Source of the DNA: Argopecten irradians
Lineage: Eukaryota; Mollusca; Bivalvia; Pectinida; Pectinidae
Reading direction: 5' to 3'
Assembly: GCF_041381155.1 (NCBI RefSeq)
Contig: NC_091138.1
Location: 31,737,604-31,801,603, forward strand
Length of the DNA: 64,000 bases
The position numbers were made by a program, and so were the translations under genes. Below the pieces are notes generated by a model. That model worked only from the letters and a program-made list of their open reading frames with translations. It was not told where the DNA came from and made no database searches. Shown in pieces: positions 1 to 64,000 of the stretch. How positions within the stretch are numbered: position 1 is the stretch's first letter; every line of letters begins with the position of its first letter.

Positions 1-3000
1 CTTTTTCGTCGGGCCACGTACTTCTATGATCTTCTTTTATGACATCTTTTACGGAAATCAAGGATGTACATATGTTTAACTTAAGGGACTGCGAACGAAT
101 ATAATTAAAAAATAGTATACTCAATGGTGGTCTAATGAAATAGTGAAAATTATTGCATTGTATTCTAACAGAGATTTAAATAGTATTTAAATCTCTGATT
201 CTAACAAGCAATTTGCGTTCGCACGCATGAGACATGTATATTGTGTTTCAATTTTCGTGTCCTATTCCAGCTACCTTGGACACACGCAATGTACAACAAC
301 TAGTAAAAGTGGACTTATAACTTTATTGATCTTTATTGTTTACATGATATACTTTGTTAGGTCATCTGGATTATCACGCAAATATCTACATGTATCATAA
401 AATTATGTCCACCTTGTCTCCTGAATCCTAATGTTGGTAATTGCCCCTAGGACACTGTAGTCTTTCTTGGTATATTTTTATTTCTCTCGTCGATATGCTC
501 TGCTGCCCTTCTTCGCCATCATCGTATTTTCTCTTTATTTTTTAATCAAGAATTAAAAATAATGGTCTTAAATTCGATAACTCCTAAGATATTTGTTCCA
601 CTTCAGATTTCTTTAGAGCTGAGCAGGGTGGTATGTGCAATCTTTTAACAGTGGATAGCCCTACTACACATTAAGTACAAGTGGACACATTTTCCAGGAT
701 GATGGTTAATAGTAGTAGTTCATAAGGAGATATTCCTGTATAATGTTTTTATCTTTTTATTCCGTGCGAACAATTATTTTGAATACTTTTCGTGTCATTT
801 GGGAATAGGTACACGTACATATAACATATAACCTTGGAGTTAAGAGTATCCGGGAGGTCATTTAAATGTTAGATAACAAAAACCCCAGACGTACGCGTGA
901 CAAGTGTCCATTCCTATCTTCACAACACATTGCTTCGTATCTTCAGATATTTTTGGTCTCTTTTATGAAGTCCTCCATCCATTTATCCCATATGTTTTTT
1001 GTTTTGTTTTAGTTTTGTTAAGCTTGATACCATAGATCCTATTCGTATACTACCGCGTCGCAACTTAAAGAAGATCAACCACCACGGGAGACTTGAACGG
1101 CGAGGACTAGTGAAGTGAGAGATGAAGATAAGAATCAATCGGGAACGGGGTGAAAACATGGTTTGCTACAGTGTATACAATTACACTTTATGAATACTTA
1201 TTTCACGATTGATTGCTTATTTTAAGTGCTAAGTTATATTATTGTTATTGTTCAACTTTCTCTTCATTTCTACCTAACACTGCTAGGACATATTTTTTTC
1301 TTTATCAAATTATTTCAGCATCATTTTCGTGTTCGCGGCTTTACTGTATCAGTAATAATAGAAATTTCGTTTTTATTGTCATAAAATTCAGCAATGGTAA
1401 CAGTATTCTATCTATTGATATTGCAGAAATACAAATATTAATCTTGCAAAATGGTGAAAAAGAAGCGTTTTCCCTGTCACTCGCGACATGGTTCGCTTAC
1501 GTATTTGTCTACTCAAGTGAAGTAATATTTATATGTACAGTAGAGATCCGGTTCCGGTTGCCATTTTTTCTAGACCCGTTGGTAGGTTCATGCAGCAGTG
1601 TTTGCTTTCTTTCTAGCTGGTTCACACTGAATTCACATATAAGAAAACTGGAGAAGTCTAAGATATGTGTATGATTGTCAATAACCACGTTTACATGAAG
1701 GAAAATATTTGTTTTGAGCGAAAATATCGAACCCCTTTCTAATGACCCTCCATTGCCCTTGGATTTTCATGCATCAAATTGATCACGACTACCAAGAGAC
1801 ATGTTTATTTAAAATCAGTTTAGTATTTCTACTACTACCATGTAACAGTATGTATTTTGCATTCGTATGAAAAGAAAATATTTGTTATAATTGCGCTGCG
1901 GATTGGATGGAAGTGGTTGCAATGGAATACGTCCGCTTTTCGTCCGTGTATTTACAATTCTAACTAGGGTCACGTAATCATTTCCAATAATCAATGACAC
2001 GAGTAATAAATCAATAGAAAAACATTGAAGGATACTGATAAAACACAGTTTAATTCATAAAGTACCAATTTGGGAACTATTTTAATGATACAACAGAGTC
2101 TGTAACCTGACACGTCTGGGAGTTGGATGACGACATGCATGAAGCTAACCCAACAAAATATTGCTGTCGCTTGCTGCATTCTTTGAAATAAATTGTGAAG
2201 AGCCATGTTTTATGGCCCGTTTTTGATGAAAGGGATACATTTTATATTAGTACTTTTCGTTGAATTTCAACCTTTCATCTGCTTCTTTTACTTCCTCTTT
2301 CAGTCATTTCCTGTTTCCCGATCGTATCGATAATAATCTCCCGATTTTGAAAGCCCATCTATCAAAACCCCATATGGAGCCACTTTCACCCTGGCAGAAC
2401 CAGAGATAACACTTGTCCGCTAAGCACATGTACAGTTAATTAGTTGTCTGTCAATTACCTTTTCACTGGACCTTAACGATATCTGACACTTCATTGATTG
2501 TAGGTATGACACTACCCAGGCAAATAAACACATTAATTTTAATCCAATTAGGTTCTGTAATCTGTAAGGCAAAGCAGTCAGCTGTTGAGGGGAAGGTATG
2601 TCATGGTAACATAAATGTTTTATGGCTTCCCATTCAAGTTCTTTGAAGTTAACCGCACAAACGACAGTGATTTAGATGGGGGAATTTTGGACAGAGAAAA
2701 CATAAACAATGTCGATTAGAATGGACTGATCTGATACAGACTTGCTGATCATCTAATGGGGACAGTGGATTGTTTGTAGATGAGATAAAAGTGAACAGCA
2801 TATGTTTAATATATGAAATTAATGTATAGCCTGTGTAACATTAATACTAACGATTGCGAATCTCAATGCAAACAAGACAATTGCAAGCTGTCAATCGTCA
2901 TGCAATCGTGATGCTGGGGCTGTTTTAAGCATTTTAAATGCATGATTGAAAAGAAGCACCTTCAATTCTAAATTGATCAAAGAGATTATGGCTATTTTCC

Positions 3001-3609
3001 AGTTTTTACTCTGAGTAGTTCCATCATTTTCTGTTATGTGAAGCGGTTAATTTTGTGTTCACAAAGTCAGGAACAATAAACATACATTAATTGGTTAATG
3101 ATAATTGATACATTGTTTAAGCTTACTCTGGAATTTGATCTAAAGTTCATTACTAGTCATGGGCATCGGACTTTAGCTTAAAGTCGCATTGAATGATGTT
3201 TAATAAGTGCAAATATTACTGTGAGTTTTCGTTGCTGTCATTTACTCATTATACTTCTGAACTGTTTTAAGGACTAGTATACTAGGTATGAATCTTGAAA
3301 GTAACATATATATGGCCAGATGCAAATGTAAATTTTTTAAAGGAAAAAGACTAAATTAATGCGAGTTTTACAGAAATATTTTGTTTGGGAGGCTAAATAG
3401 GACCAGATCGTCTGAAAATGTGATACAAGATCTACAATTTGTATTAGCAAAAGTAAGTGGCGATACAAATATTTCTATAAGGGCATGCATATATGCAAGT
3501 CACATGGAAATTCAATGAGAATAGGGTGGGCACATATAATTAATTAATTATGGAATATTTAACAAGTATGTGTACAAACAGTGCTAACATATTTCTCTTC
3601 AATTTTCAG
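1..3609. other. Gene-free AT-rich stretch upstream of COX6B
   Basis: I see no conserved coding segment here. The longest open frame, about 150 codons near 1213-1674, has a low-complexity, stop-bounded composition and no recognisable domain or splice context. Because the first COX6B coding exon begins after a splice acceptor at 3608-3609, at least one non-coding COX6B exon and its promoter must lie in this stretch, but I cannot place them. Confidence 0.5.
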
Positions 3610-3627
3610 ATCAAATCCCATTTCAAA

Positions 3628-5607
3628 ATGACTGATGTAGAAAAAATTTCAAAGCCAGACGGTAAAAACTTACAATACACTTATATTTGTATAGAAATTA
3701 AATCTTTGTATTATCATTTTAATGTAATTTGATATGTACTTCTGTCTTCATATATTAAAAGCCAAAGTAATGTATGCATGCGGAAAGAAAAGTGACACCA
3801 GATCACAGGCTTTGGTTCTATTGTAGATTAGATATTATACATCCATGTACTAGGTAAATATACTGTTATATCTATCTATAATATGTAGTGTCTAAGAAAA
3901 AAATACCTGTGAGCAAACAGACTTTGACAAGAACAAATATAACCATTTTGTTGCTTGAAATTGTCTTGTTTTAATGGCTAATCTTTAACATTTATATGAA
4001 ACTGTTGTAATTATTTCAGTTAAAATTCGTCAGCTGCAGTACACCCCACGGTATGATGCCAGATTCCCCAACCAGAACATGAACAAGTAAGTTAATAACG
4101 GGAGAGGTCAGCAAACCAGCCCATAATATATACAGTATAATTTTGTTATGCAACGGGTATTATAAACAAGGTGTTATAGACAGGGTGTTATACTCACAAT
4201 ACTTTGTCATCACTTGCCTTCATTCTCTTGGTCACACCGAGAGATATTTTATTCTTTGCTTCTCACCCCTGTCCCCCTACTCCCAGGTGACAATGTCCAA
4301 GTGGGTAGATTGTCTGACTGACCCTCTGAGTTATCATGTTAAGATGGCTAGATTTTCTGACATCATTCTTTTAGCCCTCTGGCCTCTACCTCTTTTGAGT
4401 CCGTGTTCCAATAGTAAGAATTCTACCACAAGTTGTTCACCTCTGTGAGTGTTACTTATTTCTCCTGTATGAGGCAACCGACAGCTGTTCAATAAAAATC
4501 CTACACTGTTTGCTGGTGTCCACTATCTAATTATAAACTGGTTATTTTTAGGATGTGCTGGCAGTACTACGTAGATTACCACCGATGTGTAAGGAAAATG
4601 GGAGAGGATTATGACGGGTGCATGTACTTCAAAATGGGTTACTCAACCCTTTGCCCCACTGAATGGGTGAGTACAGTCATAGAGCTGTATGTAATGTATT
4701 AGAGAGTTATTTAGAGTACCATATTGGCCGTAATTAGTGCCCAGGGCGCTTAAAAATTGTAACAAACCTAGATGCTTGTTAGTAAACCAAAATGTAAGTT
4801 GTAGCCAAACAAAAGGTCATCCATATTTAAACTCTTTCTGTACTCATGGTACAATAATTTGTTACAGTAAACATGTATGTTTGTATCATTTGAGACTAAT
4901 TAATATGTCATGATTCACATGTAAAAGACCCGCAAGTTCATGTAATATGGTTAAAGATGCTCCTTTGCTGACAAATGGTAATTTTTCTCTATCGAAATAG
5001 GAGCAGATAAATTATTTATTTTCTTCAGTTACAAAAGTTACTTTCGCTTTACACCATTACCACCATTTAAAAGTTTGAGATTCCCATTTTACTTCAATAT
5101 AAGAATATGAAAAATGATTAATTGCATCCGAAAAAATTCCATGGCACTACATGTATGTCCTATATGGAATGAAGTACATGATGTACTGATTGTGCATGCA
5201 TCAAAAGCAAAATAAATTATTTTATATTATTTTTTGTATTAATTAGGCATATATATTGAATTATATGAATATCGTTTATGCTCTGTCGGCGGTGGAGCAT
5301 CTTCAAAATGCTGATATTAAAAGCATCGCATGTAAAACATCAATCTTGATTGCTTGCTCTATCATTGTTAGCGTAACTATCCTCCTCTTCTGAAGATTCA
5401 TTAAATAATAATAATGGATACAAGAGGATACATATTTTTGATGTCAAATATCATATATTTTCATAATGATATGAAGGTATATAGCAAAGTTGGAACATCA
5501 TGTAAACTATACACGAGTAACACAAACGTCTTCTTTTATTTCAGACCGAACAATGGGACGCACAACAGGAGAAAGGATTCTTCGCATGTCGTATCATGGA
5601 TAAATAG
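3628..5607 (+). CDS. COX6B: Cytochrome c oxidase subunit 6B (COX6B), four coding exons
   Basis: Coding exons are 3628-3661, 4020-4086, 4552-4666 and 5545-5607; they join in phase to 279 nt (92 aa plus stop), close to the family length. The protein begins MTDVEKISKPDG and contains YTPRYDARFPNQN, matching the PFDSRFPNQN signature of COX6B. It then has the twin-Cys helices C-X9-C (CWQYYVDYHRC) and C-X10-C (CMYFKMGYSTLC), followed by CPTEWTEQWDAQQEKGFF. COX6B is a nuclear-encoded subunit on the intermembrane-space face of complex IV that helps hold the dimer together; the two Cys pairs form disulphides after Mia40-dependent import. All introns are GT-AG. The start is the only ATG after an acceptor at 3608-3609, so a non-coding 5' exon lies upstream. 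The last intron (4667-5544) is ordinary AT-rich DNA. Confidence 0.96.
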
Positions 5608-5699
5608 GAAAGACAGAATGTGTGTAGTAGACTTTTGAACATTGATTTGTGGATGTTGTCAAGATTCAGTGATGGCGATCTTGTGTTATTATAAATATT

Positions 5700-5705
5700 A
5701 ATAAA
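5700..5705 (+). terminator. COX6B polyadenylation signal AATAAA
   Basis: A canonical AATAAA lies 93 bases after the COX6B stop codon, in a short AT-rich 3' region. It is the nearest such hexamer downstream, which suggests a 3' UTR of roughly 110-120 nt. Confidence 0.7.
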
Positions 5706-6114
5706 AGGCATCTTTGAATTACAACTCAAAAATTTGTTTTCGTTCTGATTATTCAAGATAAATATCTAGTATATTGTACATACATACTTGTACTCGAGGG
5801 TTCTAATGTTTAGGGCTATTCCAGTAAATATCTGGGCACCCCAGGGCTCCTGATAATGTATAGGGCTTGTGAATTGGGAATTCGAAAAAGTTTTGCAGAG
5901 ATTTTATCCTTGACAAAGTCCATTAATTACATAAACTTTACTAAAAAAATGATTGTACAGCATCCTTCCTATACTTAATATATTTGATATTGAAGTATTT
6001 TCGTTATTGCCCAAAAAATGGCTGAATTTTGTCTAAACTGACTTTTGGGACCTTGAATGAAGGTCAAGATCATTGATTTGAATAAAATATGACCGTTTTC
6101 ATTACACAGTTAGA

Positions 6115-7380
6115 TTGTTTGGACCATTTGTAAAATGAATTTTAAGGTTAATTCCTCACAGACCTGCAAAGTTTGATACAGGCCTATGAGGGCTTTGTCA
6201 AGGCTCATCTGAAAACAATATACCTGATCCTTCTTTAATAAATGAAGGACTAGATCTAACTACTCCAACAATGTTAGAGGCATAGCATGACGAGACACAT
6301 TTGATCATTACGTCGTCTGTATTGCACATCAGAAGTTTTCTTGATACCGACGTCTAATATTATTGGATTAAGGTCTAACCAGTCAAACTGTATAAACAAA
6401 AACGGCCTAGGCTAAGGTTTTCCTTCATCCAAGCATGGTACAATCACAATACAAATGTACTATGTAAAAGTGTCATGACTTCTTGGTTACTGAGAAGTTT
6501 TGAAGGATTTTATCCAATTTAACACCGGTGACCATATACAAAGGTCAAAGTCGTTCATTTGAGAATGCTACATACCCAATATAGTCTTTTGGTCGAGGAA
6601 AAGCTGTTCAAATGATGGACACAATACCATGCCAAACCTTTTTTGGCTAACTAGATATTGGACCCAATAAGCGCCCCCATTCATTTATAAGCACCCCTCC
6701 CCCATTTTGGGTCGACATTAACTTAAAGATAGACTAAAACTTTGAAGACCATGTAGGTTTCTCTATTTGATTTCTTTCGTAAATTAATTAATGACTTGTT
6801 CTGTACAATAATTTTGTGAAATGTTAGCCCAAATATGGTCCTATTATAATCGCCCCTTCATTTTTAGCCTGCCATCATCAACTGGTGGGTTATTCAAATC
6901 GACGTCCTTCCATGGTCCGTTCGTCCGTTAACAATTCTTGTTATCGCTATTTCTTATCGCTATTTCTCAGAAAGTACTAATGGGATTTTGCTCAAATTTG
7001 ATGTGTAGGTTTCTCTTAGGTTTCTCTAGGGCCCTAGTTGAGCATATTGCATTTTGGTAACGATCAGTCAACAAAATGGCCGCCAGGCAGTCATCTTTGA
7101 TTTTGATAGTTAAAGTTTGTTACCGTTATTTCTCAGAAAGTACACAAGGGATCTTTCTCAAATTTTGATATGTAGGGTCGTTTTTATATACGGTTTGATT
7201 GGTTGGACCAAGTTGTACGCTTATGAATTAAAGACAGACCTGGTGATTTTATATTGTTTTCAGAAGAGCCTTGACAAAGCCCTCACAGACCTGTAATAAA
7301 AACTGCAGGTCCGTCAGGATTTATACTTGAAATAATGACTTTTAACAAATGGTCGAACCGGTTGTTCCAAATAAACTAAA
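6115..7380. repeat. Inverted pair of a dispersed repeat, about 110 bp per arm
   Basis: The segment at about 6115-6235 (core GAGGGCTTTGTCAAGGCTC, then CTGAAAACAATATA) recurs in reverse complement at about 7250-7375 (TATATTGTTTTCAG, then GAGCCTTGACAAAGCCCTC). Flanking matches such as GGACCATTTGT extend each arm to roughly 110 bp. This is either one element with long terminal inverted repeats or two opposed copies of one dispersed family. The interior holds short phrases about cells marked 'gcgcc', seen near 6670 and 6850, and the start of another repeat family at about 6880. No transposase reading frame is visible. Confidence 0.6.
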
Positions 7381-7690
7381 ATGGACTAGATTCCCCTAGA
7401 GCCCTAGTTGTGCATATTGCATTTTGGGACCGATTGGTCAACAAGATGGCCGACTGACTGCCATTTTGGATTTTGATAGTTCAGGTTTGAAAAGCAGAGA
7501 AAAGATCTTTCTTTCAATTGTCATACATAGATCATTCTTTGGTGGGTGCCAAGATCCCTCTTGGATATCTTGTTCAATTTCTCAACCACCCTACCAGGCA
7601 CTTTTTGGGTCAAATACGTACAGTAGTGAACAAAAATATGCATTCCATATTATATTCCAAGTCTGGAGAGAGAAGTTTGTATAGCGATGA
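6880..7690 (+). repeat. Dispersed repeat with two partial direct copies
   Basis: The phrase TATTTCTCAGAAAGTAC recurs at about 6960 and 7130, and CCCTAGTTG-GCATATTGCATTTTGG followed by GGTCAACAA-ATGGCCG recurs at about 7031 and 7402. These are offset, partial copies of one repeat whose head contains a TCCGTTCGTCCGTTAAC stretch. It resembles a high-copy bivalve repeat that I recognise only by sight, so the class is uncertain. The open frame at 7424-7684 is part of the repeat, not a gene. Confidence 0.55.
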
Positions 7691-7962
7691 GGTATGAGCG
7701 CAGAGAAACATTGGGCAAAGATAACAATAACAGACATATTGTATAACATTATTCATTTATTGTTTAATAACTGGAAGTTCCTTTGCACCAAAGCATCAGA
7801 TCTTTGATTATGTAACAAACACCAGATATCAGAGTAATTGACAGTAAGGTTTTACTAGGTGACAGTAATACCTGTAACCTAGTAATTGTTTCCTAAGTAG
7901 ATAACAAATTCAGATTTGACTACCGTAAATAATCTTAGACATTTTACACTGCAATATGGTTA

Positions 7963-8130
7963 TGCTAATTGTATTTGTTGCATGTTGTAAGCACAGCAAT
8001 TAACACATATTTTGCTGCAAAAATTATTTTACACAAGTTAGCTAACTGCCAACTGCTAATTGTATTTGTTGCATGTTGTAAGCACAGCAATTAACACATA
8101 TTTTGCTGCAAAAATTATTTTACACAAGTT
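7963..8130 (+). repeat. Recent tandem duplication, 91-bp period, two copies
   Basis: A ~77-bp block starting TGCTAATTGTATTTGTTGCA and ending TTTTACACAAGTT occurs at 7963-8039 and again at 8054-8130, essentially identical, with a 14-bp spacer. It lies between COX6B and the 3' end of KATNIP. The near identity implies a young duplication. Confidence 0.85.
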
Positions 8131-9004
8131 GCAGGTAAATACAGGTAAGTCAATGAGATAACAATGCACTTTAATCTAGTACATAATATTACATTTAGAT
8201 CAGTATGTCTTTTTGGATACCATGTAGTATCATGTACATATATGTATATAGCAGAATGAAATTAATTTGGGATTTGAATTTTTTGACTTTATACTCGCTA
8301 GTACCCAAACTTTTCTAAATAAATTCTACTTAAAGCTTTTAACTTAACTATCTAACAAAAATTAACAATGGAGATCAGACACTTTTTAATGGTGTCAAAC
8401 AGCAACTTTTGGGAGAGCTATATTTTCATTATGACATGCACGTTTTGACAACAAGATCATAGAACTTTATGTAAAAATATTTTATGAATTATTTCCGGGC
8501 TCATATGCTTTTTTATCCATTGTTTAGAGCCTAGTATTTCTGATATGTATAGCACAAAATGGATATCTGAAACCAGTGTAACGTGGAATGTATATATAAT
8601 CAACAACCCGTCAAACAATAGCTTACACGTACCAACACTATACAGCACTAATTATCACGAAAGTCTGTAAAAGAAACAATAATTAAGGGGTGGTTTATAA
8701 CTTATTGAATCAATAAAACAAGATAAAATGCTGATTTTGTAGAACGGCATACCATCACAAAAATATTATAACTAATGATTAACAATATTGTGACATGATT
8801 AAAATATATACATCAAACAAAGAGTGAAATACTAGGGATGTGGTTTTGACCAGACATTATAATACATTTAATTCTGATTCTTGGAAAGAAATGTTTTATC
8901 TAGTATAAACTCTTTGTTATAGATAGTCAAAATCTGTCATTTTTTAATCATTCATAACTTACATTTAAAACTATTCTACTTGTTAAAGTACCATATACAA
9001 CTCC

Positions 9005-9235
9005 TCTCAAGTTACACAGATAAGAATCAATTACAATCCATTCTTCCAGCGCCTCTATGTTACAACTCACAATAACTCACATTCAACTCCTCGTGAGCCA
9101 CAATGTTACAACTTGCAATAATTCATAACCCACTCCTCAAGGGTCTAAATGTTTCAAATCTCAATAACTCACAACTCACCCTTCCAGAGCCTCAATGTTA
9201 CAACTCATAATAACTTGCAATCATTTTCATTTAGA
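9005..9235. repeat. Degenerate tandem repeat (about 60-bp period)
   Basis: Three to four diverged units share the phrases CTCAATGTTACAACTCA and AATAACTCAC with CTCC-GAG-C spacers. The stretch may lie in the KATNIP 3' UTR or just beyond it. Unit boundaries are blurred, and no coding or RNA structure was recognised. Confidence 0.5.
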
Positions 9236-10441
9236 GCCATTGCATAATAATGAAAAGTCAATCAATTCAAACATTTAATTCTTGTAAAAGTTTCTCTTAA
9301 TCAACATTCAGTTTTAGCAGAAGGACTAAAAGTAAAAATGGAGCTAACTTACATTCATACATACAAGTTTGAAAGCATTTTTTCGCCATAAATAATAACT
9401 CATTTTACCTGAGTCAGTACACATAAACACTTTACATTTAGTGAGCAATAAATAAGTGATAATAAACAATCTCTCAAAAATATCACAGAACCAAGATGAC
9501 AGAGACGTGTGTAAACATGGACGGAGGTCAACATTCCTAACTTCAGTGTTAACTGTGAGGATTTAATTGTGTATATAACTAATAAACTACATATAATGTT
9601 AAGTATTACAGATTGATATAATAAACTTCTACATCACCATCATGGCAAGTAAATACGGAGGAAGTAATTCTGCCTGAAATATCTTCACAAATAAATGTTT
9701 AAAACAGGGTCAGAAACTGGCTGAAATAAAATCATTTGTCGTTGTTTCGACTCCAGGCAAGGATATTGGACGTATTAAAGTTTATCACAAGAATACTTAA
9801 GTAATGGACAACAATAGAACAGAGAGCACCATCCACTGGAATACATAACAGAGGATTACTTTTGCGAGTAAATATTTTCACGAAATTGCCTTAATTAGAG
9901 AAAGTGAAGTTTTCACTTATTAGAATTTATAATACAGGCATTTCTTATTTTTTGTAAGTTTAAATCTTTGGGACATCATCCCGCAAAAAATTGTGTAAAT
10001 ATTATCCACACAAAAATTACCAACTGTATGATATCAACAACGAGCAGCATCACTTGCATTTATACTCGTTCATATCACAAACAGCCAGACAGATATCAGT
10101 TTTCCGTACAGTTGGTCCCTTATATCGGGGCCCAAAGGTACTTTAACTGTCTGCTTAGTTGAGTCCTTCACAGGTACCACTATCTGGCCCTTTTAATAAA
10201 CAGTATAAAGGGTCCTGATTATGGACCCTTATGTGGTCTTTTTGTGGGACCTTTAGATGGCATCTTATTGTAGCCATTTTTGTGAGAACTTCATCTGCTA
10301 TGGTAACAGGTCATTCTCTCCTTCAAAAGACTAGCCTATGATAAGCGTTGTCTCTTTCCATGTCCAGAAAATATCTGCTTTATAAACAAGATATTTTATC
10401 CCTTCAAGGCTGGCCTTTCTCCCTCCTAAGTTAGCCTATCA

Positions 10442-13400
10442 TCAGCGTCTCTTCTTGCCCTGTCCAGCCACACTGGTTTTTGGTCTCAACTCTGAAACAG
10501 TTAAACACCACACATATTAAGAATATTAAGGGGTAAAGTTTTGATGATTACCACCATAACCTACTGAGTCTTTTGTACAACAATATTACCAAAATATACC
10601 AAAGGATGCAATAAGTTAACTACATATTTTGTCTGAGTATGGCCAGTACATCAAATATTATACCCAGGGCAAACATTATGCTCACCTTGATTGACAGGTT
10701 TGCCTGCCTGAGCTTTCTTAGGATCATTATAATGACTGACCACCATCTTGTCATTGGTCAGTTGTATATCCTGGTCCACTGCTTGGTTACTGTAACAAGA
10801 TTTTATAAATTCATTTTAAACATTAATTAAAGGATTAACTTGAATAGATTTTGTTTTTATATTATGGGGAAGTAACAAAAAAAATCAACATTTACTTTAA
10901 AGAAACTGTGAATTAATCCTTAAAATTCTATCTAAACCTGCGAAATTCCAAATTTCTTGAGGGACTATTTAATTTGTTTTCTATAAAATCATTGTGCCAT
11001 TGTTTCAGCCATTCAGAGACAGCATTACAAACAACATTATAAATTGTTACATTATGAGATAATAACATAAATTTTTAAGCCAATGAAAATGCATGTTACA
11101 AGCAAGATTGAATTATAATATATTAACCAACTGGATTGTCCTTACTTTAATGAAGGAAAAGTTTATCAACGTTGTAATTAACTCATTTACCCCTGATATT
11201 ACATAATGGACTGGTCTAGTCTTTGATTTAGAAGAGCCTATATGTGTTTTTAGGGGTGAATGAGTTAATTCCATGACAATAACTTGTTACCTAATGATGG
11301 TGTGTTTTTCCCGTTGTAGGATTTCCTTATTCTGTGTGAACACGATGGTGTGATGTCTTTGGGGTCCTTCCATATTTGGCAGAATTCCTCGGGCAGCTGT
11401 TGTGACCATGTGTAACATGCCATTATACACCAGAAGGTCGTCCACCAATAACTGTTCATAAAATTTAACCATTTTTATTTAGAAGATGAAGATTTTTGAA
11501 ACAGTATCAATACTTATACTTTGAAGGAATGCTTTACTTTCTTTGATCTCTTGTTCACAGACTTCATCTGTGTAATATTTTTGCATATATCACTAGTGTT
11601 ATATAACATGGAGTGATTTTTGTTTACTGTGCCGGGCAGGAAATCAAGTATGACATGACGGAAACAATAATGTGACTTCAGGGAAAATGATGTTATGTCA
11701 GAATTTGTGAATGGCTGCATCAGCTGCATTTTTGCAGCAATCAATTTTTGGTGTTGGATTTTTTTATGAAAAGTAGGTCGTTGTGGTTGTAGTAAACAGT
11801 ATCTGAAATTTTGAGAATCTTGAGGCATTTTAAGGTTTTAACCTTTCCTAACAAAACCTCACTATATCTACTATGATTAACTTACCGCTAGGTCTTTAGC
11901 ACCTCTCTGTGGAGTCTTGCTGTAGTTCCAGATCTTTATCATAGATACTGTGGTTGGCTGGTCAAATATCACATACACTCTATTTACCTAAAAAAAAAAG
12001 ATTTTGGGGATTTATCCAAGATGAACAAAGGGAAACAACTCTATCATTGACTAAGGGAGATAACTCTACAGTTATACATTGTTATCTGAAGGGAGTTGAT
12101 GCTATAGTAATATACTTTGTATATGTCTACCACAAGTATTACTGTGACTAAATATAGTTAACTCAAAATTACAATGAGATCACCTGACACTGATAAAAGA
12201 GAAACACTCTTAACAGTTACACACAGATGAAGGGAGATAATTCATGATCAGCAGGTTTATGAATAAAGGGAGATAACTCATCAGTTAAGCACCGATAAAT
12301 AGAGGTAACTCAATAGCTTAAAGATAAAGGGAACTTAACAGTGACCCAAAGGGGGATAACTCTACAAACAAATAAAAAGACTATAACTCAACAGTTACAC
12401 AAATAAAGGGAGATAATACTCTCTGTTCACTTATAAACACATTATATAGATAAGTACAAAAGCAGACAATATAAGATCTTTGTTACATCATCTTGTTTCT
12501 ATCAATACTGTCTGAGTAATGTATGAAGAAGGTTGTAGTGATTAAGCTACACTTACCATGGATGGCAGTACTGGAGCTAGCCACATGTGGCTGCCATCAG
12601 TTGTATCATGGACGCCATCAATAAGTTTGTCTGGTGTTCTCGCATCGTTAGTTTTGTCATTGAGCACATTCACACTGTCAGGATAAGCAGAAATGTCTGA
12701 AACATTGAGAAAAAAACCCAGACATTAGGCAAATGGAATTGACAATGAAAATTTTATATAGCTTACAGAAATATCAGTTTACTATTATTGAAACCTTGAA
12801 ACTGGATATAGTCATAGTATACAAAATAAGTATTATTGAAACATGGGATTGTGTCTCTGAAATCCAAATTATCAGAACAGTTTAATCACAGATAGAGTAG
12901 GATTTTAACATAGAAACTGGTCCTATTTATCAGGATTTTTGACTGTAAACCATTATTTCAAATTGACTTACTTGTCTCAGTGAGCTGGATCTGGTTTAAT
13001 GCGGCGTCATAAAACTCTATACCATTTAGTCCAATGTAGTAGGGGTCACCCCAAGTGGACATCAACTGTAACTGGTATATAACTGATATACGAGTCAAGG
13101 TGTGTAATAGAAGTCTTTCATTTATGGATAAGAAGGATACAGATATTCTACGAGTCGCATCATGTAGTAATACCTGAGGCTTGTCAATTAAAATGTGTAA
13201 TATCTGTGTGAAGAAAATTTACAAAAGAACAATGTAATATCTTTTGTTCGAAAAACCCAATAAAGAATAGACAGGATTTTAATCAATAAACATTAACTAA
13301 TCACTGAACAGACAGCCACAAGGCAAATAACATAAATCTGTCCAAATAATATATTAATAATAACATTATCCAATGTATTCCCTTTTTGTTCATAAACTGA

Positions 13401-13492
13401 ATGAAAGAGTTGAAAATCAAGATGAAGAAAGGATACATCCACATGGCATCTGTACAGCTTCGTATTCCGAGTCATCCTCACTGACAGACGAC
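10442..13492 (-). CDS. KATNIP: KATNIP exons 32-38: fourth WGD module and C-terminus
   Basis: Exons 13437-13492, 12972-13082, 12557-12696, 11886-11987, 11291-11451, 10686-10789 and 10442-10491 encode about residues 1595-1835. The exon 32/33 join reads EAVQMPCGFIYQLQLMS and continues into TWGDPYYIGLNGIEFYD, the best-conserved module. Exons 34-35 give KLIDGVHDTTDGSHMWLAP and IKIWNYSKTPQRGAKDL. Exon 36 gives LLVDDLLVYNGMLHMV and FTQNKEILQREKHTIIR; exon 37 gives SNQAVDQDIQLTNDKM; exon 38 ends ELRPKTSVAGQGKKRR and a TGA at 10442-10444. The last three exons match the human C-terminus in order and spacing. Confidence 0.95.
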
Positions 13493-16400
13493 CTACAACA
13501 CCAGGAACAATAATACAAACTCACCTTAGCAGAATTTTATCTCAATATACAAGCAGTGCAAGTTATGTTTCACTTCATCCAAACAAGTTCCCAAATCAGT
13601 TTGAATTACTTTTATAAAGGATCTCATAGAAATCTCTCTAAAGAACAAACTTATTTTGCAATGCTTTCTAGCCATACAAATTTTTTTTTAAATTTTTTTA
13701 ATAGTTTTTATTTATAGATCAATTTTGTCAGCCCAGGAGGGAGCACATTACTAGGGTAGTGCCCTTGGATGACTTGACAAGTCCAAGCATGTCTTCAGAC
13801 CATAAAGTTGTAGGAAACTCACCGTGGTCCCCCATAACCTCCCTTGGGCTGACTGGGTACTGGTGCTGGCTTCTCCTGAGGAGCAAAACTGATCTCTTGG
13901 GCAAAGTCAAAGTGACACACCCCTGGTCCCTTGCGTATGAGGTAGCCCTCCCTTGGGGATATCTTCTTACCATCTATTGTTACATGGACAGTCTTAGCCT
14001 GAAAACCAAAGTGAGGGATGGATATACTGTAAAACCTGTTTAAACAATCACCTCTGAATACAGATAACCTACTTAATAATACCACTTTCTTAGGGCCCCA
14101 ATGGAGGAATTTCAATACAATATGACCACTTTATATAAAAGACCATTTTTCTTTGTTCCTTGGGTGGTCTTTAAAGACAGGTTAGACTGTACAACATGAC
14201 AATTCAGCAAATTAAAAAATCAAACCTTGAACCTGCTTGTATATATATACATGTAGGTAACTAAACATGTATGTAATAGAACCTGTATGTAGTAGAATCT
14301 GTGTGAAACAAAACCTGTATGTAATCTGTATGTAGCAGAACCTGAATGTAACAGAACCTGTGTATAAGAGAACCTGTGCATCCTGACATACTGACCCCAC
14401 GGTAGGTATCCTCTGGACTCTTGTTGTAGTTCCACACCCTCAGTCCAGCTACTAACACGGTCTGACCAAAGTCTATTGATAAGGTGTGGTTGTTCCCGTC
14501 AGTAAATGGCACCAGCCACATGTGTTCGTCAGACATGGTAACATTTATACCATCAATAACCCTGTAATGACATGTGTCAAAGATTAGTATCACAGACTTA
14601 CACAACAAATATGGTTACAATGATACCATCAGTAATACTACTATGACATGTGTCAAATACTGTGATCACAAACAATAACATATGACATATTTATATTAGT
14701 ACTGTCTATAATCCAACAACAACCCAACATGATACTGGTATAACAAGTAATGACATACAACAAAGTTATATTGGTAAAGTTATAACCCTAAAACAACACA
14801 ACATAATATTGTATTACAATTAATGACATACATCACAGTTATATTGGTAAATTTATGACCCTATAACAACACAACATGTCAAATTCTGGTATCACTAATT
14901 ATTATATAGGAAACTCCAATCATATGGTACATAGTGAAACTTTTTCAACTTGTTTTCTAAGACAAGTACTGTGATTAATAATAATTTTACTTCATGTAAT
15001 TAAATTCTATAAAAGTCTTACTTGTCCAATGTGCGGTCATCCCTTTCGTGACCTGGAAGTGAATGTAGGTCCATTGGAATGGCAGTGAGCATGCTCAGCT
15101 TGATAGGAAGTGCTTCCCCGTCTTTCCCCACCACTTCCAGACTGGTAAGTCCCATGTAGTGCAGGTCTCCCCAAGTCTCTGTGAAATTCAGCTCCAAACC
15201 TGCACAAAATTTTTCAGTTAAGATAAAACGTTGTTTATTTTCTGTTTGCAATTAAACACTGATGCAAAACGTGTCAAGCTTTAGTGCAATAGAATTTAAT
15301 GACACTCCAAATAAAAAATTGCTGTAAAAAAAGTCAGACATAAAAACATGAAATTAAGCAACACAGAAATAACTAACACTCATAAAACTGAGGTATGAAG
15401 TTGTGGTAGAAATTTTTGTGCTCAATGTTTCATTCTTACACAACCATGAATACTCACATCTTCCCCTGAACACAATAACCTTGCCCTCCCCAGTAATACT
15501 CACATCTCCCCCTGAACACAATAACCTTGCCCTCCCCAGTAATACTCACATCTTCCCCTGAACACAATAACCTTGCCCTCCCCAGTAATACTCACATCTT
15601 CCCCTGAACACAATAACCTTGCCCTCCCCAGTAATACTCACATCTCCTCCTGAACACAATACATCTCCCCCTAACACAATAACCTTGCCCTCCCCAGTAA
15701 TACTCACATCTCCTCCTGAACACAGTAAGGTTGCCCTCCCCAGTAATACTCACATCTCCCCCTGAACACAATACATCTCCCCCTGAACACAGTAAGGTCG
15801 CCCTCCCCGGTAATACTCACATCTCCCCCTGAACACAGTAAGGTTGCTCTTCCCGGTAATACTCGCATCTCCCCTTGAACACAATAAGGTTGCCCTCCCC
15901 GGTAATACTCGCATCTCCCCCTGAACACAGTAATGGTATACTGCATCTCCCCTAACACATAAGGTAATACTCACATCTCCCCCTGAACACAGTAAGGTTG
16001 CTCTTCCCGGTAATACTCGCATCTCCCTTGAACACAATAAGGTCGCCCTCCCCGGTAATACTCGCATCTCCCCTTGAACACAATAAGGTTGCCCTCCCCG
16101 GTAATACTCGCATCTCCCCCTGAACACAGTAAGGTTGCTCTCCCGGTAATACTCACATCTCCCCCTGAACACAGTAAGGTCGCCCTCCCCTGTAATACTC
16201 ACATCTCCCCCTGAACACAATAAGGTCGCCCTCCCCTGTAATACTAGTGGCAGGTCGTGGCAGTGAGGCAGCTTCCTTCTTAGCCTTTGTCTTTACATTA
16301 CCACAGGCTCTGGTGAACGGACGGTTCTACAATACAAATTACACAGAATATCAGTTATACTCTGGTGAACGGACGGTTTTACAATACAAAGTACACAGAA

Positions 16401-19400
16401 TATCAGTTATACTCTGGTGAACGGACAGTTCTACAATACAAAGTACACAGAATATCAGTTATACTCTGGTGAACGGACATTTCTACAATACAAATTACAC
16501 AGAATATCAGTTATACTCTGGTGAACGGACGGTTCTACAATACAAAGTACACAGAATATCAGTTATACTCTGGTGAACGGACGGTTCTACAATACAAAGT
16601 ACACAGAATATCAGTTATACTCTGGTGAATGGACGGTTCTACAATACAAATTACACAGAATATCAGTTATACAAAGAACAACAAAATCCAGTAATTTAAA
16701 TAATAGTCACTTTCCTATAGATATACCCCAACAAACCCGTTGAGGATACTGTGAACTCTTCTTATTCAATTATCAGAAAAGTTCATTATGAAATTTCAGG
16801 GGTGATGGGCAAATTAACAGCTCTACACTTTCAAGTGATGATTTTGGTTAATTGATCCATAAAATGTAACTGTCATTCCAAAATAACCAATGAAATTTTG
16901 GGTGTAAGATATGAAAGATTTAAGCAATACATTGAATTTGATATTGTTTATTTCTTTGAAGTACGTTGCCGCTATCTAATGAGAACAAACAATATTTGAC
17001 GTTGTTTACTTCTAAGATGTGACCGCTCTACACTGAGAACAAACTTACATCATCGCCCTCATCATCTGTATCAGGACGCTCAAACGCAACATCATAGAGT
17101 TCATCGTCACTAAACATATCGCCCTCATAGGCGTCGTCATTCTTAGATATGGCCTCCAAAGTATTCTCATCCATGGTAAACAGGAACGTCTGTAACATGT
17201 AAAACAGGCTAAATAAAGGAGGGTTACAAATAGATCTGAAGAACTTCACTTCATCCTACAGTATTGATTATTTTTATAAAGATCAAATATTGGAGATCAA
17301 TGTATCAAGAAACCGAACAAAATTACAAATATTTCATAAGCCCTAGGTATAAAGATCTTTGTCCCCCTCTTCTATAGCCCCAGTAATTAATCCCCTATCG
17401 GTAAAACTGGAGGGGACTATAGTGTTAGTCTCCCCTCTTCTATAGCCCCAGTAATTAGTCCCCTATCAGTAAAACTGGAGGGGACTATAGTGTTAGTCTC
17501 TGTGTCCCCCTCTTCTATAGCCCCAGTAATTAGTCCCCTATCGATAAAACTGGAGGGGACTATAGTGTTAGTCTCTGTGTCCCCCTCTATAGTCCCCCTT
17601 TCTATAGCCCCAGTAATTAGTCCCCTATCAGTAAAACTGGAGGGGACTATAGTGTTAGTCTCTGTGTCCCCCTCTTCTATAGCCCCAGTAATTAGTCCCC
17701 TATCGGTAAAACTGGATGGGACTATAGTGTTAGTCTCTGTGTCCCCCTCTTCTATGGCCCAAGTAATTAATCCCCTATTGGTAAAAACTGGAGAGGACTA
17801 TAGTAGTCTTCTCCCCTCTTCTATAGCCCCAGTAATTAGTCCCCTATCAGTAAAACTGGAGAGGACTATAGTGTTAGTCTCTGTGTCCCCCTCTTCTATA
17901 GGCCCCAGTAATTAGTCCCCTATCAGTAAAAACTGGAGGGGACTAATAGTGTTAGTCCTCTGTGTCCCCCTCTTCTATAGCCCCAGTAATTAGTCCCCTA
18001 TCGATAAAACTGGAGGGGACTATAGTGTTTAGTCTCTGAGTCCCCCTCTTCTAAAATAGCCCCAGTAAATTAGTCCCCTATCGGTAAAACTGGATGGACT
18101 ATAGTGTTAGTCTCTGTGTCCCCCTCTTCTATGGCCCAAGTAATTAATCCCCTATTGGTAAAACTGGAGAGGGACTATAGTGTTAGTCTCTGTGTCCCCC
18201 TCTTCTATAGCCCCAGTAATTAGTCCCCTATCGGTAAAACTGGAGGGGACTATAGTGTTAGTCTCTGTGTCCCCCTCTTCTATAGCCCCAGTAATTAGTC
18301 CCCTATCTGTAAAACTGGATGGGACTATAGTGTTAGTCTCTGTGTCCCCCTCTTCTATAGCCCCAGTAATTAGTCCCCTATCGGTAAAACAGGAGGGAAA
18401 TATAGTGTTAGTCTCTGTGTCCCCCTCTTCTATAGCCCCAGTAATTAGTCCTGTATTGGTAAAACTGGAGGGGACTATAATGTTAGTCTCTGTCTGTCTG
18501 TGTCCTGATGCTGGGTTTTCAGATGATAACTTCAGAACGGATTGCTGGATTTTGATGAAATTTCATACAATGGTAGTTTAATACATAGCACAGCTTAGAA
18601 TTGAATTTGGGGTCAACAGGTCAATTAAAATGGTCAATGTTACTAAAAATAAAGTTATGTCAATGCATCCCTTCCCCTTCTAAAACGTATACCGGGTGGT
18701 ATAGCTTCTATAACCCAAGTATACTGGAATCTATGTCTCCTCCATAGCCCCATTACTTACGTCGCCGAAGGCTTCTGTGCCTCCCTCAATCCCTCCACAA
18801 GCCCTGGCTATTTCACCCTTGAATATTGGGACATTGTCCAGTGTGATGACTGCATCTTTCACGCCCCGATAGGAATGAATCCTTGACTTGTTATAATTCT
18901 TCAAAATAAATGAAGATAAGAAGAGTAAGCGTTATTTGACAAGACTTTCCAGGAATTTAAAATCATGCAGAGGACTTTTCGTAGATCCGAGACCAACACA
19001 CACACATTTATTTGAATAAAACTCTTTTATATATACCGGGTAGACATAACTAACACTCTGAATAAACAATTATTTTATTTTATTTATCTGCAGAAGAAAG
19101 CATTTTTCTTTGAATAAATGAACTATATAATCTCTGTATTGTTACTGAATATCGTAGAAAATGTTAATTTTGATAAGTACATACCCATATCCTCATTAAT
19201 GCTACTTTACAAGGTTTTTCAAATGTCAGATACACCATGTGTTTGGCTGTACGACTAAACGGGGCCAGCCACATATGTACGTCGTCCCGCGTACGATTCA
19301 CGCCGTCTATCAGATTACTGACGACTCGAGGATCTTTGTTGTATTCTGGTAAAATATTGATATCCAGAGGGTTGGCTGTAATCTGGTGAAGAGAATGAAG

Positions 19401-22400
19401 AATTATCATACATCAAATATTATAGAGAATATGGGTAAACAAGAGGCCCAGAGGGCCTGTATCGCTCACCTGGTTTGTAATGCCAAGTAATGTTCTGAAT
19501 ACAGGTTCATTGTTTCTTTCTGAAGGAATTTTAATATTAACCTCTAAATCCCCTATTGGGCCCCACCCCTCCTGCGCCCAGGGGGTCAAAGCCAAAATTT
19601 ATTAAAGTTCTGTTCCCCTTCCCCCACGGGTGTTTATGGCCAAATTTGGTCACAATCCAAGCAAAACGCTAGGACAAGTAGCGATTTATAGGATTTACCT
19701 CTATTTCCCCTATTGGGCCCCACCCGTCCTGCCCCCAGGGGGCCAGAGCCAAAATTTATACAAGTTCTGTTCCCCTTCCAAAAGGGTTTTTGTGGCCAAA
19801 TTTGGTTACATTCCATGCAGAACTCTGTGACTAGTAGCGATTTAAAGGATTTACCTCTATTGGGCCCCACCTCTCCTGCCCCCAGGGTGTCAGAGGCAAA
19901 ATTTATATAAGTTCTGTTCCCCTTTCCCCAAGGATGTTTGTGGCCAAATTTGGTTACAATCCATGCAGAACTCTATGACTAGTAGCGATTTAAAGGGTTA
20001 ACCTCTATTTCCCCTATTGGGCCCCACTCCTCCTGCCCCCGGGGGATCAGAGCCAAAATTTATACAAGTTCTGTTCCCCTTCCCCATGGACGGTTGTGGC
20101 CAAATTTGGTTACAATCCATGCAGAACTCTAGGACAAGTAGCGATTTATACAATTTGCCTCTATTTCCCCTATTGGGCCCCCCTCCTCCTGCCCCCGGGG
20201 GATCAGAGCCAAAATTTATACAAGTTCTGTTCCCCTTCCCCTAAGGGTGTTTATGGCCAAATTTGGTTACATTCCATTCAGAACTCTAGGACTAGTAGCG
20301 ATTTAAAGGATTTACCTCTATTTCCTCTATTGGGCCCGGGGGGTCAGAGCCAAAATTTATACAAGTTCTGTTCCCCCTCCCCCAAGGATGTTTGTGGCCA
20401 AATTTGGTTACAATCCATGCAGAACTCTATGACTAGTAGCGATTTAAAGGAAATGTTAACGGACAGACGGACGACGGACGACGGACGCCGCGCCATGACA
20501 TGAGCTCACCGGCCCTTCGGGCCAGGTGAGCTAAAAATCACAAATTTATATACAATGTATACATGTACATCAAATTGAAAATGAAAAAATTCATATGATC
20601 ATACACAAAGTGTACCAAAAAATATTTTTCAATATGACTGAAGTAGTCATTACAGGGAAATGAGAACTTTTCAGTTCTTCAATTTATTTTGTCTATCAGT
20701 TTCTTCAATATTTGGGCTTCATCAAGACAAACACTATTTTTGATGTTGTAATTGAGAATCAAAAGCACACAGTGCAACCTTATTTCATAGTGGTACCCTA
20801 CAATAAGGTATCAAATCTACAAGTTATCTGACCTTAGAAATTATCACTGCCTCTCCTGTATAAGACTACTGACCTTAGAAATGACCACTGGCTCTCCTGT
20901 ATAAGACTACTGACCTTAGAAATGACCACTGGCTCTCCTGTATAAGACTACTGACCTTAGAAATGACCACTGGCTCTCCTGTATAAGACTACTGACCTTA
21001 GAAATGACCACTGGCTCTCCTGTATAAGACTACTGACCTTAGAAATGACCACTGGCTCTCCTGTATAAGACTACTGACCTTAGAAATGACCACTGGCTCT
21101 CCTGTATAAGACTACTGACCTTAGAAATGACCACTGGCTCTCCTGTATAAGACTACTGACCTTAGAAATGACCACTGGCTCTCCTGTATAAGACTACTGA
21201 CCTTAGAAATTATCACTGCCTCTCCTGTAAAAGACTACTGACCTTAGAAATGACCACTGACTCTCCTGTATAAGACTACTGACCTTAGAAATGACCACTG
21301 GCTCTCCTGTATAAGACTACTGACCTTAGAAATTATCACTGCCTCTCCTGTATAAGACTACTGACCTTAGAAATGACCACTGACTCTCCTGTATAAGACT
21401 ACTAACCTTAGAAATGACCACTGGCTCTCCTGCAAAGACTACTGACCTTGGAAATGACCACTGGCTCTCCTGTATAAGACTACTGACCTTAGAAATGACC
21501 ACTGGCTCTCCTGTATAAGACTACTGACCTTAGAAATGACCACTAGCTTTCCCGTATTAGACTACTGACCTTAGAAATGACCACTGGCTCTCCTGCAAAG
21601 ACTACTGACCTTAGAAATGACCACTGGCTCTCCTGTATAAGACTACTGACCTTAGAAATGACCACTGACTCTCCTGTATAAGACTACTGACCAAAGAAAT
21701 GACCACTGGCTCAACTGTATAAGACTGCTGACCATAGAAATTATCACTGGCTCTCCTGTATAAGACTACTGACCTTAGAAATGACCACAAGCTTTCCTGT
21801 ATAAGACTACTGATCTTAGAAATGACCACTAGCTTTCCTGTAAAAGGCTACTGACCATAGAAATGACCACTGGCTCTCCTGTATAAGACTGCTGACCTTA
21901 GAAATGACCACTTGCTTTCTTGTATAAGACTACTGACCTTTAAAATGACCACTTGCTTTCTTGTATAAGACTACTGACCAAAGAAATGACCACTGGCTCT
22001 CCTGTATAAGACTGCTGACCTTAGAAATGACCACTGGCTCTCCTGTATAAGACTACTGACCTTAGAAATGACCACTGACTCTCCTGTATAAGACTACTGA
22101 CCAAAGAAATGACCACTGGCTCAACTGTATAAGACTGCTGACCATAGAAATTATCACTGGCTCTCCTGTATAAGACTACTGACCTTAGAAATGACCACTA
22201 GCTTTCCTGTATAAGACTACTGATCTTAGAAATGACCACTAGCTTTCCTGTAAAAGGCTACTGACCATAGAAATGACCACTGGCTCTCCTGTATAAGACT
22301 GCTGACCTTAGAAATGACCACTTGCTTTCTTGTATAAGACTACTGACCTTTAAAATGACCACTTGCTTTCTTGTATAAGACTACTGACCTTAGAAATGAC

Positions 22401-25400
22401 AACTAGCTTTCCTGTATAAGACTACTGACCTTTGAAATTACCACTAGCTTTCCTGTATAAAAGTACTGACCTTAGAAATGACCACTTGCTTTCCTGTACT
22501 TAGAAATGACCACTTGCTTTCCTGTATAAGACTACTGACCTTAGAAATGACCACTGGCTCTCCTGTATTAAACTACTGACCTTAGAAATGACCACTGGCT
22601 CTCCAGTACTTGAGAAGACCTCGATACCGGTCAGACCAACATAGTGGTTATCTCCCCATGTTGACCTGATGTCGATCACCAGATCCTTTCCATATGGTAG
22701 CTCAGGAATGATGAAATCTTCATCTCTATTATAGAAAACATGTATCCGTGTTAATGATATACTGTATGTGTAGTTGTTATCATATTTTAACACTTTCTAC
22801 AAAAGAAATTTTGTTATTGAATATGCTTGCACCAATTGTATTCATACCTTTCATGTAGCAATCACAGGGAAATTGCAAATTCATAGTAGCTTTAACAATT
22901 TCAAAATCAAGATTGTGGTAAAATTTGATTGCACCAAATAGGTACATTTAACAGTATCAATTACTGTATTATACTGGAGTTTAGAAAAATCCTGTATATG
23001 GAACTGTATCCTTCATCTTTATAGTGTGGTATGTGTCAAAGTGTTTGTATCAGTTACCATGTACTATAGGAACAGATGATAAAACAGACATACGAATCTG
23101 ATTACAAAATACAAAGAAATTTCAATGAGAGATGTGTGACTTACTCGACAGAAATCTCTTCAGTATTGGCAGTGATCTGTACAGTCTCCCCCTCCTCCTC
23201 AGCGATGGTCGGCTGGGGCTTAGCCAGAGGCTTCAGGTACTCGTCCAGGGCATCGTCTGTAAAATACAAATCAAAGTACTGAAAGTACTGAATCCTAAAA
23301 TCTGTAACAACAAAAAAAGTCCCAATTCAAATTGACTTCAAGTTCCCCAGGCCCTTATTAAAGCAAATATGGTAAAATAAAAAATGTGTGAAATAAAGAG
23401 ATGAAAAAAGATCTTAAATGCCACATCGAGGTTTTCAGTTCTACACCATTTTAACAGTTAATATGTTATTTATAGCTATATCATGTTTTGGAAAGTTAAT
23501 AGTTCCATTGGAAAAAGCAGCAACCCAATAGTTGGCCAATGTGTGATTGTTCACGCAATGAAATTCCATTTCATATTCAGTCATATCCTACATTATGTGT
23601 TTACTAACACTATTTACAATAAGTTTTATGTGCTTTTTAACATACTGATTGCAATTTGTTGGAAAATATCAAGCATGTGTGTTTTAAATGTTATAGTAAA
23701 ACCTACCGTCCAGGTCCATGGATATCCTGCCCTTCTGATGCCGGTCAAACATATTCAGAGATCCCCACGATTCTTCAAGGTTCTTCTTTTGAGATTCTCG
23801 CCATTTGGCTCGGTTTTGCTGTATCTTCTGCATGGGTGTGTTTTTAGCCTCTCCCTCTGTACAACAAAAATTTTAATTTTCTTCGCTACCACGGTAATGA
23901 TAATGCTATATTCTAAAAGCTTCATCTTGATTTCCAGACACTACTTTTTTAAATTAAGAAGGTATTATCAAAAGAATAAGGTTTGTTTTGATTACACAGA
24001 TAAATAAAGATCTAAATGCTTAATCACCATGCAATCTTTATGTACAGAGAATGATATTTATGAACTGAGTAATGAGGGCCCAGTATGTATGAATCACTGG
24101 ATATCAGGTGCATTATGTGATAAAGACAAATAGACAAGAAAACAAGTCTTACAGATTTCACAAACATGAAGTAACCTACCTTTGATTGGTGGTTTGTCAT
24201 CATTAAACACTGTCTTAAGCTCTTTTTTCCTAAAAAGTATACCAATATAATAGGTTAAACGAATATAAAATTGTGCCAAATCTGATACATTTTTTTTTCT
24301 ATTCCCCCCTCCCCCTTAGGTTATGTAGCACTGTAATTTTAAACTATGAAAAAAAAAAAGTTAAAATATCTTACAATGCTAAATATTTTTATATTATAAC
24401 AACACTAAGAGAACAAACACAGGAGACCATACAGGAACAAAAACCATCCTCTATCATTGAGGCAACAACAATTACAAAAGACAATTCTTAGAATGACTAC
24501 ACTTATATCAGAATTCTGCTGCTGGCATATTCTGTATTGGCATATTACAAAGTTATCTGCCCTTGCAGGTAGGTAACGATTGTGATATCAAGTGTTTGCA
24601 CTCACAAAATAATGACGAAACAATCAATACCTACCCACAAGGGAGCTAACTCTGTAATATGCAAAGAAGGAATATGAAGAGATCAAACCCAACAAGGGAA
24701 TGACTTCATGGACACATAAACTAAGAGGTACTTACTCTGGCCACATGGCCATTTCTTCCTCTATGAGCTGGTCAACTGTCTCTTTAGAGTCTGGTTCTGG
24801 GGGAGCTTCCATCACGGGCTTAGAATCTGATACTACATGGCTGGCCACAGGGTTCTCAAATGCTCCTGAAACATCTTCTGATTTCAACCATTTTGGAATG
24901 TCCTTTTTTCTCTTCTGGTCCCTGCAGATCAAATGATAGACAAATAAATTAATTTATATCATGAACATTTTCAAGAGTTCATAAAAGAAGGATATTCATT
25001 ATGGAAATTACAGTAAAATTTCAGACTTTTTATTTTACTGCTGGTACCTATGAATAGAAAAGCGGTTATTAAGCTATAAACTTTATTTCCACTACATAAA
25101 TTGTGAAATAAATTACTCTTGATGACCTGGATGTAAGCATACGAGAGGTCTTAAGAGTGGGAGGAAACCTAAGTACCTAGAGAAACCCAGGTGACTCAGC
25201 AAGTGTTGACCCTGTCCTTTTTATGTCCATGCTGCAGAGCAAACCCTACCTGGCTAGGTTGTAGTAAGTAGCTCAATCACCACAACACCTGATCATTCTT
25301 ATAGTAGAGATACATAATCAGGAGCTTAAAGTAAAAGTTCCAGACTTTTTAATCTTATTGCTCATTACAGAGAATATGGTAACTGTTCTCAAAACTTCTG

Positions 25401-28400
25401 ATCCAATTACAACACAGTTAATCTGAATGTAGAGCTTCTTATAGTAGAGGGGGCTCTCATTACATATGGTGTCATTATAAAAAGGTGTGGTCATTACAGA
25501 GAATACGGTATAACAAGGTGTGGTTATAACCAAACTTATTACAGAGAATACTGTATAACAATGTGTGGTCATTACAGAGAATACAGTATGACAAAGTGTG
25601 GTCATTACAGAGAATACGGTATGACAAGGTGTGGTCAATACAGAGAATACGGTATAACAATGTGTGGTCATTACAGAGAATACAGTATGACAAAGTGTGG
25701 TCATTACAGAGAATACAGTATAACAAGGTGTGGTCATTACAGAGAATACGGTATAACAAGGTGTGGTCATTACAGAGAATACAGTATAACAAGGTGTGGT
25801 CATTACAGAGAATACAGTATAACAAGGTGTGGTCATTACAGAGAATACAGTATAACAAGGTGTGGTCATTACAGAGAATACAGTATAACAATGTGTGGTC
25901 ATTACAGAGAATACAGTATAACAAGGTGTGGTCATTACAGAGAATACAGGTATAAAAACAAAGTGTGGTCATTACAGAGAATACAGTATAACAAGGTGTG
26001 GTCATTACAGAGAATACAGTATAACAAGGTATGGTCATTACAGAGAATACGGTATAACAAGGTGTGGTCATTACAGAGAATACAGTATAACAAGGTATGG
26101 TCATTACAGAGAATACAGTATAACAAAGTGTGGTCATTACAGAGAATACAGTATAACAAGGTGTGGTCATTACAGAGAATACAGTATAACAAGGTGTGGT
26201 CATTACAGAGAATACAGTATAACAAGGTGTGGTCATTACAGAGAATACAGTATAACAAGGTGTGGTCATTACAGAGAATACAGTATAACAAGGTGTGGTC
26301 ATTACAGAGAATACAGTATAACAAGGTGTGGTCATTACAGAGAATACAGTATAACAAGGTGTGGTCATTACAGAGAATACGGTAAGAATACAGTATAACA
26401 AAGTGTGGTCATTACAGAGAATACGGTATAACAAGGTGTGGTCATTACAGAGAATACAGTATAACAAGGTGTGGTCATTACAGAGAATACAGTATAACAA
26501 GGTGTGGTCATTACAGAGAATACGGTAAGAATACAGTATAACAAGGTGTGGTCATTACAGAGAATACGGTATAACAAGGTGTGGTCATTACAGAGAATAC
26601 AGTATAACAAGGTGTGGTCATTACAGAGAATACAGTATAACAAGGTGTGGTCATTACAGAGAATACAGTATAACAAGGTGTGGTCATTACAGAGAATACA
26701 GTATAACAAGGTGTGGTCATTACAGAGAATACGGTAAAACAAAGTAGTGTGGTCATTACAGAGAATACGGTAAGAATACGGTATAACAAGGTGTGGTCAT
26801 TACAGAGAATACAGTATAACAAGGTGTGGTCATTACAGAGAATACAGTATAACAAGGTGTGGTCATTACAGAGAATACAGTATAACAAGGTGTGGTCATT
26901 ACAGAGAATACAGTATAACAAGGTGTGGTCATTACAGAGAATACAGTATAACAAGGTGTGGTCATTACAGAGAATACAGTATAACAAGGTGTGGTCATTA
27001 CAGAGAATACAGTATAACAAGGTATGGTCATTACAGAGAATACAGTATAACAAAGTGTGGTCATTACAGAGAATACAGTATAACAAGGTGTGGTCATTAC
27101 AGAGAATACGGTATGACAAGGTGTGGTCATTACAGAGAATACAGTATGACAAGGTGTGGTCATTACAGAGAATACAGTATAACAAGGTGTGGTCATTACA
27201 GAGAATACAGTATAACAAGGTGTGGTCATTACAGAGAATACAGTATAACAATGTGTGGTCATTACAGAGAATACAGTATAACAAGGTGTGGTCATTACAG
27301 AGAATACAGTATAACAAGGTGTGGTCATTACAGAGAATACAGTATGACAAGGTGTGGTCATTACAGAGAATACAATATAACAAGGTGTGGTCATTACAGA
27401 TAATATGGTATAACAAGGTGTGGTCATTACAGAGAATACAGTATAACAAGGTGTGGTCATTACAGAGAATACGGTATAACAAGGTGTGGTCATTACAGAG
27501 AATACGGTAAGAATACAGTATAACAAAGTGTGGTCATTACAGAGAATACGGTAAAACAAGGTGTGGTCATTACAACGGTAAACAAGGTGTGGTCATTACA
27601 GAGAATACGGTATAACAAGGTGTGGTCATTACAGAGAATACAGTATGACAAGGTGTGGTCATTACAGAGAATACAGTATAACAAGGTGTGGTCATTACGG
27701 AGAATACGGTATAACAATGTGTGGTCATTACAGAGAATACAGTATAACAAGGTGTGGTCATTACAGAGAATACAGTATAACAAGGTGTGGTCATTACAGA
27801 GAATACAGTATAACAAGGTGTGGTCATTACAGAGAATACAGTATAACAAGGTGTGGTCATTACATAGAATACAGTATAACAAGTGTGGTCATTACAGAGA
27901 ATACAGTATAACAAGGTGTGGTCATTACAGAGAATACAGTATAACAAGGTGTGGTCATTACAGAGAATACGGTAAGAATACAGTATAACAAAGTGTGGTC
28001 ATTACAGAGAATACGGTAAAACAAGGTGTGTGGTCATTACAGAGAATACGGTATAACAAGGTGTGGTCATTACAGAGAATACAGTATAACAATGTGTGGT
28101 CATTACAGAGAATACAGTATAACAAAGTGTGGTCATTACAGAGAATACAGTAAAACAAGGTGTGGTCATTACAGAGAATACAGTATAACAAAGTGTGGTC
28201 ATTACAGAGAATACAGTAAAACAAGGTGTGGTCATTACAGAGAATACAGTATAACAAAGTGTGGTCATTAGAGAGAATACAGTATAACAAAGTGTGGTCA
28301 TTACAGAGAATACAGTATAACAATGTGTGGTCATTACAGAGAATACGGTATAACAAGGTGTGGTCATTACAGAGAATACGGTAAGAATAATAACAAGGTG

Positions 28401-31400
28401 TGGTCATTACAGAGGTATAACAAGGTGTGGTCATTACAGAGAATACAGTATGACAAGGTGTGGTCATTACAGAGAATACAGTATAACAAGGTGTGGTCAT
28501 TACAGAGAATACAGTATAACAAGGTGTGGTCATTACAGAGAATACAGTATAACAAGGTGTGGTCATTACAGAGAATACAGTATAACAAGGTGTGGTCATT
28601 ACAGAGAATACAGTATAACAAGGTGTGGTCATTACAGAGAATACTGTGGTATAACAAGGTGTGGTGGTCATTACAGAGAATACAGTATGACAAGGTGTGG
28701 TCATTACAGAGAATGTATAACAAGGTGTGGTCATTACAGAGTATACAAGGGGTCATTACAGAGAATACGTATAACAAGGTGTGGTCATTACAGATAATAT
28801 GGTATAACAAGGTGTGGTCATTACAGAGAATACAGTATAACAAAGTGTGGTCATTACAGAGAATACGGTATAAAAAGGTGTGGTCATTACAGAGAATACG
28901 GTAAAACAAGGTGTGGTCATTACAGAGAATACGGTAAAACAAGGTGTGGTCATTACAGAGAATACGGTATAACAAGGTTGTGGTCATTACAGAGAATACA
29001 GTATAACAAGGTGTGGTCATTACAGAGAATACAGTTTAACAAGGTGTGGTCATTACAGAGAATACAGTATAAACAAGGTGTGGTCATTACAGAGAATACA
29101 GTATAACAAGGTGTGGTCATTACAGAGAATACAGTATAACAAGGTGTGGTCATTACAGAGAATACAGTATAACAAGGTGTGGTCATTACAGAGAATACGG
29201 TAAGAATACAGTATAACAAAGTGTGGTCATTACAGAGAATACAGTATAACAAGGTGTGGTCATTACAGAGAATACAGTATAACAAGGTGTGGTCATTACA
29301 GAGAATACGGTATAACAAGGTGTGGTCATTACAGAGAATACGGTAAGAATACGGTATAACAAGGTGTGGTCATTACAGAGAATACGGTATAACAATGTGT
29401 GGTCATTACAGAGAATACAGTATAACAAGGTGTGGTCATTACAGAGAATACAGTATAACAATGTGTGGTCATTACAGAGAATACAGTATAACAAAGTGTG
29501 GTCATTACAGAGAATACAGTATAACAATGTGTGGTCATTACAGAGAATACAGTATAACAAAGTGTGGTCATTACAGAGAATACAGTAAAACAAGGTGTGG
29601 TCATTACAGAGAATACAGTATAACAAAGTGTGTGGTCATTAGAGAGAATACAGTATAACAAGGTGTGGTCATTACAGAGAATACAGTATAACAATGTGTG
29701 GTCATTACAGAGAATACGGTATAACAAGGTGTGGTCATTACAGAGAATACAGTATAACAAGGTGTGGTCATTACAGAGAATACGGTATAACAAGGTGTGG
29801 TCATTACAGAGAATACAGTATAACAAGGTGTGGTCATTACAGAGAATACAGTATAACAAGGTGTGGTCATTACAGAGAATACAGTATAACAAGGTGTGGT
29901 CATTACAGAGAATACAGTATAACAAGGTGTGGTCATTACAGAGAATACGGTAAGAATACGGTAAAACAAGGTGTGGTCATTACAGAGAATACAGTATAAC
30001 AAGGTGTGGTCATTACAGAGAATACAGTATAACAAGGTGTGGTCATTACAGAGAATACGGTATAACAAGGTGTGGTCATTACAGAGAATACAGTATAACA
30101 AGGTGTGGTCATTACAGAGAATACAGTATAACAAAGTGTGGTCATTACAGAGAATACAGTATAACAAGGTGTGGTCATTACAGAGAATACAGTATAACAA
30201 GGTGTGGTCATTACAGAGAATACAGTATAACAAAGTGTGGTCATTACAGAGAATACAGTATAACAAGGTGTGGTCATTACAGAGAATACAGTATAACAAG
30301 GTGTGGTCATTACAGAGAATACAGTATAACAAGGTGTGGTCATTACAGAGAATACAGTATAACAAGGTGTGGTCATTACAGAGAATACGGTATAACAAGG
30401 TGTGGTCATTACAGAGAATACAGTATAACAAGGTGTGGTCATTACAGAGAATACAGTATAACAAGGTGTGGTCATTACAGAGAATACAGTATAACAAGGT
30501 GTGGTCATTACAGAGAATACAGTATAACAAGGTGTGGTCATTACAGAGAATACAGTATAACAAGGTGTGGTCATTACAGAGAATACGTAAGAATACAGTA
30601 TAACAAGGTGTGGTCATTACAGAGAATACAGTATAACAAGGTGTGGTCATTACAGAGAATACAGTATAACAAGGTGTGGTCATTACAGAGAATACAGTAT
30701 AACAAGGTGTGGTCATTACAGAGAATACGGTATAACAAGGTGTGGTCATTACAGAGAATACAGTATAACAAGGTGTGGTCATTACAGAGAATACAGTATA
30801 ACAAGGTGTGGTCATTACAGAGAATACAGTATAACAAGGTGTGGTCATTACAGAGAATACAGTATAACAAGGTGTGGTCATTACAGAGAATACAGTATAA
30901 CAAGGTGTGGTCATTACAGAGAATACAGTATAACAAGGTGTGGTCATTACAGAGAATACGGTAAGAATACAGTATAACAAAGTGTGGTCATTACAGAGAA
31001 TACGGTATGACAAGGTGTGGTCATTACAGAGAATACGGTATAACAAGGTGTGGTCATTACAGAGAATACAGTATAACAAGGTGTGGTCATTACAGAGAAT
31101 ACAGTATAACAAGGTGTGGTCATTACAGAGAATACAGTATAGCAAGGTGTGGTCATTACAGAGAATACGGTAAGAATACGGTATAACAAGGTGTGGTCAT
31201 TACAGAGAATATAGTATAACAAGGTGTGGTCATTACAGAGAATACGGTATGACAAGGTGTGGTCATTACAGAGAATACAGTATGACAAGGTGTGGTCATT
31301 ACAGAGAATACAGTATAACAAGGTGTGGTCATTACAGAGAATACGGTAAAACAAGGTGTGGTCATTACAGAGAATACGGTATAACAAGGTGTGGTCATTA

Positions 31401-34400
31401 CAGAGAATACGGTATCAGTTCCTGGGCTTTCTTACCTCTGGTTCATCTGCTTCAGCTGCTGTATCATGGATGTATCCCCTTGACTCTGTGATACCGAGTT
31501 GTGGACGGATACCTCAGCTTTCTGCTCCTCAGGCTGTGCCGGCTTGTCTTCAGACTTCTTCACTGGACGTGGTGGACGCTGGTCAGAACTATAAATAAAG
31601 AATGTAAGTTATTGGGGGTAAAGTAGACATCTCATGTAATATCATTCATGTAATTCTGATTATTTGACACTGAAGATAAGGCAGACAGCTTCAAATATTA
31701 ATGAAATAAAAATTTTCAAATAAATCGGAAAATATTGCTTGAATATCACGAAATAATTAACCAATACTCTATACATATTCAAACTTTGAATCTGTATTTT
31801 CAGTAAATCATCAATTTTTGTATGAAAGGTGTTAAAATTTCAATGGGTGACCAGTGGTCAATTATTAAAGTTGTTTATCAGATAACTTACCTTATCAACA
31901 AACAACTGGTAAAGCAACTGACCATTACTGGTCACTACTTCAACCTTGATTTCTGACCAATACACAGGTTGTCCATTAATGGATATATGAATTTTTAATC
32001 AATTTAAGAACGCTGCCATTTCTAACCAATTTTGACCACTTGAATAATTAATTTTAATGATGAGCCACCAGACAACATCTACATTGTATATAGATGATAT
32101 ACCTACCAGGTAAATAACAATCTACGTGTATACAATAGCCAGACATTATATACCAATTATGTCATCAATAATTCAGAGCTTCATCATGCCGTGTATCTAT
32201 AAACCCCAAGGATTACTGACGGTGTATTGTGTAGTGTTACTATATTTAGCACGGTCAAGGGAGAAGTCTAACATCATTAAGTTACTACACATCCTAACTG
32301 TTACTATAACAATTCAATTTTTTTATTACCTTGAGTTTTTCAGTTCATTGGTTTAAAACAATCATTATAACAGGTCCTTAATTACATAGACTATAATGCT
32401 CTCTAACACAGACTGGTTATTTAAACTTACAAAAAAATCTCCAAAGTGAAACCTGTCTTAGCGACCACCTCTGTATAAAGACTACCTGCTTATTAAGGCT
32501 ACTTTCTTTGGTTTCAAAATGACCATTTATAACACAATTTGACCTGTGTATAAAGACCACTTGGCTATAGAGACCACTTTTCCCTTGTCCCTTGGGTGGT
32601 CCTTATTGACAGGTTTGACCAATTACTTAAACTGTACGACTACTTGAAATTTTTGAATTGACTAATGATTTAAACTAACCATTGATGTAAAGTATCTGAC
32701 CAATAATTTAAGTTGACTTATGGTTAATTAACATTGACCATTCTGAATTTATCAGTGAATTAACTTGACAAGTAAGGTACAAACCTATCGTTGACTGATC
32801 GTGCTGAATCTCTCGCCTCCTCAGAGGAGTGACCGTCTAATTTCGCAGCCATTCTTTTTGATTTTCTTGGAGTTCTTGACCCACGATGTCTACTTGGCAT
32901 CTTGGATTCCCCTGTAATACATAACCAAATCAAAATACAGGTATAGGAGAAAGAGTGTGTACTCAATTGGCATGGAAATCACTATAAAAGATATGTTATA
33001 CTTGTAGACTTAGATATATGAATACCGTATTCCATCCAACATCCAGGGCACTTAAAAAGTTGAAAACAAAAGTTAAAAAATAGTAATTTACAGTTGAAAA
33101 TATTGATAATATTTAGTTATCAGACTCATTCGAGATCTCATTGATATAAATTAATATATACAATTTGGATGAAATCTGACAATAAATATAAGCTATCGAG
33201 CGGAAACCATGGATTTATCTGTTTTGAAGATTTTAAAGTCCTGTAACTCTCGCAAATATTTTCGGATTTTGACCATTATTGAACTCATCAGAGATCTCAC
33301 TGATATAAAGAAATATACCAATTTGGTTGAAATCTGACAATAAATTCTTAAGTTATCACAAGGAAACCATTTCCCGGACGTTGGCGCCGACGCCGACATA
33401 GTGATACCTAAGAGTCATCCTTGCATTGCAAGCGATACAAAAAATGTGACATGTGAATGTGTACATGTAAACATCTGAATTTGTACAAGTAAACATCTGA
33501 ATTTGTACATGTAAGCATCTGTATGTGTACATGTAAACATCTGAATTTGTACATGTAAACATCTAAATGTGTACACATAAACATCTGAATTTGTACATGT
33601 AAACATCTGAATTTGTACACGTAAGCATCTGTATGTGTACATGTAAACATCTGAATTTGTACATGCAAACATCTGAATTTGTACACATAAACATCTGAAG
33701 CTGTACACATAAACATCTGAATTTGTACACATAAACATCTGAATTTGTACACATAAACATCTGAATGTGTACATGTAAACATCTGAATTCGAAGATGTTG
33801 TACATCTGAATTTGTACAAGTAAACATCTGAGTTTGTACCCAGAGTAGACACAGATAGAGATATACATATAACTCTCAACATACCTATAATACATCCATT
33901 CCACATACCTAGCATTCAACATATACAAATATAGACAAAACACCTTTACACCTGTCTGTTGTACCTGTCATACCTGTGCATTTGTTAATCAACACACCTG
34001 TCAAAGGCACATTGTGCTACACCTGTACAAATATCTAAACGCCATATATTTATATATTACAGGTGCACAATATCCTAATTTAACAACAATATATTTGGTG
34101 TAATATGATGTATAGATTTGAATACCTGTACAATACCTGAACCTATTTTCATTAATTCACCTACATATCTGGATTTCACCTGTGTTGTAGACCATTGATT
34201 CCTTTCGCTTTCCCCATGGTGCTATTGCTGTAAGACAGGCAGTTGGTCTGGCGTCCTAATTATACCATACATACTGGTAAAGTGTGCGATATTGATTATG
34301 GTGATCAATTACAATAAACTAGATGTAGACTACTAGAATGCATCACGGAAAATTCCAGCTATTTCAGCTTAAATGAAGGGTATTAAAGAAGTAAGGATTT

Positions 34401-37400
34401 TAGGACCTAGCATAAACCCATATATAAATCCTATTTTCATAATATACATGCGCAGGTTTACAGAAAATTGCAAACATTTAGCTAAAATGACGGAAACTAA
34501 TTCCTCATAGAAGCTAAAGACTAAGGACTAAATACAAACCCATATTTGACCCGCCCTGTCTTTTCATCTCTGATACATTCAGATTTCCGGTCCATGAAAG
34601 TATTCAGTTGAACCGAGACATGATCGTCTGAATAGACACATCCATATCGACTACACAACTTCTTTAGGTAGGTGCCATTCAAATTAATTAAACCCCTCGT
34701 ATTGACCGCTGATATTACCGTCAATATATTTACATATGTATATCATTTTACACACAGTTATGCTAATGGAGTTCATGTATATATATTGATACATGTACCT
34801 ACTCCTGTATTTGCCAAAATAAGCACCCTGATCCCTATTTTTAATTTTAACTTCATTGTCATTAAAGTTTAAAGATTTGCTTTGTGAAAGCAGCAAGAAC
34901 TAAAACAAGTATTGATATGAATGTGTGAAGCAAGCAAACAATGCAGGCGTCAGGCTAAAATCTCATTTGAATGAGAAGATTTAGAAAGATCTTTATTCTT
35001 AATATGCTTGATCACTTTCAATATTTACCATAATCTGTAAGTATCACACAACCTTTTTCTTCCAGACCTTACATTTTATAAAAATACTGTAAACTGTTAT
35101 TTCTAGGTGACTCATTTTTCGTGTTTTTGTGCCTAACGACCTGTAAACAAAAATTTTATTTGGAGATTCAAACTCGATTGGTTCTATTGTACCTATATCT
35201 AAAAACTCTTCAGCGCGATTTAATTTTTGCGATTTGTAAATAATCACTCGCAAAAATTTAATTGCATACAGAAATGACTAAATTTAGTGTAATAAATGCC
35301 CCATTATAAACCTACATTTTTACATGCTGCCATTTATTATGTTTAATATTGTAACTTTAAATTAATTGATTGCAGTTGTAGGACTAACAATGATAGGCTT
35401 TGACTAACACAACAAACTTTCCTCAATAAGTATTTACTGATGCATGACAGCTTTGTCAGTATTCTTTACTTTGCTTATACTATTATTACTTTTTCACAAA
35501 AAGTTAGGTCAATTTGAAAAATGAAAATCTGAGATCAAATATTCAGGTTGTCTTAACACTTTCCTTGTGCATGTTTTGATGTCCATTGTATTTAAAAGCT
35601 AGGTAGCCCAAATTAAAGATCTGCATGGATCTGAACGCTACCGATAAGGTTCAAATCAGTCAAATTATTCTAATGTGTCCATAGCAAATGGGAATTAATG
35701 ATTACATTTAGTAATTACATGTGTACAACTTTACATTTTGAAACTAGAGAGTTTACACTTACCAGGTGAACTGTTAAAACTCTTCCAAAGAGGAGAAACA
35801 AACGCGACATGTCTCTTCTCTTTAAGTCTTTGTTGTTCTTTGTGACTAATATTATTTTCCCATGCCTTCTGGTTTGTGTTAAGTTTTGGCAAAGTCACGA
35901 TATTTGTGTTTGGTGCTGAAATAAAGTCAGCGTTTTTTGTACCGTTCACATTCCTGTTACTATTCCCTATTCCCACACCAGTTTTCTGTCCCAGTGTGGG
36001 ACGTGTCACAATTGGCAAACGTCCCTCCACCAAGTCAAGAAGTTCTGTATTAATAGTTAGCTTTACATGTTTATTAGTGACATTTTTAGTGTTGCCATGG
36101 AGATCAAACTGTAACCCAGAATTATAACTATTGTCAGGTTTCCGGGATGTATTGATGTTTGATCTCAGATTCGGAGGTCCGCCATTTCTACGGATCCTTT
36201 GTAGAGCTAAACGCTCTTCGTTTCCATTCCAGGTCCTCCTCTTCTGCAGGGGAACGCCTGGGCCCCAAGATTTCACCTCAAACACTGGAAGGGTTTGGGA
36301 TTGCCTTCTAGCCTCAGAGTTATGACTTTTTCTCTCCTCCATTATGTATATTTCCTAATCTTATTTTCCTATTACTATACATGAGATCAGGCATGTTTCG
36401 ATTTTTCCATTTTACACACAAGAGTAGCTAAAATGCTTCCATCACTTTTCAATTTCCTTTTTTTTGTATCAGAGCAATAAAAATACTTCCATTATTACAA
36501 TACATTGTGTCTTCCTCAACTTTTTATACATAAATGACTACACACTATACCATTTCTGATATTTTTTCATGTAGATCACAATTTTTTTTCCAAACCATCA
36601 TCTGAGTTTAGTTTTTGTCCATAAATAAGTCACACTGGATTATAAGCTGAATTCCCAATTTTCAGGGGAAAACAAGTAGTGGCAGCTTATAATTTAGAAA
36701 ATATGGAACTATACATGGATTCAGGCATTTTTAACTTCCATTTTCTACACAAGTGTAGTAAAATGCTTCCATTAGCATGTCACAGGGTTTTGTTTTTCTT
36801 CCACTTTCCTTTTTGTTTAAACTATGACCATCTTCAATTGTTTTCCTATGTCGTCTACCATTACCAAACAATATCAATTGTATTATATTACACACTATAA
36901 TGCACACTGGGTACTAACTCCAATAACTAAATAGCACTGATGGGATATGACTCTCAGATTTAATAGTCATAACACGTAGAATTAAATTGAATTCCATTTA
37001 GTTCTCCTTCATCATAAATCGATCTGAGTTAGACAAAATTAGGCAGTCACCTACAGAATGCAAGTCTCTCACACTTTGGAACACTACACTTGTACAGGGA
37101 AACTATTCATGGTGAACAAATAGGTTCACCACAGTGAAAGAGCATAGAGTCATGAATGGAAGCATGTGTCATCATAATAATTAAATACACCACCGACAGA
37201 AATTAATTATCAAGAGAAATATTCAAATATTGATGAGAAAACCTCAGTCAAAAGATAAATGTGTTTAGTTGTTGGTTGGTAAATATCGGTCATGATCATG
37301 GTATGATTGCACCAAAGCGTTTTTACACTCTCTTAAATTTATTTCCATATCAAAATGAGTGTATTTCCATAATGGAATGTGTCTATGAAAGATTACCTGT

Positions 37401-40400
37401 ATGAATTTTAATATCATTATATAGGAATTTATTATGAATGAGCTGTGAGTTGATTGTGTTTGGCGAGTTTCCTCAACACACGCCATACCTATCTACAGTT
37501 ATCTATAACTTAATCTAATCCCATTGTTGGCACCCGGGGAACATCACTGAATGGGGATCAGTGTCGACCAATCACCTGAGACTACACACAATCACCTGCA
37601 CGCCTGCTGATCTAGATCTAATCACGCGAGACTCAGTGGATCAGATCAAGGTTATATGATATACCATTAAATTCCACCAACTTTCTAAATTTTTAATAGT
37701 CTGAAGTAAATGCTCTAGCCATTTTCAATTTGTAGAAGTCCAAAGCTTTAATTATATGTTCTGGAGGGTATGTTTTATGATACACTCAATGCTTTTAAAT
37801 TTTCATTGGTATAAGAATGTGATATATATACCAAAGGTAACACAGGTGACAGGTGTACCACAGGTAACGTATATACAACATGTAACCGGTATACCACAGG
37901 TAACAGATGTACCACAGGTAACAGGTATACCACAGGTAACAGGTGTACCACAGGTAACAGGTGTACCACAGGTAACAGATGTACCACAGGTAACAGGTAT
38001 ACCACAGGTAACAGGTGTACCACAGGTAACAGGTGTACCACAGGTAACAGGTGTACCACAAGTAACAGTTGTACCACAGGTAACAGGTGTACCACAGGTA
38101 ACAGGTGTACCACAGGTAACAGGTATACCACAGGTAACAGGTGTACCACAGGTAACAGGTGTACCAAAGGTAACAGGTGTACCAAAGGTAACAGGTGTAC
38201 CACAGGTAACCGGTGTACCACAGGTATACCACAGGTAACAGGTGTACCATAGGTATACCACAGGTAACAGGTGTACCATAGGTATACCACAGGTAACAGG
38301 TGTACCACAGGTATACCACATGTAACCGGTATACCACAGGTAACAGGTGTACCACAGGTAACAGGTATACCACAGGTAACAGGTGTACCACAGGTAACAG
38401 GTATACAACAAGTAACAAGTGTACCACAGGTAACAGGTGTACCACAGGTAACAGGTGTACCACAGGTAACAGGTGTACCACAGGTAACAGGTGTACCACA
38501 GGTAACAGGTATACCACAGGTAAAAGGTATACCACAGGTAACAAGTGTACCACAGGTAACAGGTGTACCACGGGTATACCACAGGTAACAGGTGTACAAC
38601 AGGTATACCACAGATAACAGGTATACCACAGGTATCAGGTGTACCACAGGAATACCACAGGTAACAGGTATACCACAGGTACCAGGTGTACCACAGGTAT
38701 ACCACAGATAACAGGTATACCACAGGTAACAGGTGTACCACAGGTAACAGGTATACCACAGGTACCAGGTGTACAACAGGTAACCTATATACCACAGGTA
38801 ACAGGTATACCACTGGTAATAGGTATACCAAAGATAACAGGTATACCACAGGTAACAGGTATACCACAGGTAAAAGGTGTACCACAGGTTTACCACAGGT
38901 AACAGGTGTACAACAGGTATACCACAGATAACAGGTATACCAAAGGTACCAGGTGTACCACAGGTAACAGGAATACCACAGGTTACAGGTATACCACAGG
39001 TAACAGGTATACCACAGGTAACAGGTATACCACAGGTAACAGGTGTACAACGGGTAATAGGTGTACAACAGGTAACAGGTGTACCACAGGTAACAGGTAT
39101 ACCACAGGTAACAGGTATACCACAGGTAACAGGTGTACCACAGGTAACAGGTATACCACAGGTAACAGGTATACCACAGGTAACAGGTGTACCACAGGTT
39201 ACAGGTATACCACAGGTAACAGGTGTACCACAGGTACCACAGGTATCAGGTATACCACAGGTAATAGGTGTACCACAGGTTACAGGTATACCACAGGTAA
39301 CAGGTATACCACAGGTAACAGGTGTACCACAGGTAACAGGTATACTACCGGTAACAGGTGTACAACAGGTAATAGTTGTACAACAGGTAACAGGTGTACC
39401 ACAGGTAACAGGTATACTACCGGTAACAGGTGTACCACAGGTAACCGGTATACCACAGGTAACAGGTATACCACAGGTAACAGGTGTACCACAGGTTACA
39501 GGTATACCACAGGTACCAGGTATACCACAGGTGACAGGTGTACAACAGGTAATAGGTGTACCACAGGTACCAGGTATACCACAGGTAACTGGTGTACAAC
39601 AGGTAATAGGTGTACCACAGGTTACAGGTATACCACAGGTAACAGGTATACCACAGGTAACAGGTGTACAACAGGTAATAGGTGTACCACAGGTAACAGG
39701 TATACCACAGGTAACAGGTGTACCACAGGTAACAGGTGTACCACAGGTAACAGGTATACCACAGGTAACAGGTGTACAACAGGTAATAGGTGTACAACAG
39801 GTAACAGGTGTACCACAGGTACCAGGTATACCACAGGTACCAGGTATACCTCAGGTAACAGGTGTACAACAGGTATACCACAGATAACAGGTGTACCACA
39901 GATAACAGGTATACCACAGGTAACAGGTATACCACAGGTACCAGGTGTACCACAGGTAACAGGTGTACCACAGGTAACAGGTGTACCACAGGTAACAGGT
40001 GTACCACAAATAACAGGTATACCACAGGTAACAGGTGTACCACAGGTAACAGGTGTACCACAGGTAACAGGTGTACCACAGGTAACAGGTGTACCACAGG
40101 TAACAGGTATACCACAGGTAACAGGTATACCACAGATAACAGGTATACCACAGGTAACAGGTGTACCACAGGTAACGTATATACCACAGGTAACAGGTAT
40201 GCCACAGGTACCAGGTGTACCACAGGTAACGTATATACCACAGGTAATGTATATACCACAGGTAACAAATATACCACAGGTAACAGGTATACCACAGGTA
40301 CCAGGTGTACCACAGGTACCAGGTATACCTCAGGTAAAAGGTGTACCACATGTTTACCACAGGTAACAGGTGTACAACAGGTATACCACAGATAACAGGT

Positions 40401-43400
40401 GTGTACCACAGGTAACAGGTGTACCACAGGTAACAGGTGTACCACAGGTAACAGGTGTACCACAGGTAACAGGTGTACCACAGGTAACAGGTGTACCACA
40501 GGTAACAGGTGTACCACAGGTAACAGGTATACCACAGGTAACAGGTGTACCACAGGTAACAGGTATACCACAGGTAACAGGTGTACCACAGGTACCAGGT
40601 GTACCACAGGTAACAGGTGTACCACAGGTAACAGGTATACCACAGGTAACAGGTATACCACAGATAACAGGTATACCACAGGTAACAGGTGTACCACAGG
40701 TAACGTATATACCACAGGTAACAGGTATGCCACAGGTACCAGGTGTACCACAGGTAACGTATATACCACAGGTAATGTATATACCACAGGTAACAAGTAT
40801 ACCACAGGTAACAGGTGTACCACAGGTAACAGGTATACCACAGGTAACGTATATACCACAGGTTACAGGTATACCACAGGTAACAGGTATACCACAAATA
40901 ACAGCTGTACCACAGGTAACAGGTATACCACAGGTAACAGGTGTTCCACAGGTAACAGGTATACCACATGTAACAGGTGTACTACAGGTACCAGGTATAC
41001 CACAGGTAATAGGTGTTCAACAGGTAACAGGTGTACCACAGGTAACAGGTGTACCACGGGTAATAGGTGTACATTATTAATTATTTTACATAATAACTAG
41101 CACTGAATACAATGCATATGGGGAACCATTACAAATGTCCCCCAATGCAAGCGACCCTGCAGTTGTAGCATTGCATTCAATTAACCTTATAACCCATTTG
41201 TACCAATTTTCATCTTTTTCGAACATCTTAATTTTGGCCAATCAGAGCCTTTAATCTTTTTCAAAAACATCGGACGTGATATAATAATAATAAGAAGAAT
41301 TTGAGCAAAACCATTAAGAAGCCCTATTCATTTTGAGGACATATAAAACAAAATATCTTCTTATCCCCTATCATGTTCTCTTTGAACATATAAAATCCAA
41401 AACTATATTCATATGTATCAAAATAGTTGCATAATATTGACCTATTATGAAAAAATTCATGTCAAACCTACCTCTATTGTCTTCATCTGCTTCAGATCCA
41501 GATCGATCAGACGTCACAGACGGTCTTCGTAAATCTTTGTTTTTATCCTTTTCAGCATAGTTCATAGTGCGTGTTTCACTTCTGACCTTGACTTCTTTGG
41601 GTCGACTCACAGCTGTATTCTCATTGGAGGAGTTCGACGATTCACTCTGTGGACGTCTCTCTTCATTGGATGATAGCCGAGAGAAGGCGGGAGGTTTTTT
41701 ATAGTCCTCTGTTGGTGTAATGGGTTCAATAGACCCGGAGTGTTTCTTGGCATTTTCTGCCCGTGACCGTGGTGATAGTGTTGGCTTCAGTAAAATCCCT
41801 CCTGTATTCTCGTCATGTCTTACTTTAGGTGATGTAGGGGTTGGAGATGTTTTGGAGACGGGACTAGTGTTACGATTTCTAGACACTGGAGATGTAGGAG
41901 GTTTGCTAGCAGCAGTAGAAGCATTAGTCTTTGAGCTAGACGAGGACTTGGACGAAGGATCACGACAGTTTATTACGGCACCATAATCAAACACTTGATT
42001 TCCACAGCCTTTATCTACTGCACCGTCATACATTAACTCTCCTCCAATGAATACTCGTGTATCCTTAATCCCTACCTCCAGGTCCTACAGAGATAAAAAC
42101 GAATATTGAAAACAGAAAATAATCTGAATTTATTCGACTGATTAGCTCCAGAAGAAAAACCATGAAAGGAACTAATTTCATTGTTATGATAATGTTAAAG
42201 CATGTGAGAATTAAAACGGCTCGTAAAAGACAAAATCTGACACCTAAATCACTTCATCACTGCAACCTAGAGGTGGAAGGCTAGTGACAGAATATCTGAC
42301 AAAATCATTTACAACAGCATATTTTATAAGTCAGATTGCTAATCACCTTAACCACTAAGCCTCACAATGAGATTCAACTAACCAATTATATAATGATACA
42401 ATCAAATACAACAGCATTACTGTCAATATGAATTTATCACGAACCGTGACCATACTTACATTGATGCTCTTGTTGAAATTCCAGATTTTCATTTTAGAGA
42501 TTTCTAGTGGTTTGCCCCTGAAGGTGTGAGGAAGTACTATACACAGTTCCACAGGGTGTCCATGTCTGTACTTACAAACCCACATGTTCCTCTCCTTACT
42601 CGTCTACAACATTAATAACAAGTTAATAAGTGACAACCAATCAAATGGCACATTAATAACAAGTTAATTAGTGACAACCAATCAAATGGCATATTGTTTT
42701 TAATCTACTTATTCGCAGAGGTTTATTTTCGCAAATTATCTTAAGTTTGCAGCCTTTGAAAGCGTCATTTAGACGACAGGCTATAAAATGTAAAACCATG
42801 ATTTTGATCAATTTTACAGGGTATTAAACTTCATGAATTCGGACGAACCTGAGAATTTAGCAAAATTAAAATGCTCACAAATATTAGAAACTCTACAGTA
42901 TCTATTGATCACAGTAATCCTGATTCCTGATCTTCACTGACCTTGTATTTGCCATTGAAGAGCACACTAAGTGGAGACTGCTGATCCTGGGCCCCGTGAG
43001 TGGATATGTTGTCGGGAAACACAGGCACGAGATGACCATCTACATCGAAGAACTGGATTTCTGTGAGCCCCATTAGTGCTGGGTGGCCCCAGTTAGATGT
43101 GATCTCGATGTTCACCTCCACACCCTCATCTACCATCCTGTTGGGCGATTTCTGTAAGACAGGCATTTAAATCGAACTATTGTAACAGGTGTTTTATATT
43201 TACACTGTAAATGTACTTTGCAAATGCAAACCACTGTAAATTATGATTTATCAACACAGATATAAATTAGAGTTATGACTCACAGAATCAATACCAGAAA
43301 TACCCTTTTACAAAATTAAGCACTGTACATGAATAAGAGCTTCAAAAACAGCGGGGAAAGCACTAAAATAAAACTACCGCTAAAATAAGTATGTTTACAG

Positions 43401-46400
43401 TACATGTACTTTGGTATTTGTATCATCCTTATTTCAAATTCAAGTAAATCCAAAATCACTGGCAAGTATTTGTGTATTATAATGAATCAGTTAGAAATAA
43501 GCAGGTCTATTTTTTCAAAATAAAAGTCATCTTCAATTTATATGAAATTAATACATGGAGAATCTGACACTTATCATTATCGAACTTATCGTTGTACATT
43601 TGTGTATTATACCGAAATAGCTGTGATTATGGCATAATTAACCTCATCTTTACCCTACAAAGCCTTTAGCTTGTAATGAATTAAGTAAATTTAAAATAGC
43701 AGTTAAAACTGTTTCCTGTTTTTTTATGCTTGCCATGGCCTATATCTGCTTATTTCCATAAAGGAACATAATACATATTCTACAGACCTCTACAGATTTC
43801 TGCAGCGACTTCTGGACTGATTTTTGTACAGATCTTTGCATCGATTTCTGTGTGGATTTCTGCACTGATTTCTGTGTGGATTTTTGTGTTGACTTTTGAG
43901 CTGATTTCTGCACCATATCTTGGACAGGTCGAGTGGCTTTGACAGGTTCGCTTGGCGAAGCTTTGGGAATGTGCTGTAGTTTATCTTCTTCTAGGGAATC
44001 ATCAAGATCTCCTAGCACCTTCATCAACTTCTTCTGTTGTCTAGAGAAAAGGGGATCACATGTGTTAGTTACTTGAAGTCAGCGGAGTCAAGGAAACATA
44101 TTCTGTTTTCTGTGCGAGTTCAACGAGCATTTTCATTGGCTTAAAAATTTACTTTATCTGTTCATAAAGGATAAAATGATATCACCATTATCACCATATT
44201 GGTTGATATATGCAACAATACTAATCTTATATTTGATAAAATCCTACATATCAATATTAAAGAAATCATGATATGAATGTACAAGGAAAATGACAAAAAA
44301 TTACAATAATATATTAGAAAGCAAACGGTATTAGGGGTTAAAAAATGTCTTACTTGGGCTGCATCATTAAGACCTTCTTCATTATATTTGTTAGTCTGTC
44401 GTCTGCCAGGAAACTCTTGGAGTCGTCAGCACTGGCCCTTGGAGTGGTAGCGGGTTTGGAGCGAGGACTTGGTGTTGGGCCTGACCGTCGTATATCTGAC
44501 TTCCTCAATGGCGAGTCTTTACTGACAGATGGTTTGGGTTCCTACACAAAAATCATCCATTGGATTTATTACCTGTTCCATCCTTTATACATGCATTACC
44601 ATGACAGATACATAATAATTATTATGCTAATCCATGTACAATAGTTTCAACACAAAAATATTACAGGTCAACACATTTAAAAGAGCTCATGTTCATGTTT
44701 CATCAGTTCATAGCTGCAGTTCAGTAAATTTTGTGTTTGTCAAAATAAGCAAGGGTATGCTTAGTGATGTTTGTGTTTGTCCAAATAAGCTAGGGCATGC
44801 TTAGTGATGTTTGTGTTTGTCCAAATAAGCTAGGGCATGCTTAGTGATGTTTGTGGAGGAAAGCCAGAGGGTTAGAGTATCTGGAGAAATAATTGTTGAT
44901 CAAACTTAAGGACCTGTCATATGTACACTATCAACTTTTGACCTAGAGGTCATCAAACAACCCCCCTCTCCTTCCCAAAGTCCCTACGAGGTAAATGACA
45001 CAGACCTGTTTGCTGATTGACGTAGCTGGTATCCTCTGTCTGCCCTTTGCTGCCTTATCATTCTCTGCCTTCAGTGCGGCCAGCACAGCTGAAGCTTCCT
45101 CCTTGGGGTCAGCCTGGTGGTCTCGACTCACCCTATTGGCTGATAGTGGACGGTTAGACTTCTTGGCTGTCACATCTGAATTAAAGACAGATTAATTATG
45201 GTGTATGATATCACAGAATTAGTGACATATTCAACCTCTCATTCATAGCAGTTTAAATGATATTTTTGTGATTATTGGTAATTTTGCAATGTTCGTTTCT
45301 ACTCCCTTGTGACATACAGTCAGAGTTGCCATTTAGGCAGGTTACAAACAATAACTTGTACATTCTTCAACATTTAACTAGAACAAATAAAGTATTTTGT
45401 CCATGTAATAGTAAGAGTATATGAGTTGGGATTTCGACGAGTCAAGTATCTTATTTTGGACCCAGATGTTTTTTATAGTTTACTTACTAGACTGTAACAC
45501 TGCAGACTTGGCCCGGGGTGTTTTAGAACTGGTGTTAGAAGATTTACTTTGATAGCTGGTGTCCATTTCCACATCCTTTTTCCTAGCAATTGATAAGTTT
45601 TTCTCCAGTTTTCCTGTATCAAAAAATGACCTAGAGTCTTAAATCATCATAAGATAACAAGTAATCTATTTATATACATGACATAACGGACAACCTATGT
45701 TAACTACAATGTACATAAGATTTCATATTGCATTATATCTTCTCTTCTAAATATCTTAGTATTTAGACATTTATAGTCAAACACTTCTAAATATCTTAGT
45801 ATTTAGACATTTATAGTCAAACACTTCTAAATATCTTAGTATTTAGACATTTATAGTCAAACACTTCTAAACTGAGGAGTATAACATTCTAATATTATCT
45901 AATTTAAAAAAAAAACTTTAACTTTTTGATTCAATGACCCTGACCTCAAAATGAAAAGTAAAGATTAATATTTCAATAAAACACATTTATTATCTTGTGA
46001 TAACTTAAATTTTCAAATTTTTAGCAGTGACACTACAAGTGTACAGAAGTCATCTTAGTTATTAATTATGTCCGGTCAAAGGTCAAATTTCTTTTTAAGC
46101 ATCAAAAGGTATGCTAAGATAATGTTGTATGTTCTTCCATGTGGACCTGTTAATGGGGTTCATTAACAATATCATGTTTTATTTGGAACACTAATTTTGT
46201 TACTGTAATTTCTGAAGATTTTTTAGTGGAAAGATTCTTATTTCATAATGTCTAACAGTGTTTTTTTTATGTCCTATTAACAGCTAGGCCATTTAAGGAC
46301 TGGCCAAGTTTGGAAAATGGTAGAAAGCCAGAGTACCTAGAGAAAAAATGGTAGAAAGCCAGAGTACCTAGAGAAAAACTATCAATCTATGGCGAGTACT

Positions 46401-49400
46401 TGGCAATCTGCCCCACATCTGGGCTTCGAGTTAGCGACCCAGAGAATCTAAAATGTATGTCTATTGTCTTATGGTAAAGAGACAAGACACTTTAACCACA
46501 CAGCTACCCACCATAGCCTATATGGCTGTATCTATAGCTGTTTGTACTTAAGAACTGCTCAGATCTATTTGTACCTTTGCGAGGTGGAGGAGCACTTAGC
46601 TCCAGTACTATTGTGTCTGTGGGTTTAAATAAAGGCTTGGCGACTTTCTGGTCCAGACATAAACTGTCCATGGCAGGGACCAAATCTTCCTCCACCTCTT
46701 CATCCTCTTCTGGGATTGGAGAACTTCGTGCAGAGTCCTCTTCATCCTGTTTAGATAAAGAATTCATTATCTCACATAGATATTTGCTCACTATCACTAT
46801 CAACATTTTGTGGGAGATATGATTCATTGAATTAATGTTTATCGTTTTAAATAGCTTTTTGTATTACTAAAATCACTATTGATTAAAAAGATTAACACTC
46901 TTGTCAGAAACTTTTTTCCCCAGTTTTTTTATAGCATTTTACTTTTCTTACTATTATGATAATGTTCAACACTGTTGTGAAAAACAGTTTCTTGAACTTA
47001 ATATGTTACTCTTCAAAATTAAAGAATTGTACCTAATATGCAAGGATGCTAGTATTCAATATTGCATGCAAAATACATAAATTGTATTTTTTCCCATCAC
47101 AAAGCATTAATTCTATACCTCATCAGCATTCCTAATTCATTCCATAACATACAAACTTGCGTAACGCTCAGGCTGGAGAAATGCAAACTTACTGAACTGC
47201 CTTCTTTGGCCAGACTTTCTTTGATACTGGCATTCATAGACAAACTTTTTCTCAGTTTCTGAAGAAAATTGGTTTAAACATCATGCACATGGTACAAGTA
47301 TATCAAACAGGGGTATGCCACATGTCAGGTTTTATTACAGTCTTATAACAGACAAAATAATTTGCAAACAACAACAGGCAAATATCAACAATATTGCATG
47401 CAAATAACAAGATCATTTCAACATTCAATGAAATAAATCCATTAATTTTTTTTTTAACTGTTATGTTTTACTTATCAACTAATGACAGTAACAAAATATG
47501 AAAATAGGATCAAGGCACACCATTATATTATATATCACGATATCCTAGATTTGTTAAAAAATCTTAAAAACTTACAACTTCATTTATCTAACAACAATAC
47601 ATAACAATCATGCTTGTTGGCTTTCATGAAAATGACGTAATCTAGGATTTTTACGATTTCAAAATGTCTGAGAGAAAACTCTAATAGCTAGTTACTATCG
47701 CTGTTGTTATATCCACCCCTAGACTATGTTATAGTAAACTGAAGACTATGTATGAGAAAATAGTTCAGACAGGTAGTTTGGTCCTTTGATGTACATCAAA
47801 ATAATCAGATAATAGTTCATTGTATGGCTTTGAAGCTGGAAGTCGCTCTCTGTAATCTTCGAAAGAAGTCATTGTATAGGCCTGTGATTGGTCTGGGTTT
47901 TTTCCCCTCTGAAAGCCTTCAGTTGCAATATAACATAGTCCAGAGGTGGATATAAAGACAGTGATAGTAACCTCTGGAATATCTAAGATGACAAAAATCT
48001 TAACTCTTGGGTTATAAAACATATGGTAGGTACCAGTACATTAATGATATGCCTTTTTCAACAATGGGTTCAAACAATTCAAAATTCAAACATGAAAATT
48101 ATTGAATTCATATACATGTACCAAAGCAACACAGTCCAGGTACACTGTTCATAATATTTTCATCAAAATGCATACAATAAATGAGAAATTTGGTCTGTAT
48201 GCATGCTGAACTTGTTAATACAAAACAAACATGTCCACTCTGTACATGCTGAATCCATTCTCACAGTTAGACTGACCTTAACATCAGCTATGCTCAGCAT
48301 GAGTTTCTCCTTCACTTCCTCATCAGCGGAGGAGTTGTCTGAATCTGACACCACTTCCTGTGACCGAGACTTCGGAGACTGTTGTACAGGTGTACTAAGT
48401 CTTCGCTTATACCGTACACGTCCCTCTTCTTCATCTGGTTTCTTCTTCCTTGACATCTTTGATTTCATCAAGAAAATAAAGCAACAACATTCATTATCTA
48501 GCGGACTAAAGGCTACAAAAAATAGCTCTATGTCTCTTGAATATGTTATACTTTTAGTATCAATATACAAAGCATCCTAAATCCCTCTTTGGGAAAACTT
48601 CCATATTTAACAGCAAGTATTATATATATACTATAGTTCTACCACTCACTAAGCTTCTTTCTCTGATAATTCATTCAATTTGTAATGCTTTTCTTATTTC
48701 TGTTCTAAGTCCTTATAACAGTCATGGTCATGGGAGAAGTAGAAAAGACAAATAATCTAGAGACCTATGGTCAGTACCTTACAATTACCTCACATAGGTT
48801 TTGAACCCTAACTTGAAACCCATTGTTAGAGGATCATTGGTGTTGGAACATATTACCCACTTGACCATTGTGGCCACACTGACCAATACATTTTAGGGTA
48901 AATTCTTTTAGAAAAGCTCTCACTCACAATCACACACACAGGAATGTTGTACTTGATTGAATTTCCTAAAAATATCCAATACCTGTTCCTTCACATTGTC
49001 TATACTGTTGTCACTTAAATCATCCTCATCCTCATCATCACTGTCTTCTTCGTCCTCAAAATCGTCATCATAGTTCCCTGTGACAAGTTCTGTAGATACA
49101 ATATATTAACTTTTATTTATCTAACTAACCATTACTTGTCAAAGGTATACAATGCTTAAACAATATCATCCTTAAAACAAGAATATTGTGTACATACATT
49201 TTTATTGCAGCAAAATGTTGCTGTCAGAATAAATCCTTGCAGAAAAATCTGTCTTTATTCCCACTCAAAATTTCTATAGTAATTTGACTAAGTATTGACT
49301 ATGTATGTTTAAGGTTAGTTCACAACAATAATTCTCAAATTTTGTTGTAAACTAGTATACAAAGAGATACAGTGGGTCTTCAACATTTTGATAAATTCCA

Positions 49401-52400
49401 TAAGACAACCACATCTCATCTTGTAATTCTCCAAAAAAATCAACTCAGTGACAAATCATATTTGAGCTCTTCTATAATTATTCAAAGACTGGAAAATTTC
49501 ATTATAAATTTTCGGGGGTGAATGAGTTACTGGATTTTATATGATGATTTTATGATTTTATAAGAATCAAACATAATTTTCAAATTTCCTTAAAAAACAA
49601 AGAGAAAAGATATATACCAGGTGCCTTTAGCCTACACTTTTCTCCACGAGCGGTTTGTAATTCTACAGATTCCTTGAGCCAGTTACGCCGGCGTTCCCGT
49701 GCTGGAGCAGTTTTCACACGTTTTTGTTCCTCCTCTCTTTTCTTTTCCTCAATTCGCTTGCTTAGGTATTCATGGTCTAAAACTCCTCTTCTAGGAGCAT
49801 CTGTAAGCATAAATTCAATTAAGACTTCGATATCGGTTGTTATTTTTTACATGCATTGGCGTTTACTATATGATTGGATTACCTACATATTAAATGTTGA
49901 ACACCAGTAGCTACATGTACATACCTGTTAAATCGGGTCAGATGACCTAAAAAACAACAACACACTAACATTTTGTTATCCTTATCAGCAACTTAAATTT
50001 CAAACCAGCCATTATGAGTGTCCTGGGGACTTTTTACATTTCCTAAAGCCGGTAAATTCTGCTATTCAAATATGTGTATTTTCAAAACTGCAGAAAATGA
50101 TATTCAAACTTCAATTATGAACAATAACGATCCTACAACGAACATCACACAGTACATCTTTATAACATCAACTCATTACATCAACTCATTGACCCCTGAT
50201 ATTTCATAATGGACTGATCTAAATCTTTGATTTAGAAGGTTCTAAATGAATGGGTGAATGAGTTCAGTCTACACACCTCCAGCAGTTTTTAACCGATGTG
50301 ATTTAGGTGCTTGGTTAGCATTGTCATTAGTATCCACAGCAGATGATTTTTGGCTCCGCCTCCTACCAGAATTTGCACCATTCACATAGATAGAAAATCC
50401 CTTCTCTTTCTTCTCCTGCTCAATTTGACTTTTATTTTTCCTTCTCATTTTCTTCAACAATCTAGAAGTAAAAACCAAATGAAATTAAAAATATTTAGTC
50501 AAACCTATGCTTATAATTGTTTTTATTTTTTTCAGACTACTTGATAGAATAAAATATGTTTGTTTCAATGTACGATTCCATGGTGATTTTTCAAGGGATT
50601 AGGGATTATTTTTTCCAAATCAATTCGCAATGTCAATGCTTCCATTAAGAAGTCAAGATCACATTAGGATTTTAGCAGCAATAAAGGATTCTTTTCCCTC
50701 TTAAATGTATGAAAAAACAGAATTGGCCAATCGAAAAATCAGATTAAGTATGAAAACTATTATAACTGTATTATTATAAAGCATATTCCAGTTCTGCAGT
50801 AATGAGCTAAAGAGGTAAATAAAAGAACTAATCGGACTGCAGCAAATTGGATTGAGAAAGAAGGTTACTAAATATCAATTATGATAATTGGTTTTTTTTT
50901 ATTGTTATCATAATATTATCTTCTTTACCTGTTTCTCTCTTGTAAGAGTAGAAGATAATCTTCATAGCCAGGTAAGACTTCTTGTACAGCGGCTTCCTGA
51001 AATGAGAAAAAAATTCACAGTATATATATATGTAATACATCTTTGTGTACATTTGTGCTAGTAAGTAGGTCTGATCTAGAGGTCATGGGCTATGCAAATG
51101 AAATACATGTACAATGAAACTGGAACGGTCTAATTAAGAGTCAATTAAAATCATTTATTATAACAAGATCTAACAAGATCTAGAACCACTGCAATAGTAA
51201 CTCACCTTTAGGCTTTGTCTGCTGCTTTCATCTTTTGACCACTTTTTTCTTGGAGAACCTAAAATAAATAAAGATTTTTTCTTAATTTATTACATTTACT
51301 ATTTTGTATGTATATAATTCACAGCAGGTATAGCAACTAGCAACTATATATATAGTTTAATTGTTACACCAGATTTCTACTTCAGATTGTCAAAAAACGT
51401 TACTTTGATGAGTTAAATGCTTACACATATTTGCATTTATTTATTGTTATGTAAGGAATATATTTCTCTAGTGACAGATATTTAAATGACCTCACTGGTA
51501 AACCCAAAAGTGATAATTTAGTTGTAAGAATAATGATAGGACTGATGAAAATATCAAGTTTCATGTATGCTTTTTTTTTTTTATTTATATAGTAAATCAG
51601 TTAACTTAGCATAGCATAAAAATCCCCTTTTGTACCCAGTAGCCTGCTGTTTTCAAATGATAGCTTGAACACTAATACTGTATAGTGTATACTAATTTTA
51701 TATCTCTCTCTTCTAAATCTTCTTTTTGTATAACCACTCACAACCTAAACAGTTAGCTTGTATACAAAGTTTATAAAAAAAATATAATTGATCATAATGT
51801 TACAAGTATAAGTTATTGGAGCAAAGTTTGTCTGATTTTGCATGAAAAACTACACTGCTCTATAATGATCATGATTGTGATTGAGTCACAAAAATATGAC
51901 CCATAGGGGTAAATAGGATCGCAGTCTAGCTTCGTGCTATATAAGTGGAATTTCATTTTCTCTTTAGCGTAGTCAGAAGAGAGACACACTACTCTCACTC
52001 ATTTGGTGTCATTAACCAATCTAAGTGCAAGCTATAGGATATTGAGAGGCTTCAATATATTGAAGAAAGAACCTGGGTTGGTGCGTGTTTGAGGGAAATT
52101 CACATTTGAAGGGCAGGTAGTGTAGCATTTTTTATTGTTTTTAGTGTACATAGGTGATATGGTCGCCATTTAGCTAGGGAGAGTTTCGATAGTGTGGTGG
52201 ACTTGTAAGTCTAAGTTCTGGTTATGGGTTCCATTACAACTGGAGGCAATACTGCATGCTCAGTATTCTCGCCCTGATACATTGCAAATAAATACAACTC
52301 TGAGTTTTGTCTTTGCATCTAATTTTTAGTGATAGCAGTGGTAAAGTATTTTTTATTACTGAATACATTAATTATAAAAACACTCAATGTCATGAAGTCT

Positions 52401-52755
52401 AAACACCACAACAGGCAATATCATTTAGACTGCCCATAACGTTACATGGCATATGGCTTAACTATTAAATGATGTGTTCTGTATATATGTTTGCATTAGG
52501 TAGCAGTATCCCCAGAAAAATCAAGTTTTAACTTGATGGATGTTTTTTCTCTCCAAATTAACGATATAATATTATAGCTTTGTAAAGATGAACTGTTGTT
52601 TACGTCACATGGGACCATCAGCATGCATCTCTATCTCGTCTGTTTACCTGAGTTACTGGGTCACTATCACTTTCACCATAACTTTTCCTTTCAAAATATT
52701 CACATGCACAAACTCTTATAAACAACACCTTACCATTTGCATATTGGCGATCCAT
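10442..52755 (-). CDS. KATNIP: KATNIP (KIAA0556), katanin-interacting protein, 37 coding exons
   Basis: KATNIP is a ciliary base and microtubule-associated protein that binds katanin; the human gene is linked to Joubert syndrome. I joined 37 GT-AG exons in phase to 5508 nt (1835 aa; human about 1600). The N-terminus MDRQYANGSPRKKWSKDE is followed by YEDYLLLLQERNR and KGFSIYVNGANSG, hallmarks of the family. Four copies of a WGD-x-YxGL-x-G-IE module follow, at about residues 595, 1190, 1430 and 1635. The C-terminus has VDDLLVYNG, FTQNKEILQREKHT and a basic KKRR tail, all conserved in position. The start codon is in a 22-nt first coding exon at 52734-52755. Introns are unusually rich in minisatellites, some copied from the splice junctions themselves. 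Exon coordinates are in the sub-entries. Confidence 0.95.
11990..12430. repeat. Cluster of degenerate AGGGAGATAACTC motifs
   Basis: Within the intron between KATNIP exons 34 and 35, the motif AGGGAGATAACTC or close variants recurs at about 12054, 12232, 12279, 12350 and 12408, with CAGTTA-AC often following. Spacing is irregular, so this is a decayed tandem array. The motif is one I associate with mollusc genomes. It has no coding content. Confidence 0.55.
13823..16326 (-). CDS. KATNIP: KATNIP exons 28-31: third WGD module
   Basis: Exons 16203-16326, 15022-15199, 14396-14561 and 13823-13998 encode about residues 1381-1595. Exon 29 has TWGDLHYMGLTSLEVVG, exon 30 has VIDGINVTMSDEHMWLVPF and VWNYNKSPEDTYRG, and exon 31 has KTVHVTIDGKKISPREGYL. 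The module layout repeats that of the second module, consistent with internal duplication of one ancestral unit. Exon 28 is flanked on both sides by tandem copies of its own splice sites; I chose the exon-proximal donor (edge 16203) because it keeps the frame (124 nt, phase 1) into exon 29. Confidence 0.92.
14032..14184. mobile_element. Short terminal-inverted-repeat element (MITE-like), copy 1
   Basis: The left end AAACCTGTTTAAACAATCACC and the right end, read on the other strand (TAACCTGTCTTTAAAGACCACC), are imperfect inverted copies; the same termini flank 32449-32616. The flanks both read close to ACTGTA. The ~150-bp interior holds GACCACTTTATATAAAAGACC and a GGGTGGTCTTT block, with no reading frame. 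It lies in the intron between KATNIP exons 30 and 31. This fits a non-autonomous DNA transposon; superfamily unknown. Confidence 0.55.
14255..14387. repeat. Short tandem repeat directly downstream of KATNIP exon 30 donor
   Basis: In gene sense, about seven degenerate ~18-bp units with the core ACATACAGGTTCT start roughly 20 bases after the exon 30 donor (exon edge 14396). Each unit contains a CAG|GT proto-splice motif. The array is open in some frames, which is incidental. The core is related to the true junction only in the CAGGT-type motif, so I do not claim it was copied from it. Confidence 0.7.
15450..16250. repeat. 46-bp minisatellite copied from the KATNIP exon 28 donor
   Basis: About 17 units of ~46 bp follow exon 28. 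In gene sense each reads GTGTTCAGGGGGAGAT|GTGAGT and then ATTACAGGGGAGGGC, that is, the last codons of exon 28 (VFRGR) with its 5' splice site, followed by an acceptor-like ATTACAG. The true exon end (edge 16203) is in register with the array, so the exon's last ~40 nt are themselves one unit. Units differ by a few bases (AACCTT versus AAGGTT or AAGGTC), and some are shortened near 15655-15670 and 15930-15965. Confidence 0.92.
16307..16670. repeat. 52-bp minisatellite copied from the KATNIP exon 28 acceptor
   Basis: Seven units of 52 bp begin at exon 28 and run into the upstream intron. In gene sense each contains TTTGTATTGTAG|AACCGTCCG, the 3' splice site and first codons of exon 28 (NRPFTR). 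The first unit is the real exon edge (16326). Units are almost identical, with single-base changes such as ACAGTT, ACATTT and AATGGACGG on the plus strand, implying recent expansion or active homogenisation. Confidence 0.93.
17049..22725 (-). CDS. KATNIP: KATNIP exons 24-27: second WGD module
   Basis: Exons 22581-22725, 19185-19382, 18761-18898 and 17049-17189 encode about residues 1173-1380. Exon 24 has the clear module motif TWGDNHYVGLTGIEVF; exon 25 has LIDGVNRTRDDVHMWLAPF and CKVALMRIW; exon 26 has NYNKSRIHSYRGVKDAVITL then DNVPIFKGEIARACGG; exon 27 has TFLFTMDENTLEAISKND. These follow the family order of a beta-rich module whose loop carries HMWLAPF and WNYNKS. Every intron here carries repeats: a pearl-like element and a 41-bp array after exon 24, and a ~74-bp array after exon 26. 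The upstream edge of exon 26 could be off by one or two bases, though the phase supports 138 nt. Confidence 0.93.
17370..18510. repeat. ~74-bp minisatellite in the intron after KATNIP exon 26
   Basis: About 15 units share CTATAGCCCCAGTAATTAGT, then CCCCTATCGGTAAAACTGG, then GGGACTATAGTGTTAGTCTC. Unit length varies from about 56 to 76 bp through internal loss of the GTCTCTGTGTCCCCC block. The plus-strand phrase TCCATAGCCCCATTACTTAC at the exon 26 donor (18742-18760) looks like the same sequence, so the array may descend from that junction. Long open frames over the array (for instance 17490-17915) are artefacts of repetition. Confidence 0.9.
19440..20537 (+). mobile_element. Pearl-like / HINE (non-autonomous Helentron-type) element
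   Basis: A ~1.1-kb element with short hairpin ends: GGCCCAGAGGGCC on the left and GGCCCTTCGGGCC on the right, both next to GCTCACC(T)GG-type sequence. Between them are about six diverged units of ~155 bp (phrases CCCTATTGGGCCCCAC, AAAATTTATACAAGTTCTGT, GGCCAAATTTGGTTACA, CTAGTAGCGATTTAAAGG), followed by an ACGG-type run (GACGGACGACGGACGACGGACG). This layout of tandem core, tetranucleotide-like run and palindromic end is that of the bivalve pearl family, regarded as Helentron-associated elements. It sits in the intron between KATNIP exons 24 and 25, about 60 bp from the exon 25 acceptor. No protein is encoded; family assignment is by structure only. Confidence 0.8.
20838..22620. repeat. 41-bp minisatellite copied from the KATNIP exon 24 donor
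   Basis: About 43 units of 41 bp follow exon 24. In gene sense each holds GAGAGCCAGTGGTCATTTCT, then AAG|GTCAGTAG, then TCTTATACAG: the last codons of exon 24 (GEPVVISK), its 5' splice site and an acceptor-like end. The true exon edge (22581) is in register with the array. A 410-bp (ten-unit) higher-order duplication is visible: the odd unit containing TCAACTGTATAAG occurs at 21711 and 22121 with the same neighbours. Units furthest from the exon (20880-21200) are the most uniform. Confidence 0.95.
23145..32911 (-). CDS. KATNIP: KATNIP exons 18-23: central linker
   Basis: Exons 32785-32911, 31436-31588, 24736-24921, 24180-24229, 23707-23856 and 23145-23256 encode about residues 914-1173. The segment is charged and mostly disordered, with likely helical parts: SMIQQLKQMNQR, then DQKRKKDIPKWLKSE, then the conserved WRESQKKNLEESWGSLNMFD followed by QKGRISMDLDD. 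The last block is the most conserved piece and precedes the second module. The intron between exons 19 and 20 is 6.5 kb, almost all of it a 33-bp minisatellite that ends only 24 bp from the exon 19 donor. Confidence 0.92.
25135..25288 (-). mobile_element. Degenerate tRNA-derived SINE
   Basis: Read on the minus strand, a tRNA-like head (GTGGTGATTGAGCTAC, then CCAGGTAGGGTTTGCTC) is followed by GGGTTTCTCTAGGTACTTAG and GTTTCCTCCCACTCTTAAG, the middle block shared by other SINEs in this window (compare 46262-46512). It lies between the 33-bp array and KATNIP exon 20. Promoter boxes are eroded, so it is probably an old copy. Confidence 0.6.
25478..31412. repeat. 33-bp minisatellite, about 180 units, in the intron after KATNIP exon 19
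   Basis: A 5.9-kb array of a 33-bp unit with plus-strand cores AAGGTGTGGTCATTACAG and AGAATACAGTATAAC. Common variants are GGTGTG/AGTGTG/ATGTGTG, ACAG/ACGG before TATAAC, and TATGAC for TATAAC. A shortened joint GAATACGGTAAGAATAC recurs about twelve times, near 26380, 26523, 26770, 27507, 27970, 28380, 29200, 29343, 29950, 30588, 30960 and 31170, marking higher-order blocks. Since 33 is 11 codons, frames on both strands stay open for hundreds of codons (YNKVWSLQRIQ on plus, TVFSVMTTPCY on minus); these are not genes. The array stops 24 bp short of the exon 19 donor. Confidence 0.97.
32449..32616. mobile_element. Short terminal-inverted-repeat element (MITE-like), copy 2
   Basis: Left end AAACCTGTCTTAGCGACCACC and right end, read on the opposite strand, AAACCTGTCAATAAGGACCACC form imperfect ~22-bp inverted repeats around a 168-bp element. 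The interior has TATAAAGACCACTTGGCTATA and CCCTTGGGTGGTCCTTA. Similar termini and interior occur at 14032-14184, making a small two-copy family here. It lies in the intron upstream of KATNIP exon 19 and contains no reading frame. Confidence 0.65.
33450..33838. repeat. 22-bp minisatellite
   Basis: About 17 units with the plus-strand core ACATCTGAATTTGTACATGT and variants (GTACACATAA, GTACAAGTAA, TCTGTATGTG). It lies in the long KATNIP intron between exon 17 and exon 18. Open minus-strand frames across it (repeats of FRCLHVQIQMFTCT) come from the repeat and are not genes. Confidence 0.92.
33839..35762. other. Intron stretch without recognisable features
   Basis: This is ordinary AT-rich intronic DNA between the 22-bp array and exon 17. 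A minus-strand open frame at 34521-34724 (67 codons, ending KTGRVKYGFVFSP) lacks convincing splice sites in the KATNIP phase and matches no family I know. Confidence 0.4.
35763..36342 (-). CDS. KATNIP: Candidate alternative first exon of KATNIP (short isoform)
   Basis: An open frame of 193 codons starts at an ATG (36340-36342) with A at -3 and G at +4, and ends at a consensus donor (CACCTG|GTAAGT, exon edge 35763) in phase 1, exactly the phase accepted by the next exon at 32785-32911. A TAG lies 5 codons upstream in the same frame, and none of the few upstream AG sites gives the phase left by exon 16, so it cannot be a simple internal exon. It encodes a basic, low-complexity segment starting MEERKSHNSEARRQSQTL. 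If used, it would make a protein of about 1115 aa with modules 2-4 but without the conserved N-terminus and module 1. No promoter was identified, and a missed tiny exon could also explain the phase break. Confidence 0.6.
37828..41075. repeat. 18-bp minisatellite, about 180 units, in the large KATNIP intron
   Basis: A 3.2-kb array of the unit CAGGTAACAGGTGTACCA and its variant with GTATACC in place of GTGTACC. The two forms alternate irregularly along the array; rarer variants include CAGGTACCAGG, GTACAACAGG and GTAACGTATATACC. Two recognisable long blocks, near 40040-40270 and 40540-40790, share the same order of variants, showing block duplication. The period is six codons, so VTGVPQ-type frames on plus and LPVVHL/WYTCYL-type frames on minus stay open for up to about 480 codons; these are not genes. 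On the plus strand, antisense to KATNIP, each unit carries a CAG|GTAAC donor-like site. Confidence 0.97.
41472..43151 (-). CDS. KATNIP: KATNIP exons 14-16: first WGD module and Ser/Pro linker
   Basis: Exons 42942-43151, 42460-42603 and 41472-42084 encode about residues 592-914. Exon 14 carries NWGHPALMGLTEIQFFD, a diverged version of the WGD-YxGL-GIE motif. Exon 15 carries KMKIWNFNKSIN, the counterpart of the WNYNKS motif in later modules, and exon 16 begins DLEVGIKDTRVFIGGELMYD, the closing strand of the module. The rest of exon 16 (613 nt) is a Ser-, Thr- and Pro-rich linker. Exon 16 ends in phase 1 and exon 18 starts in phase 1, so the two join in frame without exon 17. Confidence 0.92.
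42605..42697 (+). repeat. Two-copy tandem duplication, about 47-bp period
   Basis: ACATTAATAACAAGTTAATA followed by AGTGACAACCAATCAAATGG is present twice in direct succession, just upstream of KATNIP exon 15. It differs by one base (AATA versus ATTA) and is non-coding. Confidence 0.8.
43788..43912 (-). repeat. In-frame 12-nt coding repeat in KATNIP exon 13 (xQKS x10)
   Basis: The end of exon 13 encodes ten tandem tetrapeptides of the form xQKS, with x = V, A, T, T, V, T, M, V, V, L and one QRS variant. The first position varies by codon while Q, K and S are nearly fixed, so the array has kept its frame. It adds a polar, basic, Ser-rich segment just before the first folded module. A pure 12-nt coding array next to a splice donor is likely to vary in length between individuals. 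Confidence 0.85.
43788..52755 (-). CDS. KATNIP: KATNIP exons 1-13: N-terminal region
   Basis: Exons, 5' to 3' on the minus strand: 52734-52755, 51206-51258, 50929-50996, 50277-50461, 49618-49800, 48983-49089, 48277-48456, 47193-47258, 46575-46746, 45488-45613, 45006-45175, 44354-44541, 43788-44040 (591 aa). The first four exons hold the conserved block YEDYLLLLQERNR-LLKKM and KGFSIYVNGANSG. The rest is low-complexity and charged: acidic runs (DDDFEDEEDSDDEDEDD in exon 6), basic Ser/Pro linkers, and RPLSANRVSRDHQ with ASAVLAALKAEN in exon 11, which match the human RPLSATRKT and ASAVLQAIQ segments. This is likely an intrinsically disordered arm with short conserved contacts. Exon 13 ends in ten 4-residue repeats. 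Exon 7's acceptor is weak in pyrimidines, so its 5' edge is less certain than the others. Confidence 0.9.
44731..44850 (+). repeat. 40-bp tandem repeat, three copies
   Basis: Three units of TTGTGTTTGTCCAAATAAGC followed by TAGGGCATGCTTAGTGATGT in the intron between KATNIP exons 11 and 12; the first copy has three differences. Just after it, 44850-44880 carries a GGAGGAAAGCCAGAGGGTTA piece that resembles the middle block of the SINEs in this window. Confidence 0.9.
45744..45863 (+). repeat. 40-bp tandem repeat, three identical copies
   Basis: Three units of CTTCTAAATATCTTAGTATT followed by TAGACATTTATAGTCAAACA in the intron between KATNIP exons 9 and 10. The copies are identical, so the expansion is very recent. 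Confidence 0.93.
46262..46512 (-). mobile_element. tRNA-derived SINE
   Basis: On the minus strand the element starts TGGGTAGCTGTGTGGTTAAA (A-box region), has GGGTCGCTAACTCGAAGCCC (B-box region), then TTTTTCTCTAGGTACTCTGG and CTTTCTACCATT (middle block), and ends GGCCAGTCCTTAAATGGCCT plus AGCTGTTAATAGGAC. The tail closely matches that of the SINE at 60318-60540. A 32-bp piece of the middle block (near 46340-46375) is duplicated within this copy. It lies in the intron between KATNIP exons 9 and 10. Confidence 0.82.
47685..47985. repeat. Imperfect inverted repeat (foldback) with ~200-bp loop
   Basis: The plus-strand stretch GTTACTATCGCTGTTGTTAT followed by ATCCACCCCTAGACTATGTT (from about 47692) recurs as its reverse complement at about 47930-47978 (AACATAGTCCAGAGGTGGAT, then ATAAAGACAGTGATAGTAAC). 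The arms are 45-60 bp with about 85% identity. It lies in the KATNIP intron between exons 7 and 8. A minus-strand open frame over it (47765-48022) has no matching splice sites. This is probably a foldback or MITE-type element. Confidence 0.6.
48722..48892 (-). mobile_element. tRNA-derived SINE, partial
   Basis: Read on the minus strand: TGGTCAAGTGGGTAATATGT (A-box region), then TTAGGGTTCAAAACCTATGT (B-box region), then a short AT-rich tail with GTCTCTAGATTATTTG. The 3' tail seen in the other SINEs is missing. It lies in the intron between KATNIP exons 6 and 7. Confidence 0.65.
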
Positions 52756-53195
52756 CCTGCTTAATTTGATATCAATCAGAAATCCAGAATATCATAGAAT
52801 ATTATTTTAAAGAAGCACACGGTTTTGGTTGACATTCCATAGTAAACTAAATGCTGCGCTTGCGCATTGAATTTAAGCGTCTACTTGATCAACTTTCGTC
52901 TTGACCTAATGTATTTTCTTCCTCAAAATCAAACGCACAACGTTATCCGAGGTAATGTGAACCGGATGAAAACACAAGATGTGTCCCGAAATTCGCACGT
53001 TCATTCGGAATGTTGGAGAGATGCGAAAACGTGAAAAGCAAAATTTAGAGAGAAAAGCTGCTTGCAAACTTGTAATGAAGCTCACCGTCCTATGACAATA
53101 TACAATGTATAGTGTCATGTGTTTGAAGAATTATATATTCCATCCATAGAAAATAATTTTGGTTCAAAAGTAGAATTGATATTCGATTTGACCAT
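52756..53195. promoter_or_regulatory. Divergent promoter region between KATNIP and TSEN54
   Basis: Only 440 bp separate the KATNIP start codon (minus) from that of TSEN54 (plus). The stretch 52850-53095 is clearly richer in CpG than the surrounding DNA (for example CTGCGCTTGCGC, ATTCGCACGTTCATTCGG and GCGAAAACGTG). No TATA box is convincing. The arrangement suggests a shared bidirectional promoter driving a ciliary gene and a tRNA-processing gene; the transcription start sites are not visible. Confidence 0.6.
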
Positions 53196-56100
53196 ATGAT
53201 GGCCAACGACACAACATCACTTTCATTGCAAGATAAAGTTCCAGACGCAGTCCTGTTGAAAGAAAAGGTTCTGAGGTGATTTTGATAAGTAATGTTATAA
53301 ACTCTATTGATATAATGACTGTAACGGGACTGGACTGGGTCGATCATTGGTGACAAGGCTAGGTACATTATGTACATTGGTCCTTGGTTCTGTAGAAAAA
53401 AAACCCCCAAAAAACAGTGCATGACATATAAACTTCATCTTGAAGGTTTGTCATTATCCCCGAAGAAGAAGAAGGGAGGATTCGAACCTGAACCCGGGAC
53501 TTCCGAACACTAGCCGGATGCTCTATTGCTGAGCTACCTGTACCTGGTAACTGGTGATCGATCCTGTCCAACTGGCCACTACATTTTATCCACTCTTGTT
53601 ACAAAATTGGCGTCTGGTTAATCAAATCTCTATTAGATATTTCATTTACAATGTGCCTTAGTTTATATGACACATGGATCCAGTCACTTAGCTTTTCGCA
53701 GTAAGAAGCATCAGTGATGAAATAAGAACTGGGAGTTTGAGATATTAACAATGTAATAAAAATTCTATGTTCATTATTTACTCCTTAAAACTGTTTGAAC
53801 ATCAAATTTTAATTACCATAGATTGGAGATTTCAACTACAGCCTGTTGATTGCAACAGGATTTAACTTGTCCCATGCAGTGACTCTAGCTCCATGATTGT
53901 TTGTAATACTAACATGTTCATATAAAATCTTCTTATTGTAGTGCCCAGGAACTCTTTAAATACCGCAGACCACTTGACAAATCTGTACCAAACAGAGGTG
54001 GGGCTAAAGACTTTGAACCCGATGGCTCTTTCCTTCAGTCTAAGTGGATTGAGGCTCTCAGTCAGGAAAGGTCAAAAATCCTCAGAGAACAAAGAGTTGA
54101 GCGAGAGTAAGTGACTATTAAAAAAAAAGAAAATGTATAACAAAGTGTTTACATGATGTACAGTAACAGCTTGCATCCTGCATGTGTCCAAGACAATTTA
54201 TGTAGGCAATCAATTAATCAATATTTTCAAATATTTTGGTTTATTGGCTATAGACAGTTGTATTTCAAACTGAAAATAGCTCGCTGTTACAGGCCAATGA
54301 GAATAATAATTTATTTTTAATAAATTATCTGAAATAGAGAAGGATCTTATGTAAGTTGATGATAATTAATTTTAGTAATATATTGCATTATATTGTTGTG
54401 ACAGTTTTTAGTTAATTATGACAAGATTACAACCAGGAACCTTCAGAAAGCATACTTCAACATCATAAAACATAAAAGTATATACCAGTATGTACTGCAA
54501 GTTGAATTTTCTTATTATTTTTTTTAATCTGGTAGAGGTGGCTTGGTGAAAGGAGAATGGAATAAAGACCTCCAACTTGTTGAACTTGAAAAAGAAATGG
54601 TAAGTATCTAGTCAATTGTTATTTAAAGAGAAAGTATCTAGTCAATTGTTATTTCAAGAGAATTTACATGGAATCCTTATTATTTTCAGAACCACTAAGA
54701 TTGATATGCATAAGTTAAAACTTAATGTGTTACAGAAGTATCGTGGTGAATTCAAAGTTGCAGTCAGATGACTGTTTTTCAAATTTTGGTTTCTGACTAA
54801 TCGATACCATCACTGGGTTTGTTTTGTGAAGTATGATACACAGTCCTCTGTATCACAAAATTCTTATAACATACCCAGGTAAGGTTTGTATTCCTTATTC
54901 ATTATACTACTTTTGTTTGATTATTTTTGCCAACAAATGTTAAATGTAGTTTGTTTATCTACAGGGGAAGTTTTGGACCTACATGGGATTTATAGACAGT
55001 AGTAGGAAATGGTTGTTTCCAGAAGAGGCACTGTTCCTGATGGAAACTGTAAGTGATGTTTGAGATCTTTTCCATTTAATTAACCAGTCATAAAGGTTTT
55101 CGTCTCTTTGAAGTTTCCATGCAACTCTGATTAGTCCTAGTAACAGTCAGGGCAGAAATCAAGGTATATAAAGTTTTCCCAAAAACTGTTTAGGTATAAT
55201 TCTTAGCTTGATCAAGTCTTAAACTAATGATTCTTCGGGTTCTTCTTTTTCCGCCACGACTTTGTCCAACCATTTTCTCGAATATGATAAGTCGGATCGC
55301 CATGAAATTTTTGCAAGGTCATTTCTGGTGACCTGCAGATGTGACGACTAGTCCGAATCGCCTTAAATCGGTTTCAATATGTAGTTTAAATCATATTCTA
55401 AATTGTAATAGTGAAAAATACCATAATCATGTGTAAACAAAAAGCAAATTTTGTGACGGTTTCAAATTTTCTAAACCCAGTAAGAGTTATTTCCCTTTAT
55501 TCACTGTTCAGCAGGGATCCGTTTTAAGTGTAATTTCATTTTTAATGTATTTTTAAGTTATAGATAATATTGTTACTAGTGACATAAAACAATTTTGAAG
55601 TCATTTTTGGTGACCTGCAGATGTGCAACTTTTGCAGACCAGGAACCAAGATGGCCGCCACGGCATGCAATTGGTCAAAGTTGAACAAAAAGGAATATGG
55701 TTGAGAACACAAATCTAATACAATTATAGACATTGCTGTGCCTAATATATAAAGTTTAAATGATGTGACTTTTCAAAAAGTATTTTTCTTCTGTGAAATA
55801 GAATTTATTTACTGGTAAAACAATGTCACGTCATCATTCAGGGGAGGTCACTCTTGTCAAATTAAGCTCTGTGGAGATTTGGGAACTTTATGTGACGGCA
55901 CTAGTCACAATTAGATCTTGTTGCTATATAGATTTGAAGTTTTATTCCTTCTTATGGTCTGTAGTGTTGTGCTAGGATTTTTCTACTAACCTTTACTCTT
56001 ACCTGTAGTGTTATTTTAATATCTGGAAATCAGAAATATGCTTTCAAAACATAGAGGATTACTGATATCTAACTTGTGACACACGGAAATATTTTTCTCT

Positions 56101-59100
56101 GACAGAACACACTGGTAGTAAACTATAAGGGATTACCTCTCAGTATCCAGCAGGCATACGCAGCATTTCTAGGATCTGTTACTATGACAACCGACTGCTA
56201 CCTGGTATATTCCCACCTACGGAGACTGGGTTACGTAGTGCTGCGACATCAGGGATGGTGAGTTAAACAATCCTTGGAATTGTGGCACAAGGGTTGGTAC
56301 ACCCCATTAAATCTGTAATATATCTGGAATGGTTTGTCAAATACAATGTACTCCATTAAAACAGCATTAAGAATGGTTTGTCAAATACGCCATTTAAACA
56401 GCATAAGGAATGGTTTTTCAAATACCATATTAAATTTTAAGCATAAGAATTTATTATTAGTACTATGCAAATTGTTTCCATTTATGGGATAAATAGATCT
56501 ATGTAATATTTTGAACTTGAAACATTTTGCAAACATTATCACAGACATCGCGAAAGTTGAAAAAAATAGCCGTACATTCGGACTGGCAAGGACTGTGAGT
56601 AAGCCGGACTGAACAAGATTTGCCAGACCAAACTTAAATCTGAATTTTTGAAGTAAACATAACTTCCTGCTATTAGTATCCAGGCAGCTGTTTTCATGAT
56701 TATCATATGCAGTTTATGTTTTTGCCAGGTTTTGAAATAGGAGGTCCGAGTCGTATTTTGTCAGACATGTCCTTCAGACCAGCAAATTTTGCGATGTCTG
56801 TTATTGTTAGTTATTTTGACAAATATTTGTCTTATTTTGAATAATATGCAGTGTTTACTTCAGTATTTCACTTTTGGGTTTTCACAGTCTAGATGTCACA
56901 AAGTATGAAAGGAAAATACATCTCGACCAGCATGTAAAAACCGACAAAAAGAAGAGAAAGCACAAAGGTGATCCCAATGTCAATAACACTAGTCTAGGTA
57001 AAGGTCATAAGAAGGTCAAGGTCACCACTGAGGTCAATGATGAGGAAGTAACGAAAGAACAGATAAACAGTGATCATTCTGACCAATGTGTATCAGAAAT
57101 GGAAGTGGATAGACCTACAGCTGAAGGAGTGAATAATGAAAGGACGAATGATGTGGAAGTATGGGACTCTGATGGAACAGCTGGTGACAGCGATGTGGAT
57201 AGAACCACAGTTGTACTTGAAAGGGTGAATAAACAAAGGACATGTGACACCGATGTGTGGGACATTAGTGGTACAGCAGAGGACATGATGGAGGATGGGG
57301 AAGGACAGTGTGTACCTTACTCTGTGTGGGATTTTGATAAATTGTGTTTCCCTAACATAGGGGGTGTAGAAGTACTAGAGTTACAGTTCCCAAGACTGGA
57401 CCTACTGCCCCACGGAGTAGACCTCAGTGAAGCATCCAATACATTTGACGTTAAGGAGTATTTTTCACAGCAAAGAAAACGTAACAAAAAACAACGAAGA
57501 CGACAACAACAGCAACAGGACAGTGTAGAAAATTTGAAATTTTCTTATTCAGAAATGATTCATAAAAGGAGAAAAATAACTGCCTCAAATTGGGGAGAGT
57601 ATAAAAAGAAGATGGCAATTAAAGACATTGAGGATGAAAATGTGTTTGTCTCCCCAGCAGAGTGTTTATGGGAAGGGGAGATAACTCCATTAGTAAGACC
57701 AAGTGATGCCATATCCACAGGTATAAATATCTGCTTTATTTATCAATATATAAAAAATTCTTTCCTTGAAAAACTTTCATTTTTGCACGATCATTAATTT
57801 AATAATAGAGAATTATTGATATCAGAGGAATTAGCAAATATATACTGAAACAACATATCTATTAAATGTTTGCCAAAATTTCATTAAATCAGTCTGCCAA
57901 AATATTTCATATTCTAGATGAAAGTTGTTTTACATATGTAAATGGATGATAATTTCTTTTTAAATCATCACCAAATGTTAAATTACTATATTATAAATGT
58001 TTTTGATGCGTGATAAAGTTCCTATATTCTCCGTTTCAGAAAACATCCTGAATAAGTTGCAGATTATAGAAAGTGTCAATCTTACGAGACGACCAAGGTA
58101 AAAAAATACTGTACACCAACTTTCTTTTGTGTGCGATTAACTTCCAGGAATTTCGCATACCAAGTTTATTCACGAAAGTTTATCTCTGCGATTTAATATC
58201 TACATCGTTTATATGGATAGGAATTTCCATTTAAATTTAAATCAATGAATGTTCATATTTTCAAATTTGTTTTGAGTGGAAATCGCAAAATTAGTAGCTA
58301 CAGAAGAAAGTTGGTTTATAGTGCAGGAATTGTATTCATATCAATGTCTGAATTTAGTCACTTTTGATTAAAAGTGAATTTTTCATTGTTCCAAAAACAT
58401 ATATTAAACATTTTATAAAACAAACAAACAAAAAATTAGATAATTGACAAGCATAAGAGTGTCTTCTCATGTAATGTCGTAGGAGCAGATTAATGTCTTG
58501 TCAGACTAAGGTTAGTATCCGACAAAGTCTTTAGCGAGTAAGTGTCCTGGTCATTGTTGTTTTATTTTACCCGTAAAAGTTACCTGGTAGATTATCCTAT
58601 AGTTAACCTGAAGGAGTGGTGTTGTCTTATTTTTCCTGTAGTTTCTAGGTAGACATGCCTGTAAATTTACCTAAATGAGTGGTGTTTGATGTTTTATTTT
58701 ACCTGTACATATCCCAGATAGACACATCTGTTGAGGAACCTAAATGAGTGGTGTTTGATGTTTTATTTTACCTGTACAGATCCCAGATAGACACATCTGT
58801 TGAGGAACCTAAATGAGTGGTGTTTGATGTTTTATTTTACCTGTACAGATCCCAGATAGACACATCTGTTGATGAACCTAAATGAGTGGTGTTTGATGTT
58901 TTATTTTACTTGTACAGATCCCAGATAGACACATCTGTTGATGAACCTAAATGAGTGGTGTTTGATGTTTTATTTTACCTGTACAGATCCCAGGTAGACA
59001 CATCTGTTGATGAACCTAAATGAGTGGTGTTTGATGTTTTATTTTACCTGTACAGATCCCAGGTAGACACATCTGTTGATGAACCTAAATGAGTGGTGTT

Positions 59101-59820
59101 TGATGTTTTATTTTACCTGTACAGATCCCAGGTAGACACATCTGTTGATAAACCTGATGAACCCGAAGGAGTGGTGTTTGATGTATACCTGCCTGATGCC
59201 AAGTTTAAAAAGTCCAGACCAGGAGTTCCTAATCACAGAGTTTGTGTTTCAAAGTAAGTTTTATAATGTGTTATAATGATTTAATATTGAATAAGAGTTC
59301 ATATTCACCAAAAGTTATACATGAACCAGACACTTATACCTGTATTTTCTCAATATAAAAAGAGTTATTGCCCTTGTTTGAAAAATTATTTTTGGCGTGA
59401 TTGGATACATATATTTCTTTGATATAAGGCAAAGACATGCGATAACTGTTGACATAAATAAATTCTTTCATTGATGTTAACAGCGGATCTACTGTACATT
59501 TACTCATGACTATACATACTCTGATATGTTTACTATGATAATTCAGGGCTTACAATTATTCTTTTAAGACAATATCTCTGTTGTGTGATTTATTCAGTTG
59601 AGATGCAATAAGATAGCTCCTAAGTGCACACTGATTTCTTATTCATAAAAATTTGTGTTTTAGGATCCATGGACATCCACCAAGCCTCCAGCAAATTACG
59701 AGTACTCAAAGATTATTTACGGATGATGTGCCAATCAGCTGGGCTGTACTCGACCATGGAGACATAGCTTTCTATCAATTTTCAGACATTTGTCTCCCTC
59801 AGGAAATTTCTATGGGGTAG
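53196..59820 (+). CDS. TSEN54: TSEN54, tRNA-splicing endonuclease subunit, nine coding exons
   Basis: Exons 53196-53275, 53942-54106, 54536-54599, 54965-55048, 56106-56257, 56888-57720, 58040-58097, 59125-59253 and 59664-59820 join in phase to 1722 nt (573 aa; human 526). TSEN54 is a structural subunit of the nuclear heterotetramer that removes introns from pre-tRNAs. Family marks are LRSAQELF, KDFEPDGS, EQRVERE, GGLVKGEWN, GKFWTYMGF, FPEEALFLMET, LPLSIQQAYAAF and the C-terminal VYSHLRRLGYVVLRHQGW of the N domain. The long exon 6 is a poorly conserved, charged linker. The C domain follows, with GVVFDVYLPDAKFKK and VPISWAVLDHGDIAFYQFSD. It lacks the catalytic residues of TSEN2 and TSEN34, as expected. 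Two in-frame ATGs (53196 and 53199) open the frame. Confidence 0.95.
53395..53550 (-). mobile_element. tRNA-derived SINE in TSEN54 intron 1
   Basis: On the minus strand a tRNA-like head is clear: GTAGCTCAGCAATAGAGCAT (A-box) and CAGGTTCGAATCCTCCC (B-box), then a CTTCTTCTTCTTCGGGG run and a tail reaching a T/G-rich stretch (plus strand AAAAAAAACCCCC) at about 53396. The head would fold only partly as a cloverleaf, since the anticodon arm is weak and no acceptor stem is evident, so it is a SINE and not a tRNA gene. Confidence 0.75.
54601..54660 (+). repeat. Two-copy 29-bp tandem duplication at the TSEN54 exon 3 donor
   Basis: The sequence AGTATCTAGTCAATTGTTAT with its A-rich tail follows the exon 3 donor (GTAAGTATCTAG) and is repeated at once as GAAAGTATCTAGTCAATTG. 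The first copy overlaps the donor; the second has GAAAGT in place of GTAAGT. It is a minimal, two-unit case of a duplicated donor flank. Confidence 0.7.
55235..55690 (+). repeat. Dispersed repeat in TSEN54 intron 4
   Basis: The block contains TCTTTTTCCGCCACGACTTT, GCCATGAAATTTTTGCAAGG and two copies of TTT-TGGTGACCTGCAGATGTG (about 55322 and 55605), then AAGATGGCCGCCACGGCATG. Internal direct repetition and style match high-copy bivalve repeats, but I cannot name the family. It contains no coding frame. Confidence 0.45.
58600..59124 (+). repeat. 69-bp minisatellite copied from the TSEN54 exon 8 acceptor
   Basis: About seven units of 69 bp run into exon 8. Each holds TTTTATTTTACCTGTACAG followed by ATCCCAGATAGACACATCTG and TTGATGAACC, that is, the 3' splice site and the first codons of exon 8 (SQVDTSVD). 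Exon 8 (from 59125) is in register with the array and its first ~65 nt are the last unit, changed so as to stay open; the other units carry an in-frame TGA after GATGAACCTAAA. Units closest to the exon have CCAGGTAGAC like the exon, and those further away CCAGATAGAC. The earliest unit is degenerate. Confidence 0.93.
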
Positions 59821-59850
59821 GAACAAAACTGGACTCGATGTTTTTTACAC

Positions 59851-59856
59851 AATAAA
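59851..59856 (+). terminator. TSEN54 polyadenylation signal AATAAA
   Basis: A canonical AATAAA lies 30 bases after the TSEN54 stop codon, followed by an AT-rich region with a T-run near 59920. This would give a very short 3' UTR. Confidence 0.65.
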
Positions 59857-60317
59857 TTCTTTGAAAACTTAATTTTATTCCGTCTTTGTGCTTGTTTATA
59901 TTAAAATTTCTTAAGTTTTATTTTTTTTTTTTATTTATTTTAAATTGTGTGCAATATATGCGGCATACATCAACATGGCGAAGAGACCTCTTATCAGATG
60001 TATAGCAGGATATTTGTGAAATACATTAATGTTTAATTTTATTCAGTAACTGTGGAGAAGTCCAAGCAAACTTTCTATAACCTTGGTGAATAGTCAAAAT
60101 GTAGGACACATTGAAGTTTTGGTACTCGAATTAAACAATGCCCGAACCCATCATATCTAATGGCCAAATAAAAAAGTTTCATCAGTGAATAGTATCAGAG
60201 ATACATGTAGTGTTATGTGATGTATGCAAAAGGCGTAAAATACTGATATGTAGGTCATAGTAGAATATATAGGTCACAGTGACCATTGTTTGTTACACAA
60301 GACACCATCTGGTCTAG

Positions 60318-60540
60318 GAGCTGCAGTGGCAGAGTGGATAAGTTGTCCTTACATAACACTGCAAGTACTGTACCTCAGGGTTGTGAGTTTGAATCCCATG
60401 TCATGATGAGACATTTGTATGTTATGACACCTGGTCAATGGTTTTTCTCTGGATAATCCAGCTTTTCTTCACTATCTAAACCTACAGACATGTCCTTAAA
60501 TGACCCTGGCTGTTAAGAGTATATTAAACTAAACCAAACC
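60318..60540 (+). mobile_element. Full-length tRNA-derived SINE with 9-bp target-site duplication
   Basis: The head GAGCTGCAGTGGCAGAGTGG (A-box) and GGTTGTGAGTTTGAATCCCA (B-box) is tRNA-like. Next comes a middle block (GGTTTTTCTCTGGATAATCC, CTTTTCTTCACTATCTAAACC) and the tail CCTTAAATGACCCTGGCTGT, TAAGAGTATATTAAACTAAA, CCAAACC. CTGGTCTAG flanks both ends (60309-60317 and 60540-60548). The layout (tRNA head, conserved middle domain, shared tail) fits the bivalve Meta-type SINEs by structure. It is intergenic, downstream of TSEN54. Confidence 0.88.
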
Positions 60541-60867
60541 TGGTCTAGATAAACTTTAAATAATTTCAGTAACAAGTGCAGGAAATAGAGAAATGGTAAT
60601 TTATGAAAAGACAATAGAATATAATCATGGTGATAATCTGATGGTGTAGGACTAGTGACCATGGAATGTTTAATAAACAACAAAAGATTTAAAATATTAT
60701 TTTTTATAATTTATTGTATAAAAGTTATGGAATTCTTATAACAATGGTAATTAATTAGCTTTCAATATTATCTATCATGATTAACAACATATTGGTAATG
60801 AGACTAAATCGCGTGATTATAAACAGCCACTCTCTTTTTACTTGGAAACACTGTCTATCCATTACAG

Positions 60868-61147
60868 GAGACATAATGTTAAACACCTGTCTCTCCTATT
60901 ACACGAGACACATACTATTGAACACCTGTCTCTCCTATTACACGAGACACATAATGTTGAACACCTGTCTCTTCTATTACACGAGACACACAATGTTGAA
61001 CACCTGTCTCTCCTATTACACGAGACACATAATGTTGAACACCTGCCTCTCCTATTACATGAGGCACATAATGTTGAACACCTGCCTCTCCTATTACATG
61101 AGACACATAATGTTGAACACCTGTCTCTCCTATTACACGAGACACAT
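60868..61147 (+). repeat. 39-bp minisatellite, seven units
   Basis: Seven units of CCTATTACACGAGACACATA followed by ATGTTGAACACCTGTCTCT. Variants include ACATGAGGCAC and TCTTCTATT. The period is 13 codons, so frames stay open on both strands without being genes. Confidence 0.93.
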
Positions 61148-61149
61148 TA

Positions 61150-62355
61150 ATGCTGCTGATGAAATTTGAAGCACATGTAACATTGGTCAGATAAGATGAT
61201 AACTAAATAGCTCTCCGTTGATTTTCTTAACAGATTGTTTGAAGTCTATCAGATTAGAATTTTTTTCACTGTCGATTCATAAAGAAATCATCAAAGATGT
61301 GTTTAAAAAGGATATGGATTTTTGAATTAATTTGGAACATAATTTGTAAAGACGTCTTTATCTAAGAAAATCACACGAGATTCAGATATATCTATTACAT
61401 AGCACAATACAAACCCATGACGCAATTAAAAAGTTCCATCAGTAAATAGTATAAGAGACAGTCTGAGAAAAGTAATAATATTTAGGTCATACTTAACTAA
61501 TTTTGTTAAAGACACACACAAAAATATTAGTTAATTTTTCTGGAGATCTAAATTTCTTCACACACTGATCAACAGATAATTGTATCAAACTTGTTCATTT
61601 ACTGGTACCAATTAAGTATAAAATGTGAATTTCTGGCAAGTTTTGACATGGACTATCTATGAATGTACTAAAACTTCCTAGTCTACTCCTGAAAATGTTT
61701 CATTTCAAAGAATATAAATCAAGTCTCAAATACCACTCAAACAATAATTTGTGTCTATGATTCATCATAGTTTAGTATCTTAAATGAGTGTTTATTTCAT
61801 GCGAAATTCTAATGAATCAATTGAATATTTTAAAGTATTCCAAAGCCCTGATTTAACAATTTTTTGACAAATTTTAACGTACACCACATGGCATCATGAA
61901 ATGACTACAAATTCAGATATGTTTTGCCACATAATAAAAAACTTACAATTTGATGAAATTGGTGTATTGGTACTGGAAAAAATGTAACAGAAATATTTTG
62001 TTAGACCAACTAAAGGTGCTTTTCATATCATGACATTATACCCTAGCAAGAGACAAACGAAAACTATCTTTAATAAGCAAATTAGGTAGATATAAGATAT
62101 GAGATAAAATATCGTTCAATGTATGTCTTTAGATTGAAATATATGTCATTATAAAATTACATATAAATTGTATATGTAAGAGTCAATGAAAGTATGCACT
62201 ATGTAATGGTTGAGTTTGATTACTTGATATATCAAATTAATTATTAATTAATTAACAGATTTTAAAATTACGATGGTCAACTTTATTTAACTGCCCAATA
62301 TATGATATAATAAACAGTCAAGTAAATTTCATATCACATAGCAAACTCCAAAATT
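61150..62355. other. Intergenic AT-rich DNA without recognisable features
   Basis: I see no conserved coding segment, tandem array or inverted-repeat element here on either strand. Confidence 0.4.
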
Positions 62356-62358
62356 CCT

Positions 62359-62756
62359 TTAAAGGGCCACTACCTTTCCAAAACGACTTTTAATTTTTAA
62401 AATAGGAATGTAAAACGAGATCAATAATTTTGTAGAGTCGCAGAAGTTATTAACTATATGTTTACTAGAACACCTTCAGAACTGTTTAATTAGAATAAAT
62501 AAAATGTTAATTTTCATAACGCCGGTCGTTTTATGTTTCCCGCCGTCGTCCAAAATGCCGCACGGTAGTTGACTATCACTGCGCCAGACGACAAAACAGC
62601 AAAATGAATCTCCACTGTTATCGTATATTAGACAGGAAATCGTGCATATGTTTGGTGTTGCAACCTCATCTTAAGCCATCGATATATATTTTCTTTTGTT
62701 ATTAATGTTTTTAAGAAACCTTTAAATTTTGCTCCGGAAAGGTAGTGGGCCTTTAA
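62359..62756. mobile_element. TTAA-flanked MITE (piggyBac-type ends)
   Basis: A 390-bp element (62363-62752) has 17-bp terminal inverted repeats, AGGGCCACTACCTTTCC on the left and the reverse complement of AGGCCCACTACCTTTCC on the right, differing at one base. Both ends are flanked by TTAA (62359-62362 and 62753-62756), the target site of piggyBac-type transposons. The interior holds CGCCGTCGTCCAAAATGCCG and no reading frame, so it is non-autonomous. Confidence 0.85.
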
Positions 62757-64000
62757 AATTTTACAAAGATATTCTGCACACATTCATTCAAAACATTACT
62801 ACATAATAGATTATGATGACCATACAAGAGTGTTTAGCCTAATCACAAATAGATCTATAAAGAACTTGTGTGGCAAAAGAAAAGTTTCGCAAACCAGTAA
62901 CTTTCTATATTCCATGATAAATAACAAGATAAGATTATTTGTATAGTTGAGGGGGAGACATATGATAGACTTTGTAACATTCTAGTACTAACAGATATAG
63001 CAGAATAAAAAACATTCCATGTATCACAGACATTTCAACACACACACTCGTACAGCAGATCAAACCGTATTGCACTAAGACAGCGTCCAGTTACAGCTGG
63101 GAGCAACATTCAGCCAACATATACATCAAGTATGGAAGTCTACGACTAACGACGCCACTACCAATTCTTTAAACATTTTGATGATGCTCTGATAACATAA
63201 TTCCGTGTTCCTTTCACAATTAGAAATAAACACTACATCTGAATCTTGCTTATCTATAGTGCAACTTTGAAGACTTGTACTGAAAAAACTTACCACAAAG
63301 AATTTTCAAAGTCAATTAAGTGATAACTCACATTCCTGCTGACGGCAAGAAAGTTTGACGTAAAAGGTTTTGTCATTCAAATAGTTGAAATAGACGTTCC
63401 ACTACACAAAATAGTGGTTTCACAGTGTGAACTTAATGTTACTCCATGTGAAATAGGTGTTTCACCTTTTCACCATGTAGAGATGACTTTGTGACTACAA
63501 CTGACTTCAAAGTGAGTTCGACTGGATTTCAAAATTTTGCAATTTAAGTCGTTGAAATGGACTTTTCCAAAAATTTAAATATACATTTCACCTTGTGAAA
63601 TAGACATTCCCCTGTGTATAGAAGGCTTTGTGACTCCCACTAACTGATCATTACTGTCAGAAACTACTCCAAAACTTGTTTGTATTTTCCCCAGCCATGG
63701 AAACATCTGGTAAACTTCCTCAGCTCCTTGTACTTCATGGACAGCAACAGTTTACGTGGCTTGTTGGGCTGTTTGTTTCTCATATGCTGGATGTAAACCT
63801 ACAACACAAGAAAAACTATCTGTTACAAAACAGTGAACAATTTTATGCAGTGTTTTGATTACTAATATGGTGTGTATTCTGTCATATTCATCAGACAAAA
63901 GACCAGGCAGCATTATGTATATAACTGTGAAAAGAGCCGTCTTAGAAATGGACATCAAATGGCGATTTTATAACTGCAATAAGCATCTTTTTTATTGATG
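62757..64000. other. Intergenic DNA with faint GAAATAG-ACNTTCCAC repeats
   Basis: Around 63380-63620 the phrases GAAATAGACGTTCCAC, GTGAAATAGGTGTTTCACC, GTTGAAATGGACTTTTCC and GTGAAATAGACATTCCCC suggest a decayed tandem array. The open frames near 63676-63958 have no support as genes. Confidence 0.4.

Follow-up and report, generated by a model that had tools for sequence, protein, structure and literature searches.

The stretch of DNA analysed here (the window, 64,000 nucleotides) holds two neighbouring gene models, which were built with a simple gene finder and corrected by hand for frame continuity:

10442-50996, minus strand: KATNIP-like gene with 36 modelled exons; its 5' end is provisional.
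53949-59820, plus strand: TSEN54-like gene with 8 modelled exons; its start is provisional.

Pfam places DUF4457 in exons 17-36 of the first gene (E 1.4e-183) and again in exons 12-14 (E 2e-20); KATNIP is the name used for proteins with this domain. The product of the second gene carries the Sen54 N-terminal domain PF12928 (Pfam, E 9.1e-17) and matches PDB chain 8iss_D (Sen54, E 8.8e-63). A single frame runs to a stop across KATNIP-like exons 17-36, and likewise across all eight TSEN54-like exons. KATNIP-like exons 15 (36284-35763) and 16 (32911-32785) are doubtful, their phase being incompatible with exon 17, and were retained in the splice-site counts. An exon at 55842-55891 in an early TSEN54 model was removed in view of the human protein, and the 8iss_D alignment then crossed the join. 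Viral contigs, the only contigs searched, yielded no relative for a portion of the KATNIP-like protein, nor an ortholog showing the locus before the arrays. We infer that exons 24, 26, 28, and 30 of an earlier, sequence-only reading of this DNA correspond to 22725-22581, 18898-18761, 16326-16203, and 14561-14396 on the minus strand, and its TSEN54 exon 8 to 59125-59253 on the plus strand; these exon numbers are used below.

Tandem repeats are abundant at the locus. TRF returned 50 rows for the window, and arrays cover 16156 of the 46427 bp in the two gene spans. The largest, a 5.9-kb array at 25538-31415, consists of ∼175 copies of a 33-bp unit and begins 20 bp past a KATNIP donor; since the unit length is divisible by three, long open frames run along both strands of it and are probably spurious. 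A 3.2-kb array at 37837-41072 contains ∼180 copies of an 18-bp unit and is likewise open in several frames on both strands, with one ORF of 691 aa; these ORFs are probably not a gene. Six pairs of inverted repeats lie within 14390-18800, and Rfam gave no match at gathering scores.

We scanned 90 bp around each of the 86 modelled splice sites for copies within ∼2 kb, which had to cover the junction by at least eight bases on each side. Tandem copies span five of the 86 sites, two donors and three acceptors (a slash marks the junction):

Array A, 20828-22616, minus strand: 41-bp units (43 fitted) containing the 3' end and donor, CTAAG/GTCAGT, of exon 24 (22725-22581); donor at 22581, score 131.
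Array B, 16308-16672, minus strand: seven 52-bp units containing the acceptor, TTGTAG/AACCGTCC, of exon 28 (16326-16203); acceptor at 16326, score 123.
Array C, 15449-16245, minus strand: ∼46-bp units (16 fitted) containing 40 nt of the 3' end of exon 28 (16326-16203) and its donor, GAGAT/GTGAGT; donor at 16203, score 146.
Array E, 58618-59162, plus strand: eight units of ∼69 bp containing the acceptor, CTGTACAG/ATCCCAG, of TSEN54 exon 8 (59125-59253); acceptor at 59125, score 147.
Array F, 14562-14877, minus strand: degenerate copies of 73-76 bp containing the acceptor junction of exon 30 (14561-14396); acceptor at 14561, score 54.

The scan separates these sites from the rest: four score 123-147, the fifth 54, and the sixth-ranked of the 86 only 25. 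The four high-scoring arrays are the ones that the sequence-only reading had described as built from exon-intron junctions recurring in two neighbouring genes, and the scan bears out both the junctions and the recurrence, with one gene on each strand. Array F was absent from that reading. Its TRF bounds are 14656-14877, and the clearest of its copies is found 76 bp upstream of the exon 30 acceptor. The relation between an array and its junction was also examined by shuffling (300 shuffles each, six comparisons), with array A as the positive control, for which 0 of 300 shuffles reached the observed score. The exon 30 acceptor aligns with the 73-bp array F at a score of 71, which was likewise reached in 0 of 300. 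Outside the listed arrays, 3.0% of 400 random positions reach a junction-scan score of at least 40. Among all 578 random positions the figure is 32%, against five of the 86 splice sites, because arrays occupy much of the window.

The unit lengths of the junction arrays are 41 (A), 46 (C), 52 (B), 69 (E), and 73 bp (F). Each unit of array A joins 23 nt from the end of the exon to the donor GTCAGT and an intron segment ending in ACAG. In arrays A, B, C, and E the native site lies at the exon side: it is the exon-proximal copy of array A, the first copy of array C, and the last copy of arrays B (exon-proximal) and E. In array A, eight consecutive units at 21183-20856 are identical and units elsewhere vary, which is the usual pattern of tandem turnover. 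A higher-order repeat is also present in this array, at 21633-22370: eight 41-bp units reappear as a block 410 bp along, carrying almost the same set of variants. By eye, end units have diverged, namely the last of array A (20855) and the first of array E (58618).

Two further arrays had been connected with junctions in the sequence-only reading, one as a probable fifth case and one as a short sixth array:

17364-18493, minus strand: 75-bp array in the intron after exon 26 (18898-18761).
14252-14377, minus strand: 16-bp array that begins 18 bp past the donor of exon 30 (14561-14396).

For the 75-bp array, the relation to the exon 26 donor is suggestive at most on its alignment, which scores 36.5 and is equalled in 1 of 300 shuffles (uncorrected, with six comparisons); the donor itself falls outside the 30 best of the 86 sites in the junction scan. 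Viral contigs contained no match to a 29-base stretch of the 75-bp unit. The 16-bp array lies just past the exon 30 donor, as had been said. It does not contain the junction, and 224 of 300 shuffles reach its observed score, so we do not count it as built from the junction. Two other candidates were rejected by the same comparison: the 33-bp array next to the donor at 31436 (241 of 300) and a coding repeat ending at the donor at 43788 (280 of 300). The latter is a minisatellite of 12/36 bp at 43791-43912 that encodes QKS-type repeats and extends to 4 bp or less from the exon's donor.

Several shorter repeats were noted near splice sites in the same survey. A 30-bp duplication in two copies (54602-54662) starts at intron position +3 of a TSEN54 donor, about two copies of a 41-bp unit (42609-42695) end 5 bp upstream of a KATNIP acceptor, and a very short tandem repeat at 13069-13090, detected at a TRF threshold of 30, overlaps a KATNIP acceptor. 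Elsewhere in the KATNIP-like gene, a 157-bp array (19536-20540) adjoins a palindrome-headed element (CTCACCTGGCCCGAAGGGCCGGTGAGC). This dispersed repeat near 20540 is presumably mollusc-like.

Whether arrays meet splice sites more often than chance depends on how they are placed. Three placement nulls were applied to 22 arrays, obtained by taking the TRF rows that fall in the two gene spans and merging overlaps by hand, and the nulls disagree in a telling way. With whole arrays placed uniformly in the gene spans, a mean of 7.7 arrays and 29 sites overlap; the four arrays covering four sites that are observed within TRF bounds lie below this mean, under a null that allows kilobase arrays to overrun exons. 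Under the founder-unit null, 1.08 of the 22 arrays are expected to span a junction and five do (P 0.0026); for the 14 arrays of ∼3 or more copies, 0.90 are expected (P 0.0008). Under the intron-constrained null, an array edge lies within 20 bp of a splice site in 9 of 22 arrays (0.94 expected). When arrays are subtracted from the intron lengths and the exonic array at 43791-43912 is dropped, this becomes 8 of 21 arrays against 1.53 expected (P 7e-5), an excess of about fivefold. The excess at 20 bp is stable over TRF thresholds from 30 to 150, with wholly exonic arrays dropped (P 1e-5 to 5e-4), and over removal of the doubtful KATNIP exons 15 and 16 (P 4e-5). It is weak once the exonic array is taken out along with the four that span a junction: of the remaining 17 arrays, 2 have an edge within 10 bp (P 0.13), and 4 do at both 20 bp (P 0.03) and 30 bp (P 0.11).

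The expectation that arrays and splice sites coincide beyond chance, on which the sequence-only reading had staked its proposal, thus fails within the window under random placement of whole arrays and holds for array edges confined to introns. The data support that array edges lie at splice sites beyond the intron-constrained expectation in this window, with statistics that are post hoc, that come from a single window, and in which four of the five junction arrays fall inside ∼8 kb of one gene. It is therefore quite possible, if short of probable, that chance and constraint account for the pattern, some founder units in a minisatellite-rich stretch happening to include a junction with no preference for it. 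The whole-array null, the post hoc clustering, and the weakness of the edge excess without the spanning arrays all fit this explanation; the founder-unit null and the stable edge excess argue against it. Such a chance origin would be compatible with the mirage-type reading, set out below, of what the arrays are.

The copied sites were then considered for function. The reading frame continues through the first copy at donors and through the last at acceptors, and none of the 66 alternative sites tested keeps it (array A, 0 of 39 GGTCAG donors; C, 0 of 15; B and E, 0 of 6 acceptors each). The 15 non-native sites scanned in array C consist of 10 GT and five GC, and AG is present in five of the six alternative acceptors of B and in five of the six of E. 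The 69-bp extension in array E is in frame yet contains a stop. Nor do the copied splice dinucleotides show clear extra conservation. GT is found in 41 of 43 copies of array A (per base 0.977, against 0.945 at other positions) and in 11 of 16 copies of array C (0.844 against 0.923), and AG in six of seven copies of array B (0.929 against 0.980); array A is thus slightly above, and B and C are below, the remaining positions. Taken together, the loss of frame at the tested copies and the lack of clear extra conservation do not clearly point to alternative sites under selection or to the making of introns. On the reading frame, the native site is probably the only one used in vivo. Clean native splicing should not be taken for granted, given copies in array A that score as high as the native donor and given that copies in the acceptor arrays B and E are transcribed ahead of the native acceptor.

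These results bear on two functional explanations. The sequence-only reading had proposed that the arrays show intron gain in progress, and more broadly, the junction copies could be a source of new splice sites, introns, and exons. Tandem duplication of the Rogers type is a documented route to introns (PMC4974935), and the amphioxus authors propose such a route for mirages (PMC3087553). The copies of array A also resemble mini-exons of 23 nt, preceded by AG and followed by GTCAGT, several of which were chained by the gene finder. However, introns are already present at the array junctions, and the frame and conservation results run counter to the proposal, which we regard as very improbable; the arrays look like a by-product of DNA duplication and not like new introns in the making. 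A second explanation, that the copies act as regulatory decoys diverting some transcript to nonsense-mediated decay and so tuning expression, strikes us as only slightly less improbable. Many distal sites equal the native ones in strength (with a simple donor matrix, 30 of 43 copies in array A match the native donor score of 8.4), and the tested distal sites give loss of frame or a premature stop. Against this, the copies show no clear sign of upkeep, with GT lost in five of 16 copies of array C and AG missing from a single copy in each of B and E.

To consider how the arrays arose, the homology at their edges was read. One AGTATT in the exon and another within the exon 28 donor region flank array C (read off the sequence), and in array A, AGGTC occurs in the exon about one unit upstream of the AG/GTC donor (from a gapped alignment). 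Edge homology of at least six bases is found in ∼1% of random duplications, in a random sample that includes array positions. Eleven arrays were taken, of which seven, all near-perfect, were usable (array E and those at 54602, 56349, and 7963 were left out as unusable). Their edge homology amounts to one base in the 52-bp array B, one at 42609, six at 44730, eight at 45744, three at 46314, one at 6941, and none at 50165, so that five of the seven, B included, have three bases or fewer. Slippage at conserved AGGT motifs had been named as a possible cause. The donor sequence included in the edge homology of the two donor arrays, C and A, is in line with slippage at junction motifs; array B, with one base, counts against it. 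Since the arrays at 44730 and 45744 lie away from junctions and have six and eight bases, the seeding looks generic.

We therefore consider it likely that the arrays are mirage-type minisatellites, that is, duplications straddling a junction that expanded on the intron side, with the exon-proximal copy fixed and the others drifting. In this process, short direct repeats would probably have allowed slippage or template switching, by which a short segment straddling an exon-intron junction was tandemly duplicated; slippage or unequal exchange would then have expanded it on the intron side. The exon-adjacent copy would be held in place by its continuing role in coding for the exon edge and providing a working splice site, and the duplication would be tolerated because this site still works. 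The remaining copies would drift as intron sequence, presumably neutrally. The origin would then be a generic short-homology duplication followed by expansion into the intron. A lesion linked to transcription, R-loops, or splicing, which the sequence-only reading had also raised, could instead make splice junctions hotspots of array birth. The crowding of array edges around splice sites seen in this window speaks for such a lesion. Against it, arrays remote from junctions also have flanking direct repeats of comparable length, and a generic process could be enough; we think the lesion unlikely.

The sequence-only reading knew of no named class for such arrays, and here the literature corrects it. 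Mirages, as described for amphioxus in PMC3087553, are tandem repeats that span exon-intron boundaries, 5' and 3'. Their units measure 10 to 160 bp, and many copies, though not every one, carry AG/GT. At Adh3 the repeats are unstable in length and somatically; normal splicing is apparently undisturbed by mirages, which are also suggested as an intron-gain route. The genes concerned are Adh3, the globins BflGb6 and BflGb9, TnC, and PGBD5 (PMC3087553, PMC3902484), with PGBD5 added and TnC cited by PMC3902484. The ends of mirage clusters escape homogenisation, and the hosts in these two papers are cephalochordates only. The present arrays share several features with mirages: their unit spans the boundary (at five of 86 splice sites), 5' and 3' boundaries are both involved, the 41-73 bp units lie inside the range given in PMC3087553, and AG/GT is retained in many, not all, copies. 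They differ in size, with up to ∼43 units against the 6 and 3 given for the two BflGb6 haplotypes, and in density, with five in two adjacent genes. Judged by anatomy, and as far as they are known here from sequence alone, the arrays are mirages. Among the literature matches listed, there was no report of mirages in molluscs, most subscription papers being outside the reach of the search. The dispersed repeat near 20540, if mollusc-like, would extend mirages beyond the lancelets.

PMC3087553 and PMC3902484 describe mirages from a handful of lancelet genes. Five arrays in two adjacent genes, together with edges crowded at splice sites, suggest that they may be commoner. The arrays bear on whether splice junctions are mutation hotspots and on how far a gene can tolerate dozens of near-perfect decoy splice sites. 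A wider possibility is that splice junctions are true hotspots of minisatellite birth here, outside cephalochordates, and that mirages are a widespread class of mutation in animals, tied to a junction-linked process and feeding the evolution of splice sites; we hold this to be doubtful.

Other known systems resemble the arrays in part. In tandem-duplication intron gain, exemplified in PMC4974935 by ATP2A1, 24-bp repeats in fission yeast, and potato RdRp, the duplicated segment also holds splice signals. The Rogers model, as given there, requires a duplicated exonic AGGT segment, a new intron, and an unchanged peptide; here, in contrast, the copies lie within pre-existing introns, where the tested sites break the frame. 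Human genes in segmental duplications carry internal tandem repeats at exon-intron boundaries, which alter the transcripts of recent paralogs (PMC2812944). Those repeats are also of minisatellite size at boundaries and differ in that transcripts are altered there, whereas the present arrays are known from DNA alone. A splice-donor minisatellite in IFI6 (6-16) was reportedly described by Turri in 1995. In this human minisatellite, tandem units repeat the splice donor, as they do at the donor arrays described here, and according to PMC4526556 downstream units are used in mRNA. The two systems part at this point: downstream units serve as donors in IFI6, whereas the donor copies tested here break the frame.
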